From Natronococcus sp. AD-5 (GTDB lineage Archaea; Halobacteriota; Halobacteria; Halobacteriales; Natrialbaceae): a stretch of 64,000 nt of DNA. The stretch lies in contig NZ_CP132295.1 in the NCBI RefSeq assembly GCF_030734285.1, positions 930,001 to 994,000 of the forward strand. The letters are read 5' to 3'. The notes below the pieces were generated by a model that saw nothing but the letters and a program-made list of their open reading frames with translations, made no database searches and had not been told where the DNA came from. The position numbers were made by a program, and so were the translations under genes. Shown piece by piece: positions 1-64,000 of this stretch. The first letter of the stretch is position 1, and each line of letters begins with the position of its first letter.

Positions 1-118
1 CTCCGGTTCCGTCGTTCCAAATAATTGATTAAACTGGCTCCGCAGGAAATCAAATCGTCCTGACAGTCACGGATCGAACGAATGACCGTTTAGTCGCTAA
101 GCGTTAAAAACGATATGG

Positions 119-289
119 ATGGCTGTCCCTCTTGATCTCGCCATCGGAGTCGTCCTTACGATCGTCGGGTGGCTCGGATTGCTGCTCACGGTCGCTCACT
201 CTCGTCGCGTTATCAGAAGACTGACTTTCCCGTCGAACGAGCACGATGAACGCCAACCAGCGGAGACGCGTCTGAACGACGATGAGTAG
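119..289 (+). CDS. Small single-pass membrane protein upstream of the APC-UspA permease
   Basis: A 56-residue reading frame starts MAVPLDLAIGVVLTIVGWLG and ends just past the start codon of the permease. One strongly hydrophobic helix (about residues 5-27) is followed by a charged, hydrophilic tail. Its stop TAG lies 8 nt inside the next gene (GATGAGTAG holds the permease ATG), which is a typical translational-coupling overlap and the main reason for believing it is real. No family is recognised. By position it may be an accessory subunit of the permease; that is inference. Confidence 0.6.
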   Translation: MAVPLDLAIGVVLTIVGWLGLLLTVAHSRRVIRRLTFPSNEHDERQPAETRLNDDE

Positions 290-2678
290 TAGTCCGACCG
301 AAGACGACGGACGGATCGAGAGCAACGCCGACTTTGCTCGAGAGTTGACGCTCCTCGACGTCACGTTCCTCGGGGTCGGCGCGATGGTCGGCGGGAGCGT
401 CTTCGTCCTCACCGGGTTGGCCGCCGGCGAGGCCGGACCCGCACTCATCCTCGCATTCGCGCTTAACGGCGTCATCACCATCTTCACCGCGATGACCTAC
501 GCCGAACTCGGCAGCGCGATTCCCGAACCGGGCGGGGGGTACCTCTGGGTTCGGACGGCTCTCGGCCGATCGCAGGCGTTTCTCTCGGGCTGGATGAGCT
601 GGTTCGCCCACGCCGTCGCCGGCTCGCTGTACGTCCTGACCTTCGGGTCGTTCGTCACGCTCATCCTCACGGCGTACTTCGACCTGACGCTCGGACTCTC
701 CCAGACGCAGTTACAGAAGGTGTTCGCCGTGCTGGCGACTGCCGGTTTTACCTATCTCAACTACCGCGGAACGAAAGAAGCTAGCTTCGCCGAGAACGTC
801 GTTACCGGGATCCAACTCGTGGTGATCGTCATCGTCATCGCGGCGGGATTCCGGGTCGTCGTTTCCGATCCGGAGGTGACGGTCGACAACCTCGAGCCGT
901 TCGCGCCTAACGGCGCCGGCGGCATCTTCATCGCGATGGGTCTCACGTTTATCGCCTTCGAGGGTTACGAGATCATTGTTCAGTCGGGTCGTGAGGTCGT
1001 CGAACCGCGGAAGAACGTCCCGAAGGCGGTCTTCTACTCGATGCTCGTCGTCGTTACGCTGTACGTGCTAATCGGAATCGTGATGCTCGGCGCGATCACT
1101 GTCACGCCCGAACTCGAGGCGACCGCCGAGGCGACCGACAGCATCGGCGGGACGGTGCTTCCGGAACTGCCGGCCGACCCCGAAGTCTGGCAGGTTGTCG
1201 GACACCTCGGTGAGTTCGGCCTCGCACAGGCCGTCGGTCAGTTGCTCCCGTACGGGACGCTCATCATTCTCCTCACCGGCATCCTCTCGGCGCTTGCGGC
1301 GCTCAACGCGACAACGTTCTCGAGCGCCCGCGTCGGCTACGCCCTCGGGAGGGATCACGTCTTTCCGGAGGCGGTCGCCCGAATCCACCCGGAGAACCAC
1401 ACCCCACACGTGTCCGTGGTTATGAGCGGTGCGTTGATCGCTGTTATGGCAGTCTCGTTGCCCATCGCTCAGGTCGCGGCGGCGACTGACCTGATGTTTC
1501 TCCTGTTGTTCTTGCAGGTCAACTACTCGATGATCAAGATTCGGCGCGAGCACGGCGCTGAACTGTCCTACGGCTATCTGACCCCGTGGTTTCCGTACGT
1601 GCCGATCGCCGGAATTGTAAGCAAACTATTTCTCGCCGTCTACTTCTTCAATTACAGCCCGCTCGCGTGGGCCATCGCGATCGGCTGGATCGCCACCGGC
1701 GCGCTCGTGTACGCGACCTACTCGCGCGGACGAATCCGAGAAACGGAGGTCCCCGAAACACGGACGCTCGTCGAAGAGCGAGCTCTGCGTCAGCGACCGT
1801 ACCAAGTGCTGGTTCCGATCAGCGACCCCGCAAATGCCGAACGATTGGTCGACCTCGCCGCCCCGATCGCCCGCCGAAACGACGGCGAACTGCTGCTCAC
1901 GACGGTCGTTACGATGCCCGTACAGACGCCGATCGAACGCGATGGCGACGAGGAACTGGCGAGCGAGGAACGACGAATGCTGGCCGACGCGATGCAGTAC
2001 GTCCCGGAGGACGTGCCAGCCCACCGGACCGTCACCATCGGCCGAACGGCGGGTCGAAGCATCGTCGACGTCGCCCGTCGGTACAACAGCGAGACGATCG
2101 TTCTCGGGTGGCGAGGGCGACGAAAGCGAATTACTGGTGTCGTTCTCGGGTCGACGATTGATTACGTCGTCGAGAACGCACCTATGGATGTCGTCGTCGC
2201 GAAAACGGCCGGCCCGGTCGAACCGCGATCGATCCTCCTCCCGACCGATGGCGGCCCACACGCTACGTTTGCCGAATCGATTGCCGGCACGCTCGCTGCA
2301 GCACACGATGCGCGGCTGACGGTCCTCACCGTCGCGGCCGACGATCTCGACGAGGCTGCGGCCTTCGTCCGGGAACGTCGGGACGTCCTCGAACGAGACG
2401 GCGTCGACTGCGAGACGGCGGTCGTTCCGAGCGAGGACGTCTCCGATGCCATCGTGACGTACGCCGAGGACCACGAGATCGACACGATAGTGACCGGTGC
2501 CGCACGAGCCGGGATCGTTCCGCGAACGGTTTTCGGTGACATTGCAGAGTCGGTCGGGGAACGGTTCGATGGAGAGGTTCTGATGGTCAAAAAGTACCGA
2601 CTCGTTAGGTCTGCGGCAGTCAGATGGGTACACAAATGGTTCGCAACCCAGTCGGACGAAACCGATGACGGAGAGTGA
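282..2678 (+). CDS. APC-superfamily amino acid permease fused to two UspA domains
   Basis: Residues 1 to about 490 form a 12-helix APC-type (amino acid/polyamine/organocation) permease. The first helix has the family signature region VGAMVGGSVFVLTG, and a conserved cytoplasmic stretch ends ARVGYALGRDHVFPEAVARI. Residues about 505-640 and 650-780 are two universal-stress-protein (UspA) modules; the first carries the GSTIDYVVENAPMDVVVAK end motif. Such fusions are common in haloarchaea, where the UspA tails are thought to bind nucleotide and tune transport. It should import amino acids across the cytoplasmic membrane. The start ATG overlaps the small membrane gene before it. The 3' end overlaps the convergent CBS gene by about 59 nt. 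Substrate unknown. Confidence 0.9.
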   Translation: MSSSPTEDDGRIESNADFARELTLLDVTFLGVGAMVGGSVFVLTGLAAGEAGPALILAFALNGVITIFTAMTYAELGSAIPEPGGGYLWVRTALGRSQAFLSGWMSWFAHAVAGSLYVLTFGSFVTLILTAYFDLTLGLSQTQLQKVFAVLATAGFTYLNYRGTKEASFAENVVTGIQLVVIVIVIAAGFRVVVSDPEVTVDNLEPFAPNGAGGIFIAMGLTFIAFEGYEIIVQSGREVVEPRKNVPKAVFYSMLVVVTLYVLIGIVMLGAITVTPELEATAEATDSIGGTVLPELPADPEVWQVVGHLGEFGLAQAVGQLLPYGTLIILLTGILSALAALNATTFSSARVGYALGRDHVFPEAVARIHPENHTPHVSVVMSGALIAVMAVSLPIAQVAAATDLMFLLLFLQVNYSMIKIRREHGAELSYGYLTPWFPYVPIAGIVSKLFLAVYFFNYSPLAWAIAIGWIATGALVYATYSRGRIRETEVPETRTLVEERALRQRPYQVLVPISDPANAERLVDLAAPIARRNDGELLLTTVVTMPVQTPIERDGDEELASEERRMLADAMQYVPEDVPAHRTVTIGRTAGRSIVDVARRYNSETIVLGWRGRRKRITGVVLGSTIDYVVENAPMDVVVAKTAGPVEPRSILLPTDGGPHATFAESIAGTLAAAHDARLTVLTVAADDLDEAAAFVRERRDVLERDGVDCETAVVPSEDVSDAIVTYAEDHEIDTIVTGAARAGIVPRTVFGDIAESVGERFDGEVLMVKKYRLVRSAAVRWVHKWFATQSDETDDGE

Positions 2679-3222
2679 CCGGTATCGACGGCCAGACGGC
2701 CAATGCCAACTCGAAAACGGGGTCGTGATCGCCTGCCGAACCGTGTTGCGCTCGAATCTCGACAGGATCGGTATCCATCGGGAACGCGACTGGCGCTGAG
2801 AAGCTCTGCGAGTACTGTTGACGACACGACGGATAGGGAACGGATGAGTCTGCGAGAGTCACGAAATGTGAGAAGTCGGTTGCGGTAACGAGTCCAACGA
2901 GTTTCTCAGTATCCAGAACCGGGAGCTGGTTGATTTGGTGCTCGTGAAGTACCCCTGCTGCTTCGTGAACGGAGGTCAACAGTTCGATAGAGATCAGTGG
3001 TTCCGACATGAACTCACGCGTCGTCTGCGTCACCGGCTCATCTGACGCAATTAGCGACACGAAATCGGATCGCGTGACGATACCGCTCGGTTCGTCGTCG
3101 ACGATCACAATCGATTCGAGTCCCGACCCGACGAAGCGTCTGGCGACCTCGTTTGCAGTATCGTCCGGTTGAGCCGTCTCGACGGTGCTCATCACTTCTT
3201 CCACAGATACTCGAACGACCAT
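2620..3222 (-). CDS. CBS-domain pair protein
   Basis: The first 130 or so residues make two CBS motifs: VEEVMSTVETAQPDDTANEV opens the first and a second unit runs through EFMSEPLISIE to LVGLVTATDFSHF. CBS pairs bind adenosyl ligands and regulate partner proteins. The last 70 residues (from about SSVPYPSC) look unlike the family and run antiparallel over the end of the permease gene, so the natural stop may have been lost by a frameshift. It is convergent with the permease and divergent from the AI-2E permease gene. Confidence 0.75.
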   Translation of the reverse strand: MVVRVSVEEVMSTVETAQPDDTANEVARRFVGSGLESIVIVDDEPSGIVTRSDFVSLIASDEPVTQTTREFMSEPLISIELLTSVHEAAGVLHEHQINQLPVLDTEKLVGLVTATDFSHFVTLADSSVPYPSCRQQYSQSFSAPVAFPMDTDPVEIRAQHGSAGDHDPVFELALAVWPSIPVTLRHRFRPTGLRTICVPI

Positions 3223-3303
3223 GGGTTACAGACTACGTCGAGATCCATAACCACCGGACACTACCCAAAGCGTCTTTTTCGTCAACGATGTTCTTACCTG
3301 CCA

Positions 3304-4428
3304 ATGATCCCAAACGGGGACGACGCCGAGTGGCTGCGATCGAGAGGCTGGTGGTGGGCGTTCGCGTTCGCGCTTGCGATCGTGTTGATCGCTGCATTAC
3401 GCGACTACCTTGGCTGGATCGTCTTCGGAATCTTCCTGTACTACGTCGCTCGCCCCATCTCGAGTCGGCTACACCAACGAGGACTCTCGTCGGGAACGAG
3501 CGCCGCCGTGACGCTCGTTCTCGTCGTCCTGCCCTTCGTCGGTGTCCTGTTCGTCATCGTGTCGCTTGCAATCATTCAGATCGCGACGCTGGAGGTGACC
3601 GATTTTGACGCCGTTCTCGAACGACTCTTTCCCGGCGTAGATACCGACGAACTTCCAACGACCGATGCGGACCTGTATCCGTTCGCGGAGGACCTCGCAA
3701 CTGATCCGAGGCTTTCCATCGTAGCGCAGTGGCTCAGCGGACTCGTCGGTCGATTCCTCACTGCGTCGTATTTATTGTTCGTTACGTTTCTGTTCGCGTT
3801 TTTTCTGGTCCGCGACGAACACCGAATCGGGCGGTGGCTTCGAACCGAAATCATCGGGGAGAAACCCAACGTAACGACGTATATACGGAAAGTTGACAAG
3901 GGATTGCAGTCCGTCTTTTTCGGATATACACTGACGATTCTCGCGATCGCGCTGTTAGCCGGCGTCATATACACAGGGCTCAACGTGATCGCGCCTGCGG
4001 GACTCGAGATTCCACAGGTCCTGTTGCTGGCGATCGTGACTGGGCTCGCGTCGGTGATTCCTCTCGTCGGCCGGAATATAGTGTACGCAAGTATCGTCGG
4101 TTACCTCGCGCTGACAGCGGTTCGAACAGACCCTACCGGCCTCTGGTTTCCCGTCGCGTTCTATGCCGTCATGGGCGTCTTCTTCGACGGCGTGATCCGA
4201 ACCTACGTGCGACCGACTCTTTCGGGACGAATGTTTCCGACAGGGCTGGTACTATTTGCGTACATCCTCGGCCCGCCAATCTTCGGCTGGTACGGAATTT
4301 TCCTCGGCCCGGTCATCATGGTCGTGACAGTCGTATTCGTTCAACACCAACTACCGCGATTGCTCCACGGCGATCAACGTTCTCCCGGAACTTCCGGATA
4401 TAGCGATCAGGGTTCGGAGAATCAGTGA
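3304..4428 (+). CDS. AI-2E family (PerM-like) permease
   Basis: The 374-residue membrane protein has the PerM/AI-2E layout: two N-terminal helices, a short extracytoplasmic region, then a C-terminal helix cluster containing LFVTFLFAFFLVRDEHRIG and VIPLVGRNIVYASIVGYLAL. The family holds exporters and some Na+/H+ antiporters; the substrate here is unknown. I chose the internal ATG (MIPNGDDAEWL) because the upstream in-frame extension is rich in His, Arg and Ser and overlaps the divergent CBS promoter. Confidence 0.85.
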   Translation: MIPNGDDAEWLRSRGWWWAFAFALAIVLIAALRDYLGWIVFGIFLYYVARPISSRLHQRGLSSGTSAAVTLVLVVLPFVGVLFVIVSLAIIQIATLEVTDFDAVLERLFPGVDTDELPTTDADLYPFAEDLATDPRLSIVAQWLSGLVGRFLTASYLLFVTFLFAFFLVRDEHRIGRWLRTEIIGEKPNVTTYIRKVDKGLQSVFFGYTLTILAIALLAGVIYTGLNVIAPAGLEIPQVLLLAIVTGLASVIPLVGRNIVYASIVGYLALTAVRTDPTGLWFPVAFYAVMGVFFDGVIRTYVRPTLSGRMFPTGLVLFAYILGPPIFGWYGIFLGPVIMVVTVVFVQHQLPRLLHGDQRSPGTSGYSDQGSENQ

Positions 4429-4453
4429 TATACGACGGTTTTGTCCCGGGATT

Positions 4454-5518
4454 TTACCTAGCCTTCTGAGTATTCGTCCGCAACCAAATCGGCTGTAACA
4501 CCGTTACAGTTCCGACCCCGAACAGAAGGGGGAGCCAGTACGTCGCCGCTCGGTACAGAAGCGTCGCAGCCGTCGCTTCCGGTGCCGGCACGCCTGCAGT
4601 CGTAACGAGCAACAGGATGAATACTGATTCAACGCTTCCAAGGCCCCCCGGGAGGGGGAGAACGTTCGTTATCGCACCGAGTGGAACGAGGAAGAGGACT
4701 ACCTCGGGCGGGACCGCGTAACCGATGGCGTATAGGGTGAGCCAGAGTGCACTCGAGAGGAGCAACCAGCCGCCCGTCGAGTACGCGAGTCCGTGTCTTA
4801 GGTTGTGACGATCGGCGGTCACTTGCTCGACCTCTTCGACGAACAGCTCGAGACGCCGCTCGAGATTTTCAGGCGACACCGCGTGAACACCGGGAACGAT
4901 TGCACTCATTCTGGACGAGATGCCGCCGAGGAGTACCACCGCACCCCTAACGACTTGTCTTCGATGTTGCCAGCCGTACACGATACCGCCGACGAATACC
5001 ACGAACACCATGAAAACGGCGACGAGAGCGAGTTCGATACGTAGACCGAGCGCGGCCGTCGCAGTGAAGTAGCATATTCCAACCCCGGCAAGCGGAACCA
5101 TCGGCGCATAGTTGAGCAGATCGACGCTCGAGATGGTGGCGAAACTCGTTTCGTAGTCGATCCCGGTGTGACGAGTAAGCAAGTAAGCGGCGAGCGGCTC
5201 TACGCCGAGATACGTCGACGGAGCGACACTGTTCGCGAACAGGATGTCACTGAACAGAAGCACGCCATCTATTGTGCCGTGCTCAACGTCGAGAATAGTC
5301 AGCACGATCGAGAGGGTTCGCGACCACGCGATCGCCCAGAGGATGACGATCGCAACGATTGCGGTGAGAACGAGCCGATTCGCAGTTGCGATCGCGGCGA
5401 CTGTCTCTCGAACGCCAACGACGGAGAGCAGCAGGACTAACAGACCGCTGGCGACGATGAATCCGACTACAACTGTAGTTCTTCGAATCCCGGCGGCGGT
5501 CATACTCATCCGAACCAC
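4454..5518 (-). CDS. UPF0104 / lysylphosphatidylglycerol synthase TM-region family membrane protein
   Basis: A 354-residue polytopic protein with about eight helices. It has the family landmarks FANSVAPSTYLGVEPLAAYL and, near the C terminus, LPLPGGLGSVESVFILLL. The family is related to the flippase-like membrane part of MprF, but archaeal members lack the aminoacyl-transferase domain and their role is unknown; lipid or polyprenyl transport is a common guess. It converges with the AI-2E permease, the stops lying about 25 nt apart. Confidence 0.85.
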   Translation of the reverse strand: MVRMSMTAAGIRRTTVVVGFIVASGLLVLLLSVVGVRETVAAIATANRLVLTAIVAIVILWAIAWSRTLSIVLTILDVEHGTIDGVLLFSDILFANSVAPSTYLGVEPLAAYLLTRHTGIDYETSFATISSVDLLNYAPMVPLAGVGICYFTATAALGLRIELALVAVFMVFVVFVGGIVYGWQHRRQVVRGAVVLLGGISSRMSAIVPGVHAVSPENLERRLELFVEEVEQVTADRHNLRHGLAYSTGGWLLLSSALWLTLYAIGYAVPPEVVLFLVPLGAITNVLPLPGGLGSVESVFILLLVTTAGVPAPEATAATLLYRAATYWLPLLFGVGTVTVLQPIWLRTNTQKAR

Positions 5519-5641
5519 GAACAGAACCCAAAACGTTCCGGGGCTACGTACGGTGACAATCGCTTTCGTTCTATGCTTGCTTGTGTACTGTTGCCAAACT
5601 GGATAATACAGGTAGAGGAAACGGTGGCCGAAGCGAATTCG

Positions 5642-6106
5642 TCATCGCCCTCGCCAACTCCAGAGGCCGAGTACGAGAAGCGTGAGAGCGAGAACGATCA
5701 GTAGCGCCCACTCCCCAATCTCGCCGACGGTCAGGTTTTGCGATGCGACGAGTTCGGTTTCCTCGAGTAAGAACAACACGAGCAGTAGAAGTCCGAATAG
5801 CGACGCAATCGCGACACCAATCCCCTCGCGAATCGTCCATTTCAAGTCCTCTACGTCGGCTCGGGATGCGTCAGTCGGCTCTTCGGACGGATTACTCGTT
5901 GGCTCCGGCATCGGATACGCGGTGTCTTCCCAGGACAGACCGAGATATCCAATCGCGTACGAGAGCGTGATCCCCGCTACCACCACTACACCGAACGTCA
6001 GCAATGCCGCCGTTGCGTTCGGCGGTGCGAGGAGTATCGTCATGACGGCAGCGGCGACGACCGATCCTCCGAGCATGACCAGAAATCGTCTGAGCGGTGA
6101 TGCCAT
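5642..6106 (-). CDS. Four-helix membrane protein of unknown function
   Basis: 154 residues with four hydrophobic helices in two pairs (about residues 10-30, 34-52, 92-112 and 128-148), split by an acidic loop containing MPEPTSNPSEEPTDASRADV. The C terminus is short and basic (WSWRGR). No family is recognised. Acidic loop composition and clean codon use support a real haloarchaeal gene. It lies about 120 nt upstream of the UPF0104 gene on the same strand, so they may be co-transcribed. Confidence 0.7.
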   Translation of the reverse strand: MASPLRRFLVMLGGSVVAAAVMTILLAPPNATAALLTFGVVVVAGITLSYAIGYLGLSWEDTAYPMPEPTSNPSEEPTDASRADVEDLKWTIREGIGVAIASLFGLLLLVLFLLEETELVASQNLTVGEIGEWALLIVLALTLLVLGLWSWRGR

Positions 6107-6373
6107 TGTAGTTCGTATTCCACAACAGATTATAATCTCATCACACGCTTCGTTGAAATTCTCATAACCTAACTATCTTGAGCTAAACCCACCACGAGAG
6201 TTCTCCGATACCGAATTGATGCTCGTAGTTACGCAAGTTGAAGTGGTCCCGTCTCTAACTAATACCGCCGGTGTATATGATGAGAACACGCAAACATCGG
6301 CTGATGAACATGATATTGTACGTTTGGTAGCCAATCGGAACACGTACTTCTCTGACGAACGGGTTGGTTTCTG

Positions 6374-6865
6374 CTATCGTTTAAGCTGCCTATACGAGCC
6401 GCTGAAAGGCACTGCAAAGCCGATTTCACTATTTCTGTATGATCGGCGTGTGAAATCGGTAGACAGCCGTCGATCGTCGTCGCGACGATTTTTCCACTCC
6501 CAAACTGCCAGGAGCACATAAACGACTCCTAGTACTCGTATCCAGTCGGTGAACTGGTCATTCCATTTTACTTTTTCTGGTTCCTCGTATAGAAGAGCGG
6601 TAACAAATTTGCGGTACACCTGTGGAAACAGGAGTACAACCACACCGAAGATGCCAGTGAGATTCATCATCCACCCGTATGCTCGGCCGCCAGTTAGACA
6701 AGCTACAGTGATGAGACCACCTTCTGCGCGTATTCCTGAACGGATCCGCGGTTTTGTTGTACACTCGTCGGCGTTCTCGATAGCAACGCCTTCGTAAAAG
6801 TCGATCATTTCGCCCGGAAACAGCGCTGTGAGAACGCCGAGTAGACCAATGATTTTCTGTGGCAT
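6374..6865 (-). CDS. Hypothetical membrane protein
   Basis: 163 residues. Hydrophobic segments lie at about 5-25, 45-85 (LTGIFGVVVLLFPQVYRKFV) and 105-125 (IRVLGVVYVLLAVWEWKNR), followed by a basic tail of about 35 residues. GC content is lower than for the neighbours. No family is recognised. The start at MPQKIIGLLG is the only good one. The 268-bp gap downstream (6107-6373) holds no gene I can support. Confidence 0.55.
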   Translation of the reverse strand: MPQKIIGLLGVLTALFPGEMIDFYEGVAIENADECTTKPRIRSGIRAEGGLITVACLTGGRAYGWMMNLTGIFGVVVLLFPQVYRKFVTALLYEEPEKVKWNDQFTDWIRVLGVVYVLLAVWEWKNRRDDDRRLSTDFTRRSYRNSEIGFAVPFSGSYRQLKR

Positions 6866-7166
6866 AGGCGGTCTTACGAACGTTGCAGATATATATCCAG
6901 AGCGTCGTTTCTACGATTCAGTATTGGTTGGAGCAGTAATGGAGTAATTCGATGGTCGCCCGGTATAGCATACACGCCTTTTACAGAAGATGGTAAAACA
7001 ATTGTTACATCCGTCGCACATACGCGGCCGACGCGCGGAAATCATGATCTCTAATTCAAGATTTAATGACTGTCAACGGTGTGATTTCGCGTCTCTGGTG
7101 AGCCTGCGGTCAGTATTCGAATATCGGATGCTGACTACGATCCGTCAATCTACGCTCAACGCCCCG
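6866..7166. other. Intergenic stretch without recognisable gene
   Basis: About 300 bp, AT-richer than its surroundings, between the hypothetical membrane gene and the 3' end of the ZIP transporter. No coding pattern or repeat was seen. It probably holds the promoter of the upstream minus-strand gene. Confidence 0.5.
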
Positions 7167-7969
7167 TCAGCCGGCAATGAGTAGCGGAGACATGATCGCA
7201 ATGCCGATGACCAACCCGACCGCCAGTTCGAGCCGTCCGTCGCCGGAGAGCTGCGATCCCCGCGTGCGCGCTTCCGGAAGGAGTTCGAAAAGAACGAGGA
7301 AAATCATCGCCCCGGCCGCAAAACCCAGTCCGATCGGGAGCACCGCTCGAGCAACGTTGACGAAGTAGAAGGCGATCACCGCCGCAATCGGTTGTGGTAA
7401 ACTCGAGAACAACGCCCATCGAGGACCTTGGTGTTCGATAGTCCGGCGGTTTTCAGCGGAATCGCGACCGCTAACCCTTCAGGGACGTTTTGGATCGCAA
7501 TAGCCGTGGTGACGAAGACGGCGAGTAGTGGAACGGTAAATCCGAGGACGCCAATGCCACGACCTCCGACCGGTAGATCCGCGAACGCGACGCCGACCGC
7601 GACACCTTCGGGAAAGCTGTGGACGGTCAGCGTTCCGACGATGAGTACTAACTGTCTGAAATCGGCTTCTGAGATCGTTTCCGGGTAGAATTCGTAGTTC
7701 GAAAGCGCCCGCTTTGCGACGATAACGAGGACGATCCCGCCCACAGCACCGCCAACGACGAGTAACGGCGATCCCTGTCGGAGTCCTTCCGGGAGCAGTC
7801 CGAAAAAGGAGGCAGAAAGCATGACGCCCGACGCGAGTCCCCAGAGGACGACGTAAATCCGGTCACTGATTTCATCGACGAAAAAGAACGGGAGCGCGCC
7901 CAATCCGGCGGCCAAATTAGTCAGGATGGCAGCGACGAGGACGAACGTCAAATCTTGGAGGAAGGTCAT
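7167..7969 (-). pseudogene. ZIP-family metal transporter, frameshifted
   Basis: The N-terminal part starts MTFLQDLTFVLVAAILTNLA and contains the two ZIP metal-site helices, HSFPEGVAVGVAF and QNVPEGLAVAIPL. After SNTKVL the frame breaks: the family continuation WALFSSLPQPIAAVIAFYF is in another frame, starting near 7420. The span is 803 nt, one short of 268 codons, which fits a single-base deletion around 7417-7421. The repaired protein would be a full-length eight-helix ZIP importer of Zn2+ or related metals. It is divergent from the exchanger gene. Sequencing error cannot be excluded. Confidence 0.85.
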
Positions 7970-8135
7970 GGATAGCGGGCGCCGCGTGGACGTACACGTA
8001 TATTCGGAGCATACAATAAGCTGTCTCGGCCTCGGTGCCCCGGCGCGGTATTCGCCGAGGAAAAGTCGGTTCCCAGAACGATCTCCCATCAGGGTGGGGA
8101 TCGATACTGTCGGATGTCGTAGTCGCGAGCGAGCC

Positions 8136-9182
8136 GTGGTTTCGCTACTCGTACCCACGATCGTCTTCGTCGTCGCAGGGATAGCGGTGTATCTGGCCGG
8201 CGTCCAGCTATCCGACACCACCGACGTCCTCTCCGTTCGCTGGGGCTTAGGCGAAGCGCTCAGCGGCCTCCTCTTGCTGGCGATTGCGACAAATCTTCCC
8301 GAACTCGTCATCACGACCAGCGCGGCGCTGCGCGGAAATCTCCCGCTCGCGATCGGAAACATCCTCGGAGGGATCGCGATCCAGACGGTCGTCCTCGTCT
8401 ACCTCGACGTCGCCGTCGGGGAGTCCGAGACGCTGACCTATCGCGGCGCGTCGCTCGTCCTCGAAGGAGTCCTCGTGATCGCCGTTCTCGTCGTGGTTAT
8501 CATGGGTAGTCAACTTCCGGGATCCCTCGTGATCGCGCGCGTCACGCCACCCGAAGTCCTGATTGTGCTCCTCTGGGTAAGCGGTATCTGGCTGCTCTCG
8601 AAGGCGCGGACTGGATTGCCCTGGCACGAACAGGGGATCCCACCCGGCGGGCAGCGCGAACCTCGAGGCGTCGGCCGAACAAAGAACGTCTCGGAACTCG
8701 GCGGATACGCGGCGAGCCACACGGCGACCGTGTTTCTACTCGCTGCGACGACCACGCTGGTCGGCGGCGTCGCCCTCGAGTGGAGCAGTTCGATCCTCGC
8801 TGACGGGTTGGGCGTGAGCGGCGCGCTGTTCGGTGCGACGGCGCTCGCGGCGGTTACGGCACTGCCAGAGATTTCGACCGGGCTGACGGCCGTCAGACTG
8901 AACGACTACCAACTCGCGATCAGCGACATCTTCGGCGGAAATGCGTTCCTCCCTGTCCTGTTTCTGGTCGCGTCGCTCGTGTCGGGTCAGGCTGTCCTTC
9001 CCGACCTCACTGCCCAAAACATCTACCTCTCCGGGCTCGGTTGCTTGCTAACGGCGGTGTACGTCGCAGGGCTGCTCTTCCGGTCACGATACGGGATAGC
9101 ACGGATGGGGATCGGCTCGCTTGTCGTGCTCCTTCTCTACGTACTCGGTGTTCTCGGACTGGTGATCATTCCCACATCGTGA
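8136..9182 (+). CDS. CaCA-type cation exchanger (Na+/Ca2+ antiporter family)
   Basis: About 348 residues from the GTG start (VVSLLVPTIVFVVAG). It has two homologous halves, each with an acidic alpha-repeat-like motif: LAIATNLPELVITTSAALRG in the first and AVTALPEISTGLTAVRLNDY in the second, as in the calcium/cation antiporter superfamily. Likely role: cation export against a sodium or proton gradient. The longer in-frame extension upstream overlaps the divergent ZIP promoter and is Arg/Ser-rich, so I reject it; a GTG at 8094 is an alternative start. Confidence 0.8.
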   Translation: MVSLLVPTIVFVVAGIAVYLAGVQLSDTTDVLSVRWGLGEALSGLLLLAIATNLPELVITTSAALRGNLPLAIGNILGGIAIQTVVLVYLDVAVGESETLTYRGASLVLEGVLVIAVLVVVIMGSQLPGSLVIARVTPPEVLIVLLWVSGIWLLSKARTGLPWHEQGIPPGGQREPRGVGRTKNVSELGGYAASHTATVFLLAATTTLVGGVALEWSSSILADGLGVSGALFGATALAAVTALPEISTGLTAVRLNDYQLAISDIFGGNAFLPVLFLVASLVSGQAVLPDLTAQNIYLSGLGCLLTAVYVAGLLFRSRYGIARMGIGSLVVLLLYVLGVLGLVIIPTS

Positions 9183-9242
9183 CCGACACTCCACGCGACC
9201 GGTTTCGGCTCCGTTCGCTACGGACCGGCTGTTTGCACAATT

Positions 9243-9307
9243 CGTCGGTGCTCGTCGGTGCTCACTCGCCGGCGCTTCAGTCGGGGTGGGGCTTCAGTCG
9301 GGGTGGG
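9243..9307. repeat. Two adjacent short tandem duplications
   Basis: A 10-bp unit (cgtcggtgct) occurs twice at 9243-9264, then a 17-bp unit (gcttcagtcggggtggg) occurs exactly twice at 9274-9307. The second pair covers the last codons of the zinc-ribbon gene on the minus strand, so that protein's C terminus (TPHPD) lies in the duplicated DNA. This looks like recent slippage. Confidence 0.85.
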
Positions 9308-9521
9308 GTGTGAGCCTGATGTCCTCCTCGGCGCCACAGCGCGGACAGATGTGGTGGTAGTGCAACCCCTCGTCGTCTCGTTTCTCGATCGTCCACTCGC
9401 TTCTGATCGGTGCCATGTACCCGCATTCGCGACACTCCAGTTCGTGATCGCCGAGGTACTGTCGCAGAAACTCGACCGGCGAGACCGACCGTCCTCGATA
9501 CTGCATGAAGCAGTTCTCCAT
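9294..9521 (-). CDS. Zinc-ribbon protein, 75 residues
   Basis: Two CxxC knuckles, CRECGY near residue 30 and CPRCGAEED near residue 59, are separated by about 26 residues including HYHH, which is a compact zinc ribbon. The N-terminal third (MENCFMQYRGRSVSPVEFLR) is helical. It is probably a cytoplasmic nucleic-acid or protein-binding factor; no specific role can be given. Its stop lies in a duplicated 17-bp unit. Confidence 0.7.
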   Translation of the reverse strand: MENCFMQYRGRSVSPVEFLRQYLGDHELECRECGYMAPIRSEWTIEKRDDEGLHYHHICPRCGAEEDIRLTPHPD

Positions 9522-9744
9522 CGAGGACGGTCATAAACCCCGAGGGCGACCCATGCGTCCTCGTGAGGTCCGACCGGTCGACAATCGCACGACTGTCACC
9601 GGCACCGACGATCGGCACCAAACCGGTCCATGCCCCGACACCCGTCGCCGAGACGAGCGACCATTCACGTACGACCGCCCACTTATTTACCCGCGGCCAT
9701 CATACCTAATGTGGTTGTTGTCGGACGCAACAAATCGCTGATCG

Positions 9745-10824
9745 ATGAGTTCTGGACGGAGTATTGAGGCACAATCGACCATGATCATCCCACAGCATCA
9801 CACGAGTCACTTAACGGTCGACGACTTCCCGATTTATTCAACGCAAGCGGTCGTAAACGCGGTCAACCGCATGGATGCGGACCGCGGTGACGAGATCATG
9901 CATGCGGTCGAGCGGCTCATTCGCCGGCACGGTCGAGACGGCCTCTCCGATGCCGTCACCGACACCGACGTCGACTGGCAGTCGCTTTGGGATCGACTCC
10001 ACGATACGGGCTTGAACAGCCGCCTTGAGAACCAGCTCGCGACTCTTCACAACCGTCACGAGCGCGCGTATCCGTCGCTCGTGTCCGTGACGTTCGAGCC
10101 CGAGCGATTCGGGTTCGCACCCGGCGAGTATCTCACCGTCCACTATCACCACGTCCCGCGGCCGTACTCTTTGGCGAGTTCGCCGAACAGGGACGACCTC
10201 GAGATTTGCATCCATCGGGTGCCGGGCGGACGACTCTCCCACCAGTTGTGTGACGACCTCCGGGTCGGTGAAGCGCTCGCGATCCGTGGGCCTTTCGGTG
10301 GAAACCTCACCTTGCGAGAGCCGTCGTCGCGCGACGTCGCGTTTCTCGCGACGGGGACCGGCGTCGCACCCTTCAAAGGAATGATCGATTATCTCTTCGA
10401 GGAAGGACTCGATCGGCACGGTAGGGCACGGCGCGACGTGTGGCTCTTTCTCGGCGCATCCTGGCGAGACGACCTCCCCTACGCGGAGGCGTTTCGCGAG
10501 CGAGCGGCCGAATTCGACAATTTCCACTTCGTTCCGACGCTGAGCCGCGAATCCCTGCTCAGCGACTGGGGCGGCGAGACGGCCTACGTCCAGCGGACGT
10601 TCCTGAAGTACGTCGACGATACGTCGATCGATCCATCAAGGCTTTCGGGCGACGAACGCGCAGCACTCGAGTCCGACCCGAAGGCCGACGTCGGCGCACG
10701 AATTCGGCCGGATTCGCTTGAGGTATATGCGTGTGGGCTGAACGCGATGGTGTACCAGCTCCGCTCGACGGTGAATCGGGTTGGTGTCCCAGAACAATAC
10801 ATCCGAAGCGAGGGATACGGATAG
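9745..10824 (+). CDS. FAD/NAD(P)-binding oxidoreductase (ferredoxin reductase-like)
   Basis: The C-terminal 240 residues match the ferredoxin-NADP reductase fold. RPYSLASSP (about 139-147) is the FAD-binding motif, GTGVAPFKGMI (about 204-214) begins the NAD(P) domain, and YACGLNAMV near the end is the usual nucleotide-site motif. The N-terminal 100 residues are helical and not recognised. It would move electrons between NAD(P)H and a ferredoxin or flavodoxin in the cytoplasm. An internal ATG at 9781 (MIIPQHH) is an alternative start. Confidence 0.8.
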   Translation: MSSGRSIEAQSTMIIPQHHTSHLTVDDFPIYSTQAVVNAVNRMDADRGDEIMHAVERLIRRHGRDGLSDAVTDTDVDWQSLWDRLHDTGLNSRLENQLATLHNRHERAYPSLVSVTFEPERFGFAPGEYLTVHYHHVPRPYSLASSPNRDDLEICIHRVPGGRLSHQLCDDLRVGEALAIRGPFGGNLTLREPSSRDVAFLATGTGVAPFKGMIDYLFEEGLDRHGRARRDVWLFLGASWRDDLPYAEAFRERAAEFDNFHFVPTLSRESLLSDWGGETAYVQRTFLKYVDDTSIDPSRLSGDERAALESDPKADVGARIRPDSLEVYACGLNAMVYQLRSTVNRVGVPEQYIRSEGYG

Positions 10825-10950
10825 TAGAACGTCTTTCTAAAAATATAAATCATGATGGAATGAAATGGCGTTCCGGTCCTCAATTAGTTCTAATGTGGTG
10901 GTTTAGCATCGTTCGCAATACCTTTTGAAGTAGCTCCTAACTGTAACTGT

Positions 10951-11172
10951 ATGCGTATGACCCTCCGTCTCCCCAGCATTCGGAATCCACAGTCGTTTTA
11001 TGACGTATACGTTGTGACTGTCGCTGGGACTGTGGTCATGGCGCTTGTGTTGCACTTTTTGCACGGCTCCTTTGTCCGTATTGAGATGGTCGTTTTCATG
11101 GGGTTCGTATTTCTTTGGGCGGGGTGGGCAACCTATCGAGTTCTTGGAATATACATCGAACATTCGAAATAA
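10951..11172 (+). CDS. Small two-helix membrane protein
   Basis: 73 residues: a short soluble N terminus (MRMTLRLPSIRNPQSFYD) then two hydrophobic helices (about 20-40 and 46-66). No family is recognised. The gene stands alone between the FNR-like gene and the aspartoacylase-like gene in AT-rich DNA. Support comes from the clean hydrophobic pattern only. Confidence 0.5.
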   Translation: MRMTLRLPSIRNPQSFYDVYVVTVAGTVVMALVLHFLHGSFVRIEMVVFMGFVFLWAGWATYRVLGIYIEHSK

Positions 11173-11296
11173 TATGGAATCTGACTACTCTACCATCTTG
11201 GCTATGCGCGTGAACAATCGTCATCAATCGGTAAAATCCTCTATTTGAGCCCTCACTACCACAATCACTCACCGCCATCAGCGATTCTCGAGGATT

Positions 11297-12307
11297 ATGC
11301 CGTTTCGTACTGTACCGTCTGTAATGGCGAAGACGTCAGCAAACGAATTCCGATACGGCGGCAGCATTGTGCAACCCGGCGAGCGAATTCACTTTCGTCA
11401 TACGATCGGTGAGACGTACCTCGGTGATCCAATTCGCGTTCCGGTGACCATCGTCAACGGAGCCGAACCCGGGCTGGCGCTCGTCCTTGTAGCGGCACTT
11501 CACGGCGACGAACTCAACGGCGTCGAAACAGTTCGTCATATCGCAGACGAGTGGAATCACGCGAGGCTTCGAGGCACTCTCGTCTGTCTTCACGTCGTGA
11601 ACGTTCCGTGGTTCAACGCCCAAGAGCGGTATCTCCCGCTCGACGATAGCGACCTGAATCGATCCTTTCCCGGATCGAACGACGGCACTGCGGCCCAACG
11701 AATCGCCTACTCGATCTACGAAACCTTCGTTCGTCACTGTGATCTCGGAATCGATATTCTCACCTCGACCCGAGGACGGACGAACCTCGTACACGTTCGG
11801 GGAGATTTGCGGGATGATCGCGTCGATCGACTCGCCCGAGCGTTCGATCCAGCGGTTATCCTCTCTGGAACGGGGCCGGACGGGTCGTTGCGAAAGTGCG
11901 CGACCGAACGTGGGGTTCCGACGATAACGGTCGAAATGGGTGAAGCAGAGCGGTTTCAACGACACCTGATTGACGAAGCCCTCCGAGGAATACGAAGCGT
12001 GTTCGGTGAGTTTGATCTCTATCCCGACGAAGCAGTTCGGTGGGGGAATCGTCGAGGCATAGTCTCGGAAGTGAGCAATGCGACGTGGCTTCGAGCCGAT
12101 GAGGGGGGTATTGTGGAGATGCACGTAGACAGTGGCGAATTTGTCGACGAACAGGAGTCTATCTGCACAATCACGAATCCGTTCAGTAAGGATCTTGTGA
12201 CTGTCGACGCGCCGTTCGATGGAGTCGTTCTTGGATTGCTCGAAACGCCGGTCGTCTGGCCGGGGAACCCACTTTGCCACCTCGTTCCGGCAACGGGCGT
12301 GGCGTGA
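11297..12307 (+). CDS. Aspartoacylase/succinylglutamate desuccinylase-like protein lacking a zinc-ligand His
   Basis: 336 residues of the AstE/AspA (M14-like) family. The first zinc motif HGDE (H69, E72), the DLNRSFPG substrate loop and the catalytic-Glu region VEMGE (about 212-216) are present. The third zinc ligand, normally His in a DxHT(A/S)TRGRTN motif, is Leu155 (codon CTC at 11759-11761) within DILTSTRGRTNLVHVR; one base change from CAC explains it. The family hydrolyses N-acyl amino acids or related amides. This copy may be inactive or have a changed metal site. No operon partner. Confidence 0.85.
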   Translation: MPFRTVPSVMAKTSANEFRYGGSIVQPGERIHFRHTIGETYLGDPIRVPVTIVNGAEPGLALVLVAALHGDELNGVETVRHIADEWNHARLRGTLVCLHVVNVPWFNAQERYLPLDDSDLNRSFPGSNDGTAAQRIAYSIYETFVRHCDLGIDILTSTRGRTNLVHVRGDLRDDRVDRLARAFDPAVILSGTGPDGSLRKCATERGVPTITVEMGEAERFQRHLIDEALRGIRSVFGEFDLYPDEAVRWGNRRGIVSEVSNATWLRADEGGIVEMHVDSGEFVDEQESICTITNPFSKDLVTVDAPFDGVVLGLLETPVVWPGNPLCHLVPATGVA

Positions 12308-12340
12308 GTACACATTCGAAACGGTTGTTTATCGAAATGA

Positions 12341-13774
12341 TTACCGGAGTGCCTTCTCCGTCCACTCTAAAAACGGGTCGTGGGTTCTCCCCATCTCCTC
12401 GAGAAGTGCTTCCTGCAAACTGTGACGTACTGACTCGTACTCGGGATGATCGATCAGATTGCGTAGCTCGTGCGGGTCGGCGTCGTGATCGTACAGTTCG
12501 TCGATATCGAACGCGTTGTGAACGTATTTGAACCGGTGGTTCGCGAGCATCCGCTGTGAGTAGAACCCAAACTCGTCGCCGTGATACTCCGCGAAAACCC
12601 GCTGCGGCCAATCCGCCGGTGTCGATCCTTCGAGAAGCGGGCGAATACTCCTCCCGTCGATCCCCGAAGGCGCATCGAGACCGGCGATATCGAGAATCAT
12701 CGGCATAAGGTCGTGCAATCGGACGAATTCCGTACAGACCGATCCGGGCTCGACGACGTCCGGCCATCGAACGACAAGCGGGAGGTGGTACGTCTCCTCG
12801 TACATGAGGGGTCCCTTGTTGAACTGTCGGTGACTCCCAGTGAAGTCACCGTGGTCTGACGTGTGGACGACGACGGTGTTCTCCGTTAATCCGAGTTCGT
12901 CGAGCGCGGCGAGCAGGCGGTCGACCTGATCCGCGATCAACGACACGTACCCGAAGTACTTGCTCACGATCGGCGCCCAGTCGTCCCAGTCGAAGCTACG
13001 GTCCCCTCGGTTCGCGAGTTGCAACTCGTGAATGCGCGGTTTGCCGTCGAACGTTTCCGAGTACGACGACCACGGCTCGATCTCGACGGGATCGTACATC
13101 GATGCGTACGGCTCCGGAACGACGTACGGGTGATGCGGACCCGGATAGTCGAGTCGGTGAAGAAAAGGCGTTCCATCGTTCGCATCGTTCGCATACCGCC
13201 GCAGACGGTCGATCGTGAGTTCGGTGTAGTAGTACGTCCGCGTGGCCTCGATCGGGATCGGCAGTGTCGCCGATACGAGGTCCGGATCGTCGGGGTGGTC
13301 CGTATACGACTCGTCTTCGAGCTCGATTTCGTCGGAATCGATGCCGAACGAGCGATGGTAGGCCCGAAGCGTGTCGTCCAACACGTTCGAGTCAGTTCCC
13401 TGGTACTGATCGAATCCGAAGTGTTCCGGACGCTGGTCTCGTCCGACGTGCCACTTCCCGACGTAACTCGTTTCGTACCCGTCCGCCTGGAGCCTTCGGG
13501 CGAACGTCGGGAACCGCTCCGGGAGATTCCGAAGGACAGCCTCGTTCCCGTGACAGTTGTTCAACATGCCGTGATTGTGTGGATACAGGCCGGTGAGTAG
13601 CGACGCCCTCGCACTGGTGCAGATGCTAATCGGCGTGTAGGCGCGTTCGAAGCGCATTCCTTCCGCTTGTAACCGATCGTACCCCGTGGTTCGCACGTCC
13701 GGTCCATCGGGTGTGCTGAGGTCGTACCGCTCCTGATCGGTGACGAGAAGGAGGACGTTTGGCCGAGTGTCCAT
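12341..13774 (-). CDS. Sulfatase (alkaline-phosphatase superfamily arylsulfatase)
   Basis: A 477-residue protein from MDTRPNVLLLVTDQERYD. The formylglycine-site motif is CTSARASLLTG with Cys52. Metal-ligand residues are visible in VTDQ near the N terminus and in HTSDHGDFTGSHRQ in the middle. Substrate-side His residues (GPHHPYV) are also present. It should hydrolyse sulfate esters, with Cys52 first oxidised to formylglycine; no modifying enzyme lies nearby. No signal peptide, so probably cytoplasmic. The upstream 28 in-frame codons are unlikely to be translated. Divergent from the antiporter. Confidence 0.88.
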   Translation of the reverse strand: MDTRPNVLLLVTDQERYDLSTPDGPDVRTTGYDRLQAEGMRFERAYTPISICTSARASLLTGLYPHNHGMLNNCHGNEAVLRNLPERFPTFARRLQADGYETSYVGKWHVGRDQRPEHFGFDQYQGTDSNVLDDTLRAYHRSFGIDSDEIELEDESYTDHPDDPDLVSATLPIPIEATRTYYYTELTIDRLRRYANDANDGTPFLHRLDYPGPHHPYVVPEPYASMYDPVEIEPWSSYSETFDGKPRIHELQLANRGDRSFDWDDWAPIVSKYFGYVSLIADQVDRLLAALDELGLTENTVVVHTSDHGDFTGSHRQFNKGPLMYEETYHLPLVVRWPDVVEPGSVCTEFVRLHDLMPMILDIAGLDAPSGIDGRSIRPLLEGSTPADWPQRVFAEYHGDEFGFYSQRMLANHRFKYVHNAFDIDELYDHDADPHELRNLIDHPEYESVRHSLQEALLEEMGRTHDPFLEWTEKALR

Positions 13775-13898
13775 GCAGATTCGACAACATCCGAACGTAA
13801 AAACTGCTAACGTGGTTTCATTTGATTCGATCACGGAAATCGGGTTTCGCGTGGGCAACGCTCATTGATTTTTCACGTTTCGCGTAGAGAAGTGCACT

Positions 13899-15062
13899 GT
13901 GGCGGACGTTCACGTCTTCCTCGCGGTGGGAATCGCGCTCGCCGGGGCGCTCGTCCTCGGTGAACTCGTCGAACGAGCGGGTGAACCGATCATATTGGGA
14001 GAGATTCTCGTCGGGGTCGTCCTCGGTGCGCACGTCCTCGGCATCGTCGATCCATCCGGAACGTTCGCGCTACTAGCTGCGATCGGTTCGATGCTGTTGT
14101 TGTTCGACGCAGGCTACGAAGAGATCGATCTCGACAAACTCGAGCGTGGCGGCGTTCCTGTTGCCATCATTGCACTATGTGGAGCGGGACTCCCGGCGAT
14201 GATCGGCGTCGCGACCGGACTCGCCTTCGGCTACTCACTCGCCGCGAGCGGAATCCTGGCGATAGCCATGGGTGTTACGTCGATTGGAATTACTGCGCGA
14301 GTATTCCTCGATCTCGATCGTCTCGACACGCGCTACGGCCTTCACGTGGTAGGTGCAGCCGTTTCCGCCGAAATAATCGGTCTCATGGCCTTTTCGTTGT
14401 TATTCACAACACAGCAATCCGGAGCTTCGGGCGGTCAGTACGTACGCATTATCGGCATCATCGGCCTGTTCTTTCTCGGAGTAATCGTCGTTCAACGGTT
14501 TCTGATTGAGCGAGTGGCTCGCGTTCTCGCCCGCTTTCAACAACCGAGCGCGGATCTGCTCGGTATCATGGGGCTCTTGTTTCTATTTGGATACTCCGCC
14601 GATGCTGTGGGGTTAGACGTGATCGTCGGCGGCTTGATCGCTGGACTACTCGTCGGGAGCGAACGTCGATTCCGCGACGTGGAAATCCGCGAGGGCATCG
14701 TCGGGATCGCCTATGGGGTGTTCATCCCGTTGTTCTTCGTCAACGTCGGTGCACAGATGGACCCAACTGTACTCTTTCAGTTTGATCCGCTCCTCATCAC
14801 CGTCGTCGCAGCCGGTACGATCGTGAAAATTGGTGGAAGTTACCTCGGTGCGCGGATCGTCGGCCATCCGAGCGATGAAGCGCTTATCGTCGGGGTCGGA
14901 ATGCTTCCTCGTGCCGGTGTCGAACTGGTCGTGGTGACTGGGGCGCTCGCTGCAGGGATTATCGACCAACAACTGTTTTCGGCGGTGCTCGCACTTGTAC
15001 TCGTCTCCGTTCTTTCGACACCACCCCTTTTGAAGCGTGCCATCAACCGGACGGATCAGTAA
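13899..15062 (+). CDS. Cation:proton antiporter (CPA2/Kef-type membrane domain)
   Basis: 387 residues, about 12 helices, starting from GTG (VADVHVFLAVGIALAG). Landmarks are ERAGEPIILGEILVGVVLG near the N terminus and VGVGMLPRAGVELVVVTGAL near the C terminus, both typical of CPA2 exchangers. No RCK or UspA tail. It probably exchanges Na+ or K+ for H+. The 125-bp divergent gap to the sulfatase gene must hold both promoters. Confidence 0.88.
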   Translation: MADVHVFLAVGIALAGALVLGELVERAGEPIILGEILVGVVLGAHVLGIVDPSGTFALLAAIGSMLLLFDAGYEEIDLDKLERGGVPVAIIALCGAGLPAMIGVATGLAFGYSLAASGILAIAMGVTSIGITARVFLDLDRLDTRYGLHVVGAAVSAEIIGLMAFSLLFTTQQSGASGGQYVRIIGIIGLFFLGVIVVQRFLIERVARVLARFQQPSADLLGIMGLLFLFGYSADAVGLDVIVGGLIAGLLVGSERRFRDVEIREGIVGIAYGVFIPLFFVNVGAQMDPTVLFQFDPLLITVVAAGTIVKIGGSYLGARIVGHPSDEALIVGVGMLPRAGVELVVVTGALAAGIIDQQLFSAVLALVLVSVLSTPPLLKRAINRTDQ

Positions 15063-15444
15063 AGCGGTATTTCTCCCTATTTAAATGCCAAACTCAGCCT
15101 CCACAATCTCCGAGGATGATTTTGATGCACGCTTAATGTCATGATGTGCGAAGTTAATGCAACTACATCAATCTACGATACCACTACTCGAGTTCATTGT
15201 ACACTCTCGAGACTCTCTAATGGAACTCAGAGCCGGTCGTCGGGGAACTCGTCGGCGTGATTCTCCATCAACTCTAGTAACGATCGGATTTCCTCGAACT
15301 TCAAGAGGGCGCTTCACTCCGTGATCCGATTCCCACTACAGAGAGATCATGGGCTAGAGCTACCGTAATCTGGCTGAGTATCCGAGCTAGCAGATGCGTT
15401 CGGACTGACACGCATTCCCAACGAGTCGCTGATCTCTCAAACTA
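15063..15444. other. Intergenic stretch without recognisable gene
   Basis: About 380 bp between the convergent antiporter and nirK relic. No reading frame with haloarchaeal coding pattern, repeat or strong hairpin was seen. Confidence 0.5.
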
Positions 15445-16578
15445 TCAACAAGATAGTAGTTTGTAGAAATTCACATCCCGAACTTGTGCGTCAGGATTCT
15501 CTTCACCTTCAACCATAATCTGGCCGAGCGCCCCCTTGTGAATAACTCTCGAGAGCGCGTGGTCGACGAGGTTAACGGGGCCAGGGACCGGGAATTCCAC
15601 ATTGGCGGCTGTGGTCGTTCCCGGACCGACCGTCGCCGTCTCGACGTTTTCGTCGGGGGCGCTCGTGAAGTCGCCGTCCCGATAATACGTGCGCCAAACG
15701 TTCCCGATCGCGTGCCAGGAACTGACGAGATTCGGACCGCCGTTGGCGTAGTAAATCCGCGCTGTCTCGCCAACTTCAGCTTCTACGGGTCCGTAGGCAC
15801 CGTCGTCGGTAAACGCGCGATATTCGCCGTTGAGAGTAACGTAGGTCGGCTCTTCGTTCACTGCAGCGTCGAAATCGTAGCTGTGATGTCCCTCTTCCCC
15901 ACGACCGCCGTCAGTGTACAGTTCGTGTTGTCCAAAGTAGAATTCTCGGTCGACCGCTGGAAGACCGTCCTCGGGCTCGACGAGGATTGCTCCGAACACT
16001 CCGAGACTGCTGTGCTGATCCATATTCGGTACCGCGCAGTGATAGATGTGAACGCCGGGATACGTCAGCTGAAATCAGATGTTTACGGATTCGTCGCCCG
16101 GAGCGAGCGTCGTATCCGCAGCACCACCGCCGGGCCCGTACACTGCGTGAAAATCCACGTTATGCGCGTCAGCGTTCTCGTCCTCCGGAACCTCGAAGGT
16201 GAGGTCGATGGTGTCGCCCTCGCGGACACGGATCATCGGCCCCGGAATCTGTCTTTCGTAGGTCATGTACCGGAGCGTAACGCCGGGTTCGATCTCCGCA
16301 ACAGCCTCTATCGACTCGAGCGTGAGTTCGTGTTCGCGCGGCTCGTCCCAATCGACGGGATCGGGAACGTCGGTCGGATTCGCTGCAATTCGATCGACGT
16401 CCACCTCTTCGGGTTCGAGGAGTCCGTTTGTGGCATTCTCGTCTGCTTGCGCGTCGTCGGCGGTTTCGGCCGAAGGTGAACTCTCGAAACAGCCGCCGAC
16501 AAAAACCGTACTGCTTGCACCCAATGCGGCCAAAAACTGGCGCCGGTTGTGGATATTTACGGTCAGGACTATAGACAC
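15445..16578 (-). pseudogene. nirK: Copper nitrite reductase, interrupted by an in-frame stop
   Basis: The frame is continuous over 378 codons except for one TGA at 16075-16077, right after APGDESVNI; the same frame goes on with FQLTYPGVHIYHCAVPNMDQ. A CGA-to-TGA change would explain it. The N terminus has a Tat/lipobox leader (NRRQFLAALG, then GGC), so the enzyme would be membrane-anchored outside the cell. Copper-site regions are visible: HNVDFHAVYGPGGGA, HCAVPNMDQH and LVDHALSRVIHKGALG. The type-1 axial Met seems to be replaced (SLGVFG where the family has a GM-F-G motif), and the C terminus looks degraded. The intact enzyme reduces nitrite to NO. Confidence 0.88.
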
Positions 16579-16871
16579 GCTGAAGATCTATTTAAACCAG
16601 TAGTGGATTTTAAAACAAAGTTACTGATAACGTTGTGACTATCTCTCTTGGCAGTTCGGTCTGCTTGTGGTCTTCTGGACAGAATGGGGATTCTTGAAGA
16701 GTGTTATTGACGTCATCCATCAAGCCATATCTGGTGAACCAAACACCAGTCTATTAAGCAATTTTAATTATCTGTTCATAGTTGTATCTTCGCTAGTTGA
16801 TCGGTAGTTTTCGATGAACAAGAAAACCGATATATGAATTATAAACGTCGGTTCCGTATTTCAGGGTAAGG

Positions 16872-17375
16872 ATGACAATTGATGAACTCAGCGAGTACGG
16901 GATGCAACGGATGGACGACGAAGAGATAGAGAATTTTCTCAAAATTCAAAACCAGGGCGTTCTTGGACTTCCCACAGAAAATGCACCCTATCTGCTCCCG
17001 ATGTCTTACGGGTTTGATGGAGGCTCACGACTCTACTTCTATTACGTCGTGGGGGCCCAGAGCCGGAAAGAAGACCTATCCGTGCAGGCCGAGACCGCCA
17101 GCTTCCTCGTTTACAACGCTGAGATGTTTCACTGGCGAAGCGTCCTTCTGACCGGGACGATACAAAACGTCCCTGAGGAGAAGCAAGCAAATCTAACGGA
17201 GGCTCAGATCCCGACGTGGCGACCGGAACTGATCAAGACAGCGAGCAAGACAGAAGAAGCCCGATTTTACGAGTTTCAGATCGAAGAACACACAGGCATT
17301 AGACACGACATCCAAGCACCCACATTTGACCAACGGTCGAGTAGAGACGATAAGAATATTGTCGATGGAGGATAG
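16872..17375 (+). CDS. Pyridoxamine 5'-phosphate oxidase-family flavin protein
   Basis: 167 residues with the split-barrel pattern of small FMN-binding PNPOx-like proteins: GVLGLPTENAPYLLPMSYGF, then LYFYYVVGAQSRKEDL and WRSVLLTGTIQNV. Haloarchaeal members are common and mostly uncharacterised; F420 or FMN binding is possible. It sits alone, divergent from the nirK relic; the 290-bp gap between them is AT-rich and should hold both promoters. Confidence 0.82.
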   Translation: MTIDELSEYGMQRMDDEEIENFLKIQNQGVLGLPTENAPYLLPMSYGFDGGSRLYFYYVVGAQSRKEDLSVQAETASFLVYNAEMFHWRSVLLTGTIQNVPEEKQANLTEAQIPTWRPELIKTASKTEEARFYEFQIEEHTGIRHDIQAPTFDQRSSRDDKNIVDGG

Positions 17376-17570
17376 CTAGTACTGACGTCTTTCCTGTACC
17401 CAATGCTCAGTTCGTCGGTCTGTGGTACGTTCACAGGCGTCTCGTCAAAATTGCTCTCGAACAACCAGAGGGTAGTGTACCGGAGGTCCTCATCAGGTTT
17501 GTGTTCGCTTCGAGAAATTTCATTGCTAAACTGAAACTGAAGTCCGTACCGACAGAGTGCTATCTAGAGA

Positions 17571-17816
17571 TGAAATCGTTTTATCGATGAGAAACCCTGT
17601 GACGAGGACATCGATATTGTGGACGTATTCCGGCCGAGTGACGAGGTTCGTGGGATCGTTGACGAGATACTTGAACGTAATGACATCGACATCATCCGGC
17701 TTCAGCTCGGCATTCACGACGATGATGCAGTTGCGCGAGCAGAGAGAGCTGGCTTGCGGGTTGTCCAAGATCGGTGTATGAAACTCGAGCATCAGCGACT
17801 AATCGCTTCACGCTAA
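17571..17816 (+). pseudogene. 3' fragment of a CoA-binding-domain protein
   Basis: One frame, closed upstream by a TGA, reads RFIDEKPCDEDIDIVDVFRP and continues through EILERNDIDIIRLQLGI to RVVQDRCMKLEHQRLIASR. This is the C-terminal half of small Rossmann-type CoA-binding proteins, whose end motif VVxDRCxxxEHxRL is distinctive. The N-terminal nucleotide-binding half is missing, so this is a truncated relic. The segment between it and the next gene (17817-18002) holds nothing I recognise. Confidence 0.75.
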
Positions 17817-18002
17817 CGCGCTGTCGGCGCACAGGTTGGAATAGAACGTCTGACTGGGAAAGCCCAACGATGACTTCATATCAATCAGACATAATTCGAT
17901 AGAGACCGGAATGCGCCACCATCCCTTAGCGGGGGCTGAAAGACTTAACAAACGGGTTTCGGGAAAGTGTTTGAGTCCTCATCAATACAGAGAAAATCCG
18001 AT

Positions 18003-18926
18003 TCAGTTCTCGAGGACGTCGATGATTTCCTCTGCAGTACGACTGATCCGGTCGAGTCGCTTGCAAACGACCTCAGGGTCGTCCGACTCCCATGCTGCGA
18101 GGTAGAACGCTGACCCGCTGGTATCGAGTCCGCAATAGCGGCCGACGACGTACGCGACCGCTTCTGCCTCGACTTCGCGTTTCGACCGCTCGGTTTCGTC
18201 GTCGACGTCGAAGTGCAACAGGGCGTGGGCGTACTCGTGAATGAGCGTCCCAGCGAGATCTGCCTGATTATCTCGATCCTTCACCTCGACTCGTGGCCGC
18301 ATGGTCATCGGACAGCGCTGTTTGCAGACTCCCTTTGCTTCTCCATAGTCCCACTCCCCAGAAGACACAATCTGTGCGTCAACGTCCAGGCGCTCTGCAC
18401 TCTTGAGGAGGGCTGGTACCAAGTCACCGGCCTCGCCAGTTGCCTCCCTCTCGAGTTCTGGAAGTGCCTCTCCCTCGGTTTGGGAGATATCGAAGACAGC
18501 GGTGGGTTTGAACCCGACGAGCCCTTTGGACCACTCCTCTGGTGGTGTCTCGTCGTACTCACAATCACTGTTCTCGTGGTAGCTTTGCGAATTCCCGCAC
18601 CCGGGGCACTGGGTAGTGATGATCGGTGCCCAGATCCAGATCGCGCTCTCGCCTTCCTGGACGTGTCGATCGAACTCGGTGCGCCAAGTATTGTATCCCG
18701 CAACGTGGGTTGCGTGGGGACACTGAGACTTGATGAGGAGCGTATTTCGGTAGGAGTAGTCGTGGAAGTGACTTTGTACCTTGAGCCAGGCTTTGAATTC
18801 CTCACTGGCCGCAGCTTCGTCGACGAGGTCGACAAGGTCGTCAACCCAGATTTCGATCACACTGTTCATCTCGTCGCTGCGCGTCTCGGTCTCGGTGAAC
18901 GAAACTGGTCGCTCTGTTACAGGCAT
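18003..18926 (-). CDS. ArdC-like / ImmA-IrrE-type metallopeptidase-domain protein of plasmids
   Basis: 307 residues from MPVTERPVSF. The N-terminal part resembles the ssDNA-binding domain of ArdC antirestriction proteins (FKAWLKVQSHFHDYSYRNTL, then HVAGYNTW). A CxxC pair (CPGCGN) sits mid-protein. The HEYAHALLHF motif near residue 230 plus a distal Glu (EAEAVAYVV) is a gluzincin metalloprotease site. Such proteins travel on haloarchaeal plasmids and may protect incoming DNA. It is the most downstream unit of the leader-bearing block; its start GATTCTAATG follows leader copy 1 and a second hairpin. Confidence 0.8.
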   Translation of the reverse strand: MPVTERPVSFTETETRSDEMNSVIEIWVDDLVDLVDEAAASEEFKAWLKVQSHFHDYSYRNTLLIKSQCPHATHVAGYNTWRTEFDRHVQEGESAIWIWAPIITTQCPGCGNSQSYHENSDCEYDETPPEEWSKGLVGFKPTAVFDISQTEGEALPELEREATGEAGDLVPALLKSAERLDVDAQIVSSGEWDYGEAKGVCKQRCPMTMRPRVEVKDRDNQADLAGTLIHEYAHALLHFDVDDETERSKREVEAEAVAYVVGRYCGLDTSGSAFYLAAWESDDPEVVCKRLDRISRTAEEIIDVLEN

Positions 18927-18942
18927 TAGAATCACTCGTATT

Positions 18943-19000
18943 GGCGCTTTCGAACAGGCGAAAGCGCCTCACCCCTCTCAGGGGGACGACCAACACTACG
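18943..19000 (-). promoter_or_regulatory. Repeated leader, copy 1, with second hairpin
   Basis: Read on the minus strand: a GTGTTGGTCGT box, then CCCCCTGAGAGGGGTGAGG (about 18967-18991), then a perfect 10-bp stem GGCGCTTTCG/CGAAAGCGCC (18943-18952 with 18959-18968). The start codon of the ArdC-like gene follows 16 nt later. It is a diverged member of the leader family. Confidence 0.75.
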
Positions 19001-19035
19001 CTCATCGCACACCAGACTTCGAGTGAAAAATCGGC

Positions 19036-20049
19036 TCACGGCGGCGGTGGCATGTAGACGCTGTGCTCATCGACGATCTCCTCGAGTCGATTCTGCGTCC
19101 GATGTTCGAAATAACAGTCGTACGAGCAGTAGCCATAGATCTCTCCAGTATCATACTCGGCCACGAACGGGCCACGGTCGGTTGTCCAGACGTTCGCTCC
19201 ACACGCTTCACACGCCGCACTTGAGAGGTCGCTCAGCGTTGGACCCTCGTACTCGAGATCGACGTCCTCGTCATGGAGCTGTGTCTCCGGCCAAATGTCC
19301 TGGGCTTGCCAGAAGGCTTTGATCCGGCCCAAGCTGTGACGTACTAACTTTCGGATGGTGACGTGATCGGCGTCCCGCCCGCTGTCGTCCCAACCGTCGG
19401 CTGACCAGAACTCGCCGAACTGGGCCCCACGATGCAAGCCGTTCCAATCGAGCCCCACGATGTCAGCCGGTGGATCCCCGGAAAGCGTTGGCCGGGTGAG
19501 CGCCTCGATCGCGTTCACCTGCTTGCGTGGACTGGCACCGAGGATGTGGACTCGTCGACCACGCCAGTCTGCCGGATCCGAGAACTCGTGTGCGAGCTGG
19601 TCGGAGTACCCACGCGGGTAGCCGAGCACGAGCTCCTCGGGGATAGCGTCGATCGCCTCGCGGCACTTCGGCACGATCACAAGCTCCGACTCAGGATAGC
19701 TCGCCTGGAGGTCGCGAGCAGCGCGAACGTACCCACGTGCGTCTTCGACGGAGTAGGCATCACCGAGGACGCCAACGCGGGGCTCGTACTCCCTGAAGCG
19801 GTCGATGTACCGCTCGAGGTCGGGATTGCGAAAGTCGTTGTCGAGCATCCCGACTCCTAGCTCGAGCGTCTCGTACTGACCCTGCTGGTAGGTACAATCT
19901 TCGCGAAACCCGGTCACGTAGCCGAGGGAGAATGCGTCGATCGCGAATGGGACGCGGTGGAGAAAGGCGACGTAATCTGCTTGGCGAGCGGCTCGAATCT
20001 CGGCGGCACTGTCGGCACTGATCGCTGTCGAGTGTGCTGAGTATGACAT
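19036..20049 (-). CDS. Conserved haloarchaeal plasmid protein (possibly DUF6610)
   Basis: 337 residues starting MSYSAHSTAISADSAAEIRA. The body has a Rossmann-like or TIM-type pattern with VGMLDNDFRNPDLERYIDRF, VIVPKCREAIDAIPEELVLG and HILGASPRKQVNAIEAL. The C terminus has a zinc-knuckle region (CEACGANVW, then YGYCSYDCYFEH). I recall related proteins annotated as DUF6610 but cannot confirm that. The SPRKQ and PKC motifs hint at a tRNA-guanine-transglycosylase-like or nucleotide-binding fold; that is speculation. It has its own composite leader (copy 2). Confidence 0.75.
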   Translation of the reverse strand: MSYSAHSTAISADSAAEIRAARQADYVAFLHRVPFAIDAFSLGYVTGFREDCTYQQGQYETLELGVGMLDNDFRNPDLERYIDRFREYEPRVGVLGDAYSVEDARGYVRAARDLQASYPESELVIVPKCREAIDAIPEELVLGYPRGYSDQLAHEFSDPADWRGRRVHILGASPRKQVNAIEALTRPTLSGDPPADIVGLDWNGLHRGAQFGEFWSADGWDDSGRDADHVTIRKLVRHSLGRIKAFWQAQDIWPETQLHDEDVDLEYEGPTLSDLSSAACEACGANVWTTDRGPFVAEYDTGEIYGYCSYDCYFEHRTQNRLEEIVDEHSVYMPPPP

Positions 20050-20086
20050 GGACCAACCTCTGGAACCTGCGTTAGGCGCTCTTCCC

Positions 20087-20129
20087 GTTACCCCACAAAT
20101 CGGGAGAGACCCCGCAGTCGTGGGGTAAC
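20087..20129 (-). promoter_or_regulatory. Hairpin with GTTACCCCAC stem in the leader of the DUF6610-like gene
   Basis: Perfect 10-bp inverted repeat GTTACCCCAC (20087-20096) and GTGGGGTAAC (20120-20129) with a 23-nt loop that can pair further. It lies between leader copy 2 and the start codon at 20049. The same 10-bp stem recurs at 28143-28184. Confidence 0.8.
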
Positions 20130-20162
20130 TACGACTGGGATGGTGACGCCTGAAACGCGAGT

Positions 20163-20200
20163 CTCCTCACTCCTGAAGGGAGGTGGAACAACAGAACTGC
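20163..20200 (-). promoter_or_regulatory. Repeated leader, copy 2
   Basis: Minus strand: TTCTGTTGTTCCACCTCCC, then TTCAGGAGTGAGGAGA. The TGTTGTTCCACC box matches the family; the palindrome is partly decayed. It is followed by the GTTACCCCAC hairpin and then the gene at 19036-20049. Confidence 0.7.
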
Positions 20201-20215
20201 ATGCGAGGGGTCGGA

Positions 20216-20566
20216 TCAGTGGGAGACCCAGCCGAAGAAGAGCCAGACGTCGCCGCGTTTTCCTTTCAGCCTGTGTTGTTCGCGATAGCGCTTGGCTTCC
20301 TTTGTCCCCGAGCAGTTGATTGCTCCGGCGGGACCCCACTTACTTTGGATCCGCTCATCTCCATCCTCGAGTAGCTGGTGCGCGTATCGACGTTTCTGCT
20401 TTCCGTGATGCTCTTGCTCGGGGATGACTTCGAACGAGGACTTTTCGGCGATTGTCCCTGTGTAGCCGCCGTGGCCGTGCATCTGCTTCGCATCCGCAAC
20501 GGCGTTGCTGAACGCTTCTTGGGCAGTCTCACCGAACACGAACGTCTCGAACGTCACGGCACCCAT
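20216..20566 (-). CDS. Small basic protein of plasmid block, unknown function
   Basis: 116 residues from MGAVTFETFVFGETAQEAFS. A mixed alpha/beta start, including a glycine-rich HGHGGYTGTIAEK, is followed by a basic C-terminal half (KQKRRYAHQLL, KGKRGDVWLFFGWVSH). The longer upstream frame is rejected because it crosses leader copy 3. The start has a strong SD-like GGAGGAG and shares GATTCTAATG with the ArdC-like gene. Function unknown; the basic C terminus would suit nucleic-acid binding. Confidence 0.7.
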   Translation of the reverse strand: MGAVTFETFVFGETAQEAFSNAVADAKQMHGHGGYTGTIAEKSSFEVIPEQEHHGKQKRRYAHQLLEDGDERIQSKWGPAGAINCSGTKEAKRYREQHRLKGKRGDVWLFFGWVSH

Positions 20567-20657
20567 TAGAATCTCTCCTCCTCGAGTGCTGCGAGGTCGG
20601 TTCGGTGGCAATTCGTCTCTCGGGTGTCGGTTTCGTAAAGCATCAATCTCACCGAAA

Positions 20658-20708
20658 GCGCTCTCTTCCGAGCGCCTCACGCCTCTCGGGGCGCTGAACG
20701 ACACTCCT
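20658..20708 (-). promoter_or_regulatory. Repeated leader, copy 3, with short second hairpin
   Basis: Minus strand: GTGTCGTTCAGCGCC, then CCGAGAGGCGTGAGGCGC, followed by a GCGCTC/GAGCGC stem. The ATG at 20566 is about 90 nt further on, so this is a long-leader variant like copy 1. Confidence 0.65.
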
Positions 20709-20729
20709 GAGCGATATGATTGGGAACTC

Positions 20730-20972
20730 TTACTCTCCCCTACTTGTGGGGCGGTACAGACATTGCTCGCACTCGAGAAACTGCTCTCCCTCTTCAGTGA
20801 ATCGTCCAACCAACACTGCTGCCTCACAGCGGGGACACGGATCACCATGGGTGTATCCGCCTTTGACTGGCGGATCGGGAGTCGCTGCGGCTAACGCGAG
20901 TATGCGTGTTCTTGGGTCTGGATATGTGACCTTTCGCTTGCCGTTGTGGGCGCTCTCGGAGGGGTCAGTCAT
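20730..20972 (-). CDS. Zinc-ribbon protein, 80 residues
   Basis: It starts MTDPSESAHNGKRKVTYPDP and overlaps the stop of the upstream gene by 8 nt (AATGACTGA), so the two are translationally coupled. Two CxxC knuckles form a zinc ribbon: CPRCEAAVLVGRF and CEQCLYRP. Same minus-strand operon as the 107-residue protein before it. Confidence 0.75.
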   Translation of the reverse strand: MTDPSESAHNGKRKVTYPDPRTRILALAAATPDPPVKGGYTHGDPCPRCEAAVLVGRFTEEGEQFLECEQCLYRPTSRGE

Positions 20973-21288
20973 TACTCTCACCGGGCGAATCGAAGAGGAA
21001 CTGTGCGCTAGCGTCCTCACCCGTTAGCGTCTGCTGGTCGTCGGCTGTATCCGCGAACAGCGATGCCTGGTCAGTGTCGTCGACCTCCGAGTGGCGCACT
21101 TCCACGCGGTCGTCGACGCCGAACTCGCTGGCTGCGGGCCGATCAAGACGCGTTTCGACCTCGCGATGACTCACGTCGGCACCGAAATCCTCGAGTGAGG
21201 TTGCAACGCTTTCTTCGGTCGGTTTGAGTCCACCATCGTCGGTGAACGCTGTCTGCTGTTGGATCGTAATCTCGGGCCGGTCTGTCAT
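20965..21288 (-). CDS. Acidic hypothetical protein heading a two-gene operon
   Basis: 107 residues from MTDRPEITIQQQTAFTDDGG, very acidic, with few hydrophobic residues. It has a SREVETRLDRPAASEFGVDD-like middle (actual start SHREVETRL) and may be partly disordered. Leader copy 4 ends 8 nt before the ATG, which fixes the start. No family is recognised. Confidence 0.7.
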   Translation of the reverse strand: MTDRPEITIQQQTAFTDDGGLKPTEESVATSLEDFGADVSHREVETRLDRPAASEFGVDDRVEVRHSEVDDTDQASLFADTADDQQTLTGEDASAQFLFDSPGESND

Positions 21289-21289
21289 C

Positions 21290-21330
21290 TGAAAACCTCC
21301 TCCCCTCTGGGAGGGTGCAAACAACATTCA
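21290..21330 (-). promoter_or_regulatory. Repeated leader, copy 4
   Basis: Minus strand: GAATGTTGTTTGCACCC, then TCCCAGAGGGGAGGAGG, then TTTTCAG and ATG. The TGTTGTT box, C/G palindrome and GGAGG in fixed order sit immediately before the start codon at 21288. Confidence 0.85.
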
Positions 21331-21363
21331 CAGAGCTCGCGGGCGTCGCGATCGGTGGACCAG

Positions 21364-21573
21364 TCACGACTCCTCGCGGAGTTCTTCAGCTCGTCGGGCT
21401 AATTGTTTGAGGATCGGAAGGCGTTGCTGGTGCTGATTTTCGTAGGCGACACATGCCTGAAGTGTCTCCATATCGTTGATTGTCGCGATTCCCGCATCAA
21501 TGAGCCGGGTATTCGGGGATTCGAGGCGCTGCTGGGGCGTCAGTGGCTCATCAGTCTGGTCGGTATCTGACAT
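21364..21573 (-). CDS. Small helical protein, 69 residues
   Basis: MSDTDQTDEPLTPQQRLESP begins an acidic tail, followed by two amphipathic helices (TLQACVAYENQHQQRLPILK, then QLARRAEELREES). It looks like a small helical scaffold or a HEAT-like capping unit; no family is recognised. Leader copy 5 precedes it. Confidence 0.65.
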   Translation of the reverse strand: MSDTDQTDEPLTPQQRLESPNTRLIDAGIATINDMETLQACVAYENQHQQRLPILKQLARRAEELREES

Positions 21574-21577
21574 TGTG

Positions 21578-21614
21578 GGATCCTCTCACTCCTCGAGGAG
21601 AGAAACAACACCAC
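21578..21614 (-). promoter_or_regulatory. Repeated leader, copy 5
   Basis: Minus strand: CTCGTGGTGTTGTTTCTC, then TCCTCGAGGAGTGAGAGG, then ATCCCACA and ATG at 21573. The palindrome centre is CTCGAG. Confidence 0.85.
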
Positions 21615-21757
21615 GAGACGGTGCCGCTGATCTGACAGTCATCTTGGAGCAGCGAGAGAGCCTCGCCGTCCAAGTTCCCCGCTCACTGGTGGTTTGTGTT
21701 TGCTCTTGGACTGTCAGGATCCGAGCCGTGTCGGGGTGACTGACACCTGGTGCACTC

Positions 21758-22706
21758 TTAGATCGGTGTGTCGGGAATCTCTGGAACTGGAACTTTATCG
21801 AATCCACCAAACGTGTGGCGCGTCATCTCATCACAAGACCGACACTCCAGATTGCAACGGGTTCGCCCCTCGCGAGGGGAGTGCTCGGAGCGATCCGATG
21901 GGGATACGTGTTCGAGGGCGATGGCGGGAACGATCCAGGTACGTGTTGGCTCATCACGTCGTGGGTATTCCGCAGTATCCCATGTAGGACTGGTCCGCTC
22001 GAGCGTGTCGCCGGCAATCAGCTGGCCGACCTCCTCGATGTCAGTGATCGACTCACCCTTGGCGTCGAATAGCACTGGCTCGAGCGTCGGTCGGTTTTCC
22101 TCGGTGTTGTCGGTGCTCTCCTCAGCAGCTATAGTGTAGTCGTGGCCGGCGTTCTGGCGGATGATATCGAGCTGGCGCTGTCCTTCAGTCGTCTCGACGG
22201 CGGCCGCAGCAGGCAGCTGACCCCATTCACGAGTGAAGCGCGTCACAAATTCGCCCTCGAGCTCGGCGATGATTTCGCACTCGTCGATGCCGTCAATCGA
22301 CGTGGTGAAGGGATCGCCAGTCAGTCCTGTGAAGACGGCTTTGGCTTTGCAGATGGCGTTGTGCTTGGTTTTCGCGTCGACGAGGACGTGAATCAGCCCA
22401 GTGAGCTCGCGCTCGGTGTCAGGCTCGACCGCCAGATCACCGTAGTCGAGGCTGTTCGTGAGACAGAAGTCGCACTTTGTTCGATCGTGAGCGATCTCTG
22501 TGCCACACTCGCCTGATTCTCAGCGATGGAGCCGTCCTCGTAGGATGCTGATCCAGGACCGTCTGGATACCCCACGTGATCGTTTCGAGCGAATCGTCAG
22601 GGCGTTCGTAGCTGCCGTCGTCGACGGCTCTCGAGTCGGTCGCATCAGGTGTGATTCTTCCTTCGTCTTCAGGAGCGAACTCCCAACGGACGTCGTCGTA
22701 GTTCAT
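21758..22706 (-). pseudogene. Plasmid zinc-ribbon protein, frameshifted
   Basis: The start MNYDDVRWEFAPEDEGRITP runs in one frame to TWGIQTVLD, then the coding pattern moves frame (GYPDGPGSASYEDGSIAENQ) and again to ESGECGTEIAHDRTKCDFCL, which continues intact through LIHVLVDAKTKHNAICKAKA to the stop at 21758. The CG..CDFC pairs form a zinc site. At least two frame changes between 22500 and 22580 are needed, so it is probably dead. Near the C terminus a second Cys cluster (CNLECRSC) is visible. No leader copy is seen upstream. Confidence 0.65.
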
Positions 22707-23007
22707 AGTGTCGTGTGACTCCCCGGTGTGTCGTCAGTGTCCGCTCTTATCCCTGCCCTAGTTAATCTCCGGGTAGTGGGTGGAAGTAAAACTAGATACT
22801 GGATTGAATGGCGGCTCTGTTACAATACACCACAGATGATGAGCAGGCACCCTGTAATAAGTACAGGTGAAGCAGGTAGCGGAGTAGCAGTTGATTCCAC
22901 AAACAGCTGTCATAACTGTGTGTTGAGTACAGGGATTCGATACAGCACAAGGACTCAATTTATTTCATCGTATATGGACTGTACCAGTCTGTTAGTACGC
23001 ATGCATA
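22707..23007. other. Intergenic stretch without recognisable gene
   Basis: About 300 bp of AT-rich DNA. No coding pattern was seen and no leader copy. Confidence 0.5.
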
Positions 23008-23352
23008 TTAATCACTGAGTGGTTTTTGAAATGCTGGAGCTGGATCAGTGGGCTGGTCAGGGTCGCACACCCGGATAACACCGTCACCGCGAACAAAGAC
23101 GTTCCAACCAGCAATGGAGAGTCGAAGGAAAATTGGTGGTGTTGACGTGTCGCCACTGTCTGTGAACAGCTGATCTATTGATTCTGGATCAATCGTTTCA
23201 TATAGTGAGTCCAGTTCTGTTGGAGTGATACCTTCAACAGCTGCCACTGCTTCAACGATTGCCAGAGACGATGGCCGTCCATGCTCTTCCCCGAATCGTG
23301 TCTCTCCCAAAGGTGTACATTCACAACAAGTAGATCGGTTCTCATTTACCAT
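23008..23352 (-). CDS. Stand-alone HalOD1 output-domain protein (1)
   Basis: 114 residues. SSLAIVEAVAAVEGITPTEL followed by LDSLYETIDPESIDQLF and a C-terminal beta segment (WNVFVRGDGVIRVCD) fits the HalOD1 output domain found at the ends of haloarchaeal sensor and response-regulator proteins. Here it stands alone, with a short Cys/Glu-rich N terminus (STCCECTPLGE). Its role as a single domain is unknown. A second copy lies at 26426-26680. Confidence 0.75.
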   Translation of the reverse strand: MVNENRSTCCECTPLGETRFGEEHGRPSSLAIVEAVAAVEGITPTELDSLYETIDPESIDQLFTDSGDTSTPPIFLRLSIAGWNVFVRGDGVIRVCDPDQPTDPAPAFQKPLSD

Positions 23353-23449
23353 GGATCAATTAAGAGATACAGAACCTTGTATCCTTCAATGGTAGGTGTT
23401 TGGCAAGGCACACGACAACTATTCGTTTTAACTACTATGTGGTCTGTAC

Positions 23450-23788
23450 CAGCTGATTCTGCCTCCGTCTGCTTGGACAGTGTATGTGCCGCATATACGC
23501 CTTGTCATCACAATCCTCCCAAGTCACCGTGTCGGTGTCGAACGGGACGTCTTCAAGCCGGTTGATCCGGCGCAGAGCACGGCGTTATCGGTCTTGCACG
23601 GACACTTTGTGTAGCCTGCCTTGTACACGGCGTTGATGCGTGCAGCGTACAACTAGCGGATGCGATGCCCACTCGGTCACTTGCATTTCCGCCCTGGCTT
23701 CGCCCCCACAGGCTGGGCACTCAATCGCCAGAACTGGATGGGTGGGCTGAGCAACGCTACATTCGTCACATGTTACGGTGGCTGTCAC
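23450..23788 (-). pseudogene. Relic of a phage/plasmid zinc-binding protein
   Basis: The start MTATVTCDECSVAQPTHPVL continues to ECPACGG, then the frame breaks. In other frames one reads RINAVYKAGYTKCPCKTDN-like sequence (from about 23640 leftward) and further degenerate codons to about 23450. The pattern CPxCGAxxGxxCxxPSGHxxxxxHAxR known from small phage zinc proteins is recognisable but damaged. Only 67 residues (23585-23788) remain open. Confidence 0.55.
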
Positions 23789-23859
23789 CGGGTCAATGGT
23801 TAGTCCCAGGTCTCAGCTCTCGAGACCGCCGAACAACACATCGGTCGGTACTCCTGAAG

Positions 23860-24447
23860 CTACGAGAGTGAGTGGAGGAATTCGTCAATCGTGTTCAAGA
23901 GGCTCTGTTTCAATTCGTTTTCACTGGCATCTTCGTCGCCGTCCCATTCGAACAACTGGTTGCGGTGATCGACGAGGATCATGTAGTGAGCCATCATCCC
24001 ATCAAACGGCTCTTCCTTCGCTTCGAGCGAGGGATACCTCCGTTTCAGGATGTACGTCTTTGTTCGGTATTCCTGGTGGTCGAGGTATCCTGCTTCCCAC
24101 TCGTGCCCACCATCTGCGTGTTCGAAGACGCCAACAATGTGCGTCGCTCGATCAGCGTAAATCTTGAAGTGAGTCGTCCAGTTCTCCCATGCGTCAAGCG
24201 TATCATCGAGAAGGAAAGCGTGACCTTCGTTATAAAGACGGTCGACGGTTTCATCAAGTCGGGATCGTTCTTCCGCGTTGTAACTTCCGAGAACAAAAAA
24301 GGACTGCTCGGCGGCGACTACGTCGAGGATGTCAGTGTGGAGGGAGCGGCGGAGAGAGCGGTATTCTTCGATGCTGAGTTCATGTTCCTCTTTCTCTGAG
24401 TAAGTGAGTGTGTCCTCGATAAGTTGGTGAAGGTGAGGGTTCGACAT
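23860..24447 (-). CDS. Possible nucleotide-processing (NDT/TIR/SLOG-like) protein, divergent from an HTH regulator
   Basis: 195 residues. An N-terminal helical region (1-45) precedes a Rossmann-like core. SFFVLGSYNAEERSRLDETV is a beta strand plus phosphate-loop-like turn, THFKIYADRATHIVGVFEH a second strand, and GGHEWEAGYLDHQEY (113-127) places Glu in a position like the catalytic Glu of nucleoside deoxyribosyltransferases and TIR domains. KTYILKRRYPSLE follows as the next strand. This assignment is by pattern only. The start codons of this gene and the winged-helix gene are 107 nt apart, divergent, which suggests joint control. No leader copy, so it lies outside that regulon. Confidence 0.6.
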   Translation of the reverse strand: MSNPHLHQLIEDTLTYSEKEEHELSIEEYRSLRRSLHTDILDVVAAEQSFFVLGSYNAEERSRLDETVDRLYNEGHAFLLDDTLDAWENWTTHFKIYADRATHIVGVFEHADGGHEWEAGYLDHQEYRTKTYILKRRYPSLEAKEEPFDGMMAHYMILVDHRNQLFEWDGDEDASENELKQSLLNTIDEFLHSLS

Positions 24448-24554
24448 AGTGATGAGGTTTTGCGTGAGGCGAATTCAATACTTGGTTCTCTCCGCAACGA
24501 TGTGGGTCAACACCAACATCGTTATGTGGATGGGGAGAGTAGATTCGAGCAACA

Positions 24555-24965
24555 ATGTCCCAGACCCCGCCTGCAACACACCAGAACGTGCAACAGTTCT
24601 TCGCCGTCGCGGAGGCACTGGCAGAGGAATCACGACGGGACATCGTAGCCGACATCGTCGCCCACCCAAAGGGGAGTCCATCGATGAAAGAGTTGGAGTT
24701 CACAACGGGGCTGCACCGTACGACGATTCACCAGCACCTTGACGCGCTCGGTAACGCGGGAATCGTCGAAAAGGTCGAGATCCCTGCCGGACAGCGGACA
24801 AAAGGACAACCGAGCAAATTCTACACGATTACTGATACTGCTCGGGATATTTTCGATCAGAATAACATCTTTATCGAGGAACACTGGCAGGAGGTCTATG
24901 ATCGCGTAGACAAGCCTGAGGAAATCCAGGAAGCAGAAGCAGCTCCGCGTCCGGATCAAGACTGA
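24555..24965 (+). CDS. ArsR-type winged-helix transcription regulator
   Basis: 136 residues. ALAEESRRDIVADIVAHPKG begins the DNA-binding domain, MKELEFTTGLHRTTIHQHLD is the helix-turn-helix, and the wing is in EKVEIPAGQRTKGQPSKFY. The C-terminal acidic tail is probably disordered. It most likely controls itself and the divergent 195-residue protein through the 107-bp gap (24448-24554). Plus strand inside an otherwise minus-strand block, which suggests an inserted two-gene cassette. Confidence 0.8.
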   Translation: MSQTPPATHQNVQQFFAVAEALAEESRRDIVADIVAHPKGSPSMKELEFTTGLHRTTIHQHLDALGNAGIVEKVEIPAGQRTKGQPSKFYTITDTARDIFDQNNIFIEEHWQEVYDRVDKPEEIQEAEAAPRPDQD

Positions 24966-25480
24966 TATGTCAAAACTCTAGATGGCGATTCTCAGATGTA
25001 CCGCTCACCATTGGATCTCACGAATTCTCACTTCTCTCGTCGGCTTCGGCTTCAAGGCGGCAGAGAAGCGATCAGTAGTCGGGAAGCCTAAAGTTGAGCG
25101 TCGTATGGCTGTTCTTGGGAATCGGTTCGTCGCACATCGGCAAGGGTCGCAGGTTGTGTTGTACGTCGGAACCAGTCGGGCGATACCATGGTCGCGAAGG
25201 CCCTCGAGGATCTCTTCTTCGGTTTTCCTATTACCTATCGTGACTACTACCGTTATCGGAGGATTCGACCCGGATAGTGAGCTGACAGATCGGCCACTTC
25301 ATCACGAGTGGGGATGCCGACCGGATTGTGAGAAACGCGGGCTCGTGCGACCAGGGCACCCCCGAGCACCGTACTCGAGGAACCGGCGTCATGGTGTGGT
25401 GAGGCGACTCGTTTGCGGGTTCTAAAAACGGTATCTGCGTGTGATCTTCCTCTCTGGGGGGACTCGCTAGACACGAATCG
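24966..25480 (-). pseudogene. Degenerate coding remains behind leader copy 6
   Basis: No single frame stays open with sense. Short fragments in different minus-strand frames look coding, for example VVVTIGNRKTEEEILEGLRD and HGIARLVPTYNTTCDPCRCA with a CxxC. These sit downstream of leader copy 6, so a leader-driven gene probably decayed here. The original family cannot be named. Confidence 0.35.
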
Positions 25481-25486
25481 TCGCGT

Positions 25487-25523
25487 TGCCCCTCTACCCC
25501 ACTCTGGGGAGAATCAACACCAC
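25487..25523 (-). promoter_or_regulatory. Repeated leader, copy 6
   Basis: Minus strand: GTTCGGTGGTGTTGATTCT, then CCCCAGAGTGGGGTAGAGG. Box, C4/G4 palindrome and AGAGG are in the family order, but no intact gene follows. Confidence 0.8.
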
Positions 25524-25534
25524 CGAACAGGAGG

Positions 25535-25708
25535 TCACGGAGCGTTGGTTGGGCGATGGTGTTCCGGATCGTCACACGAGCAGCCGAGTACGGCGACGTC
25601 CCCACAGTTCGGACACTCGTAGATCGGAATGACGTCCGACCCGCGCTGGGGCAGCGGTCCGTCTCTCGGTCCCTCGTATCCACACTCAACGCAGTGGGAG
25701 CGTGCCAT
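25535..25708 (-). CDS. Zinc-ribbon protein, 57 residues
   Basis: It starts MARSHCVECGYEGPRDGPLP and has two knuckles, CVECGY and CPNCGDV, plus a C-terminal CSCDDPEHH that could bind a second metal. The start codon lies 7 nt after the stop of the 102-residue gene, so they form an operon with the 51-residue gene further upstream. I reject the longer frame because it runs through that upstream gene. Confidence 0.75.
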   Translation of the reverse strand: MARSHCVECGYEGPRDGPLPQRGSDVIPIYECPNCGDVAVLGCSCDDPEHHRPTNAP

Positions 25709-25715
25709 CACCTGC

Positions 25716-26024
25716 TCACCCCGGCCCCACTCGATGTCGATTGCCCCAGACCTCCGCAGTGAGCACCTCGAGGGTGGTGAGCGCGTCACGGCGGATCGAT
25801 TCGTCGGCGGTTTCAGCAACATCGTCGCGGTGAAGATCGAGAGACAGTCCTGGCGCACCATCGTAGGTACCAAGAAACCCACAGTGGCCTCTCGGAAGGC
25901 TGAGCGTCTGGATGTCTGGCTCGACTCCGCACCCGCTATTGGCTACGAACTGGACGGTGATCGACCCGTCGGCGGGGACACTCACGAGGACGTCGCCAGT
26001 GTCGATCCGGAAGTCAGTTACCAT
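25716..26024 (-). CDS. Hypothetical protein, 102 residues
   Basis: MVTDFRIDTGDVLVSVPADG begins a beta-rich N-terminal half (SITVQFVANSGCGVEP), followed by a helical half with DLHRDDVAETADESIRRDAL. No family is recognised. It is second in a three-gene operon headed by leader copy 7. Confidence 0.65.
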   Translation of the reverse strand: MVTDFRIDTGDVLVSVPADGSITVQFVANSGCGVEPDIQTLSLPRGHCGFLGTYDGAPGLSLDLHRDDVAETADESIRRDALTTLEVLTAEVWGNRHRVGPG

Positions 26025-26087
26025 GAATTCATGGAGGCGATCTGCAGCGCGTATTCGCCGTGCTGGCGCATGCTCTGCAACATCGAC

Positions 26088-26243
26088 TCATGATGGGGAT
26101 TGTCCCTCCTCGTCGCTGACACCCGCGCTGTGATCGTCATGAGTCGGTATCTGTTCCTCGTTGTCCCCATCTTTGGCCCGGGTGTATCGAGAGATGGGGA
26201 TGTCTTCGTCAAACGTGCGTTCGTACACATCCAAGAGTGGCAT
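26088..26243 (-). CDS. Micro-protein of 51 residues, first gene of a leader-driven operon
   Basis: The frame reads MPLLDVYERTFDEDIPISRY, then TRAKDGDNEEQIPTHDDHSA and GVSDEEGQSPS. It is acidic and probably disordered after residue 20. It is supported by leader copy 7 and a perfect hairpin directly upstream, and by co-directional genes downstream. No family is recognised. Confidence 0.55.
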   Translation of the reverse strand: MPLLDVYERTFDEDIPISRYTRAKDGDNEEQIPTHDDHSAGVSDEEGQSPS

Positions 26244-26260
26244 AGTAATCACGTTCTGGA

Positions 26261-26320
26261 GTGTGCATATCGCCTATGCACACACCCTCCATCCCTCTCG
26301 AGGGTGCAACAACGCCACCG
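26261..26320 (-). promoter_or_regulatory. Repeated leader, copy 7, with second hairpin
   Basis: Minus strand: CAGCCGGTGGCGTTGTTGC, then ACCCTCGAGAGGGATGGAGG, followed by a perfect 9-bp stem GTGTGCATA/TATGCACAC (26261-26269 with 26275-26283, 5-nt loop). The ATG of the 51-residue gene is 18 nt beyond the stem. The SD-like GGAGG lies 5' of the second hairpin here. Confidence 0.88.
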
Positions 26321-26425
26321 GCTCTGCGGTCCGTTTACCTGAACCCCTGTGTCGTCAGCACGCGTTCCACCTCCCGTTTTTGCGCCTCATGTTCACCAAT
26401 ATCATCGATTGAGAAAGAAACGTGC

Positions 26426-26680
26426 CTAGCTGTCGCGAATGGTCAGCGTATTCCCGGTGATTTGCACGTCATACTCGTCGACTGAGAACGAGAGCGACAG
26501 CGACTCGCAGGTGGTCACGAGCGTATCCAGCGCTTCGGGATCGATCGTGTCGGACAGGACAATCCCGTGAGTTGCTGGTAGGTCAGTGGGAGTACTGTTT
26601 CCGAGATTTGCGATCGCCTCAACGATAGCAACACTCGGTGGCGTTTGCGACCAATCGCATTCGATGTGACGTCGTGCCAT
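26426..26680 (-). CDS. Stand-alone HalOD1 output-domain protein (2)
   Basis: 84 residues, almost only the domain: PPSVAIVEAIANLGNSTPTD, then DTIDPEALDTLV and a final strand pair ending NTLTIRDS. Related to the copy at 23008-23352. It is the last gene of the operon starting at 27335, 4 nt after the small zinc protein. Confidence 0.75.
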   Translation of the reverse strand: MARRHIECDWSQTPPSVAIVEAIANLGNSTPTDLPATHGIVLSDTIDPEALDTLVTTCESLSLSFSVDEYDVQITGNTLTIRDS

Positions 26681-26684
26681 CGTG

Positions 26685-26831
26685 TTATTCCGTCAGCCCT
26701 GCCCCAGCTCCGTGATATCTCTCGTGCTGGTCTCGGCAGTTCGGACAAGCGTACAGTGTACCGGTGTTATCCGCAAACACACGCTTGTACTGCTCAGTGA
26801 CGTGGCTTCCACAGTTCGAACACTCAGGCAT
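26685..26831 (-). CDS. Small zinc protein, 48 residues (DUF7563-like)
   Basis: MPECSNCGSHVTEQYKRVFA has the first CxxC and ACPNCRDQHERYHG the second. Many haloarchaea have such MPxCxxCGxxVxxxFxRVF proteins; I believe they are filed as DUF7563 but cannot check. Its ATG overlaps the stop of the 63-residue gene before it (8 nt). Confidence 0.75.
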   Translation of the reverse strand: MPECSNCGSHVTEQYKRVFADNTGTLYACPNCRDQHERYHGAGAGLTE

Positions 26832-27015
26832 CGCTGGCAGCCTCCACATCCGTCTGGTCGTATGCGGCAAGGGTCGTCTCGCGTTCGATGATCGAGTTCG
26901 CGAGACACAGCGGCTCAGCCAATTGGTCCTCGAGCGTTCGCAGAGCTACCAGTACCGTTTCGAGTTCGGCCTGCATTCGCTCGGCAGACCACTGGTCACC
27001 GTCGGGATCACTCAT
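26824..27015 (-). CDS. Small coiled-coil-like protein, 63 residues
   Basis: MSDPDGDQWSAERMQAELET begins one long amphipathic helix with regular leucines (VLVALRTLEDQLAEPL), typical of a short coiled coil. The start overlaps the preceding stop (ATGA) and the end overlaps the next start, so this is a tightly coupled operon. No family is recognised. Confidence 0.65.
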   Translation of the reverse strand: MSDPDGDQWSAERMQAELETVLVALRTLEDQLAEPLCLANSIIERETTLAAYDQTDVEAASDA

Positions 27016-27335
27016 CGCGACTCACGCTCCGGGCAGCCAGAGGCGTGCGGCAGTTTGTCTCGCCCACCGAGTTCGACCAACAGCTCACGCTCGCAGTACC
27101 GACACCGGACGTACTTCTTCCCGCCCTGTTCTGGTGGTTCGACGCGACGCGTGTACGCTGGTGTCTCGGGATCGGGACCAGCGCTGTCGGCGACTACAGT
27201 CCCGCCGTCGGTCATGGTCAGACCTGTCCCAGCAACAACTCTGGCTTCTGCACGCAATCGCAACCTCCGGCCCGCGTCAGTTTCGTAGTACTCAGCTCGC
27301 TGTGCGATATATTCTATCGCTCTGAGTCGTCTCAT
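27012..27335 (-). CDS. Zinc-finger protein heading a four-gene operon
   Basis: 107 residues from MRRLRAIEYIAQRAEYYETD. The basic, helical N-terminal half may bind nucleic acid; the C-terminal half has CRYCERELLVELGG and a later HASGC, a CxxC..HxxxC zinc site. Leader copy 8 puts GGAGG 8 nt before this ATG; a GTG five codons earlier lies inside the leader and is less likely. The operon continues with the coiled-coil, DUF7563-like and HalOD1 genes. Confidence 0.7.
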   Translation of the reverse strand: MRRLRAIEYIAQRAEYYETDAGRRLRLRAEARVVAGTGLTMTDGGTVVADSAGPDPETPAYTRRVEPPEQGGKKYVRCRYCERELLVELGGRDKLPHASGCPERESR

Positions 27336-27336
27336 C

Positions 27337-27378
27337 TGGTTTCCCTCCACCCCTCTCGAGGGTGGAACAACACCACCA
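27337..27378 (-). promoter_or_regulatory. Repeated leader, copy 8 (near-consensus)
   Basis: Minus strand: CTTGGTGGTGTTGTTCCACC, then CTCGAGAGGGGTGGAGG, GAAACCAG and ATG. All parts are present: GGTGGTGTTGTT box, CCACCC/GGGTGG pairing with a CTCGAG centre, and GGAGG. Confidence 0.92.
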
Positions 27379-27589
27379 AGTAGAGAGATGGCCAGTGCTG
27401 TCGATGGAGGTCTATTGAAACCCTATAGTTTTGACAGGTTTCAGTAGCCATGTTATGTACAGGAGAACAACATACCGTTCTACTACGTTTTGGCTGACTC
27501 TGGCTGAGATAGGGTGCTGGTTAGATTGAATGTCACGGACGAGAGGGCGATGGTGGTTGAATAATGTAGTGATAGATCGATTATAGAAC

Positions 27590-28024
27590 ATGATCCAAGG
27601 GCAAATCAAGCGTTTGCTTGAGTTCTTCATCATAGGGATCGTATTCGGTGTAACCGAGGATATCCTCGCCGTCTTGATTGCTACTGATGCAGAACTGTCA
27701 TTCGATATCGTAGGAGTAGTGGTGCTAATCGCAATTCCGTTTGCCATAATCTCGGAACTTATCGTTGACCACCCGAAGTTCCTGCATTTTGACGTAATAT
27801 CGATGCGAATCAGTTCAGCAATTCTCGGCCACGAGAGTATCCAAAACAAGAATCCACCCGGTAATCTTCAGAAAGAGTCCGCCCCATGGCCACACCATCA
27901 GTATTACTGTAACATCTGTAACGTCGAATTCGAAACAGGTGCATTACTCCAGGAACATCTCAATCACCAACATCCCGGCGTACATATCAATTGGTCTATC
28001 CATGTTGATAAAACAAGCCAGTAG
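27590..28024 (+). CDS. Membrane protein with a C-terminal C2H2 zinc finger
   Basis: 144 residues. Two hydrophobic helices (about 11-31 and 38-58) are followed by a soluble linker and a classical-looking C2H2 finger: C107-x2-C110-x12-H123-x2-H126 (YYCNICNVEFETGALLQEHL). The helices resemble those of small phosphate-starvation-inducible PsiE-like proteins, but this is weak. Its plus strand orientation differs from the surrounding block. Membrane-tethered zinc fingers are unusual in archaea; the function is unknown. Confidence 0.65.
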   Translation: MIQGQIKRLLEFFIIGIVFGVTEDILAVLIATDAELSFDIVGVVVLIAIPFAIISELIVDHPKFLHFDVISMRISSAILGHESIQNKNPPGNLQKESAPWPHHQYYCNICNVEFETGALLQEHLNHQHPGVHINWSIHVDKTSQ

Positions 28025-28142
28025 TCTAGTAAGGCGTTCAGTGCGCACATCTACGTAACGGCTGTTTCAGGCAAAATATATTCGAAGAATCGGATTTCAA
28101 TGGACCCGCCGATGGGTGTCTTCAAGTCGGGTCTCAGTTCTA

Positions 28143-28184
28143 GTTACCCCACACGTTCCCGTTAGCTTTCGTTCGTGGGGTAAC
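28143..28184 (-). terminator. Hairpin at the 3' end of the operon, same stem as at 20087
   Basis: GTTACCCCAC (28143-28152) and GTGGGGTAAC (28175-28184) form a perfect 10-bp stem. The stop codon of the 135-residue gene (28162-28164) lies in the loop. The stem is identical to that in the leader at 20087-20129, so this may be more than a simple terminator. Confidence 0.7.
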
Positions 28185-28569
28185 CCGACTCGCCACCGTT
28201 CTCTGTCTCTCGATCCCACGCTGGCTCCCACTCGAAGTTGTTCCCGTTAACGTGGTCTGCATACGCCGAAAACCAGTACCGCTCGTATCCGTCGGCCTCT
28301 GTTCCAAGCCACTTTCCCGACGCACGTGCCCCATACTCGTCGGTTTCAGGGATTGCTTCACCACTATCAACGGACCACGTATATTTGCTGTCGAACTCGG
28401 CGATGAATCCGTGATCCCCTGCTGGTTCACGGAGTGTACACTGGGTGTTACACGTCGCACAGAAGACGCTCTGGTAGATGAGATGTGTCCATTCCTCTGA
28501 GCCACAGACCGGGCACTTCACGACGTCGAAGGCTCCAGGATACCGATCTTCAGTCTCGACGATCGCCAT
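28162..28569 (-). CDS. Zinc-ribbon protein, 135 residues
   Basis: The N-terminal half has two CxxC knuckles, CPVCGSEEWTHLI and CATCNTQC. The C-terminal half is acidic and aromatic-rich (SGKWLGTEADGYERYWFSAY, then NGNNFEWEPAWDRE), suggesting a beta-rich binding domain. Third gene of the operon starting at 29677, with its start overlapping the upstream stop. No named family. Confidence 0.7.
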   Translation of the reverse strand: MAIVETEDRYPGAFDVVKCPVCGSEEWTHLIYQSVFCATCNTQCTLREPAGDHGFIAEFDSKYTWSVDSGEAIPETDEYGARASGKWLGTEADGYERYWFSAYADHVNGNNFEWEPAWDRETENGGESGYPTNES

Positions 28570-29036
28570 CAGACCTCACCTCCAACGAGTCGGACGATCT
28601 CAGCCAGTTCGCGCGCTTCAGCAGTCTCGTCCTCATATCCGATATCGGTGGCATACCGCTTGAGGACGTCCACCGCTCCTTCGTCGTCCATGGCTGCTCG
28701 TTCGAACAGCTCTTCAAGGACGGTAACGACCACACGATTAGCGACCTGGCGGCCGACATCAGCTGCTTCACTTTCGATGCGGCCAAGTCGCGAGTCAGGA
28801 TACGCATAGGTTTTCGAGGGCCTGGACCTCAGGCTCGAACAGTAGACGACATCGAACACGCGATCGTCTTCGGCTTCGCCGAATCGCGAGTTTCCGTAGT
28901 TGTCGAGAAGATTGTAGTTGTTCTCCTCAGACCACTCGGCTACCGTCTGTCCAGTATCTGTGACCACGTGGACTGGCTGTCCCTTGGCGAGATCCAAGCA
29001 GACGTCGCCAAGTTTGATCGAATGCTCGAACATCAT
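28569..29036 (-). CDS. Conserved plasmid-type hypothetical protein, 155 residues
   Basis: It starts MMFEHSIKLGDVCLDLAKGQ and contains VHVVTDTGQTVAEWSEENNY, an SH3-like or KOW-like beta start, then an acidic helical C terminus ending AELAEIVRLVGG-like (actual RELAEIVRLVGGEV). The ATGATG start overlaps the stop of the 214-residue gene, so translation is coupled. No specific function is known to me. Confidence 0.7.
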   Translation of the reverse strand: MMFEHSIKLGDVCLDLAKGQPVHVVTDTGQTVAEWSEENNYNLLDNYGNSRFGEAEDDRVFDVVYCSSLRSRPSKTYAYPDSRLGRIESEAADVGRQVANRVVVTVLEELFERAAMDDEGAVDVLKRYATDIGYEDETAEARELAEIVRLVGGEV

Positions 29037-29677
29037 TCTGCACCCCCGTCGTCGCTGAGAGTGCGAGCAAGCGATGCGGCTAACTGCTCGATATCCTCGT
29101 GATGAGCGTGCTTGACGTTCAGGAGAGTAAGGTGCGCTCCAGGTTCCCACAGTTCTGCCCGGGAAAGCTCGTCAGCGAACTCCTCGAGGACGTCGTCAGT
29201 CGACCGGCGGCCATCGGTGAGACCGTTAATCCGAGCTGCAATCCGATGAGGAACCACATCTCGGCAAGCGGGGTCTCGTCCTGTGTAGTCGGCCATCGTC
29301 TCGATGAGTCCCGCAAATGCCTCGACACGTCCGTCGACCGTGACGTCCCACTCTTCGAGGTCGTCCTCGTTGACGGCGTACGTCACAGCGTCGGGCTCCT
29401 GTTTCTCAAGGAGAGACTCGAGAGCCGCTTGCTTCCAGCTGCGGAGATCGCGGAAGTTCCAGAATGTGGTGAACTCTTCGAGCGTCTCGATGGAGTGCTC
29501 AATTGAGATTTCAGCGCGAACACGCTCGGTCGTTTCGTCACCGTGGTCAGTGATCCGGGTAACCGGCCCGCTGGCAGTCGCGAGGAACCGTCGTGGAAGC
29601 GGCGTCGTCTCACCGATAGACTGCGCTTCATCGGGTGTCTCCGCTGGCTGTGCTGTCGTCTCGTCTGCTCGTGACAT
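29033..29677 (-). CDS. Conserved plasmid-type hypothetical protein, 214 residues
   Basis: It starts MSRADETTAQPAETPDEAQS directly after leader copy 9. A disordered N terminus precedes a beta segment (RFLATASGPVTRITDHGDE) and a helical body with LDDTWNFRDLRSW-like aromatic patches (actual TTFWNFRDLRSWKQAALESL). No catalytic motif is visible. Head of a three-gene coupled operon (29677, 29036, 28569). Confidence 0.7.
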   Translation of the reverse strand: MSRADETTAQPAETPDEAQSIGETTPLPRRFLATASGPVTRITDHGDETTERVRAEISIEHSIETLEEFTTFWNFRDLRSWKQAALESLLEKQEPDAVTYAVNEDDLEEWDVTVDGRVEAFAGLIETMADYTGRDPACRDVVPHRIAARINGLTDGRRSTDDVLEEFADELSRAELWEPGAHLTLLNVKHAHHEDIEQLAASLARTLSDDGGAE

Positions 29678-29679
29678 CT

Positions 29680-29719
29680 GTGAAACCCTCCACCCCTCTC
29701 GAGGGGGTAACAACACCAC
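29680..29719 (-). promoter_or_regulatory. Repeated leader, copy 9 (near-consensus)
   Basis: Minus strand: GCATGTGGTGTTGTTACCC, then CCTCGAGAGGGGTGGAGGG, TTTCACAG and ATG at 29677. The CCCCTC/GAGGGG palindrome is perfect. Confidence 0.92.
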
Positions 29720-29882
29720 ATGCGGTGCGTTTGTGCTGGGAGTGATTGGTCTGACAGAGTTACCTATATATCCATACTCAATTCTGGTCGTGAGAGCGTG
29801 TCATAGAATTCTTCACAGGGTGTTGCTTTCACCAACGGTACCAGTGAATTGACCGCTAAGTGGGGGATGCGTACTGAGCAAT

Positions 29883-30233
29883 TCAATCCGTCTTTTCAGT
29901 AGCCCATTCTAACAATGACTCAAGCCGCATTCGAACTTCGTCCCCATCGTCGGTTAGCGCATATTCGACTCGCGGCGGAATTTCGTCGTATTGCGTTCGC
30001 GTGATAAGACCTGCATCCTGAAATTCGGAGAGCCGAGCTGAGATCGTCGTCGTACTCGCTGCCGAAAGATGCGCTTCGATCTCGGCAAAGCGCATCGAAT
30101 CGTGTGCGCCGATGATACTGATGAGTTGCATCGCATATTTGTTGCTGAGCGTATTGATGACGCCCGTTAGCGGGCAGTAGCAGATACCGTCAACGTCACA
30201 CGTCGGTTCAGGAGCGGGGGTCGGGTCAGCCAT
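29883..30233 (-). CDS. HxlR-type winged-helix regulator with N-terminal cysteines
   Basis: 116 residues. Cys12, Cys18 and Cys20 (CDVDGICYCPLTG) precede the HxlR core: LSNKYAMQLISIIGAHDSMR, then TTTISARLSEFQDAGLITRT and the wing YDEIPPRVEYALTDDG. HxlR proteins are usually redox or electrophile sensors; the Cys cluster plus the divergent metal-resistance genes suggest a metal or thiol sensor. The 118-bp divergent gap carries short inverted repeats such as CGGAG-n3-CTCCG that could be operators. Confidence 0.82.
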   Translation of the reverse strand: MADPTPAPEPTCDVDGICYCPLTGVINTLSNKYAMQLISIIGAHDSMRFAEIEAHLSAASTTTISARLSEFQDAGLITRTQYDEIPPRVEYALTDDGDEVRMRLESLLEWATEKTD

Positions 30234-30351
30234 TACTTTAGAGCCTCGGAGTTACTCCGCTGTTTTGGACTCCACCGCTTAAGCACTTTACTTGCTAAAG
30301 GATAGACACTGACGACCAATTCAATGCCGATCAAACGGAGCTACGCTACCA

Positions 30352-30803
30352 ATGCCAGACCAAACTGCACCCTGTCCCGAGTGTACAGTCAAGGCCAGAC
30401 AAATCGCAACCGAGACCGTTCGAAACATGGTGGAACCGTTCGAAAATCAGGAGGTTAAAGACGAGGTACAGTATCGAATTTGCAAAACGACAGAGTGTCC
30501 GGTTGTCTACTTCACTGAAGAAGTGGATCAGCAATTCGGGATCGACGTAATCCGCGAGACGCCGAACTTTAAATTAGACACGGATGAGCGGCCATATCCG
30601 CTCTGCTACTGTTTTGGATACGGAAAAAACGCATCTACAAAGACGTCTCCAAGAACAGCGAGACGAATATTGCAGATTGGATCACCGAGCGGGTACAGGA
30701 AGAAGAGTGTACGTGTCGGTGGAAAAGCCCGCTCGGTGGCTGCTGTCTCGGAAACGTTCGTGCAGCGATCTCCGAAGCGAAAGACACGCAGGGAATCGAG
30801 TGA
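30352..30803 (+). pseudogene. CopZ-like iron-sulfur metallochaperone, frameshifted in a poly-A run
   Basis: The N-terminal 95 residues (CPECTVKARQIATETVRNMV, then CKTTECPVVYFTEEV and PLCYCFGYGK) match the Cys-rich domain of archaeal CopZ-type metallochaperones. After GGAAAAAAC (A6) the frame breaks; one more A would restore KRIYKDVSKNSETNIADWIT and the final ECTCRW..GGCCLGNVRAAI. The span is 452 nt, one short of 151 codons. The restored stop lies 6 nt before the MerA-like gene. This could be a lesion, a sequencing error in a homopolymer, or programmed slippage. Confidence 0.85.
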
Positions 30804-30809
30804 GTTCTA

Positions 30810-32195
30810 ATGACTGAGACAGACACGTACGACACGATCGTTCTTGGCGGTGGAATGGCTGGCCTCCCAGTGGCTCTCAAAAGCGCGCACCACGGATGGG
30901 AGGTCGCACTCGTCGAAGATGATCTGCTCGGCGGAACGTGTCTCAATCGTGGGTGTATCCCAACGAAGACGATAATTCGGAGTGCTGAAATTGCTCACCT
31001 CGTTGATCGGGCCAAGGAGTTTGGTGTTACCATCGAAGGAGAACATCAGACTGATATGGAGACTGTCGTTGAGCGCCAGCAAACCGTCGTCGAAGGGATT
31101 CGATCCGGTGCATACGATAACGTCGAAAGGGCAGAAAACCTCGATCTAATCGAGGGACGGGGTAGTTTCGAATCAGTAAGCGAGATCGCTGTAAACGATC
31201 GTATCCTCTCCGCAGATCGGATTATTGTTAACACGGGCGCTCGCCCGTTGAAGCCACCGATCGACGGACTCGAGGAGGTACCGACATTGGATAGCACGTC
31301 TGCGCTCGAAGTAACCGGCGTTCCCGATTACCTCGTCGTGGTTGGCGGCGGCTACGTCGGTGTCGAGTACGCACAAATGTATGCTCGATTCGGAGCGGAT
31401 GTGACGCTGTTCCAACGCGGAGAACGCATTCTCCCGAACGAGGAACCGGACGTGAGTCACGTCGTGCAGGACGTCTTCGAATCCGAAGAAATCACGCTGC
31501 ACACGAATACGAGCGTCGAACAGCTCGCTGAAGCCGGAGAGGGTATCGAAGTAACGGCGAGTCGGGGCAATGAGACGCTAACCGTTGACGCATCGGACGT
31601 GTTGATCGCTGCTGGTCGCCAGCCGAACAGCGACGGTCTCAATCTCAACGACGTGGGCATCGAGACGGACGAGAAGGGCTTTATCGAAATCGACGAACAG
31701 TACGAGACGTCAGCCGAATCGGTCTGGGCAGTAGGCGATGTGACCGGAATGCCGATGTTCACGCACTCCGCTCGAGATGACGCCGATCTGTTGTACCGGC
31801 ATCTCACCAACGACGAAGAGATAGATCGCACAGACCGGCACGTCCCTCACGCGATTTTTACCGATCCTGAAGTCGCACGAGTCGGACTCACGGAAGCGGA
31901 AGCTCGAGAAGCAGGCTATGAGGTCGGCATTGGACGGACTGAGTACGAGGAGCAAGGAAAACCCAAGGCATTAGGTGAGACTGACGGGTTCGTCAAGATC
32001 GTCACTGACACGGAGACTGATGAGATCCTTGGTGCCCACATCGTTGGGAAACACGGTGCAGAGCTGATTCACGAACTCATCATTGCGATGGAACTCGGTG
32101 GAACCGCATCGGATGTAGCGAATGCGATTCATATCCATCCGACGCTCTCTGAGGTCGTAAATTCGGCAGCAGGAGGTGTCCATCAACCCTCCTGA
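30810..32195 (+). CDS. Mercuric reductase-like flavoprotein disulfide reductase
   Basis: 461 residues of the dihydrolipoamide dehydrogenase/MerA family. It has the FAD motif IVLGGGMAGLPVAL, the redox pair C44-x4-C49 in GGTCLNRGCIPTK, the NAD(P) motif VVVGGGYVGVEYAQ, FAD contact VWAVGDVTGMP and the dimer-interface HIHPTLSE. It lacks both the N-terminal HMA domain and the C-terminal Cys pair of classical MerA, so Hg(II) reduction is plausible from context but not proven; a general disulfide or metal reductase is possible. Co-transcribed with the CopZ-like gene and divergent from the HxlR regulator. Confidence 0.85.
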   Translation: MTETDTYDTIVLGGGMAGLPVALKSAHHGWEVALVEDDLLGGTCLNRGCIPTKTIIRSAEIAHLVDRAKEFGVTIEGEHQTDMETVVERQQTVVEGIRSGAYDNVERAENLDLIEGRGSFESVSEIAVNDRILSADRIIVNTGARPLKPPIDGLEEVPTLDSTSALEVTGVPDYLVVVGGGYVGVEYAQMYARFGADVTLFQRGERILPNEEPDVSHVVQDVFESEEITLHTNTSVEQLAEAGEGIEVTASRGNETLTVDASDVLIAAGRQPNSDGLNLNDVGIETDEKGFIEIDEQYETSAESVWAVGDVTGMPMFTHSARDDADLLYRHLTNDEEIDRTDRHVPHAIFTDPEVARVGLTEAEAREAGYEVGIGRTEYEEQGKPKALGETDGFVKIVTDTETDEILGAHIVGKHGAELIHELIIAMELGGTASDVANAIHIHPTLSEVVNSAAGGVHQPS

Positions 32196-32285
32196 AATCG
32201 TTGTTTAGCACTATCTGATCTACCTGCTATGTATTTTTCCTGTACTGATCGTTGAGACGGTCAAACTTATCAACCACTGATAATC

Positions 32286-32621
32286 TCAACAGAACTCTTT
32301 GGCCTGCAACTCGCTGGTATTCAGTTCTTGAATCTGCTGTACGTTGAGCGCAGCTTCGAGAACAGATGTGTGGACCGCGACTGCAATTCGATGTTTGCAC
32401 GCTCCGCGGTAGTGCTTATCTGCTGGACAGACACAACTGTCTGATAAGCCGTCCTCGATCGTGACCAGGTACTCGTGATCGGCTGGATTCGCGTGGCTGG
32501 CATTGCGAACGAGGACGCCCTGTGCGACAAGTTCGAACTCGAAGGCTTCATACTGAGCGCGTTGGAGTGTCCGCTGGGTCGTCTCGAGCCGCTCGAGTGG
32601 GTGTGATGGTAATGCTGACAT
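32286..32621 (-). CDS. SWIM zinc-finger protein
   Basis: 111 residues. CVCPADKHYRGACKHRIAVA gives the SWIM pattern CxC-xn-CxH. The N-terminal part supplies the usual beta strands (EFELVAQGVLVRNASHA, EYLVTIEDGLSDS). Haloarchaeal SWIM micro-proteins are frequent on mobile elements and are thought to bind DNA or proteins. No leader copy precedes it directly. Confidence 0.85.
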   Translation of the reverse strand: MSALPSHPLERLETTQRTLQRAQYEAFEFELVAQGVLVRNASHANPADHEYLVTIEDGLSDSCVCPADKHYRGACKHRIAVAVHTSVLEAALNVQQIQELNTSELQAKEFC

Positions 32622-32663
32622 AGATCGGGTATGACTTATTCTAGACTGGTGGAACGTGCGGAG

Positions 32664-32884
32664 TCACGCGCTCTCGCACTCTGAACAGATCAGTTGAACG
32701 CCGAGGTCACAGGCAGTTTCACAGCTCTGGGTCGGAACAAGTCCGAACTTCCCGCAGAAATCACAACTCGTGTTGGTGTGACCTGGGCGTCGAATACGCC
32801 GAAGCGGGACTGCTCGGCGGTCGAATCGGATTCGGTAGTAAACTCAACCGCGAGTGGGGTCGTGATCCGGCTGGCAGTTCGCAT
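32664..32884 (-). pseudogene. Zinc-finger micro-protein, frameshifted, paralogue of the gene at 57389
   Basis: It starts MRTASRITTPLAVEFTTESD after leader copy 10. After about residue 40 the zinc-finger part continues in another frame: TSCDFCGKFGLVPTQSCETA, then CDLGVQLICSECESA and a stop at 32664-32666. The span of 221 nt fits a one-base deletion. The same CxxC..CxxC layout is intact in the paralogue (SCDNCGRYSLVLTVACERAM). Confidence 0.75.
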
Positions 32885-32885
32885 C

Positions 32886-32930
32886 GTTTTTGATCCCTCT
32901 ACTCCTCGTAGGGGGCAAACAACGCCACCG
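32886..32930 (-). promoter_or_regulatory. Repeated leader, copy 10
   Basis: Minus strand: CAGCCGGTGGCGTTGTTTG, then CCCCCTACGAGGAGTAGAGGG, shown here in family order as box, imperfect palindrome and AGAGGG, then ATCAAAAACG and ATG at 32884. Confidence 0.85.
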
Positions 32931-32956
32931 GCTGTCCAGTATGAGCGTCAAATAAC

Positions 32957-33043
32957 GGGAAAGCCCGGCAGCGCAATGAGCGAACGGAGTGAGCGCAGTG
33001 AGCAGCCCGGAACCTGGAGGTGGGTGGGAGGCGGTGAGTGGGG
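32957..33043. repeat. Dispersed GC-rich repeat, copy A
   Basis: About 87 bp: ggaaagcccggcagcgcaat, a stretch of gagcg/gtgag words, then gagcagcccggaacctggag and gtgggtgggaggcggtg. A diverged copy is at 63865-63950. The repeated GAGCGA/TGAGCG words could fold into a long imperfect hairpin. Not coding. Confidence 0.75.
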
Positions 33044-33076
33044 GCTGAAACCCACGCATCACAGAAGCGCCCTCAG

Positions 33077-34036
33077 TCACCTCACGTACATCCGCACAAT
33101 TCTTTGGACAACCTCGTCCCCGCCTTGTCCGCTGTTCTTGTCTGCTGGATCACCACTGTCACACCGACCTCTTTTCGACCTCGTTGGTCATCCACCCCAT
33201 CTGGTTCCCGTTTCCTCCCTGCGCCTCGGGCACCTCCTGGAATGGGAACGAGATCTCGAGATCGGCTGGGGAACGAAGCCGGTCGAACACACCCCGCTCC
33301 TCGAGCGGGTCACGATAGTTCCTCCTGAGGAGGATCTCGAGCGAAACATCTCGTGGATCGATCCCACCTGTGGCTTCGAGAAGCCAACGGGTCAGCCCTT
33401 CGTAAACGCTGAGTGTCCACTGGTCGAGGAACGTGTTGACGTCTTCTCCATTCGGAAGGCGACCACTCGAGTCGACCGGGATCCCTTCGAGGTCCTCCAG
33501 CGTTCGTTCGTAGTACGCAATCTCCTCGTCGAATCGAAGAAGCGCATGCTGAGCCGAGATAACCCGCTGATCGTCGCTGATCGTGGCGCTGTAGTTGTCC
33601 TTACACGACCAGTAGGTACCCTGGTAGAGGTCCGCTGCCGGAACTGGGTCATCGACCTCGCACTTCGAGCCCGAGCAACCAACCGCAACGAGCGTGAGCG
33701 GCCCGCGGTCCCGGTACTCCTCGATCGCGTCTCTAACGTTGTAGCAGTAGCCCATTCCCCAGCTGACGCCGCCGATGTCAGCACGACCACGGTTGATGTT
33801 CTCGACTGCTCGCTTCACGCCGACGAGGTCCTCGCAGTCAGATATGAGCCGGGCCGGCATACAGTCGGGGACCTGAACGTCCGCGAGGAGATCCATGAGA
33901 AGGCGGTACAGCGGTCGGTCCTCGGCAGCGACGACAGTTGCATCGCGAACGCCGGGGACCCAGTGGCTCGACACTGCGAGGTCGTCACCAGGAGATCGTG
34001 CTCGCGAGGGCGTGGGACGTGAGAACTGTCGCTCAC
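33077..34036 (-). pseudogene. DUF6884-like plasmid protein, probably frameshifted near both ends
   Basis: The core is open from about GVRDATVVAAEDRPLYRLLM to NQMGWMTNEVEKRS and contains LTLVAVGCSGSKCEVDDPVP followed by AADLYQGTYW, a motif like the DUF6884 G-C-(S/G)xxK..AxxLY signature of nucleotide-modifying plasmid proteins. The likely N terminus (GTG at 34036, VSDSSHVPRPREHDLLVTTS) and the C terminus (SGDPADKNSGQGGDEVVQRI) are in other frames. The uninterrupted frame (33159-34061) has an Arg/Ser-rich N terminus that looks like a shadow. Status uncertain. Confidence 0.55.
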
Positions 34037-34041
34037 GTGAA

Positions 34042-34182
34042 TCAAACCTCCACTTCATCAAGCAGCTCGATTGCTTCGTCGACCTTCTCTCGATCGTCGT
34101 CGCTCAGCTGATCCTGATCGATGCTTCTGAGGTTGCTCCACGCGTCCCACAGCAGGTATCCGGGGATATGTTCTTCGTCCAT
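34042..34182 (-). CDS. Micro-protein of 46 residues behind leader copy 11
   Basis: The full protein reads MDEEHIPGYLLWDAWSNLRS then IDQDQLSDDDREKVDEAIEL and LDEVEV. It is acidic with a single amphipathic helix at the C terminus. The leader fixes the start. It heads an operon with the DUF6884-like gene, whose GTG is 5 nt after this stop. Confidence 0.65.
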   Translation of the reverse strand: MDEEHIPGYLLWDAWSNLRSIDQDQLSDDDREKVDEAIELLDEVEV

Positions 34183-34183
34183 C

Positions 34184-34230
34184 TGTGATCTCCTCCACCC
34201 CTCTCAGAAGGGGGAACAACCCCACCGGCT
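34184..34230 (-). promoter_or_regulatory. Repeated leader, copy 11
   Basis: Minus strand: CAGCCGGTGGGGTTGTTCCC, then CCTTCTGAGAGGGGTGGAGG, AGATCACAG and ATG at 34182. It shares the upstream extension CAGCCGGTGG with copies 7 and 10. Confidence 0.9.
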
Positions 34231-34255
34231 GTGCGTTCGTTGCGAAGCTTTCGAC

Positions 34256-34643
34256 TCAGACGATCGGCTTCGGTCCCCGCAACGAGAGGGCGACCTCGCC
34301 GTTCTCTCGCTCGTCTTCCGTCAACAGATCGTATTGTTCCTCGAAATCACTACAGACAGTTTCTGCGACCTCGAGCGTTGGGAACTTCGGCTTCGATCGA
34401 TTCCCAGTCCGGATTTGCGTTCGGATAGACGGCCACTTGGTACGTGTCACCGAAGCGATCGTGCCAGCTTGCCAATGGCCGGTACACCGCTGTCGGTGCG
34501 ATCGTCACCTCCATCGGCGTCGAGAACATTACCTCGCTTACCTCATCGACGATGAACCGAACCAGCGAGAGCACACACTGCCGCCGGCCCAGTGTCCACG
34601 GACGGACGTTCCCCTGTTCACAATCCCATGCCGGGACTTTCAA
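34256..34643 (-). pseudogene. Hypothetical plasmid gene, frameshifted
   Basis: The 5' part (from about TTG at 34643: LKVPAWDCEQGNVRPWTLGR) stays open through TYQVAVYPNANPDWESIEAE. The 3' part continues in another frame as TLEVAETVCSDFEEQYDLLT and ends GPKPIV at 34256. One small indel near 34385 joins them into a sensible protein of about 128 residues. No family is recognised. Upstream edge of the plasmid-like block. Confidence 0.6.
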
Positions 34644-34772
34644 CTTTAGAAGGATATTTGTCCTATAACTGGTATAGGGAGTCTGATTCGACCAACCCGT
34701 ACCTATCAAGATACGGCTTCGATGGGAACCACCGACAGGAGTTTTGATGCTGGTGTGGTGGATATCAACAGA

Positions 34773-35894
34773 ATGTCTTGCTCGTCTATCCTCGTTGCCG
34801 GTGGGTATGGAACCGTGGGAAGGTACATCACCGACGACCTCGCCTCGACGTTTCCAGGTCGCGTGATCGCCGGCGGACGCGACGAACAGAAGGCATCAGC
34901 GCTTGCCGACAAGGTAGGAAACGGTGTCGTCGCACAGCACCTGGACGTAACTGACGCAGATTCTATCGACGCTGCCCTTGAAGGCGTGGGATTCGTCATT
35001 AACACTATTGACCATCCCGATGCCCGGTTGTTTCGCGCCGCGATCGACCACGGGTTCGCCTTCACTTCCATCACGCCCGTTCTCCCGGTCTGGGAGACAG
35101 CACGATCATTGAGCGATCGGGCCGAAGAAACTGGAGCGAGGATTGTCCTCGGTACCGGTATTCAGCCCGGGATCTCGAATATGCTGGCACGCCTGGGCGC
35201 GACGCGCGTCGGTACCGTTGACACGGTCTCCACGGCACTGGTCCTTTCCATCGGCGATGAGTTCGGTCCGGCCAGCTTATCCGAGATGATGGATCTTGCC
35301 AGTCATCCCTACGAAATCGCCATCAGTGGATATCAAAAACACGTCTCGCCCTTCGACGGTGAATCGATGGTCATATTCCCGGAGCCGGTCGGTGAACGAT
35401 GGACCTACCTGTTTCCGTTACCCGACCAGTTCTATTACGCTCAGACGCTCGGCGCAGACACAGTGACCGTTCGCTTCGCGCTCGATCCGCCCTGGCTCGG
35501 ACGCGTTCTTGCAACCGTCGCAGGTTGGGGCAGGGCCTCGACGCTGATGGACCAGCCACTTCCACGTCGCGTGCTCTCCGAAGCACTGGATCTGGTTCAT
35601 CGACTCTACAAGGGCCGTGACTGGTTCTCGCTCACCGTCGATGTCGTTGGATCGGATAGCTCGGTGGCGTTCACGCTCACTGACCTCGGCCAAGCTCGCG
35701 CCACCGGCATCAGTGCGGCGACCGTCGGACGTGCACTGTATGAAGGCCGCATTGACGCGCCTGGCGTCCGGCTCTCTGAGGAGGTTATCGACCCGACGTG
35801 GTTCTTTGGCCGTCTTGCCAAACGGAACCTGACGTATGAGACTAGGTCGAGTACCATATCGCCTACTCTTGATTACGACTCAAACGGAGACTGA
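34773..35894 (+). CDS. Saccharopine-dehydrogenase-like NAD(P)-binding protein
   Basis: About 373 residues from MSCSSILVAGGYGTVGRYIT, a GxGxxG-type Rossmann start. HLDVTDADSIDAALEGVGFV and NTIDHPDARLFRAAIDHG continue the nucleotide domain. LGTGIQPGISNMLARLGATR matches saccharopine-dehydrogenase-family carboxylate oxidoreductases. The C-terminal half is not diagnostic. The upstream ATG at 34722 is an alternative start. Substrate unknown; the gene sits alone at the edge of the plasmid-like block. Confidence 0.8.
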   Translation: MSCSSILVAGGYGTVGRYITDDLASTFPGRVIAGGRDEQKASALADKVGNGVVAQHLDVTDADSIDAALEGVGFVINTIDHPDARLFRAAIDHGFAFTSITPVLPVWETARSLSDRAEETGARIVLGTGIQPGISNMLARLGATRVGTVDTVSTALVLSIGDEFGPASLSEMMDLASHPYEIAISGYQKHVSPFDGESMVIFPEPVGERWTYLFPLPDQFYYAQTLGADTVTVRFALDPPWLGRVLATVAGWGRASTLMDQPLPRRVLSEALDLVHRLYKGRDWFSLTVDVVGSDSSVAFTLTDLGQARATGISAATVGRALYEGRIDAPGVRLSEEVIDPTWFFGRLAKRNLTYETRSSTISPTLDYDSNGD

Positions 35895-36020
35895 CCCACT
35901 AGTTTTCACCTCCATAACTAAATAATAAAAGTCCGGGGTCCAGAGTATGTCAGTATCTCCTTTTTCAGACTGGATTGGGAAGTCTTCTATTTTCCTATCA
36001 AAAATAGATATATCTGGAAT

Positions 36021-36377
36021 TTAAACCCCGCGCTGTAGGCGCTTACGGCGTTCTTCAAACTCTTCATCCGAAATGTCGCCACGGGCATAGGCCAACCTCA
36101 ACTCTTCGAGTGCGGTATCACGTTGTTGAGTACTGGACTGGCGAATCGAACTGTACAGGAGGTACCCGACCCCGAGAATCACGAGCAAAGGGACTACTGA
36201 CATGAGAAGCCACATCCACGTAGCTCCCGTGCCGTTCCACATACTGCCATCCCACATGTGTCCCCACCCCCATACGCCCATCATTGGCATCATCACAACC
36301 ATCATGAGGAAGGGCAGAAGCAGGATTGCAGCGATGACGATCAGGATCGTCCGAACCAGTGAATCATCGGTTGCCAT
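36021..36377 (-). CDS. SHOCT-domain membrane protein (1)
   Basis: 118 residues from MATDDSLVRTILIVIAAILL. Two helices flank a Met/Trp-rich segment (MPMMGVWGWGHMWDGSMWNG), followed by the SHOCT tail ALEELRLAYARGDISDEEFE. SHOCT is a short C-terminal oligomerisation or binding motif. A paralogue is at 52244-52591; both lie near copper or ion genes and both have a Met-rich loop, which may bind copper (inference). Confidence 0.85.
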   Translation of the reverse strand: MATDDSLVRTILIVIAAILLLPFLMMVVMMPMMGVWGWGHMWDGSMWNGTGATWMWLLMSVVPLLVILGVGYLLYSSIRQSSTQQRDTALEELRLAYARGDISDEEFEERRKRLQRGV

Positions 36378-36515
36378 ACTCTGGGATACGCTGTCCAAGT
36401 ATGTTAGCTAGCCCCCGAATCCCACGCGGCAGGAAACATAGTGCGAGCAGACATGAGTGAGTTCCCGGATTTCGAATTCGAACGGCAGCGAAGACGACTC
36501 AAACGCACCAGTTGA

Positions 36516-37508
36516 TCAAAACAAAACAGATCGTTCTTCGCGTATATTTTGCACCCCGAGGTAGAGGATGATCACGCTCATCAGCAGCGCACCACCGAGG
36601 AGGAGCGTCAAACTAAGCGTATGCAGCAGTTCAATGTCGTATGTGTGGCTGATAGTTTTGCTCGCCACCGAGACACTTCCAATGAGTAGCATAGCACCGA
36701 AGGTCGTCCTGAGTTCCGCGTCGTCGAGATAGTCGGTGAGGACAGCACCGATACGAGTTCCGACCGTACTGCCAACGAGCAACGGCACCAACATGGCGAA
36801 ATGGATCGCTCCCTGTTGCCCGTAGACGAATGCCCCGTACGCACTGGAGATGGTAATCTGAAAGATGTCGGTACCGACGGCGACGGCTCCCGGCATCGTC
36901 AAGCCGTACATGAGCGCGGGGACCATCAAGAATCCGCCACCGACTCCGAGGAATCCGGACAGACTTCCGATTAACAACGCGATCGGAAGCACCACCCAGA
37001 CGGAGAGGGTAACGTCATTGTGAAAGGTGACCGTTGGCGGGATAGTGACTCGTTCGAGGTGAGCGGAGAGAGACGACGGATTCTCGACAGAACTCTCGTC
37101 TTCGATCGCGGGATGTCGTCCGTCGCGGATGACGAACACACCAATTGACGCGAGGAGTACGACGTAAAGGAGACTGACGACTAGATCTGCGAGTCCGATA
37201 TCCGCCAGCAGCAGTAGTGCCCGTTTCCCGATCTCGATACCGGCCGTCATTCCGAGAATCAACAGGAAACCGAGTCGATAATCGATATGATCGAGGCCGC
37301 GATGCGTAATCGTCGCAGTGAGTGACGTCCAGAAGACAAATGCGAGTCCCGTTCCGACGGCAGTAGGTGCGGAATGCCCAAGAACGAGAAGTGCAGGGGT
37401 AACGAAGAAACTCCCACCCATCCCGAAGAACCCAAAGAGGATACCGACAGTCAGTCCAAACATGACAAATAGGACGATAAGGGGGATACCCACTTCGAAA
37501 AGGCTCAT
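36516..37508 (-). CDS. TauE/SafE-family sulfite or anion exporter
   Basis: 330 residues, about eight helices in two halves, each with the family's Gly/Pro-rich motif: FGFFGMGGSFFVTPALLVLG and GSLSGFLGVGGGFLMVPALM. The family exports sulfite, sulfoacetate or other small anions and sometimes imports sulfur compounds. It follows the antiporter gene on the same strand by about 100 nt. Confidence 0.88.
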   Translation of the reverse strand: MSLFEVGIPLIVLFVMFGLTVGILFGFFGMGGSFFVTPALLVLGHSAPTAVGTGLAFVFWTSLTATITHRGLDHIDYRLGFLLILGMTAGIEIGKRALLLLADIGLADLVVSLLYVVLLASIGVFVIRDGRHPAIEDESSVENPSSLSAHLERVTIPPTVTFHNDVTLSVWVVLPIALLIGSLSGFLGVGGGFLMVPALMYGLTMPGAVAVGTDIFQITISSAYGAFVYGQQGAIHFAMLVPLLVGSTVGTRIGAVLTDYLDDAELRTTFGAMLLIGSVSVASKTISHTYDIELLHTLSLTLLLGGALLMSVIILYLGVQNIREERSVLF

Positions 37509-37608
37509 ACGCTACTCTACGATTGCGATCGCTACAATTGTTACTCCACCAGTTGTCTGCAATTCTGGAGTGATCTCACTCTCACAAATCTCGGTAATTC
37601 GAGCGTTT

Positions 37609-39714
37609 TTATTCCATTGACAATTGTGGCTGCTCGTCGGTATCTCCACCGACCGGCGGATAGATTACGACGAAGTCGCCCGACGTGAGCGTCGGGACGC
37701 GTTCGGTCAGTTCCTGGAGTTCCGGTCGCCAACCGATGGTGTTTCGGCGAGCGCTCGCACACACCACGAGATCACTCACCGTCACGTCTTCGGAAAGAAC
37801 TCGAATCAATCGATCCCAGTCATCGATGTATTCTCTCTCAATAGGCGTGTTCGATTCGAGTTCTCCGAACAGTTGCTCGTAATAATCCCCAGACTCCTCG
37901 ACGACGAGTGCTCGTATCGGCGCTCCAGTACCCGCTGCGATCCGCTCGATCGTTTGTCCGACTTTGTAGAAGTTTGGGTTGTGCGACAGTTCGGGTGGAA
38001 GCACGACGATGATTCGGGAGACAGTATTGAGCGGTTCCCTGATTCGGGAAACGAGAACGAGTTGGTCAGTCCATGCGAGAACCTGCCGCCTAGTCTGACT
38101 GAAGAGCGGTTGTCTGTAGAGCCGCATCCCGTCCCAGTCGAGAAGGATCGTCGTGATCCGGTTTTCGACGGCTGCACGAGTGATCCCAGAGGCGATGTTG
38201 TGATCGACGCGCGTGTGAAACGTTACCGGCACCTCTGCACCGGCAGCGTACTCTTCCGTGTGTGCGATTGCTGCATCGGCGGTCGCAACCTTTTGCTCCG
38301 TTTTCGGTCCCGGGTGGACGACCGCCAGCGTGTGTAACGGTTCGGTGGATTGTTCCTCCCGAATAGATAATGCTAGATCGAGCAGCGACTCATGATACTT
38401 CATCAGCTTCTCGTGGTGCTCGGGGACCGGAGTAAACGGAATGAGGATCCGTTGGCGAAGGTCGGTCGGCTCGCGTTTCCCTCGCCCCTCTTTCGTCACG
38501 ACTGCTCGACCGTATTTCTCCACCACGATCGGACTGACCAGACTCACAACGAGGATCATCGACACCGCGCCGTTGATCATATCCGTATCGAATCCGGGAA
38601 TACCAGCCTCGAACGCGATGAGCACGATCGCCAACGCTTCGGCCTGTCCGACCGAGAGTCCGAACATGCTTCCGATCTGGTCGTGATCATACGCGTACAG
38701 CAGGCCGGTCAGCCAGGACGCAACGAACTTCGTGACGAGTGTGAGTCCGATAAGCGATCCGGCAAGCAGCAGCGACTCGCGCCCCCCAACAATCAAGCTC
38801 ACATCGACGAGCAACCCTATCGAGAGAAGAAAGAACGGGATGAACAGTGCGTTGCCAACGAACTGGACGCGATTCATCAACGGCCCTCGATCGGGGATGA
38901 GCCGGTTGAGAGCCAGCCCTGCCACGAGCGCTCCGATAATTGGTTCGGCTCCGACTATTTCGGCGAAAACCGCTGAACCGAAGAGGGCAGCCATGACGAA
39001 CAGGAACTCGAAGTAACTCTCTTCAGCGAGGCTCCGAAAGAACCGGCGACCGAGCCACGGAACGATATACCAGATCCCGGTGAAGAGCAGCGTGATGCCA
39101 AGCCCGAGTTCCACCCAAAACAGCCAATCGAGGGGAGCTTCCGCCGAAGCGACGACGATAACGAGGACGAGCAGTGCGAGTACGTTCGTGAGCACAGTGC
39201 CGCCGATGGTTGCTGTGACGGCGTCATTGCCGACGATCCCCAATTGACGGGCAATAGGATACGCGAGCAGCGTATGCGAGGCGAAGATCGCCGCGAACAA
39301 TAACGCCGTCGACAACGAAAATCCGAACACCCACATTCCGAAAACGGTACCGACTCCCTGAGGAATCAGAAATGCGAGAACGCCGAAGATGATGCTCTGG
39401 TCGATGTTATCAAAAAACCTGTTGAGATCGATCTCGACACCGGCGAGGAACATCAGATAGATCAGTCCGACCTCCCCAAGGAGAACGATCGCCTCCCCTC
39501 GCTCGATAATACCAGCTGCATTTGGACCGATCGCAGCCCCAACGAGGATGATTCCGATAATGCCGGGTAATCGATGGCGTTCTAAGAGGAGTGGTGCGAC
39601 GAGAAAGATAACCATCGCCAACGCGAAGATCGTTACCGGATCTTCGACAGGCATGGTTTGAAACAGTGTCACTAGGAGTTCACCGCCGATCAAAACGTCA
39701 TACCACCGCTTCAC
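37609..39714 (-). CDS. CPA2 cation:proton antiporter with C-terminal UspA-type domains
   Basis: 701 residues. Residues 20-410 are a 12- to 13-helix CPA2 exchanger (HRLPGIIGIILVGAAIGPNA, then FGLSVGQAEALAIVLIAFEA). The remaining 290 residues contain two UspA-like modules (HTLAVVHPGPKTEQKVATAD starts the first, IIVVLPPELSHNPNFYKVGQ the second). It probably couples K+ or Na+ flux to protons with nucleotide-dependent control. An ATG at 39654 (MPVEDPVTIF) is an alternative start. Confidence 0.88.
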   Translation of the reverse strand: MKRWYDVLIGGELLVTLFQTMPVEDPVTIFALAMVIFLVAPLLLERHRLPGIIGIILVGAAIGPNAAGIIERGEAIVLLGEVGLIYLMFLAGVEIDLNRFFDNIDQSIIFGVLAFLIPQGVGTVFGMWVFGFSLSTALLFAAIFASHTLLAYPIARQLGIVGNDAVTATIGGTVLTNVLALLVLVIVVASAEAPLDWLFWVELGLGITLLFTGIWYIVPWLGRRFFRSLAEESYFEFLFVMAALFGSAVFAEIVGAEPIIGALVAGLALNRLIPDRGPLMNRVQFVGNALFIPFFLLSIGLLVDVSLIVGGRESLLLAGSLIGLTLVTKFVASWLTGLLYAYDHDQIGSMFGLSVGQAEALAIVLIAFEAGIPGFDTDMINGAVSMILVVSLVSPIVVEKYGRAVVTKEGRGKREPTDLRQRILIPFTPVPEHHEKLMKYHESLLDLALSIREEQSTEPLHTLAVVHPGPKTEQKVATADAAIAHTEEYAAGAEVPVTFHTRVDHNIASGITRAAVENRITTILLDWDGMRLYRQPLFSQTRRQVLAWTDQLVLVSRIREPLNTVSRIIVVLPPELSHNPNFYKVGQTIERIAAGTGAPIRALVVEESGDYYEQLFGELESNTPIEREYIDDWDRLIRVLSEDVTVSDLVVCASARRNTIGWRPELQELTERVPTLTSGDFVVIYPPVGGDTDEQPQLSME

Positions 39715-39835
39715 CTATCCTCTCTCCGGTCGTTTTCGACGATATCTTTGTGTCACAAACCGCCACGGGACCGGATTCCACGGCGAAATAGCGGATTTTT
39801 TGCCAAACTGCCGGAATCGATCGCGGCTATGTGTG

Positions 39836-41188
39836 TCACTCTCTCACGTAGATGAGAAGATCGCTTTGTTGTAGTTCAAAATCGTGATCAGGTGCGAGGT
39901 ACAACTCCTCATTTCGAGTGACACCGATGATGCGGTCAATGTCGAGTGCTGAGAGTTCTCCGTCCGGGTCGCTCAGACGAGTGAACAGGATATCACTATC
40001 AGTACCGCTAACGGGCTCGTCGAGGACAGCAGCAGCGACCATCTGTCCGGAGATAGCCGATAATTCAAGTACGTAGTCAGCGCCTGCCCGTTTGACTCGT
40101 CCAACTGCTTTGCTCTCTGTCACTCGCACAAAAATATCGACTGTCGAATTCAACTCACGGGCAAGTAGTGTTGCGTACAGTGCTTGTCGGTCTTTCGGAA
40201 GCGAAATGATGACTGCGTCTGCGTTTTCGACGCCCGCGTCTTGAAGTGTCTTCGTAGTGGTTGCGTCGCCGACGACGTCCACGTGTTCGTCCTCATCGAT
40301 GTCTACGACGGTCGGATCTGCACCCCAGGTTTCCAACGCCGACCGAACGGTACTGCCGACCGTTCCGTGACCAAGGATAACGATTCGATCGGACGGGATT
40401 CCCCCACTCATCGCATAGTGCGTGGCGAGCGCTTGCCCGATTACCTGTCGTGGCTGTACGACATACTCGACGCCAGCCGAGTGCAGATACTGCCGGAGTG
40501 TCGCGTCCTCAAGCGTTGCGGTTATCGGGACCATCGGAGCCACGTCGCGGACAGCGAGCGCAGCGTTCAGCGTCAACTGATCGTCGCCAGCGACGACCGC
40601 GGCCTGTGCCTTCTCGATCGAGGCTTTCCGGAGGTCGGATTCGGATTCTGGATCCCCGTGTAACACGGTGTGTCCGAGGTCGCGGAGTTCTGCTGCGCGA
40701 TCTTGGTCTGTTTCGATGATTACATATGGGTGTTGATGAGCATGTGACTCAATCTCGGTGATGAACGTGTGGACGAGCGGCGTGTGTCCGGAGATTACGA
40801 CGTGATTTTCGAGTGGCTCAACAGTATCGAACCGTCGTTGCTGGATGAGTTGACTAAACCAGGGCACGACGAATAGTGGCAGGAGGAGAAAGAGGAGCAA
40901 GATGCCGGTGAACTGCATCAGAATCGTAAACAGATTCATGATCGTCGTTTCCCACGGTGCGTCTTGCCCGTATCCCGTCGTCGTCAACGACTGGACGACT
41001 GTCTGAAGGGCAGCAGCGCGAGAGAGGTTGCGGCCCTCGTACACGGCCATACCGTACCAGTAAAAGGCCGTATACACGCTCACGATGACGGCCACGATGA
41101 CGACGTACACTGCGATGCGATACCCGATGCTCAGCCGCGTTAACCGACGTGTCGTCTCCGTTAGCCAGCGATCGATACTCATCCCCAT
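39836..41188 (-). CDS. Potassium channel with two RCK (TrkA-N) domains
   Basis: 450 residues. Two helices flank a pore with selectivity filter TTTGYG (69-74). A first RCK domain starts at ENHVVISGHTPLVHTFITEI and a second at DRIVILGHGTVGSTVRSALE; a TrkA-C-like domain ends the chain. It is an MthK/TrkA-like K+ channel gated by ligand or nucleotide binding. Adjacent to the antiporter on the same strand, which suggests shared control of K+ balance. Confidence 0.9.
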   Translation of the reverse strand: MGMSIDRWLTETTRRLTRLSIGYRIAVYVVIVAVIVSVYTAFYWYGMAVYEGRNLSRAAALQTVVQSLTTTGYGQDAPWETTIMNLFTILMQFTGILLLFLLLPLFVVPWFSQLIQQRRFDTVEPLENHVVISGHTPLVHTFITEIESHAHQHPYVIIETDQDRAAELRDLGHTVLHGDPESESDLRKASIEKAQAAVVAGDDQLTLNAALAVRDVAPMVPITATLEDATLRQYLHSAGVEYVVQPRQVIGQALATHYAMSGGIPSDRIVILGHGTVGSTVRSALETWGADPTVVDIDEDEHVDVVGDATTTKTLQDAGVENADAVIISLPKDRQALYATLLARELNSTVDIFVRVTESKAVGRVKRAGADYVLELSAISGQMVAAAVLDEPVSGTDSDILFTRLSDPDGELSALDIDRIIGVTRNEELYLAPDHDFELQQSDLLIYVRE

Positions 41189-41259
41189 TCATCTATTCTC
41201 GCCATAGCCGAAGACTGCTGGGTCTTTCATCAGCAGTTGGGTGCTACTCGACTCTCTTA

Positions 41260-41526
41260 TCAGGAATGTCCGTCGTCTTCTTCTCTCATTTCGAGCATAT
41301 TCAGGTGCATAATGTGCAGGTGTGTTCCGACGCTGTATAGAAGCAGGCCAAGTCCGACGAATAGCGCGGGCATCACAATCACCTCGTATATCGGGATCAA
41401 CTCCGGAACTGCGAATACCAACAATCCAGCTAAGAAGGTAAGAATGATGATGCTGAACCCTGCCTGAAGGTATCGGTAGCAGGTCTCCGCATCCGGCAGC
41501 AGTTCGATTTTATACTTCTCGGTCAT
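41260..41526 (-). CDS. Small two-helix membrane protein
   Basis: 88 residues: charged N terminus (MTEKYKIELLPDAETCYRY), two hydrophobic helices (about 22-42 and 48-68), and a His/Met-containing tail (GTHLHIMHLNMLEMREEDD). No family is recognised. It lies 70 nt upstream of the potassium-channel gene on the same strand and might be co-transcribed. The 280 bp beyond it (41527-41806) hold nothing I can support. Confidence 0.6.
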   Translation of the reverse strand: MTEKYKIELLPDAETCYRYLQAGFSIIILTFLAGLLVFAVPELIPIYEVIVMPALFVGLGLLLYSVGTHLHIMHLNMLEMREEDDGHS

Positions 41527-41806
41527 GCTATCTCCTTCTATTCATCCTACTATCTTCTTAGGGACAAGTGCTACCGTTCTTACCAGGCACCATGGAAACA
41601 TCATTCTATGTATATTTTCGGTTGCTCATTGAATCGTTGATAGCACTCTTCGCTGCAAAAATAATATGTTTCACCATCGTATTCGATCGAAGCAACTACG
41701 CTATTGCGGGTAACTTGCATCCCACAAACCGGATCAATCGGCATAGTGTGAAGAATATCGCTCCCCGAGAAGGTTATTTTGAAGGTGATCCTGCGGAGGC
41801 TTATTA

Positions 41807-43411
41807 GTGAATACCGCTAAAAACCCAGCAAGAGGTTTGATGGTATCCTTTCACCTTCGATTCTTACGGATCATCATCAAATTGTTCCCGTTCGCGGTAA
41901 TGTTCCTACGCGATCGTCGGCGGTTTCTCGTTCTTGGCAAACCCCGTCCGATCACTCCAGAAAAACACGCCCAGCGTGCACGCCACCTCCGAGAGGCAAT
42001 GCTCGATCTCGGACCGACATTCGTCAAAATTGGTCAAGTACTGTCTACACGTCCTGACATAGTCCCTCAGATTTACGCTGACGAGTTCGTGATGCTTCAG
42101 GATGCAGTCCCGCCCGGCCCGTACCGTGAGATGATTCCCTCGCTCGCATCGGACATCGGGTACCATTCGTACGATGATTTTGATCCAAAACCGATCGCAG
42201 CGGGATCTCTGGCACAGGTCTACCACGCAACCTACCAGGGTGAACAGGCGGCCGTAAAGGTTCGGCGGCCTGGAATCCAAGAACTCATTGAAACTGATCT
42301 ACAAATCATACGCCGACTCATCCCCATTGCACTGCTTCTCACTCCCGATCGGCTTCACTTCTCGCTTAGGAATATCGCCGATGACTTCGAACGTATCATT
42401 CTGGAGGAACTCGACTTCGAGCGAGAAGCCGGAATGATGGACGAGATCAGATCGAATTTCGCTGCTGATGCGGATGAAACAATCCGTATCCCGCGTGTCT
42501 TTCACGATGCCTCCTCCGAACGAATCCTCACTATGGAGTACGTTGCTGGAACGAAAGTGACCAACGTCGATGAACTCAAAGCGAGAGGTCACGACCCGAC
42601 ACAGGTCGCCAGTGATGTGGCGAATGCATATCTCGCTATGGGGCTCGAACATGGAGTATATCACGGAGATCCGCATCCTGGAAACATTGCAGTTGACGCG
42701 ACCGGCCGCATCGTCTTTTACGACTTCGGGATGAGCGGACGGTTCACCCCTGCCAGGCAGAGCAGCGTCGTGAATCTCTATCTCGCCGCTGTCAACCGCG
42801 ACGTCGATGCCATTATCGACGAACTCATCGAACTCGGAGCGCTCGACCCCGACGCCGATAGAACCGCCGTCAAGAATGTTCTTCAATTAGTCATCGAAGA
42901 TCTGGAAGGTAGCGAAACGATGAGTTGGCAGCAGATCATCGATGAGGTAATCGGAATGCTCCACGACTTTCCCTTTCGCATCCCCCCGGACGTTATGTTG
43001 GCCATCCGAGTGGGGACGATCAGCGAGGGTGTTCTCAGACAACTCGATCCGGAGTTCGATTTCCTTGCAACTACACGGGTGTTCCTCCGCAAACACGGAT
43101 TCGTCGAACGAGCAGCCCATATGAAGTTCATCGAGATGCGATCCGAGTTCGAATCCTCTATTTGGGCACTGCTTCGACTACCGACGAAACTCGAGCGAGA
43201 GCTCGATGCGAGAGAGCGAGATCGTAATCAACACGACCAATTCACAGTTCGGTATCAGCAGCGAATGTCGCGGTCACTCGGCTATGCCATCCTCACGGCT
43301 GGAACGCTCATCGGGAGTGCTATCCTCGCAACTCAGAGCAGTACCTATGCTGCAATTGGGATACTGATTGCTCTCGTGTTCCTCATTTTGTTCTTCGTCT
43401 CCACACACTAA
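41807..43411 (+). CDS. ABC1/UbiB-family atypical kinase
   Basis: 534 residues from a GTG. The KxGQ motif (K74-IGQ in TFVKIGQVLSTRPDIVPQIY), the Ala-rich loop AAGSLAQVYHATY, the catalytic HGDPHPGN and the metal-site DFGMSG are present, as are two C-terminal membrane helices. The family are ATPases or kinases linked to quinone or isoprenoid lipid metabolism. In haloarchaea this would concern menaquinone or membrane lipids. Confidence 0.9.
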   Translation: MNTAKNPARGLMVSFHLRFLRIIIKLFPFAVMFLRDRRRFLVLGKPRPITPEKHAQRARHLREAMLDLGPTFVKIGQVLSTRPDIVPQIYADEFVMLQDAVPPGPYREMIPSLASDIGYHSYDDFDPKPIAAGSLAQVYHATYQGEQAAVKVRRPGIQELIETDLQIIRRLIPIALLLTPDRLHFSLRNIADDFERIILEELDFEREAGMMDEIRSNFAADADETIRIPRVFHDASSERILTMEYVAGTKVTNVDELKARGHDPTQVASDVANAYLAMGLEHGVYHGDPHPGNIAVDATGRIVFYDFGMSGRFTPARQSSVVNLYLAAVNRDVDAIIDELIELGALDPDADRTAVKNVLQLVIEDLEGSETMSWQQIIDEVIGMLHDFPFRIPPDVMLAIRVGTISEGVLRQLDPEFDFLATTRVFLRKHGFVERAAHMKFIEMRSEFESSIWALLRLPTKLERELDARERDRNQHDQFTVRYQQRMSRSLGYAILTAGTLIGSAILATQSSTYAAIGILIALVFLILFFVSTH

Positions 43412-43467
43412 TTCGAACTAATGTGTCCTGACTGATTACTTTTTAGGAGGCTGGTCGTAACTAGGGT

Positions 43468-44730
43468 ATGAACGATCAGTCGGATAACGATTATACCGAT
43501 CCATTCAGAGCTGGGGGTGGGCACTTTCCCGGCATCGGTACTGCTACGGATTGTTCAGACCTCTCAATAGCCGTCCTTGGTGGCGCAGTAAGCGGATTGG
43601 CGGCTGCACATGCCTTTCGGTCACTCAACTCGGAGGTCGTCCTGTACGAGCGCCAATCCTATTCCTCAAAGCGAGTCAACTGCGGCGAAGCAATGACTGC
43701 TGCGTCGGCTATCCCGCTAACAAAGACACCAAGAAACGGATTTGCCAACGACACACCTGCGTTCGAGGTGCACGTTTACACAGGTACTGACCCTGGTCAG
43801 CGGCTTGTAAGCAAGGCAGTGTTTCCAGCTCCCGATACATACATCACTGATCGTAATCTCGTCGAACAACAGTGGGCTGCACAGCTGGCAGACGACGGTG
43901 TCGAAATTAACGAAGACTATACCGTCACGAAAGCCGAGTTTGAATCACTCGCTGACACGCACGATATACTCGTTGATGCGACAGGCCAGCCATCTCTCAC
44001 CAGTAAAGTTGCGGGGACTACGAACGAGTACGGCGGGCACCTGACGGCGCTTAATGCTAACGTGACCGGTGATTTCTCCGATCTCTATCCGAAGGCACGC
44101 ATCGTCCTCGAAAACTACGTTGGCTATGCGTGGGCGTTCCCGAAGACACCGACACGCGCCAACGTCGGCATCGGATGGGGCCAGCGCGACCTTCCAGACG
44201 ATTACATGGCCGAATTGAGAGCGGTCTGTGAACGCAATGGCTGGCCTGCGCCCACGAGGGACCAGACGAACGTGGCGATCATCCCTAAGGGACCGAGTTT
44301 GAACCCAGCACGGACCTACCTCCCTACGTACAACGTCGTCCGAGTCGGTGATGCAGCAGGTATCGCTAACCGACTCTCCGGAAAAGGAATCTCTCAGGGG
44401 ATACACTCCTCGTATCTGATGGCACAACTCGTAGCCGAGGACCGCCTCACCGAATATCCGGATGTCCTCCACGATCACCTTCGTTCCGAGCACTTTTTGG
44501 CTCACGTCGTCCGCGGTGTGCTCGAAGCAGGAGAACCCGAATTGCTTGGTGACATCCTCGATACGGTCGCCGGCATTACTATCGAAGACATCGACCGCTC
44601 GCCCCGATTAGCACTGACTCGTCTTCTCCGTCGTCCAACCCTCTTTGCTCGACTGGTAGCACAACCACGGGTTCGCAGAAATGCGTTCGAGGCATACACT
44701 GATCGATGGGAATATCGATCACCAGAATGA
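43468..44730 (+). CDS. Geranylgeranyl-reductase-family FAD oxidoreductase
   Basis: 420 residues. The dinucleotide motif is IAVLGGAVSGLAAAHAFRSL, the substrate-side Cys region KRVNCGEAMTAASAIPL and the FAD motif RVGDAAGIANRLSGKGISQG, all as in geranylgeranyl reductases. It probably saturates isoprenoid chains of membrane lipids or quinones. It starts 57 nt after the UbiB gene, so both are likely co-transcribed and act on lipid-soluble isoprenoids. Confidence 0.85.
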   Translation: MNDQSDNDYTDPFRAGGGHFPGIGTATDCSDLSIAVLGGAVSGLAAAHAFRSLNSEVVLYERQSYSSKRVNCGEAMTAASAIPLTKTPRNGFANDTPAFEVHVYTGTDPGQRLVSKAVFPAPDTYITDRNLVEQQWAAQLADDGVEINEDYTVTKAEFESLADTHDILVDATGQPSLTSKVAGTTNEYGGHLTALNANVTGDFSDLYPKARIVLENYVGYAWAFPKTPTRANVGIGWGQRDLPDDYMAELRAVCERNGWPAPTRDQTNVAIIPKGPSLNPARTYLPTYNVVRVGDAAGIANRLSGKGISQGIHSSYLMAQLVAEDRLTEYPDVLHDHLRSEHFLAHVVRGVLEAGEPELLGDILDTVAGITIEDIDRSPRLALTRLLRRPTLFARLVAQPRVRRNAFEAYTDRWEYRSPE

Positions 44731-44746
44731 TTGGTATCGAATCGAG

Positions 44747-45619
44747 TTACGACGTTCGAACCGTGAGCACAGGGACGTCACTGCTTCGGACCACTCGTTC
44801 GGCAACACTTCCTAGTACGAATCGGTCCCATCCACTTCGTCCATGTGTTCCCATAACCACGAGATCAACGTCGTTCTCTGTCGTGTACGAGAGTATCTCT
44901 TGATGAGGGACGCCCCTGCGGATAGTCGTCTGCACGTCGGTATTCGAAGCAGCTATTTCCTCGAAGTCGCCGACGACCCGTTCACCGCGGTGTTCCCAGG
45001 CTCTGATCGCGTCGTCCCACGTATAGCCCGGTCGGCTGGTATAGGCGCGCTTATCGATGACGAATAAGCCGTGTACAGTAGCATCGGTTCGCTGGGAAAC
45101 ATCTATACCGTGCTCACTGGCGGTTGTGGCGCTTTTACTTCCGTCAGTGGCAACAAGAACGTTCGTGAAGTCAACGTCTGAATCGGCATCTGTGCCATCG
45201 TGTTCTCGGACAGTGAGGATGGGAATGGGAGCTGTTCGTACAATCGTCGCCGCCGTGCTGCCGAGCAGGTACTTCGCAAGACCGGTCCGTCCGTGAGTAC
45301 CCATCGTAATGAGGTCAACATCATTAGCTGCTGAGTACTCTTGGATGACTTCAGCAGGGACGCCAGGTTGAACGTTCGTTTTGACGGTGAGGCCACGTGC
45401 ACGGGCTCCCTCAGCAATCTGGTTTGTTAGATCTTTGCCTTCTTGTCTTCTTGCATCTTTGAATTCAGTAGGTGCTTCGTCCCACCCTTTCTCACCAGTA
45501 TCGATAACATGGAGGGCATGAACAGTTGCATTGTACGCTTCTGCAAGTGCAAAACCGAAGTGACTCGCTCGCTCGGCAGCGCGACTTCCATCGGTTGGAA
45601 CAAGGATTCTCTCGTACAT
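44747..45619 (-). CDS. Tandem universal stress protein
   Basis: 290 residues, two complete UspA domains. Each starts with a nucleotide-binding strand (RILVPTDGSRAAERASHFGF; NVLVATDGSKSATTASEHGI) and ends with the Gly-rich ATP motif (GTHGRTGLAKYLLGSTAATI; GTHGRSGWDRFVLGSVAERV). ATP binding is expected in both. It converges with the GGR-like gene, stops 16 nt apart. Confidence 0.92.
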   Translation of the reverse strand: MYERILVPTDGSRAAERASHFGFALAEAYNATVHALHVIDTGEKGWDEAPTEFKDARRQEGKDLTNQIAEGARARGLTVKTNVQPGVPAEVIQEYSAANDVDLITMGTHGRTGLAKYLLGSTAATIVRTAPIPILTVREHDGTDADSDVDFTNVLVATDGSKSATTASEHGIDVSQRTDATVHGLFVIDKRAYTSRPGYTWDDAIRAWEHRGERVVGDFEEIAASNTDVQTTIRRGVPHQEILSYTTENDVDLVVMGTHGRSGWDRFVLGSVAERVVRSSDVPVLTVRTS

Positions 45620-45780
45620 ACCCTAGATGTGCACTCATCGCGGTAATCAAACGGTTGTCAGTATTATCTAGATAAGTACTTCCTCGGCGAGACCCCTTGA
45701 TTTAGTACTCAATTCGACCGGTTCTGGACCAGAGTGTGCGAAGCGGCGGCGAAGCAAAGCCGGTGAGGACTGGTAAATTA

Positions 45781-45915
45781 GGAGTAGAAGCACTGTCTAG
45801 TTAAGCTCTTCTGGCTCAGGGCGACGTTTCAGGGGCTGTCGCGGCACTATCGTTAAATCGTTCACCGTTCCCACGTCTCGCGGTTTTCCTTATCTAGACA
45901 GTGCCGGAGTAGAAG
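45781..45915. mobile_element. Short inverted-repeat element (MITE-like) with flanking direct repeats
   Basis: About 113 bp (45791-45903) bounded by inverted repeats CACTGTCTAG at the left and CTAGACAGTG at the right; extended ends read CACTGTCTAGTTAAG and CACTGTCTAGATAAG. The 10-mer ggagtagaag flanks it at 45781-45790 and 45906-45915, a likely target-site duplication offset by 2 nt at the right. No coding capacity. The ends resemble the outer edge of the ISH8-type relic near 50800 (GTCTTTAGCTAAGC), so it may be mobilised by ISH8-type transposase. Confidence 0.75.
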
Positions 45916-45932
45916 GCGACTGTGAAACCGAT

Positions 45933-48188
45933 TCAAACGGAGAGATCGGCGCGACGAAGAAGTTGAGCGTTAATGGCAACGATGACTGTACTTGCAGACA
46001 TGAGAATTGCACCGATCGCTGGTGACAGTATAATACCGATCGGCGCGAGTATTCCAGCTGCGAGCGGCAGTGCGAACACGTTGTAGCCGGCTGCCCACAC
46101 GAGGTTCTCCTGCATCTTTCGGTAGCTCTTCCGACTCAGACGAACGAGATGAACGACGTCCCGCGGATCGTTCTCCACGAGGACGACATCGGCTGACTCC
46201 ACAGCAACGTCGGTTCCCGAGCCGATGGCGATACCGACGTCGGAGCGCGTCAATGCAGGCGCGTCGTTCACTCCGTCACCGACCATCGCCACCAACTTCC
46301 CTTGATCCTGTAACTCGATGATTTTCTTGTCTTTGTCTTCCGGAAGAACTTCGGCGAAGTAGGTGTCGATATCGAGTTCTTCGGAGACGGCCCGAGCGAC
46401 GTCCTCGGAGTCACCGGTCAACATCGCAACTTCGACGTTCATGTCGTGGAGCGCTTCGATCGCTTCGTGACTCGCGTCACGAATTACGTCTGCGAGCGCG
46501 ACTGCGCCCCAGGCTTCCCCGTTCCGAAGCAAGTACACAACGCCCTGCCCGCGGGATCCCGCATCGTCTGCGAACGCTTTGAGATCATCATCGAGTTCAA
46601 CATCGAGGTGGCGGAGGAGATTCGGCCCGCCGACGTAGACTGTTTCGCCATCTCGAACTTGGTCACTGGCCACGCCGGGAGTAGCAGCGGCTTCCAGTTC
46701 GACAGTTGCACGGACCCCCCGGCCTTCGAGCGCCTCGAACTCTCGTACGCTAGGGACAGAAAGTCCTCGGTCACGAGCCTCCTCACGTATTGCCTCAGCA
46801 ATCATATGTTCGGAGTCTCCCTCGGCAGCAGCCATCACCGCCAGTAGTTCGTCTTCGTCCCAACTCCCCGACGTAGCGATATCGACAACACCCTGTTCAC
46901 CTTTCGTGAGGGTTCCCGTTTTGTCGAAGACGATCGTATCCAGGTTTCGCGCTTCCTCCATGGCGATCCGATCCCGGATGAGCATGCCGTTGTTCGCCGC
47001 CATCGTGGTATTGATGGCGACCACTAACGGGACGGCGAGCCCGAGCGCATGCGGACACGCGATGACCAGCACCGTGACGACGCGCTCGACCGTCGTCAGA
47101 CCGAACCCCGCGGCTATCGTCCACGCAACGGCCGTTACGACCGCAACGGAAATTGCGACGAAGAACAGCCAGCCGGCGGCTTTATCGGCCAGCACCTGCG
47201 TTCGTGATTTGCTCTGCTGAGCTTCCTCGACCAGCCGCATGATTCCCGAGAGTGTCGTCTCGTCGCCGGTCGCGGTGACGCGAACGCGAAGGCTTCCATC
47301 CTGGTTCGTCGTGCCACCGATCACCTCGTCATCCGGTTCTTTCTTGACCGGTCGTGATTCACCGGTGATTAGCGCCTCACTGACGTTCGATTCGCCCTCT
47401 TGGACGATGCCATCAGCGGGAATATTTGATCCGGGGCGAACGAGGACGATATCTCCAGCTTTAAGCTCATCAACCCGAACTTCTTCAGTTTCGCCGTCCT
47501 CTCTTATGCGTTCAGCTGTATCCGGCATCAACGCCGCGAGTTCGTCGAGCGCGCCCGATGCCCGACGAACGCTTCGCATCTCGATCCAGTGGCCCAGCAA
47601 GAAGATGACGATCAGCGTGACCAGTTCCCAGAAGAACGTCTCACCGATATCGAACAGAACCGCCAAAACGCTGTAGACGAAGGCGACAGTGATTGCCAGC
47701 GAAATCAACATCATCATGCCTGGCTCTCGACGGCGAGCCTCGGCCGTGGCCATCCGAAGGAAGGGGGTGCCACCGTAGAGGAAGACCGCAACGCCGAGAA
47801 CGGGTACTATGAACTCACTTCCCGGGAAGGGGGGAGCGGTGAAGCCGAGCCACGCTTGGATCGAAGGGCTATAAATTAGAACCGGAATGCTGAGAACGAA
47901 ACAGATGAAAAACCGCTTTTTGAACATCTGCTCGTGACCGGAGTGGTCAACGTGTGCCTCGTGTCTGTGATCGTCATGCTCTTCATGTTCATCTGTTGTG
48001 GGATCGTGCGGATGTGACCCCTGATAGTGGGAGGGACGCTCCTCTGCTTGAGGTCGCTCGACCTCCTCTGCTGTCAAGCCACACATTCGGCAACACGGGC
48101 AGCGATGGTCAGTTGGCTTTTCTTTCTCTGATCTTTCTGTAGGGGTTTCGTGCGCGTCGTGAGTGTGTGTTACATCGTGTTCTGACAT
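45933..48188 (-). CDS. Copper-translocating P1B-type ATPase with CPH motif (CopB-like)
   Basis: 751 residues. A His-rich cytoplasmic N terminus ([20 protein letters not shown]) with a CPCCRMCG cluster is followed by the transmembrane CPH motif (Cys378-Pro-His, [12 protein letters not shown]), the phosphorylation site DKTGT (Asp422), the actuator motif around [13 protein letters not shown] and the hinge [11 protein letters not shown] plus His-rich N terminus marks the CopB/P1B-3 group that exports Cu2+, Cu+ or Ag+. It is the central gene of the copper island and lies upstream of the UspA gene. Confidence 0.92.
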
Positions 48189-48583
48189 CTTTATCGCCTC
48201 AATTGCGACCGTTCCCGGCGGACTTCGACTTCTCCGGTAGAGAGTTCCCTGCTACTATACGAGATGTACAACGCTTCGAGCGCAGCGTTTGTCTCCCGGT
48301 TCTACGTTTAGGTACTACCTCGTATACGAAATAGCTGACACCGAAAATCACGAGAGGAGATCCCTAGATGAGCAACCATGGCCATATCATCTCACGTATC
48401 TACATGACTGTACTGTGGAGAATAGAATATGTAAAAACGAAAAACGAGCATGGTGAATTAAAAGAGAGGTTCAGCGGCGGCTATCGAGTCTATTGTGCGC
48501 TAAACAAGATCCTCAGTATTAGGGGGATCTCCTTTCGACTAGCCAGGAGCTTCTCGGAAAATCTGCATAGAAAATTCATACAC
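48189..48583. other. Intergenic stretch without recognisable gene
   Basis: About 395 bp upstream of the copper ATPase and downstream of the DUF305 gene. It should contain the ATPase promoter. A weak 83-codon frame on the plus strand has no coding character. Confidence 0.5.
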
Positions 48584-49288
48584 TCAACAATCCCAGTCGT
48601 CTTGCCACTCTTCCATTAGTTCGATCTCGTTTTGTTGAACTTCGATGATGTCCTCTGCGACATTGGCGACGCGCTGAGATTCACCCTCATCGAGGACGTG
48701 CTCGGACATCATGACTGCACCTTCGTGATGGCGAGCCATCTGTTCGACAAAGAGGCAATCAAACTCTTGGTCCTCAGCACGGCGAAGTTCTCGCTTGTCG
48801 TCGTGTGTCATCATGTGCTCCCGTGGCATCATCTCCTCCATCTCGTCGGGGTGCATCCCGTCGTCCATATCATCATCATCATCGTGCATCCCATCTCCCA
48901 TGCCATCGTCACGCATCATACCATCCATCTGGCGAGACATCACACCGCCCACCTCGTCACAGCCAGCACCATCCGCCTCTTCGAGCAACTCACACATGAG
49001 ATCGATCTCCGCCTCTTGGTCCTCAATGATTTCCGTCCGGAGATCAAGTAATTCCTGGCGATCCGTACGCTCTGGAACGAGTTCAGCCATGTGAATCGCC
49101 TCTTCGTGATGCATGATCATCATCCGCATGAACATGACATCGACATTGTTGAACTCCGAGTCCTCATCGGGACTGGTATCGTCTTGTTCATCATCTTCTT
49201 GCGTTCCGGTGGCCGTGTAGCCCACGAATCCAGCGGTACTCGCCGCTCCAGTCGCACAGAGGACCTGACGCCGTGTTGGATCAATCAT
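48584..49288 (-). CDS. DUF305-family exported protein, Met/His-rich
   Basis: 234 residues. The N terminus PTRRQVLCATGAASTAGF is a Tat-type signal. Two DUF305 helical halves follow, with metal-like motifs FMRMMIMHHEEAIHMAELV and CLFVEQMARHHEGAVMMSEH, separated by an acidic Met/Asp-rich linker. DUF305 proteins are often found with copper-resistance genes, and the HH and Met clusters fit copper binding outside the membrane. Same strand as the ATPase. Confidence 0.88.
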   Translation of the reverse strand: MIDPTRRQVLCATGAASTAGFVGYTATGTQEDDEQDDTSPDEDSEFNNVDVMFMRMMIMHHEEAIHMAELVPERTDRQELLDLRTEIIEDQEAEIDLMCELLEEADGAGCDEVGGVMSRQMDGMMRDDGMGDGMHDDDDDMDDGMHPDEMEEMMPREHMMTHDDKRELRRAEDQEFDCLFVEQMARHHEGAVMMSEHVLDEGESQRVANVAEDIIEVQQNEIELMEEWQDDWDC

Positions 49289-49360
49289 TGTTGATTTCTT
49301 ATCAATTATCGATTTGCTGTTTGTGTGATGTATTCACTGCTGGGGTCTGTTAGATCCGTT

Positions 49361-49731
49361 TCAGTGTTGCGGAGGGGAATTATGCCGATGCATGTCTCGA
49401 CAGGAGTCGGCACACTCCCGCAGCACTTCGGCACAGACTTGGCAGTGGTCGTGATCGTGTGTTCGCACTCGTCGGCACACTCCTCGCAAGCCTCGGTGCA
49501 CGTTTCTGCTAGATCACTGCTGTACCCGGAGTCGCGCGCCATGAACCGGGCGTGCAGCGTCGTGAGACCGGCGATGTCCCGACAGAGACGAATGCAGCGA
49601 GCCATCTCTTCGCCCATCCCAATACACTCGTCAGCACACCACTCGCACGCTTGAGCGGCTTCAAGGCAGTTATCGATACACTCCGCCATCCGGTCGTTCT
49701 CTCCAACGTGACTAATTTGAGTTAAGGCCAT
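49361..49731 (-). pseudogene. DUF326 four-helix copper-binding protein, frameshifted copy
   Basis: It starts MALTQISHVGENDRMAECID and is open through CEWCADECIGMGEEMARCIR and TCTEACEECADECEH. The C-terminal Cys helix is in another frame: DHCQVCAEVLRECADSCRDM and a stop at 49361-49363. The paralogue at 54108-54455 has the same C terminus in frame (CQVCADVLRECAESC), so one base was lost around 49458-49463. DUF326 proteins store Cu(I) on cysteines. The truncated product would lose one Cys helix. Confidence 0.85.
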
Positions 49732-49796
49732 CAAAACACGCTCCACCTGATCTCGGTATAAAACAAGGGCTGGAATATGCGACCTATTGAATGATT

Positions 49797-50812
49797 TTAT
49801 AAATTGAACATCCGGGAAAGGTCGTCCACGACGTCGAAGATTTTCTTGCCTTCCAAGAGAATGGCGCGGCCGCGCCATTCCCGTAATTCCTCCGTCACAA
49901 CCGGGTTTGCGCTCTTTTTCAACCGGCTCACGAAGTAGCCGTCGTTCTCGTCGATCAACGCGAACCGCCGGTACTTGAAGTAGGCGAGGTCGAAGATCGC
50001 TAGCCGTCCTTTCAGCCACGGTCCTGTGTTGAACGACGTGCTGTCGTGCGTTTTCTCGTCTGTGACGCTGAAGTGTTCGACCGTCTGGTCGGTGACGTTG
50101 TGGAGCAGGTGGAGCTTCGCTCCAGCCTGCTCCTCGTGACGTGCTTTGTACTCTTCAGAGAGCAACTCGTGCAACCGCAGGACGGTTCCATCAGCGATCA
50201 TCAAGTCTCGAAAGCGGTCGAACTCATCAGAGACGGTGTGAGGGACAGCGACCTCGTCGAACCCGTATTCGACGAGGTCGCGGAGGTATTCTGCGAGCGT
50301 CGGAGTCAACCGCTGATAGAAGCCGCCCGGAGAGAGTGACTCGTCAGCAGTGGAGTTGTAGGTACGTCTGAAGGCCGCAAGCGTTCGGCTTCGCCGCAGG
50401 CGAAAGCCGAACGCGAACGACCAGACGAGTGGTGGGATCTGAATCTTCCCCTCGTGCTCGACCACGCCGACGGCATCGGCGTGGTCTTCGAGCGCTTCAA
50501 AGGGAAGGAGGTTAGTGAGACGGCGTTCAATGTGACGTGAGGAGGGTTCGGTGTGCACAGCTGTCACCTCCACATTCCTTCCGCGCTCTTGTGAGGAAGA
50601 TTGTTGGCAGTGATAGCCCGTCCTGTACTGGGTCGGGTGAAGCGTCATCTTAGTCGGTGATGACTGCTGTCCCTGCGTACCATATCGGTTCAGCGTGGCA
50701 GCAAAACCGCCAGACGGCTCTCCACCAACAATGTACTCCCGAAGAGCGTTCCTTCCGAAAAGTAGCTCCGATAAGCCGCCGCTGTCATGCGGTTCTTGGC
50801 TTAGCTAAAGAC
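49797..50812 (-). mobile_element. ISH8-type (IS4 family) insertion sequence, 3' part deleted
   Basis: The remaining frame (49797-50648) carries the N-terminal half of an ISH8 transposase: RTLAAFRRTYNSTADESLSP, then LAEYLRDLVEYGFDEVAVPH, DLMIADGTVLRLHELLSEEY and ALIDENDGYFVSRLKKSANP. It ends at DVVDDLSRMFNL, so the second half with the YREK-type catalytic Glu is missing. The outer 5' end may be near 50812 (GTCTTTAGCTAAGC). It separates the DUF326 gene from the halocyanin gene and cannot move by itself. Confidence 0.82.
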
Positions 50813-50842
50813 GGATGCGTCTCTGCCTATTCAGATGTGTCC

Positions 50843-51562
50843 TCAGTGATCGTGGCCATCGTCATCGTGACTATCCTCATTGTCGCTACCATCCTCACCC
50901 TCCTGACCGTCGTCATCGTTCTGACCGTCGAGTGCGCCTCTCACCGCTTCATTCAGGTCTGCAAGCTTTCCGCGGATGGCTTCGGACTTCTCCGAAGGCG
51001 GCTCTTCAAGTGCAGGTTGGGCACCCAGATCGGGCTGGCCGACAACGACGCTGCCGATCATCCCGGCTGACTCGTGGGGAACGCAATAATAGTGGTACAC
51101 GCCCTCGGTTTCGAACACGTGATCGAAGGTTGCTTCCGCTTCCGAAAGAACGCCGCTATCCCAGGCGGCTGCCTCATCGGGGACGAGTTGCGGTTCGTCA
51201 TTATCCGAGTGATAAGCGGTCGCAGAGTGACTCCCACTCTCGTTTGTCCACGTGACGCTGCCTCCCTTTTCGATCCAAACGACGTGCGGTTCGAAGTGAT
51301 CCCCGGAGTCGGTAGTAGTCATCGACACCTCAGCTTCCGCCGACGGACTGTCGAGTTCCTCACCATGGCTTCCATGGCTACCTGAGTCCTCTTCGTGAGA
51401 ATTGTTGTGGTCGCTTTCCTCGTCACTCTGGTCATCGGTGTCCTCGTCTTGATCGCTGTTACTCTCTGGCTGGTCACTCTCGGTTAGACAACCAGCGAGT
51501 CCAATCCCGATTGCACCGCTGGCGATACCAAGCACAGTTCGTCGAGATGTCTCATCAGTCAT
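50843..51562 (-). CDS. Halocyanin-type blue copper lipoprotein
   Basis: 239 residues. A Tat signal plus lipobox (SRRTVLGIASGAIGIGLAGC) anchors it outside the membrane. An acidic Ser/Asp/His-rich spacer follows. The cupredoxin domain has its type-1 copper ligands in FEPHVVWIEKGGSVTWTN (His) and YHYYCVPHESAGMIGSVVVG (Cys, His, Met). The His/Asp-rich C terminus (NEDSHDDDGHDH) may also bind metal. It could carry electrons or bind copper in the island. Confidence 0.9.
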   Translation of the reverse strand: MTDETSRRTVLGIASGAIGIGLAGCLTESDQPESNSDQDEDTDDQSDEESDHNNSHEEDSGSHGSHGEELDSPSAEAEVSMTTTDSGDHFEPHVVWIEKGGSVTWTNESGSHSATAYHSDNDEPQLVPDEAAAWDSGVLSEAEATFDHVFETEGVYHYYCVPHESAGMIGSVVVGQPDLGAQPALEEPPSEKSEAIRGKLADLNEAVRGALDGQNDDDGQEGEDGSDNEDSHDDDGHDH

Positions 51563-51811
51563 CGTTTTCCCAGAAGGGCGTTAGCCCAACGCTGTTTTCC
51601 TTATTCGGGGTATAATGATGTCTGAATCACACACAGGTGTTTGCTATCTCTACCATTTGGACTCTTCCAAAATGAGTGATTCCGACGTAGATAGAACTGA
51701 GAAACCGCCGTCTATGTCAAGCCGACCTATGAGACGCTCGGGAGTTCGTGATGATAGTACTCCCACTGGCCATTACTCTGCAACCATACCGTTAAGCCGA
51801 TTCGAGTAGTA

Positions 51812-52237
51812 GTGTTTTATATGGGATATACTATACAATTATCCGTGACTGGTGAGTTCGACGAGGTCGTCGATGTCACAATCACTTTGCTTCAAGACGA
51901 GGGGTTCGGCGTCCTTTGTGATATTGACGTGCAGGAGACGCTCAAAGAGAAACTCGGAGAGGAATTCCAGCAGTATAGAATTCTCGGTGCGTGCAACCCA
52001 GCGCTCGCACACGAGGGATTGAACGAAGAGATCGAACTCGGTGCACTCCTCCCGTGTAACGTCCTCGTCTACGAAACTGTTGACGGGGACGTCGTAGTGA
52101 GTGCTGTCGATCCGCAGCAACTCGTTGGTATCGCTGACAACGAGGCGCTCGATTCTATCGCAACCGAAGTCCACGATCGATTCGAGCGGACCCTTTCGAC
52201 TGTCAATGACGAACTCCAATCCTCGTCGGAGGCCTGA
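51812..52237 (+). CDS. DUF302-family protein
   Basis: About 140 residues; ATG at 51821 (MGYTIQLSV) is the likelier start. TLLQDEGFGVLCDIDVQETL, then YRILGACNPALAHEGLNEEI and LPCNVLVYETVDGDVVVSAV are the DUF302 landmarks; the conserved Cys residues could bind metal. DUF302 genes occur with copper and redox genes in many prokaryotes, but the role is unknown. It is translated just before the SHOCT gene (6-nt gap). Confidence 0.88.
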   Translation: MFYMGYTIQLSVTGEFDEVVDVTITLLQDEGFGVLCDIDVQETLKEKLGEEFQQYRILGACNPALAHEGLNEEIELGALLPCNVLVYETVDGDVVVSAVDPQQLVGIADNEALDSIATEVHDRFERTLSTVNDELQSSSEA

Positions 52238-52243
52238 TTACCG

Positions 52244-52591
52244 ATGTCGTCCTCAAACCAGCTCGATACTACTACGCTGATCCTCCTTCTCCTCGGAGTA
52301 CTTATCGTACTACCGTTGCTCACGATGGGGATGGGGTTCGGAGGAATGATGGGATACGGTGGAATGATGGGCTGGAACGGGGCTACCAGTGGCTGGTGGC
52401 CGCTCGTCGGAATGTTCGTTCCGCTCGTCTTTCTTCTCGTTCTGCTCGGCGGTGGATATCTTATCCTTCAGCGTGCGACGGCAAATCATTCGGATCCTGC
52501 AATGGAGGAACTACGTAAAGCGTATGCTCGTGGCGATCTCACCGATGAAGAGTTCCAAACCCGCCGAGATAGACTCGAACGGTCAGAATGA
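52244..52591 (+). CDS. SHOCT-domain membrane protein (2)
   Basis: 115 residues. Helix one is followed by a Gly/Met-rich loop (MGMGFGGMMGYGGMMGWNGA), helix two, and the SHOCT tail AMEELRKAYARGDLTDEEFQ. Paralogue of 36021-36377 and co-transcribed with DUF302. The Met-rich loop may contact copper (inference). Confidence 0.88.
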   Translation: MSSSNQLDTTTLILLLLGVLIVLPLLTMGMGFGGMMGYGGMMGWNGATSGWWPLVGMFVPLVFLLVLLGGGYLILQRATANHSDPAMEELRKAYARGDLTDEEFQTRRDRLERSE

Positions 52592-52616
52592 GGGCACAAC
52601 GGTGATCTTGCTATAA

Positions 52617-53651
52617 TTAGCTGTTGTTCGACTTACAAGGATCTTGACTGTGATCCTCTTTTCCGGAAGGCCACTTCCGTTCGTCGGATTCGACGATACC
52701 GAGCAGTATTCGCCGACGTTTACTCAACGTATCGAAGGAGGAGGCGAACTCTTCGTCAGAAACGGTCGGAATACCACCCTCGCGGAGGGCATTGAGGTCG
52801 GGTAACGAAGGTGTTCGGTCCGCAGGATCAACAAATGTTTGATGAAGCGTTTCGAGGTAGTTCTCAATACCTTTGCGAGCGTTCCGGAGAACAATCTCGT
52901 TCGGTTGATGTGGTTCCGAGATGCCGAATCTGATGAGCGATAACGCCTCGTCTAGGGCCGCGATTTCGACGGTCGGGGATCGCTTGTCGTGAGCGCTGTG
53001 AAAGTAATGAAGAACGGGGTAGGCATTGTGGTTCTCTGTCAGGATCGTAAGCTGTGTTACGAAACCGTTCAGCGGCAGGTCGAGCCCTCGAAACTCCTCG
53101 CCGTCCCAGGCCGTTCGAACGATTTCCTCGCTATGCGTTCCGAATCCACTAACGTTGTTAGCGAACGCCCGTTTCTGGGTAACCGCATCCAGTACGGAAA
53201 GCGTATACGTGACGCTGAGCGTCACGAAGAGCAACCCGCTTCCTGTTGCGAGTACCGTAATAACCTGCCAGATCCCCTCCCGGGGAGCGAAATCACCGAT
53301 ACCTAACGTAAAGATGGTGTATCCGGTGAAATAGATCCGATCGAACCACGACACGGATCCACGATCGAGCGTGTCAATGAGGGCGCTCTCGGCTCCGGCG
53401 AAGATCAGCGTCCATCCGCTCCAGAGCAGTACGATCCATACCGTGAGGCTCAGTACGAAGATCAACAGTCCCGAGAGACTCAGCAATCGTTCGTTCTGCG
53501 CACCGATCCGACGGAGTGATCGCCACGTCCACGCCATCAGCCGAGACGTAAGTGGACCAGCACCTCCCTCGACCCAGAGTGTCGTCCAGAGGAGATCGAC
53601 GATGGTTCCAAGGAGGAGGACAACGCCGATGGTGAGATAGACCAGGTTCAT
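52617..53651 (-). CDS. Ion channel family protein
   Basis: 344 residues. Three N-terminal helices with a pore loop TIFTLGIGDF (filter TLGIGD, 115-120) are followed by a helix (LATGSGLLFVTLSVTYTLSV) and a 200-residue cytoplasmic domain of unknown fold. It is a two-pore-helix-type K+ or mixed cation channel. It converges with the SHOCT gene. Confidence 0.82.
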   Translation of the reverse strand: MNLVYLTIGVVLLLGTIVDLLWTTLWVEGGAGPLTSRLMAWTWRSLRRIGAQNERLLSLSGLLIFVLSLTVWIVLLWSGWTLIFAGAESALIDTLDRGSVSWFDRIYFTGYTIFTLGIGDFAPREGIWQVITVLATGSGLLFVTLSVTYTLSVLDAVTQKRAFANNVSGFGTHSEEIVRTAWDGEEFRGLDLPLNGFVTQLTILTENHNAYPVLHYFHSAHDKRSPTVEIAALDEALSLIRFGISEPHQPNEIVLRNARKGIENYLETLHQTFVDPADRTPSLPDLNALREGGIPTVSDEEFASSFDTLSKRRRILLGIVESDERKWPSGKEDHSQDPCKSNNS

Positions 53652-53672
53652 AGCCGTTCGGTAGTGTTCTGG

Positions 53673-54050
53673 TCAGGGGTTATCCGTGTTCGATCCACTG
53701 GGAGCTCCGCCGAAGGGTAATAGCGACGCGATATAGAAATTGTACCCGGCCAGTGAAGAGACCAAGACTCCGACGATCACGGCGTTCCAGCGTTGCACGC
53801 CGTCTATCCCGAAGAGAAACGGCGCTATTACAAGCCACGACCCAAGTAACGTATTCGCCCCTGCGGCGATTCGGGTAACTTCCCGCTCGTCTCGTTCAAC
53901 ATACCGAGTAGATATGGATAGAATCCCGATTAGAGCACCTGTGATTGCGATATTCCATTGATACATAGCTGGTACGTGGAAAACGAACTGCGTAGCAAGT
54001 AACCAGAAACCGAGGAGCAGAGTGAGGGCCGAAAACGTCCTTGTCAGCAT
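53673..54050 (-). CDS. SPW-repeat-like four-helix membrane protein
   Basis: 125 residues, four helices in two repeats, each with an internal W-N motif: LATQFVFHVPAMYQWNIAIT and VIAPFLFGIDGVQRWNAVIV. This duplicated pattern is typical of SPW-repeat proteins, whose role is unknown. It is followed by the channel gene after 22 nt, so both may be one unit. Confidence 0.8.
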   Translation of the reverse strand: MLTRTFSALTLLLGFWLLATQFVFHVPAMYQWNIAITGALIGILSISTRYVERDEREVTRIAAGANTLLGSWLVIAPFLFGIDGVQRWNAVIVGVLVSSLAGYNFYIASLLPFGGAPSGSNTDNP

Positions 54051-54107
54051 TGTAGGGCAAAGAATCGGTTAGGTTCTCGTTCTCCGCTTCCCGCCGCAAT
54101 CAGCGGA

Positions 54108-54455
54108 TCAGGCTGACGCCATGTTTCGACAACTCTCGGCGCACTCGCGCAGCACGTCGGCACACACCTGACAGTGTTCGTGATCGAACTGCTCGCATTC
54201 GTCGGCGCACTCCTCACAGGCGTCTGCGCACGTCTCCGCGAGGTCAGCGTGGTACCCGGAATTCCGGGCCATAAAGCGAGCGTGTAGCGCCGTGATATCG
54301 GCGACGTCCCGACAGAGACGGATACAGCGCGCCATCTCCTCGCCCATTCCGATACACTCGTCGGCACACCACTCGCAGGCCTGTGCCGCTTCGAAGCAAT
54401 TGTCTGTACACTCCGCCATTTCGTCGTCCATGTGGTCAATCTGGGTTAGCGCCAT
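54108..54455 (-). CDS. DUF326 four-helix copper-binding protein, intact copy
   Basis: 115 residues with about 15 Cys: CTDNCFEAAQACEWCADECI, MARCIRLCRDVAD, CADACEECADECEQ and HCQVCADVLRECAESC. The CxxC repeats on helices are the Cu(I)-storage pattern of Csp/DUF326 proteins. Cytosolic, no signal. It is the intact paralogue of the gene at 49361-49731. Confidence 0.9.
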   Translation of the reverse strand: MALTQIDHMDDEMAECTDNCFEAAQACEWCADECIGMGEEMARCIRLCRDVADITALHARFMARNSGYHADLAETCADACEECADECEQFDHEHCQVCADVLRECAESCRNMASA

Positions 54456-54718
54456 CGCATATCATCAGTCGGCGCGACCCGACTTTGTTATCGTCAACCC
54501 AAGTCGAGAGAATAATTAGTGAGACGGAGGTAACACCGTTCAGTCGAACAGGGATAATCAATGAGATGGGATGCAACATAGTGTTTTATGGCTGAAACAG
54601 CGCTGGAATCCCACTATCTCTTCGTTCAAGCAGCGTAGATCGCAGTAATCTGTGATTCTGGCTTTGCTTTCGGCTGCAGGCAGCGGAGTTGAAGACGCGC
54701 CTCCTCGTACGCTTCGAT

Positions 54719-55021
54719 ATGATTGATGCGTCGCTGCAAACGGCGAGCATCCTGTTCGCCATCATCGGCGGGACGGCAGCCGGCGTACTGTCCCTCCTTC
54801 TCTGGGGTATCCTCCGCGAAACGCCGTTCGGAACGATAGTCGCGCTGCTCACACTGACGCTGTCTGGAGTGATCCTCTATCACGTCTTCTTGATTATCGC
54901 CGGCGGAGAATCGATCTTTCTCGATACGCTCCGGAGTGCGATGCACACCGTCGTCGCAATTTTTCTGTTGCTAGTGATCGCCACGCACGAGCAAATCCAG
55001 CAGAGTGTTTCAGGGAGTTGA
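54719..55021 (+). CDS. Three-helix membrane protein, partner of the membrane winged-helix protein
   Basis: About 100 residues from MIDASLQTASILFAIIGGTA, with three hydrophobic helices. It ends EQIQQSVSGS. The GTG of the next gene begins 6 nt after its stop, so the two form an operon. No family is recognised; haloarchaeal pairs of a small membrane protein with a membrane-bound HTH protein exist, but their function is unknown to me. Confidence 0.7.
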   Translation: MIDASLQTASILFAIIGGTAAGVLSLLLWGILRETPFGTIVALLTLTLSGVILYHVFLIIAGGESIFLDTLRSAMHTVVAIFLLLVIATHEQIQQSVSGS

Positions 55022-55027
55022 TAATCA

Positions 55028-55618
55028 GTGGTTGAATTGCCACTGTTTGCCGTATACAATCTCACAGTAGGCGCTGTCACGGGAATCGGGTTGTTGTATT
55101 TCCTCTTTTTCAGGCCGACTGTCGTTGACTACCACCGCTATTTGCTGTTAACGATCTCGGGAATACTGCTGTTTCTCGTCGGTGGTCCGATAGTGGAATT
55201 GCTGTTCCCGCCGGTAGTACATTGGGTGCACGGTGTCGCGTCGGTGCTCGTCGTGATCGGTCTGTACAGTCCGGTGAAAAGCGATTTGCGTCAGGAAGCC
55301 TGGGCCGGTCTTCTGCTCCAAGATCCCGCACAAGTTCGCCAGGTAGACGAGTGGATGCTTCCCGTTGATGATGCGATCCTCGGTCTCTTCCACTCGAAGG
55401 ATCTCGTTCTGACACCGGCCATCATCGCGTACAACATTGACTACAGTCGAGAGGAAGTGAACCGTCGATTAGTCGAATTGAAGTCTCGTGGATTTGTTAC
55501 GAAAGCTGAACGAGGGAAGTATCGTATCACGGGCCTCGGAAAACAGTACATAGAAGGAACGGTTCCTTGCGAAGGGTTTGGTTGTCTACGCTCTCTCTGG
55601 AGCCACCGTACCAATTAA
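55028..55618 (+). CDS. Membrane-anchored winged-helix (PhiH1-like) protein
   Basis: 196 residues from a GTG. Three to four helices fill residues 5-80. The cytoplasmic part has a winged helix: LVLTPAIIAYNIDYSREEVN, then RRLVELKSRGFVTKAERGKY and RITGLGKQYIEG, as in PhiH1 repressor-like regulators. A transcription factor tethered to the membrane could sense membrane or envelope state. Position next to the copper island suggests, but does not show, a stress role. Confidence 0.78.
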   Translation: MVELPLFAVYNLTVGAVTGIGLLYFLFFRPTVVDYHRYLLLTISGILLFLVGGPIVELLFPPVVHWVHGVASVLVVIGLYSPVKSDLRQEAWAGLLLQDPAQVRQVDEWMLPVDDAILGLFHSKDLVLTPAIIAYNIDYSREEVNRRLVELKSRGFVTKAERGKYRITGLGKQYIEGTVPCEGFGCLRSLWSHRTN

Positions 55619-55680
55619 CATACTCACCCAATCTTGAATATGGCCTCATTAGGTCGCACTTCTCTGTTACGGAAAACTGA

Positions 55681-55865
55681 TCACTCGCTGCACTGGGGTG
55701 CGGATATTTGACCAAGATAAAATGAAACCAATGACACGGCGATAAGGATCACCACATTAACACAGTATCTGTTGAGAGGGTACTAGTAAGGCCGAGAACG
55801 CCAAGTGCAAATAGAGTTACTCCAATCAGCATGGTCGCAAATTGGTGAAAACGTAGAGTAGGCAT
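55681..55865 (-). pseudogene. Small two-helix membrane protein, frameshifted
   Basis: It begins MPTLRFHQFATMLIGVTLFA, LGVLGLTSTLSTDTV, then meets a stop. Another frame carries a second helix, VVILIAVSLVSFYLGQISAP, to a stop at 55681-55683. One small deletion joins two transmembrane helices into a 60-residue protein. Moderate support only. Confidence 0.45.
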
Positions 55866-55911
55866 TGACTCGACTTAGGTCGTGTTGTTAATTGTCAGGA
55901 AGATAGTCTCG

Positions 55912-56895
55912 TCACTGTCGAAGTTTCTCACATTCTGATCGTTGATCATAGTCGGTCCAAAACTTTCTCGCTGGCGTCCATCCGATCGTTTCCTATGTTT
56001 TCAGGAACGTTAGATTTGAGAAAATGGGTGATCGCGTCTTGCCGAACTGGATAGGGCTCAACGAGGAAGGACACGCATGTGAGCGCTCGATAGGTAGCGC
56101 GTCACACTCCTCAAGATCCCGATCGTGAGGACAGTTATCGCCGTATACACACGGACGCGTATACTGATAAACGATCGTTCGGCCAAGCGTTAGACTCAAG
56201 CGATCGATTTCGTCGCAAACAGTGGCTTGTGTTCGTACTGATCGCGGACTCCGGGGTGGTTGACCGAGAGCCAGCATCCAAGACCTCACAAACTGAAGCG
56301 TTCAGTGCGACAAGTCGTTTACTCTTTCGCCCATTCTTGAGTGAGGAGCTTTCCTCAGGTCAGTGAACAAGAGTGAGATACTGTCGTCAACGTTGTAGTC
56401 GTCAGTATCCAGTCCCGTGGCTGCTCCGATGCGAAGTCCAGTATGCCAGAGAACCTTCATCAGCGCATGCTCCAAGCGCGTATAACGATATTGATCGAGA
56501 AAGTTCAATATCTGATGGGCACGATCTGGATTCAGCAACTCGGATCGAGTATCAGCTTCAGTTGTCGTCGGAAGAATGATCTTTTCGTCGAGTCCTGGCT
56601 CTACCGCATCGATCATCGCACAGAAGCGGAGGAACATTCTCTGGGTTGCTAACTGCCCCTTCATGCTGGCTGTTGCGAGCCCATCTTCGTTTCTGCGCTT
56701 CACTCGGAATCGGTGGATGTCTCGCCCGGAGAACTCGTCGAGATTGTCGATTCCGTCTTGTCCGCACCACAGCACGAACTGCTTGAGACGATATCGGTGA
56801 GACTGGATCGTTGCGTCTGCGAGTTCGTGACGCCGTTCGTCGAGGTACATCTGCATCGCCTCCGCTGGTTCGAGTGGTTCGAGGTTGTCTGCCAT
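55912..56895 (-). pseudogene. Tyrosine recombinase (integrase) relic
   Basis: The N-terminal 175 residues are intact: core-binding domain (TIQSHRYRLKQFVLWCGQDG) and start of the catalytic domain with the first Arg (LWHTGLRIGAATGLDTDDYN). After DLRKAPHSRMGERVN the frame is lost. Further pieces lie downstream in shifting frames: DQYEHKPLFATKS, RPCVYGDNCPHDRDLEECDA, SPYPVRQDAITHFLKSNVPE, and YDQRSECEKLRQ with the catalytic Tyr. Stop near 55912. It once integrated a haloarchaeal plasmid or virus; now inactive. It marks an old element border. Confidence 0.82.
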
Positions 56896-56931
56896 GGTCT
56901 CTCATTAAAGGCAAAGACAAGAGATCTCTAA

Positions 56932-57286
56932 ACGCAACTCTTGGCGCTTCTCGCGCACACTAACAGCTGGATGAGACCCCGGAACATTTTGGACGTTCCC
57001 TGTCAGACTTTGTCCTGCTTTCCGACACGCACATAAGGAATTAAAATTCGTGATAACCGCAGGGCTTGGATATACTCAGGCGTACACAACAAAGTTAATT
57101 TGTCAGGCTTCATCCATAGCCTCTCTGTCTGTTTGGAGGGAGATCCGACGGCTCAGTCGGTGCGTATGGATGAATTATCAATAAATTATAAGAATTTATG
57201 CCGGGAATTGCTCCTCAATGCTCACCGACATCTCGAGTGGCTGTGAGATCGCCAGTCAACTGACCAATTCGTGTATCGACATCTTT
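56932..57286. other. Intergenic stretch without recognisable gene
   Basis: About 355 bp between the integrase relic and leader copy 12. AT-rich near 57170-57200. The minus strand near 57235-57285 holds a short decayed frame after leader copy 12 (MSIHELVS then stop). No attachment site can be identified by eye. Confidence 0.45.
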
Positions 57287-57330
57287 CAAACCCCTCTACC
57301 CCTCTGAGGGGGTCGAACAACACCACCGAA
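57284..57330 (-). promoter_or_regulatory. Repeated leader, copy 12, before a decayed gene
   Basis: Minus strand: CATTCGGTGGTGTTGTTCG, then ACCCCCTCAGAGGGGTAGAG, GGGTTTGAAAG and ATG. The frame stops after eight codons (MSIHELVS), so the downstream gene is gone while the leader is near-perfect. Confidence 0.9.
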
Positions 57331-57388
57331 TGGATGCGTTGTCGTGCCATTCTCGTCTGCCGAACTGCCGTGAGCCGTATTGCCAGGT

Positions 57389-57616
57389 TCACCCACAGTC
57401 CGAGCAGACGAGATCGACGTCCCGATTCATGGCTCTCTCGCAAGCCACAGTCAGGACCAGACTGTATCTCCCGCAGTTGTCACAACTCGTCCTAGAGCGG
57501 GCTGCAAGAGCCGGCAGTTCGCCGTGAGAATCGTGATCGGGTTTCTGGATTAGTGGATCGTCTCTGGTTTTGAACTCAACAACAATCACCTCCTGCTCGC
57601 TGTCTGGCACCGTCAA
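57389..57616 (-). CDS. Zinc-finger micro-protein, 75 residues
   Basis: Start TTG (TVPDSEQEVIVVEFKTRD) right after leader copy 13; a GTG two codons later is possible. The C-terminal half is a CxxC..CxxC ribbon: TSCDNCGRYSLVLTVACERA and VDLVCSDCG. It is an intact paralogue of the frameshifted gene at 32664-32884, and both carry the leader. Confidence 0.72.
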   Translation of the reverse strand: MTVPDSEQEVIVVEFKTRDDPLIQKPDHDSHGELPALAARSRTSCDNCGRYSLVLTVACERAMNRDVDLVCSDCG

Positions 57617-57658
57617 CTCTATTCCTCTACCCCTCTGAGGGGAACGAACAACGCCACG
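57617..57658 (-). promoter_or_regulatory. Repeated leader, copy 13
   Basis: Minus strand: GACCGTGGCGTTGTTCGTT, then CCCCTCAGAGGGGTAGAGGA, ATAGAG and the TTG start at 57616. The CCCCTC/GAGGGG palindrome is perfect. Confidence 0.9.
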
Positions 57659-57921
57659 GTCGCGTCGAACTGAGCAGTCACTCGAGTGGTCTCGTCTCTG
57701 CCTTCTCTGTTGCTGTGGGTGTGGCCCGACTGGACGGCTCTATGATGCTCTCCGAGCCGTGCCAGCGGTGGCGCGCGATGAATGCGCGTTACTGCGCGCA
57801 GAACGTGCGAGGGACGAGCGACGCGACCGCAGGGAGCGAAGCGAGGAGGCTGGGGAGGACGCGAGCGAAGCGAGCGTGTGGTCGGACACACAAAAAGAGG
57901 AGGACTACACTACTCCTGGGC

Positions 57922-58867
57922 TTACCACCGCCCGCGTTCGGGGAACTCGAGGCGGCTCCAGCCGGTCACGGCCAGGTTGCATCGCTCGTTGTGCCAGTTC
58001 TTCGCCGCGTTCCTGATCCGCACTGTCTCTCCCTCGCTCACTGTTGTCTGGTAGGATCTCCCAGATCGTGAACTTCATCTTCTCGGTCTCATCCGCGATC
58101 AGTCCCACTTGGCTGATCGACGACTTCGAGGGCTCCCACAATTTGATGATCTCGCCTTCCACGTCTACCTCGCCTGCCTCCACCTCCGGCACGTCTGCAA
58201 TGTCTACGATCGTTCCCGACTCGGCCTTCACTTCGTCCATCTCCTCGAGGGTTGCGTCGATCATCGACTGTCCGTCCGTCACCTTCTCCGCCAGTCCACG
58301 GCTCACTGCCGCCCGGCTTGGGCCCCCACGAACCGTCTCCGTGATTCGCACCGATTGTTTGTTGACCTCCGCCAACTGCTCTTGTTCCAGCTCGGAACGG
58401 GGATCCATCCGTTCGACCCGCCGCTCTCGGCGCTGCTCGACCACGACCTCTCGCGTCTGCTTTTCTCGTCCCTCCTGCGTTCCGAACGTCGCCTTTGCGC
58501 TGATCAACTCGAGTTCTTTTTCTCGAGCCCGAATCCGCTCTTCCTGTGCCAGTGGCAGGTGTCTGAACTCATTTTCTTCCCGACCAACCACCGTCTCCGG
58601 GTGGTTCGTCTCGACTTTCGTGTGTGTCTCCTGCTCGACACTGGGCCGAAACTCCGGCGTCTCGTCCACGATGTCTTCCTCGAACGGATCTTCCACCTCG
58701 ACGACCACGTCCGTTTTCTCCGCAGCCGCCTCTTGGTTGACACTCGATTCATCCGAAGTTTTATGATCTCGGAAGTTCGTAAAACTCATTGCCTTAACTC
58801 CGAAGGCGCTTTCCAACGCGTCTTCACTCCAACCCTTCTGAATCTCGACTGTGATCGTCTTCTGCAA
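57922..58867 (-). pseudogene. RPA-like single-strand DNA-binding (OB-fold) protein, frameshifted at the 3' end
   Basis: It starts MQKTITVEIQKGWSEDALES. A long helical region (residues 30-215) leads to an OB-fold: GTIVDIADVPEVEAGEVDVE, then GEIIKLWEPSKSSISQVGLI and EKMKFTIWE. The family end, TTVSEGETVRIRNAAKNWHN and CNLAVTGWSRLEFPERGRW, lies in another frame beginning near 58055, with a stop at 57922-57924. The span fits a one-base insertion or two-base loss. Haloarchaeal plasmids often carry such RPA-like proteins for replication or repair. Confidence 0.8.
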
Positions 58868-59924
58868 CCGCTCTCGCTCGCGCCTTCAGGTCTCCTGAGG
58901 CGCGAGTGGAGCGGGACACTACCTTCAATCATCCAGCACCGCGCGCCGGGAGCGACCGGAGCGAGCGGCCAGCGGAGTAAGCCCGCTCGTGTCCGGCCCG
59001 GACTGCAGGCCCGTGTCCAGTGCGACTGTCGAGAGCACGGCGAGCCGCATCGTGGCTCGCCGCGCGCATCGGCACTAAGCACTGGAACGCGAAAGCCTGC
59101 GAGGGGCGCAACCGACGGGCTTACCCGCTAGCGTCGAGGCACACGCCCGGAACGGGCGCTCGCGGTACGGAGAGCGCCCGCACGCCCGGAATGGTCAGTC
59201 GCGAGCGACGCGGAGGGAGCGGAGGCGAGTGGGGCGTGCCGTCTCGTTCACACCAGTCAAGGAACGGTCAAAGCACCCCCGCCTTCAGCTCTCCTGGCGG
59301 ACTTCGAAAGGGCGAGGACGTCTCGGTCGTCCCTCGCCGATGCAAGCACCGTAACGACCGAGCGCTGCGAGAGAGTGAGGCGCACAGCGAGGCGCGGGAT
59401 GCCGAGCGGCCGAGGGCTTTCGGGGGTAACGTACTCCTCTCCCCCTCTCTTCTCGAGCCATCTCCTCGACGACGTCGTCTCCCTCACAACCACTGTTCTG
59501 TCTCCACCCCTCCGCTACGATCTTCCCTCACCCACCCCTGTCCTTTTCGCCTTTTTCTCCTCGAGCGTCACCTCCACGCCAACCCCGCTCTGCCCTACGT
59601 AGTCCGAAACGCTCACACGCCTGTCTGCACTCACGCAACATCGTCTCTTCAAGCGTACCAGTGTACACCTTCCTGCGTGTTCTGCCTTCCCGCACGTTCT
59701 CTCTTACTCGAGTGTTCCGTTCACCACCGATATCGAACCTGTCGATCGGCCACGTCGCATCCCCGTCAGACCGGCTCCAATTGTCTAACACTCGGACTGC
59801 CGTCGAGGCGGTCTCCGTCTCGATCGAGACACATGAGTACCGGCCGGTCCAGCTGTCCAATACTCGGTCTTCCCTCGAGAAGCAAGACCAACGGACCAAG
59901 AAGGACTAACCTTACCAGTAGCTG
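58868..59924. other. GC-rich stretch without confident gene
   Basis: About 1 kb with many short repeats (gagcg, ggagcg, cgcccgg) at 58900-59250 and a long pyrimidine-rich plus strand at 59420-59600. A minus-strand frame at 59528-59899 (123 codons, Arg/Glu-rich) includes two related units, about 59765-59800 and 59846-59880, reading LDNWS and LDSWTG. It could be the relic of a gene or a repeat array; I do not assign a product. Confidence 0.4.
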
Positions 59925-59975
59925 GTAGTACGGTTTCTTTATTCAGAATCCCGTGTGGAACCCGTGTTACGTGTA
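59925..59975 (+). repeat. Dispersed element end, copy 1
   Basis: gtagtacggtttctttattc, followed by agaatcccgtgtggaacccg and tgttacgtgtag. The same end occurs at 63734 (direct) and 63825 (inverted), so it is probably the terminal repeat of a haloarchaeal insertion element. Confidence 0.65.
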
Positions 59976-60253
59976 GGTCAAGCAGGTAACAGAGAGACGA
60001 TCAATCTCGACGATAGCTGTCAAAAACCGCCTGCTGAATATAGAGCGAAAATCCAGCACGGCGACGAGTGCAGACGGAGACAACGTGGACTGGTAGATAC
60101 AGATGGACCAGCAACGAGAAGGATTCTGCTTCCTCTAATACCTACTAAGAACAACGTTTTGGGACTATTCGTTTATTTTTCGAGTGGAAGACGCGCCTTG
60201 ACTCGCTTTTTTCGAGAGTACTATCCCATGCCCAATAATCGCGTAGGGCTAAT

Positions 60254-60679
60254 CTATCGGATAACCAAGACGATCCCAATAACTGTGAACGCTATCCCAG
60301 CAAATCTCGTTATCGTAACTTCGTCTCCGAGGATGACCATACCGATGAGAGCCGCGACGACGAAGTACATCGCACCGAGAGTAGAGATGACGGTTGTTGA
60401 CCCCCCGGAAAGACCGATGTACATCGAAATCAGGCCTATTCCGGTGAACAATCCGGCCGTGCCAGCGAGCAGTCCTCCTCTCGCAGTAATGGCAAGCGAT
60501 GCGTCTGAAACGAGGATGTATCCGAGTGCAAGGGGTCCTGCAACAAGATAGGTGATTGCAGCGGCCGTCCTCGGGTCGATAGACTCCGATGCAGCGTTGC
60601 CCAAGACTACCCAAATTCCCCAAGCAACCATTGTAATCGAACCAAAGAACACAGCCGAATCTATCTCAGGGAAACCCAT
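60254..60679 (-). CDS. EamA/DMT-family small transporter
   Basis: 141 residues with five helices, a single EamA unit: FFGSITMVAWGIWVVLGNAA at the start and IGMVILGDEVTITRFAGIAF at the end, the latter being the typical LGE/D..T..xxGxxxI motif. Single-unit members are thought to work as dimers. Substrate unknown. It reaches nearly from stop to stop; 60119-60253 is non-coding. Confidence 0.85.
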   Translation of the reverse strand: MGFPEIDSAVFFGSITMVAWGIWVVLGNAASESIDPRTAAAITYLVAGPLALGYILVSDASLAITARGGLLAGTAGLFTGIGLISMYIGLSGGSTTVISTLGAMYFVVAALIGMVILGDEVTITRFAGIAFTVIGIVLVIR

Positions 60680-61199
60680 TATCGTGATTCAACGTAACGG
60701 TTGAATAGCGACGCCCAGAGACGCTCGAAGCGACTGGTATCGAACGGTGGGGTGACCCAGGCGGGGAGGTGGAATTTTGGTTCAGTGTCGCTGCCTCGGT
60801 CATCGGCATGGTATCTCTGTGCCATACATACTGCATACCGACCGTTCCCGCATTGGTCTCTCTCTTAATCGAATAATCCATTTATATCGGGTCTAGGAGA
60901 TTCCATGCATTCCTGACCGCTTTCGCAGGTTGCTCGGTGGATGCAGTGAGGACGACGAGGGCAAGCAAAAAGGATGATTATCGCCCAGAGAACTCCACGA
61001 GAGATTTTCGATGCGCGTTCATCCTCGTTCTGAGTAGTGTACCACCAACTCTGCCGGACCGCTCTCTTATCTTGTCCCCCAGCAGCCTCCGTTTCACTGG
61101 CCCATAGAACAGCACCCGACTGCTGAACGCAGACTCTGTCTGTAGCGTTTCGCTGACTCCGATTCAGAACGTACCGCCAATGCTTTTTATATCCTCTGA
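60680..61199. other. Stretch without recognisable gene
   Basis: About 520 bp between EamA and the IS110 element. One minus-strand frame has a short hydrophobic patch (GVLWAIIILFACPRRPHCIH) but no other coding sign. Confidence 0.45.
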
Positions 61200-61331
61200 A
61201 GCTATGGGAGCCTGCTAAGCCTCGATGCGTGGTCAAGGAGCCGGGGTGGCAAAGGCCGATGCTGAATATGCACGTTCCAGTGCGTCCCTCTGATTGGCCC
61301 GAGCGCCAAGGAAGCAGCTTCGTGGGCCTGA

Positions 61332-61358
61332 GCCCGGCTGCCGAATCGGCAGCCGGGC
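61332..61358 (+). ncRNA. Candidate bridge-RNA hairpin in IS110 5' end
   Basis: GCCCGGCTGCCGA (61332-61344) and TCGGCAGCCGGGC (61346-61358) are perfect inverted repeats with one base between. In the IS110 group the non-coding DNA 5' of the transposase encodes a bridge (seeker) RNA that guides target choice; this is the only strong structure there. Exact RNA ends unknown. Confidence 0.5.
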
Positions 61359-61413
61359 GGCGAGCCCAAATAGGTGTAGCTCCCTTCCACGCGCGTTCAC
61401 TCCAGAGACACCC

Positions 61414-62418
61414 ATGTATACCTTCGGAATCGACGTTCACAAGAGCGAATCGCAAGTCGCTGTCTTGGACGACGATGGAAAGATCGTCGAAGAGGTTCGC
61501 GTCACAAACGCGAACCTCGACGATCTTGCCGGACGATACGCCGGATCGAACGCAGCGATCGAAGCCACCAGCAACTACTACACGATCTACGACACCTTAG
61601 ACGAGCATCTTGACGTCACTGTTGCTGATCCTCGCCAAACCAAGGCGATCGGCATTGCTGAAGTGAAAAACGACCGGTTGGACGCGAAGCTGCTCGCGCA
61701 GCTTCGCCGAGCCGAGATGATCGCTGAGAGCTACGTTCCACCACAAGAGATCCGTGAGCGCCGCGCACTCGTGCGCGGCCGGAAGAAGTTGGTCGAGAAA
61801 CGGACGGATTTCAAAAACGAGGTCCACGCTGTCCTCGACCAGCATGGAATCTCGTACGACTGGGATCCGTTCAGTGCGGACGGGCGAGAGTTCCTCGCCG
61901 GCGAGGAACTCTCGCTTGGTGATGTCGCACGGACGTCACTTGAGTCGTATCTGGCCGTGATCGATGAGCTCACCGCCCAGATCACGCGGCTCGAACGGGT
62001 GATCGAAGAGCTCGCTGCGTCTCTTCAAGAGACGCAGCTGCTCATGACGATTCCTGGTGTCAGTTTCTTCTCAGGATTACTGATCACGGCCGAATTAGGC
62101 GAGATCGATCGGTTCGACGAAGATAAACAGGTAGTGAGCTACGCAGGGTTGGATCCGACCGTCCGCGAGTCAGCTGACTCGCGGACGGAAGGAAGCATCT
62201 CGAAACGTGGGAACAGCCGGTTGCGATGGATCCTTGTCCAATGTGCGAACGTCGCTGTTCACACGTGTAAGGACGAGTACCTCAGCCGGTTCTACCAACG
62301 ACTGAGACGAAGAAAGAATCACAAGAAAGCGATCGTCGCAACGGCGCGGAAACTGCTGGTCTCGATCTATCATATGTTGACCAGAAAAGAGGTCTACGAT
62401 CCACCAGGTGTGAGCTGA
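61414..62418 (+). CDS. IS110-family transposase (DEDD recombinase)
   Basis: 334 residues from MYTFGIDVHKSESQVAVLDD. Asp7 and the later acidic residues (GSNAAIEATSNYYTIY; KNDRLDAKLLAQLRR) form the RuvC-like DEDD site. The C-terminal domain holds TIPGVSFFSGLLITAELGEI, SYAGLDPTVRESADSR and the serine region KRGNSRLRWILVQCA typical of IS110. It looks complete and may be active. A 30-bp palindrome interrupts the usual spacing in the C-terminal domain. Confidence 0.93.
   Translation: MYTFGIDVHKSESQVAVLDDDGKIVEEVRVTNANLDDLAGRYAGSNAAIEATSNYYTIYDTLDEHLDVTVADPRQTKAIGIAEVKNDRLDAKLLAQLRRAEMIAESYVPPQEIRERRALVRGRKKLVEKRTDFKNEVHAVLDQHGISYDWDPFSADGREFLAGEELSLGDVARTSLESYLAVIDELTAQITRLERVIEELAASLQETQLLMTIPGVSFFSGLLITAELGEIDRFDEDKQVVSYAGLDPTVRESADSRTEGSISKRGNSRLRWILVQCANVAVHTCKDEYLSRFYQRLRRRKNHKKAIVATARKLLVSIYHMLTRKEVYDPPGVS
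62159..62188. repeat. Perfect 30-bp palindrome inside the transposase gene
   Basis: CCGTCCGCGAGTCAG is followed directly by its reverse complement CTGACTCGCGGACGG. It encodes TVRESADSRTE of the transposase. Perfect palindromes of this length are rare in coding DNA. Confidence 0.95.
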
Positions 62419-62461
62419 GGTCCGCCAGTCCGGCGGACCTCAGTATGCGGCTATAGGCCGC
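62415..62461 (+). terminator. Tandem hairpins overlapping the transposase stop codon
   Basis: CTGAGGTCCGCC (62415-62426) pairs with GGCGGACCTCAG (62432-62443), loop of 5 nt; the stop TGA is inside the 5' arm. GCGGC/GCCGC follows at 62447-62461. They may end transcription or mark the right end of the element. Confidence 0.7.
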
Positions 62462-62716
62462 AACAGCGACCGCTACCGCAACAAGAATCCTCCCGCCTGA
62501 TCGATAGGTAGAACACAGATACACGTAACGTAAGCCGATTCGTACGTATCAGCTGACCGAGTCCAGCGAAGTTATCCCAAAAGATTATTCTCGCAAACGT
62601 GGTTTGGTTAGGTAGCAGCCTCCCATAGGTGTATTCAGCAAATCGGTTCTGATAGTTGCTAAGGACTTCACCAGGTGTACATATTCATATATTAAAGATA
62701 CCTACCCTATAGAACA

Positions 62717-63382
62717 GTGACCGATATTAAAACAGTCGTCCGAGTCGAGCACCCTGACATAGTGCTCACAAAGACAGTCACTCAAGACCAGAGTTCGAAA
62801 GTCGAGTCGGTGTTAGAGGCAGGAACTGACCCTACATCGGGGAAATTCTTCTATCGCATACAGTCATCTGATTTCCGCCAGTTTGAAGACGGATTGCGGA
62901 ATGATCACACCATTGGCGAGTTTGAACGAGTTATTGAAACCAGAGACGAGAAGGCGATCTATAGCTTCGAGTATACAGACGAAGCGAAGATCATCTCACC
63001 AATTATTTCGACCGCGAATGGTATCATACTCGATATGAAGAACGACGGAAACGGTTGGATTCTAACAGTATGGATGCCCGACCGGACGAATCTGGCCCCT
63101 CTATGGGACTATGCAGAACAGAACGACATTGATATCGATTTACTGCGCGTGAACGAATACGCTAGTTTAGGGAATACGGACGCGGGATTGACCGATAGCC
63201 AACGAGAGGCACTCCTCGTCGCACTCGACACAGGGTATTTCGAAGACCCACGGAACGCAACTCTCAGCGAAGTCGCCGCTAATCTGGATATCTCTCAACC
63301 TGCAGCCAGTGGTCTCCTTCGACGTGGGACCAAACGACTCATCGTTTCTTCCCTGATGGATGACAGTGAAAAGCCAGATTGA
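62717..63382 (+). CDS. HTH_10 (bacterio-opsin activator-type) transcription regulator
   Basis: 221 residues from a GTG (VTDIKTVVRVEHPDIVLTKT). The N-terminal 150 residues form a sensor-like alpha/beta domain found in Bat-type regulators. The C terminus is the HTH_10 domain: LTDSQREALLVALDTGYFED, then ATLSEVAANLDISQPAASGL and LRRGTKRLIVSSL. A target gene cannot be inferred; it stands alone next to IS110. Confidence 0.9.
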   Translation: MTDIKTVVRVEHPDIVLTKTVTQDQSSKVESVLEAGTDPTSGKFFYRIQSSDFRQFEDGLRNDHTIGEFERVIETRDEKAIYSFEYTDEAKIISPIISTANGIILDMKNDGNGWILTVWMPDRTNLAPLWDYAEQNDIDIDLLRVNEYASLGNTDAGLTDSQREALLVALDTGYFEDPRNATLSEVAANLDISQPAASGLLRRGTKRLIVSSLMDDSEKPD

Positions 63383-63730
63383 TCAACGGCGACTCGGTGC
63401 AGTGACGATATCACCCTGAGGGCACGATGTGTCTTTGTCAGTGTCCTAGGGTGAGTGTCGTGACCGAAACGCGCTCTGTATTCAGCAGAACTCCTGAAAC
63501 CTATCACCTGTTGAAGGTTTCAACAAGGCCATCGATTTCTATTAGGGGGTTAATCTTATACTGAGAATATAACTTTATATCAACTGGAAATTGTATTTTA
63601 AATGATATGGCGGCGTAGGTATGGGTAGTCGGTCGGCCTTTCCACCCGATCGACACGAGTTAGGTCAATGCGGAGGAAGCTTTAGCACCTCCCTGCTCTT
63701 ACTGGCGATGTTATCATAGCAGTAGAGGTG

Positions 63731-63843
63731 ATACAGTTTCTTTATTTTGAATAACTCGTGGAATAGCTGTTACGTACAGCGCATCTACGTAACGTTTCGA
63801 CCGATTCAGATTCACGGCCTACACTGAATAAAGAAACCGTGCT
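63731..63843. mobile_element. Short inverted-repeat (MITE-like) element
   Basis: Inverted ends gtttctttatt (63736-63746) and aataaagaaac (63827-63837) bound about 105 bp. The right end, reversed, reads gtagcacggtttctttattc and matches the sequence at 59925 with one change; the left end matches that same copy less closely. It contains tacgtacagcgcatctacgt, another small palindromic pattern. No coding capacity. Confidence 0.65.
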
Positions 63844-63864
63844 ACTATCTACTGTTACACACTG

Positions 63865-63950
63865 GGGAAAGCCCAGCAGCACAGCGAGCTCGAAGAGAGC
63901 GAGCGAGCAGCCCGGAACCTCGAGGTGGGCGGGTGATCGTGGGAGGGCGG
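63865..63950. repeat. Dispersed GC-rich repeat, copy B
   Basis: ggaaagcccagcagcacagc, gagcg-type words, gagcagcccggaacctcgag, then gtgggcgggtg. Same order of blocks as copy A at 32957-33043. Confidence 0.7.
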
Positions 63951-64000
63951 TGCTATGCGGTGCGGTCCTCCTCTGCTCGCCGCTCCACACCTACCTCATC

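Follow-up and report, generated by a model that had tools for sequence, protein, structure and literature searches.

Thirteen copies of a leader sequence, all on the minus strand, lie in the window (the whole 64,000-nucleotide stretch analysed), and they belong to a wider haloarchaeal family in which sequence comparison shows one arm kept complementary by compensation to two mutually exclusive partners; inside the window family alone this signal is weak. In orthologues, the leader comprises a T-rich box, a 5' arm (arm 1), a loop that contains a G-rich core (2), and a middle arm (arm 3), to which two-hairpin leaders add a downstream arm (arm 4). Complementarity links arm 3 to arm 1 and, as a mutually exclusive alternative, to arm 4. 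We tentatively favour, at a little less than even confidence, an RNA whose conformation would switch at the ribosome-binding site, serving a plasmid regulon that includes ArdC and recalling bacterial establishment-gene leaders.

The window copies were checked individually, and all 13 are present in one direction, as the initial annotation had it (Table 1). A sequence-only model trained on 18 copies (these 13 and five others from the same genome) and searched against the window with filters disabled returned 39 matches at E<=10, and exactly the 13 reached E<=2.3e-5; their E-values are flattered by membership of the training set, which does not affect the absence of other matches (next best E=0.15). 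The pattern GTTGTTN{2,8}CCYYNNNNRRGGRGTRGAGG occurs at nine places in the 5.17-Mb genome and nowhere when read backwards, and Rfam 15 families had no matches in the window at gathering scores. Calling the copies near-identical was too strong, since mean column identity across the 18 training copies is 68%; the top-conserved columns among 150 aligned copies, each at least 90%, are in the box (G.GTTG.T) and the core (GAGGG). The box reads GTTGTT in the window family and GTTTTTC, GTTTATT, or GTCTATT elsewhere. By eye, the CCCC/GGGG palindrome ascribed to every copy is clear in nine and degenerate in copies 2, 3, 5, and 10. The start codon expected soon after GAGG is found 7-11 nt 3' of it in eight of the 13 (copies 4, 5, and 8-13, with TTG in copy 13), but a second hairpin precedes the start codon in copies 1, 3, 6, and 7, and copy 2 opens a long leader with another hairpin. 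Both genes described as dead carry the damage: behind copy 6, ACG replaces the ATG of an orthologue, and behind copy 12, codon 9 is TGA and not the CGA of orthologues. The copy 10 orthologue on pHTUR03 is located 5' of a SWIM zinc finger gene that is annotated to start ~250 nt further on.

Table 1. Leader copies, additional hairpins, and associated genes (window coordinates)
Feature	Coordinates	Strand	Support
Copy 1, box and hairpin 1 of ArdC leader, two-hairpin type	18959..18999	-	R1 31.1 bits, E 1e-8
Copy 1, second hairpin GGCGCUUUCG..CGAAAGCGCC	18943..18968	-	RNA fold of 18940-18999 z=-3.45; orthologues keep pairing
ArdC-like gene, 3' end of array	18003..18926	-	Pfam ArdcN E 7e-4 (under curated cut-off); PHROG anti-restriction protein E 2.4e-6
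Copy 2, start of long leader of DUF6610 gene	20155..20198	-	R1 20.5 bits
Further hairpin GUUACCCCAC..GUGGGGUAAC in DUF6610 leader	20087..20129	-	Similar stems in other Natrialbaceae leaders
DUF6610 gene	19036..20049	-	Pfam E 8.7e-74
Copy 3, two-hairpin type	20663..20709	-	R1 about 23.9 bits
Copy 3, second hairpin	20655..20678	-	RNA fold of 20640-20709 z=-1.16
Copy 4, abutting-start type	21287..21327	-	R1 27.8 bits; orthologous ancestral leader g28792
Copy 5, abutting-start type	21572..21616	-	R1 20.7 bits; orthologous ancestral leader g28517
Copy 6, two-hairpin type, downstream ATG -> ACG	25487..25525	-	R1 30.5 bits; orthologues
Copy 6, second hairpin	25461..25479	-	RNA fold of 25440-25525 z=-1.22
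Copy 7, two-hairpin type	26280..26320	-	R1 32.2 bits
Copy 7, second hairpin GUGUGCAUA..UAUGCACAC	26261..26283	-	RNA fold of 26240-26320 z=-2.41
Copy 8, abutting-start type	27335..27378	-	R1 38.6 bits
Copy 9, abutting-start type	29676..29719	-	R1 42.1 bits
Copy 10, abutting-start type	32887..32930	-	R1 35.8 bits
Copy 11, abutting-start type	34181..34227	-	R1 36.8 bits
Copy 12, abutting-start type, gene with nonsense codon 9	57284..57328	-	R1 43.8 bits; orthologues
Copy 13, abutting-start type, TTG start	57618..57659	-	R1 36.4 bits; orthologues

Compensatory change is found across the wider family. Stems of 5-9 bp are free in sequence, and the same position is occupied by GAGCCUC:GAGGCUC, GCGCCGGC:GCCGGCGC, GGGGC:GCCCC, or CCGGGC:GCCCGG. 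In 30 of 44 families, arms 1 and 3 pair better with each other than when halves are exchanged among gene families (p=0.0011; 281 of 562 leaders could be anchored, and 17 of the 44 consist of one sequence each), with no signal in several Natrialbaceae groups. Of 18 two-hairpin families, 17 show better pairing of arm 3 with its own arm 4 than with downstream segments from swaps, and 17 likewise surpass dinucleotide shuffles (p=1.1e-5 for each comparison). Within the window family, two-sided changes in the pairing of arms 1 and 3 number 61 versus 32.1 (sd 6.1) in shuffles (0/500 as high), and the outer pairing scores about equally when arm 3 is shifted by one column. The inner CCCC:GGGG pairs barely exceed shuffles (two-sided change 11 versus 7.9, 57/500; covariation 42/500; cells paired 4/500), the RNAalifold covariation term is -0.18 over three pairs, and single-hairpin folds are little better than shuffles, with z<-2 in copies 7 and 10 only of the 13.

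The position of GAGG tends to follow the leader type. In leaders lacking arm 4, arm 3 usually contains GAGG, mostly 8-11 nt 5' of the start codon; GAGG lies in or overlaps the consensus arm 3 in all three abutting-start ancestral families versus 2 of 14 two-hairpin ones (p ~0.015, counted by hand). Among 165 unique copies, 107 have an ATG 4-14 nt past [AG]AGG, 94 of these at 8-11 nt (82 of 93 at 8-10 nt when 4-10 nt are allowed), and GTG or TTG is the start codon of some abutting-start genes. A frame of 60 codons or more that opens with ATG at +30 to +85 follows 117 of 175 copies versus 598 of 3500 random same-strand positions (17%). With compensatory change across the wider family, this goes against the refutation that the initial annotation had named, a lack of both compensatory pairs and enrichment before starts. 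Neither a downstream arm that matches the same arm 3 nor the presence of GAGG in arm 3 mainly where a start codon follows would be predicted if the box and core served to divide a polycistronic transcript, as a signal for cleavage or protection, with the Shine-Dalgarno-like arm incidental. We regard such an intercistronic processing or stability site as very improbable, although arrays are strand-uniform, leaders often start a few to some tens of nucleotides past the preceding stop codon, and new 5' ends could gain protection from the second hairpins.

These patterns suggest how the RNA switch might work. The leader would be transcribed, mostly as part of a polycistronic RNA. In one state, arm 1 would pair with the core, with arm 3 free for the ribosome in the abutting-start type or paired with arm 4, and initiation downstream, in the two-hairpin type. 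In the other, arm 1 would pair with arm 3, so that the ribosome-binding site would be closed or arm 4 freed and expression would drop. A putative plasmid factor reading the box and core would set the state throughout the regulon, probably so that expression of transfer or establishment genes such as ArdC is restricted or timed; a single factor serving all genes is plausible, given a core that does not depend on the gene and arrays that are strand-uniform. Shine-Dalgarno-sequestering RNA switches and attenuators likewise use a shared arm with two exclusive pairings, one of which contains the ribosome-binding site; what would differ here is that a single archaeal leader design, with its two exclusive pairings, controls tens of unrelated plasmid genes. 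Counting against the switch, Haloferax volcanii is reported to make no use of Shine-Dalgarno pairing in 5'-UTRs (PMC3986360). The box-to-GAGG spacing is as constant as the GAGG-to-ATG spacing, so spacing does not decide between a promoter and a Shine-Dalgarno function.

Counts of G-U against A-C bear on whether the hairpins act as RNA. Hairpin 1 has no G-U preference (123 G-T versus 154 A-C in cells, 47 versus 70 distinct, and 15 versus 21 in a strict count); the first scan (72 G-T, 106 A-C) over-extended the arms, and later scans agree on the absence of a preference. Hairpin 2 favours G-U in cells in TFB (44:3), cl2 (29:11), and DUF6735 leaders (26:4 across 15 distinct arm pairs, or 7:3 when counted by distinct type). 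All picks together give 139 G-U versus 77 A-C in cells but 36 versus 37 by distinct type, so the preference is carried by few families and is partly descent, and for the even distinct-type count we rated the RNA switch lower and the promoter and single-stranded-DNA readings slightly higher. By eye, the picks seem wrong in g24876, g26288, g31445, cl10, and DUF6735, the last of which was recounted. An RNAalifold tally over all families (952 G-U versus 196 A-C) was discarded as evidence because the method selects for G-U. The initial annotation had offered either an operator or an RNA hairpin gating GGAGG; the hairpin gains from arms that turn over while pairing is kept, from the exclusive second partner, and from GAGG in the arm mainly when a start follows, but is held back by a window family that hardly covaries and by hairpin 1.

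G-U exceeds A-C more in hairpin 2 than in hairpin 1 (Fisher p=1.2e-5 in cells, p=0.23 by distinct type), which fits a plasmid-specific core promoter or operator in which the T-rich box would be TATA-like and read by a plasmid TFB (or TBP), the dyad would lie between box and transcript start, and hairpin 2 would be the first RNA structure. Such a promoter is unlikely in our estimate. Conservation begins at the box in unrelated contexts, opposite-strand cargo included: of 32 hand-listed genes that follow such cargo, 23 have the leader, in gaps of only 117-350 nt. No promoter signal was found at a fixed distance 5' of the box, which suits a box that is itself the promoter, yet the box is not preceded by BRE-like purines either. 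The same absence, despite such short gaps after the cargo, counts against the RNA switch. The array also holds a TFB gene with its own leader, and A/T-rich stretches at about -25 to -35 were seen by eye in several genes of one plasmid that lack this leader. The box lies ~34-39 nt 5' of the start codon in abutting-start ancestral genes, as in haloarchaeal BRE/TATA promoters, which differ from the leader in their BRE and in lacking its gene-independent conserved dyad and loop. At the usual TATA spacing, however, a transcript start at or after arm 3 would exclude GAGG and would leave a constant ~8 nt leader in front of abutting-start genes, even where these start with GTG or TTG, and a promoter leaves unexplained why arm 1 stays complementary to arm 3 through sequence turnover.

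The window is part of a 1.02-Mb plasmid that carries all 35 matches of the genome. We found the leader, with a conserved region of ~35-100 nt, in 35 of 125 Natrialbaceae genomes and 89 of 391 genomes of the class Halobacteria, in up to 47 copies per genome. Beyond Natrialbaceae, conjugative-type plasmids with TFB, DUF6735, DUF6610, and ArdC have a diverged form in front of many genes. One exact leader pattern had no matches in viral contigs, and we found no description of such a leader family in the literature searched. Integron attC sites had been considered for the one-way arrays, palindromes, and GTT core and were rejected, as gene order seems conserved between genomes by eye and the matching AAC end was not seen.

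Each stretch inspected has leaders on one strand, with a single exception (L108). Where visible, the array lies 3' of same-direction conjugal transfer genes (L156, L157, L162, and L163); arrays end in or near ArdC, and one holds a replication factor A gene. A Natronomonas VirB4 query returned no tra gene from the window's own genome, an empty answer that shows little. This layout, together with free stem sequence, a hairpin 1 that does not prefer G-U, and no double-strand promoter signal, would be in keeping with Frpo-like single-stranded-DNA promoters of a leading region, where hairpins in the entering strand let establishment genes be transcribed ahead of second-strand synthesis. We consider them improbable here, given stems too short for a duplex promoter, the lean of hairpin 2 towards RNA in some families, and inspected plasmids with no known oriT that PLSDB types as non-mobilizable, meaning that no relaxase was recognised. 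Frpo/ssi elements, in the parts of PMC11541004 that describe them, are likewise hairpins before anti-defence genes, in a single orientation near transfer genes, but carry -35/-10 elements in long stems, whereas the 5-9 bp stems of the leaders could not hold the hexamers. Either a promoter or a single-stranded-DNA origin would make the leader an unusual archaeal promoter class.

Among the closest described likenesses are the establishment gene regulatory sequences EGeRS1 and EGeRS2 of the Bacillus conjugative plasmids pLS20 and p576 (PMC8708921). There, too, one conserved sequence precedes ardC and several operons in one region of one conjugative plasmid, and it has inverted repeats and ends immediately 5' of the ribosome-binding site (PMC8708921). 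EGeRS1 lacks a strong sigma-A promoter and acts by a mechanism unknown in that study; the element measures 400-600 bp with five copies on pLS20, far from the short, numerous leaders here (PMC8708921). The leaders are also archaeal and have mutually exclusive arms, and the likeness is one of description, with no sequence relation claimed. A full establishment regulon, in which tens of small genes including ArdC each have a three-arm switch per transcription or translation unit, read by one plasmid factor in RNA or entering single-stranded DNA and expressed jointly on plasmid arrival, seems doubtful, though worth stating. If correct, it would parallel EGeRS/Frpo control in archaea but by a new design, in which each unit has its own copy of one switch and the stems drift freely. 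Sequence alone defines a candidate haloarchaeal plasmid regulon whose genes, mostly of no known function, are interleaved with defence-type cargo, and this gives a handle on gene control by archaeal conjugative-type plasmids upon arrival. Besides ArdC (copy 1, cluster 4), over 20 further gene groups share the leader, which could also be used as a tag in searches for candidate anti-defence genes of archaea.

The 13 leaders that the initial annotation reported in the window are real, and every one lies on the minus strand. R1, a sequence-only model trained on 18 leader copies, recovers exactly these 13 at E<=2.3e-5, and the next best match in the window has E=0.15; Rfam gave no matches in the window at gathering scores. 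The genome comprises 5.17 Mb in two contigs, and at least 35 R1 matches at E<=1 (150 of 1018 first-look candidates scored) all fall on the contig that holds the window, C2 (1,023,156 bp), in groups that are each of one orientation. On C2, a leader copy directly precedes each of three nearly full-length ArdC genes. Judging from these ArdC copies, several leader arrays apparently reside on one megaplasmid.

Features of the window (leader copies numbered by position) and ArdC matches on C2
Feature	Location	Remarks
Copies 4, 5, 8-13	Window	Abutting-start type
Copies 1, 3, 6, 7	Window	Two-hairpin type
Copy 2	Window	Longer leader
10-bp hairpin GUUACCCCAC..GUGGGGUAAC	Window 20087-20129	In DUF6610 leader
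ArdC	Window 18006-18932	Near full length
ArdC	C2 50416-51330	Near full length; 82% identity to window ArdC
ArdC	C2 593219-594133	Near full length; 82% identity to window ArdC
ArdC	C2 754590-754964	Fourth match, partial
Phage_int_SAM, integrase-type N-terminal domain protein	Window 56302-56895	Near copies 12 and 13
DDE transposase	Window 49797-50648	Further from copies 12 and 13 than the Phage_int_SAM protein

The leader consists of a T-rich box, a 5' arm (1), a loop with a G-rich core (2), a middle or 3' arm (3), and, in two-hairpin leaders, a downstream arm (4); hairpin 1 joins arms 1 and 3, and hairpin 2 arms 3 and 4. The 174 Natrialbaceae copies with full flanks form 34 groups by downstream sequence (cl-numbers) and two main types. 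Abutting-start leaders have the start codon immediately behind the 3' arm: ATG lies 4-14 nt after [AG]AGG in 107 of 165 unique copies (25 groups), at 8-11 nt in 94 of the 107 and at exactly 9 in 58. Since this pattern served to pick the type, what counts here is only how strongly the distances cluster within 4-14 nt. The two-hairpin type has a second stem after hairpin 1 and, in some families, its own SD-like motif (GAGGUGA or GGUGA, by eye). Stems like the 10-bp hairpin of the DUF6610 leader are present in other Natrialbaceae.

Plasmids outside Natrialbaceae carry a diverged form, which we call ancestral. This set comprises 17 genes of the plasmid stretch L156 (g-numbers), chosen by eye for a leader from 38 plus-strand genes, and ArdC of L157; upstream regions were gathered from the fetched plasmids by tblastn, which yielded no leader for g29513. 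The box varies (GTTTTTC, GTTTATT, GTCTATT, GTTGTTC) and the stems vary completely (GAGCCUC:GAGGCUC, GCGCCGGC:GCCGGCGC, GGGGC:GCCCC, CCGGGC:GCCCGG, GUGCCCC:GGGGCAC), and the G-rich loop core is kept (RAUGGGU or GARRGGGUG). Orthologues join the two forms: copies 4 and 5 correspond to g28792 and g28517, with an identical plan but different stems.

When halves of hairpin 1 were swapped between gene families, the own stem exceeded the swapped one in 30 of 44 families (Wilcoxon p=0.0011; best-stem means 5.06 versus 4.49); 17 of the 44 consist of a single sequence. This sample holds the 281 of 562 leaders that could be anchored, the rest being dropped as duplicates or because the anchor pattern failed. 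The signal comes mostly from the ancestral families g24347, g24876, g25814, g12826, g31445, g19552, and g12165, and several Natrialbaceae groups gave none. In the window family alignment A3 (150 of 172 matches aligned, 138 distinct), 61 two-sided changes were counted for the outer pairing versus 32.1 expected (0 of 500 shuffles), with a covariation score of 0.211 versus 0.169, values that are nearly the same when the pairing is slid by one column (53 and 0.209). The inner pairing is weak (shuffles: two-sided change 57/500, covariation 42/500, cells paired 4/500).

The 3' arm of hairpin 1 has a second complementary partner further downstream in two-hairpin leaders, with which it forms hairpin 2; the two hairpins are thus mutually exclusive. 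Across 14 ancestral and 4 Natrialbaceae families, restricted to leaders with a stem of score 3.5 and at least 18 nt downstream, the 3' arm matched its own downstream segment better than those of other families in 17 of 18 (not cl18) and better than dinucleotide shuffles in 17 of 18 (not DUF6166; p=1.1e-5 each; means 4.35 own, 3.50 swapped, 3.75 shuffled). Folding suggests that the balance varies by family: the middle arm is predicted to pair mostly upstream in TFB, g24347, g31445, cl2, and cl18, and mostly downstream in DUF6735, g26288, g25814, g24876, g12165, and others. The leader architecture and its conservation are shown.

The reading that covers most of these facts, which we favour tentatively, is a four-segment RNA switch. 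Its segments would be the 5' arm, the loop core, the middle arm, and the downstream arm, or the ribosome in abutting-start genes. One state would pair 1 with 2, together with 3:4 or a free SD, and the other would pair 1 with 3; a single factor would read the conserved box and core. Transcription across the leader is inferred, and so are the factor, its signal, and which way control runs. For hairpin 2, the clearest families point towards RNA, with G-U to A-C counts of 44:3 cells in TFB, 29:11 in cl2, and 26:4 over 15 distinct arm pairs in DUF6735 (7:3 by distinct type). Over all picks, the count is 139:77 in cells and 36:37 by distinct type; the preference is thus not general, and hairpin 1 has none (123:154 cells, 47:70 by distinct type; 15:21 in a separate count). 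The consensus 3' arm contains or overlaps GAGG in 3 of 3 abutting-start versus 2 of 14 two-hairpin ancestral families, as expected if the arm serves the ribosome only where the start codon comes next. A promoter or operator is rather unlikely, and a processing site in the transcript is the least probable alternative.

No fixed-distance signal was found upstream of the box (119 diverse copies of the 174; 65 ancestral contexts); an A/T-rich stretch precedes it by ~25-40 nt in some leaders beside opposite-strand cargo (DUF6735 contexts), and by eye none was seen in other such leaders. Some abutting-start genes start with GTG or TTG, which fits poorly with an RNA that has almost no leader.

The closest case described comes from pLS20-type plasmids: a common sequence in front of ardC and four further operons there uncovered an establishment regulon; the mechanism of its EGeRS1 is described as unknown (PMC8708921). 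ArdC of R388 is required in recipients, not donors (PMC7213743). Frpo promoters serve leading-region genes (PMC11541004); that our leader is such a single-strand DNA promoter seems improbable. Haloferax volcanii makes no use of SD pairing within its 5'-UTRs, and a role in re-initiation has been proposed for SD motifs that precede distal genes of operons (PMC3986360), which speaks against a plain SD switch and would fit an intercistronic one. The literature searched, mostly outside subscription journals, yielded no description of this leader in the portions available.

With 48 candidates scored per genome, 35 of 125 Natrialbaceae genomes carry the leader at E<=0.01, one of them with 47 matches, the maximum. 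Exact-pattern scanning of named genomes located copies in 14 stretches of Natrinema, Natrialba, Natronococcus, and Saliphagus. Class-wide, it was found in 89 of 391 sampled genomes at E<=0.001, with 1-3 matches each outside the family (15 candidates scored per genome), and at most of the short loci inspected it adjoins a DUF6735 gene. Of 72,556 plasmid records, 66 matched a 61-residue DUF6735 query, and in 46 of these, drawn from many haloarchaeal genera, the identity is 95-99%, which reflects either recent spread or strong constraint. The ten DUF6735 plasmids inspected measure 96-272 kb and all have annotated TFB genes; TFB, DUF6735, DUF6166, DUF6610, and ArdC come up repeatedly in the same orientation where they are in view. 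PLSDB typing assigned a T-type mating-pair system to six of the ten and a relaxase to none; only L156 has a named VirB4, and proteins of conjugal transfer or type IV secretion are named in L156, L157, L162, and L163. An NrS-1 polymerase HBD domain protein (Pfam E 2e-31; L156 10837-12090) adjoins the conjugation genes, and a TATA-binding protein gene lies within the array of a Natrinema zhouii plasmid (L069 19244-19786). Copies at E<1e-3 occupy a single strand in each of the 40 fetched stretches and the window, except L108 (2 plus, 1 minus). Array genes of L155-L164 are interspersed with opposite-strand cargo (restriction endonuclease, DUF3883, AAA ATPase, Fic, etc.), which in repeated cases lies immediately ahead of a leader; these array gaps are cargo hot spots.

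Follow-up and report, generated by a model that had tools for sequence, protein, structure and literature searches.

A divergent haloarchaeal gene pair encoding a predicted NDT/DNPH1/TIR-fold protein and a 3U1D-type winged-helix regulator

The locus and its surroundings

The window, by which we mean the whole 64,000-nucleotide stretch analysed here (G000:C2:930001-994000), comes from a haloarchaeal host with a 1.02-Mb second replicon. It carries two genes that start 107 bp apart on opposite strands, at exactly the coordinates given by an earlier sequence-only reading: one, called ORF1 here, encodes a 195-residue protein and the other a winged-helix regulator. The features of the pair are as follows.

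23860..24447, minus strand: ORF1, 195 aa with stop, predicted NDT/DNPH1/TIR fold, unnamed haloarchaeal family
24082..24111, minus strand: GGHEWEAGYL motif of ORF1, residues 113-122; E118 and G120 are invariant and G114 is conserved
24094..24096, minus strand: codon of the invariant Glu118, proposed to be catalytic, a role suggested by DNPH1 E104 (PMC10603095)
24448..24554, no strand: shared divergent promoter region, 107 bp, from start codon to start codon
24496..24523, no strand: 28-bp palindrome AACGATGTGGGTcaacACCAACATCGTT, to which the regulator is proposed to bind as its operator, in a conserved intergenic block
24555..24965, plus strand: regulator, winged-helix, 136 aa, homologous to PDB 3U1D
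24876..24962, plus strand: C-terminal tail of the regulator; E128 invariant, R132-P133 nearly invariant

Neither protein has a Pfam or NCBIfam match above cut-off. Compared with their closest relatives, both genes are under strong purifying selection (dN/dS about 0.05-0.1; dS 0.9-1.6 and dN about 0.09 against the nearest ones) and, since homologous pairs also occur across the class, the pair is more than a product of chance.

The genes around the pair lie mostly on the minus strand, with the regulator as the sole exception. The pair had been said to break the orientation of the block, which is true of the regulator; ORF1 follows the minus-strand majority. The block itself is made of HalOD1, DUF6610, DUF7567 and weak ArdC-like genes, oxidoreductases, exchangers and ordinary metabolic genes; small HalOD1 proteins flank the pair on both sides (window 23008-23352 and 26426-26680, both minus strand). 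A repeated leader, CCCTC..CCCCTCTCGAGGG..AACAACACCACC, is real at four sites of the plasmid block (25489, 26284, 27342 and 29685) and no copy lies inside the pair, as had been noticed; at these four sites the leader-like repeat can also be written CCCTCCACCCCTCTCGAGGGTG(G)AACAACACCACC. No structured RNA was found in the region. Because the flanking DNA is partly common to Saliphagus loci, we regard the pair as part of the plasmid block and not as a fresh insertion, and the earlier idea of a unit inserted into this block becomes doubtful.

Predicted fold and conserved residues of ORF1

AlphaFold (30 sequences) models ORF1 as a five-stranded alpha/beta fold with a pLDDT of 84.9 and a pTM of 0.83, and the five-stranded Rossmann/flavodoxin-like feature of PF05014 is present in this prediction with moderate scores. 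Searched against the PDB with Foldseek, the model finds TIR-STING (9lmq, E 3e-4) as its top match, together with human DNPH1 (8qhr, 8rpt, 9da6 and 9rpo, TM normalised to the target up to 0.67), plant TIRs and the NDT 9emx. The TIR matches (TM 0.42-0.60) are interspersed with DNPH1, and several NDTs appear among the viral structural matches. Values of TM normalised to the query are modest, about 0.35-0.47, and G-protein matches stand among them. The model predicts for ORF1 the fold that the DNPH1/NDT nucleotide N-glycosidases and TIR domains have in common.

Nine residues are invariant in 31 diverse members of the ORF1 family (G54, L71, E109, E118, G120, R136, Y138, W168 and L179) and G114 is kept in at least 90% of them. 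The glutamate singled out earlier in GGHEWEAGYL is indeed conserved, if by this one means the second, E118; the first, E116, is not. The spacing G114-x3-E118-x-G120 matches that of haloarchaeal DNPH1/NDT proteins fetched for comparison, in which the glutamate of the G-x3-E-x-G motif corresponds to E104, the nucleophile of DNPH1 (PMC10603095). The likeness to DNPH1/RCL and NDT (PF05014) thus lies in the predicted alpha/beta fold and in Glu118 at the E104 position. It stops at the extra N-terminal helices of ORF1, at E109, R136 and Y138, which are invariant here and have no clear counterpart in DNPH1/NDT, and at the catalytic Asp: in a manual register the D80 position of DNPH1 would be Lys95 in ORF1, and D/E in the WELG subfamily only. 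TIR domains (plant RRS1/L6, TIR-STING) resemble ORF1 with Foldseek E values of about 3e-4 to 2e-3 and in the glutamate, which opens the helix that follows the fourth strand region. In contrast, the motif spacing of ORF1 fits NDT better than it fits haloarchaeal TIR-like proteins.

Comparison of ORF1 with the NDT/DNPH1 and TIR families by hhalign gave no significant sequence-level link (P=0.11 and 0.028). The NDT/DNPH1 comparison puts E118 in motif register, yet is not significant, and the TIR match is not in meaningful register. No ORF1 member matches PF05014 and none matches TIR profiles above cut-off. A PDB sequence search with ORF1 gave nothing beyond marginal IspH matches at E 0.04, which we take as chance. 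In sum, the nucleotide-enzyme reading of ORF1 is supported by the model at fold and motif level. Catalysis is plausible at most, because the profile match is not significant and the D80 position reads as Lys95 in the manual register. Both properties on which the sequence-only reading had staked its nucleotide-enzyme proposal, the fold and the conserved glutamate, have held up: the alpha/beta fold is predicted and E118 is invariant.

Separate TIR-like proteins also exist in haloarchaea (loci L124-L127, e.g. L127:1354-1962), one of them in the host genome. They have a C-terminal cysteine-containing part, a W-x3-E-x-G-Y motif and a weak PF05014 match.

Regulator, pairing and candidate operator

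The regulator is modelled as a winged helix with C-terminal helices (pLDDT 86.8). Its best structural match is 3U1D from Halomicrobium mukohataei, and its profile matches 3U1D over the full length and through the tail with an E of 1e-32. The two belong to different subfamilies, with 22% identity in the structural alignment of the window protein. The 3U1D sequence is found at 100% in genome G169, divergent from the gene of a 204-aa ORF1 relative (L154:1462-2682); this neighbour gives 3U1D, an orphan structure, a likely role, and in the library searched we found no literature on 3U1D or on the gene pair. Like ArsR/HTH_20 regulators, the window protein has a winged-helix fold and HTH_20, HTH_5 and metalloregulator matches; it differs from them in that these remain below the curated cut-offs (23.9 bits against 27; 21.6 against 22) and in its conserved tail with E128 and Arg-Pro, a conservation that DNA binding alone does not explain.

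Relatives of ORF1 occur in 106 of the 125 genomes of the host's family (single-sequence search) and in 263 of 392 class genomes (profile search); 29 of 295 genomes sampled across the phylum are positive, all from the same order. At least 66 haloarchaeal plasmid records carry ORF1. The host genome has three copies of the module, all on C2, the two outside the window (G000:C2:425991-427139 and 1018970-1020068) being of other subfamilies. Chromosomal copies in related genera adjoin aldo/keto reductase and urease accessory genes, and the module of the 3U1D genome adjoins a purB-like gene. No family in Pfam, NCBIfam, PADLOC or PHROGs names ORF1, nor do the relatives of ORF1 have any Pfam match of note.

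In 20 genomes the regulator lies directly upstream of ORF1 in 54 of 58 ORF1 hits (52 divergent, 2 tandem). Of the four unpaired hits, three are short fragments; the fourth lies at the end of contig G181:C2, with its regulator fragment at the opposite end of the same contig. Reciprocally, 51 of 56 strong regulator hits are paired with ORF1. Nearly every ORF1 among all fetched loci has an upstream regulator, and in annotated plasmid loci an ArsR or HTH gene (once a hypothetical only) diverges from a "hypothetical protein". Distance matrices of the partners correlate over 47 thinned pairs with r=0.938, a value reached in 0 of 2000 permutations and to which host relatedness may contribute, though paralogues within one genome still keep their own partners. 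The co-occurrence proposed in the sequence-only reading is therefore borne out by both counts and correlation. Judged from sequence, the pair is an obligate, class-wide haloarchaeal module, previously unnamed.

The module also comes in variant forms. In the closest relatives, from Saliphagus and Natronococcus jeotgali (L002:4497-5614, L003, L004), regulator and promoter are inverted in place, giving a tandem regulator-ORF1 layout. An invertible switch was considered and rejected: no long inverted repeats were found at the module ends, in the window or in relatives, and the tandem layout therefore looks like a one-off inversion. At other loci (L044, L096, L097 and L107:8995-10107) the partner is 370 aa long with a second, C-terminal part resembling another winged helix; those of L096, L097 and L107 pair with larger ORF1 paralogues of about 250 aa.

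Between the two genes, the palindrome AACGATGTGGGTcaacACCAACATCGTT is the only intergenic block conserved among relatives. It is kept in tandem loci too and moves with the regulator where the regulator segment is inverted; in most relatives about 44 bp separate its centre from the start of the regulator. The score of the window copy is reached by 1 of 300 shuffles; the scores of relatives L010 and L012, taken alone, are not unusual against shuffles. In the 5.17-Mb genome the palindrome occurs once, allowing up to 3 mismatches. When the window-type operator was searched in five genomes, the best matches lay at the module and some 3-mismatch sites lay elsewhere. In the chromosomal subfamily the repeat is another one, confined in 10 of 11 genomes to the module's own promoter region or to the region upstream of an orphan regulator in G111. 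A sole conserved block that is unique in the genome suggests a dedicated autoregulator; the pair is thus probably self-regulated, as had been suggested earlier.

What the module may do

We give a probability of about 0.55 to the reading that the pair makes up a self-contained module under its own regulation, with a nucleotide-enzyme-type ORF1 held under a repressor. A regulator dimer would bind the palindrome and repress both its own gene and ORF1, which would stay low until a signal releases repression. ORF1 would then bind a nucleotide (dNMP-, NAD- or related) and cleave its N-glycosidic bond via Glu118. The C-terminal tail of the regulator would contact ORF1 or a ligand of ORF1; such a contact would explain the tight co-evolution of the partners and the absence of intact ORF1 without a regulator.

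The best placed alternative, held tentatively, is a toxin-antitoxin-like unit. In it ORF1 would restrict growth as a glycohydrolase of nucleotides or NAD, and the regulator would be both autorepressor and, via its conserved tail, an antitoxin that neutralises ORF1. Loss is asymmetric. Four genomes (G111, G120, G126 and G157) keep a regulator without an adjacent ORF1; in G157 the purB-like neighbour is the same as in the 3U1D genome, the regulator is kept and ORF1 is gone. The three orphan regulators checked (among L168, L169, L170 and L171) are under purifying selection, with dN/dS about 0.06-0.11, and two of these loci, L169 and L171, retain the operator. At several loci the regulator is intact and the ORF1 beside it is interrupted or truncated; the 20 genomes yielded no intact ORF1 that lacked a regulator. 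We also considered that ORF1 had been swapped for another effector beside the orphan regulators, and rejected it: the neighbours differ and share no common gene. A regulator that outlasts ORF1, never the reverse, hints at toxin-antitoxin-like behaviour, but a dispensable ORF1 would leave regulators behind as well. The toxin-type label of the sequence-only reading has its one footing in this pattern, which makes it possible.

The module is patchy, multi-copy and often on plasmids, and three loci have a tandem layout with the regulator ahead of ORF1; against this stand the stable chromosomal copies and the usual divergent layout. With type II toxin-antitoxin systems the module shares, by pairing alone, an obligate DNA-binding partner; its conserved unique palindrome is a candidate operator at which the regulator may act on its own gene; unlike them, it does not form a single operon. 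RES-type toxin-antitoxin genes likewise usually form an operon, whereas the layout here is usually divergent. NatR-NatT, of the RES type (PMC11535050), shows that NAD-depleting toxin/antitoxin pairs exist, and resembles our pair in joining an antitoxin partner to a nucleotide-cleaving one, both of them candidates only in our case.

Somewhat more doubtful is a regulated metabolic or house-cleaning enzyme: ORF1 would hydrolyse nucleotides in the manner of DNPH1, and its dedicated regulator would sense the substrate or product. DNPH1 is in fact the best-matching enzyme structure, haloarchaea hold genuine DNPH1/NDT proteins as well, and the module is near-universal in the host's family, with stable chromosomal sites by aldo/keto reductase, urease or purB-like genes and the divergent regulator-target layout typical of ligand-sensing repressors. 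Yet no separate ligand domain is obvious in the regulator, one third of the class genomes lack the module, its diversification is fast, and most subfamilies do not conserve the canonical catalytic Asp. This missing second acid would be less of a surprise if ORF1 were a non-enzyme nucleotide-binding co-regulator that tunes the DNA binding of the regulator. Such a split sensor would suit the obligate, co-evolving pair, the single operator per genome and the conserved tail; it is improbable, since a regulator whose single site lies in the promoter region of its own gene would have nothing but ORF1 as output, and an enzyme is what the invariant Glu118 would lead one to expect.

An antiviral unit acting by abortive infection, one form of the defence unit that the sequence-only reading had proposed, is very unlikely: NDT- and TIR-type folds are found in many defence systems and TIR-STING is the top structural match, but neither the pair nor its window neighbours have a PADLOC match worth the name, no sensor component accompanies the pair and many chromosomal loci are stable, by metabolic genes. 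A defence island was rejected on the same absence of PADLOC matches and on plasmid-type and metabolic neighbours, and a virus-borne unit was rejected as well, with no match to ORF1 in phage records and no relatives confirmed in IMG/VR viral contigs.

The self-regulated module under a repressor remains our preferred reading. Its boldest form, which we consider unlikely, is a previously unnamed, class-wide archaeal toxin-antitoxin-like system: a dedicated winged-helix autorepressor of the 3U1D family would directly neutralise glycohydrolases of nucleotides or NAD that form a new NDT/TIR-fold family, with a private operator for each subfamily. About two thirds of the sampled class genomes carry the pair, many in several copies, and the module places the orphan solved structure 3U1D in a genetic context, next to a partner and an operator. 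Each regulator examined has one apparent private DNA site, and operator recognition and its co-evolution with ORF1 are thus directly testable in haloarchaeal laboratory strains. If it is true that ORF1 cleaves nucleotides or NAD, the family would form a large new branch of this fold in archaea.
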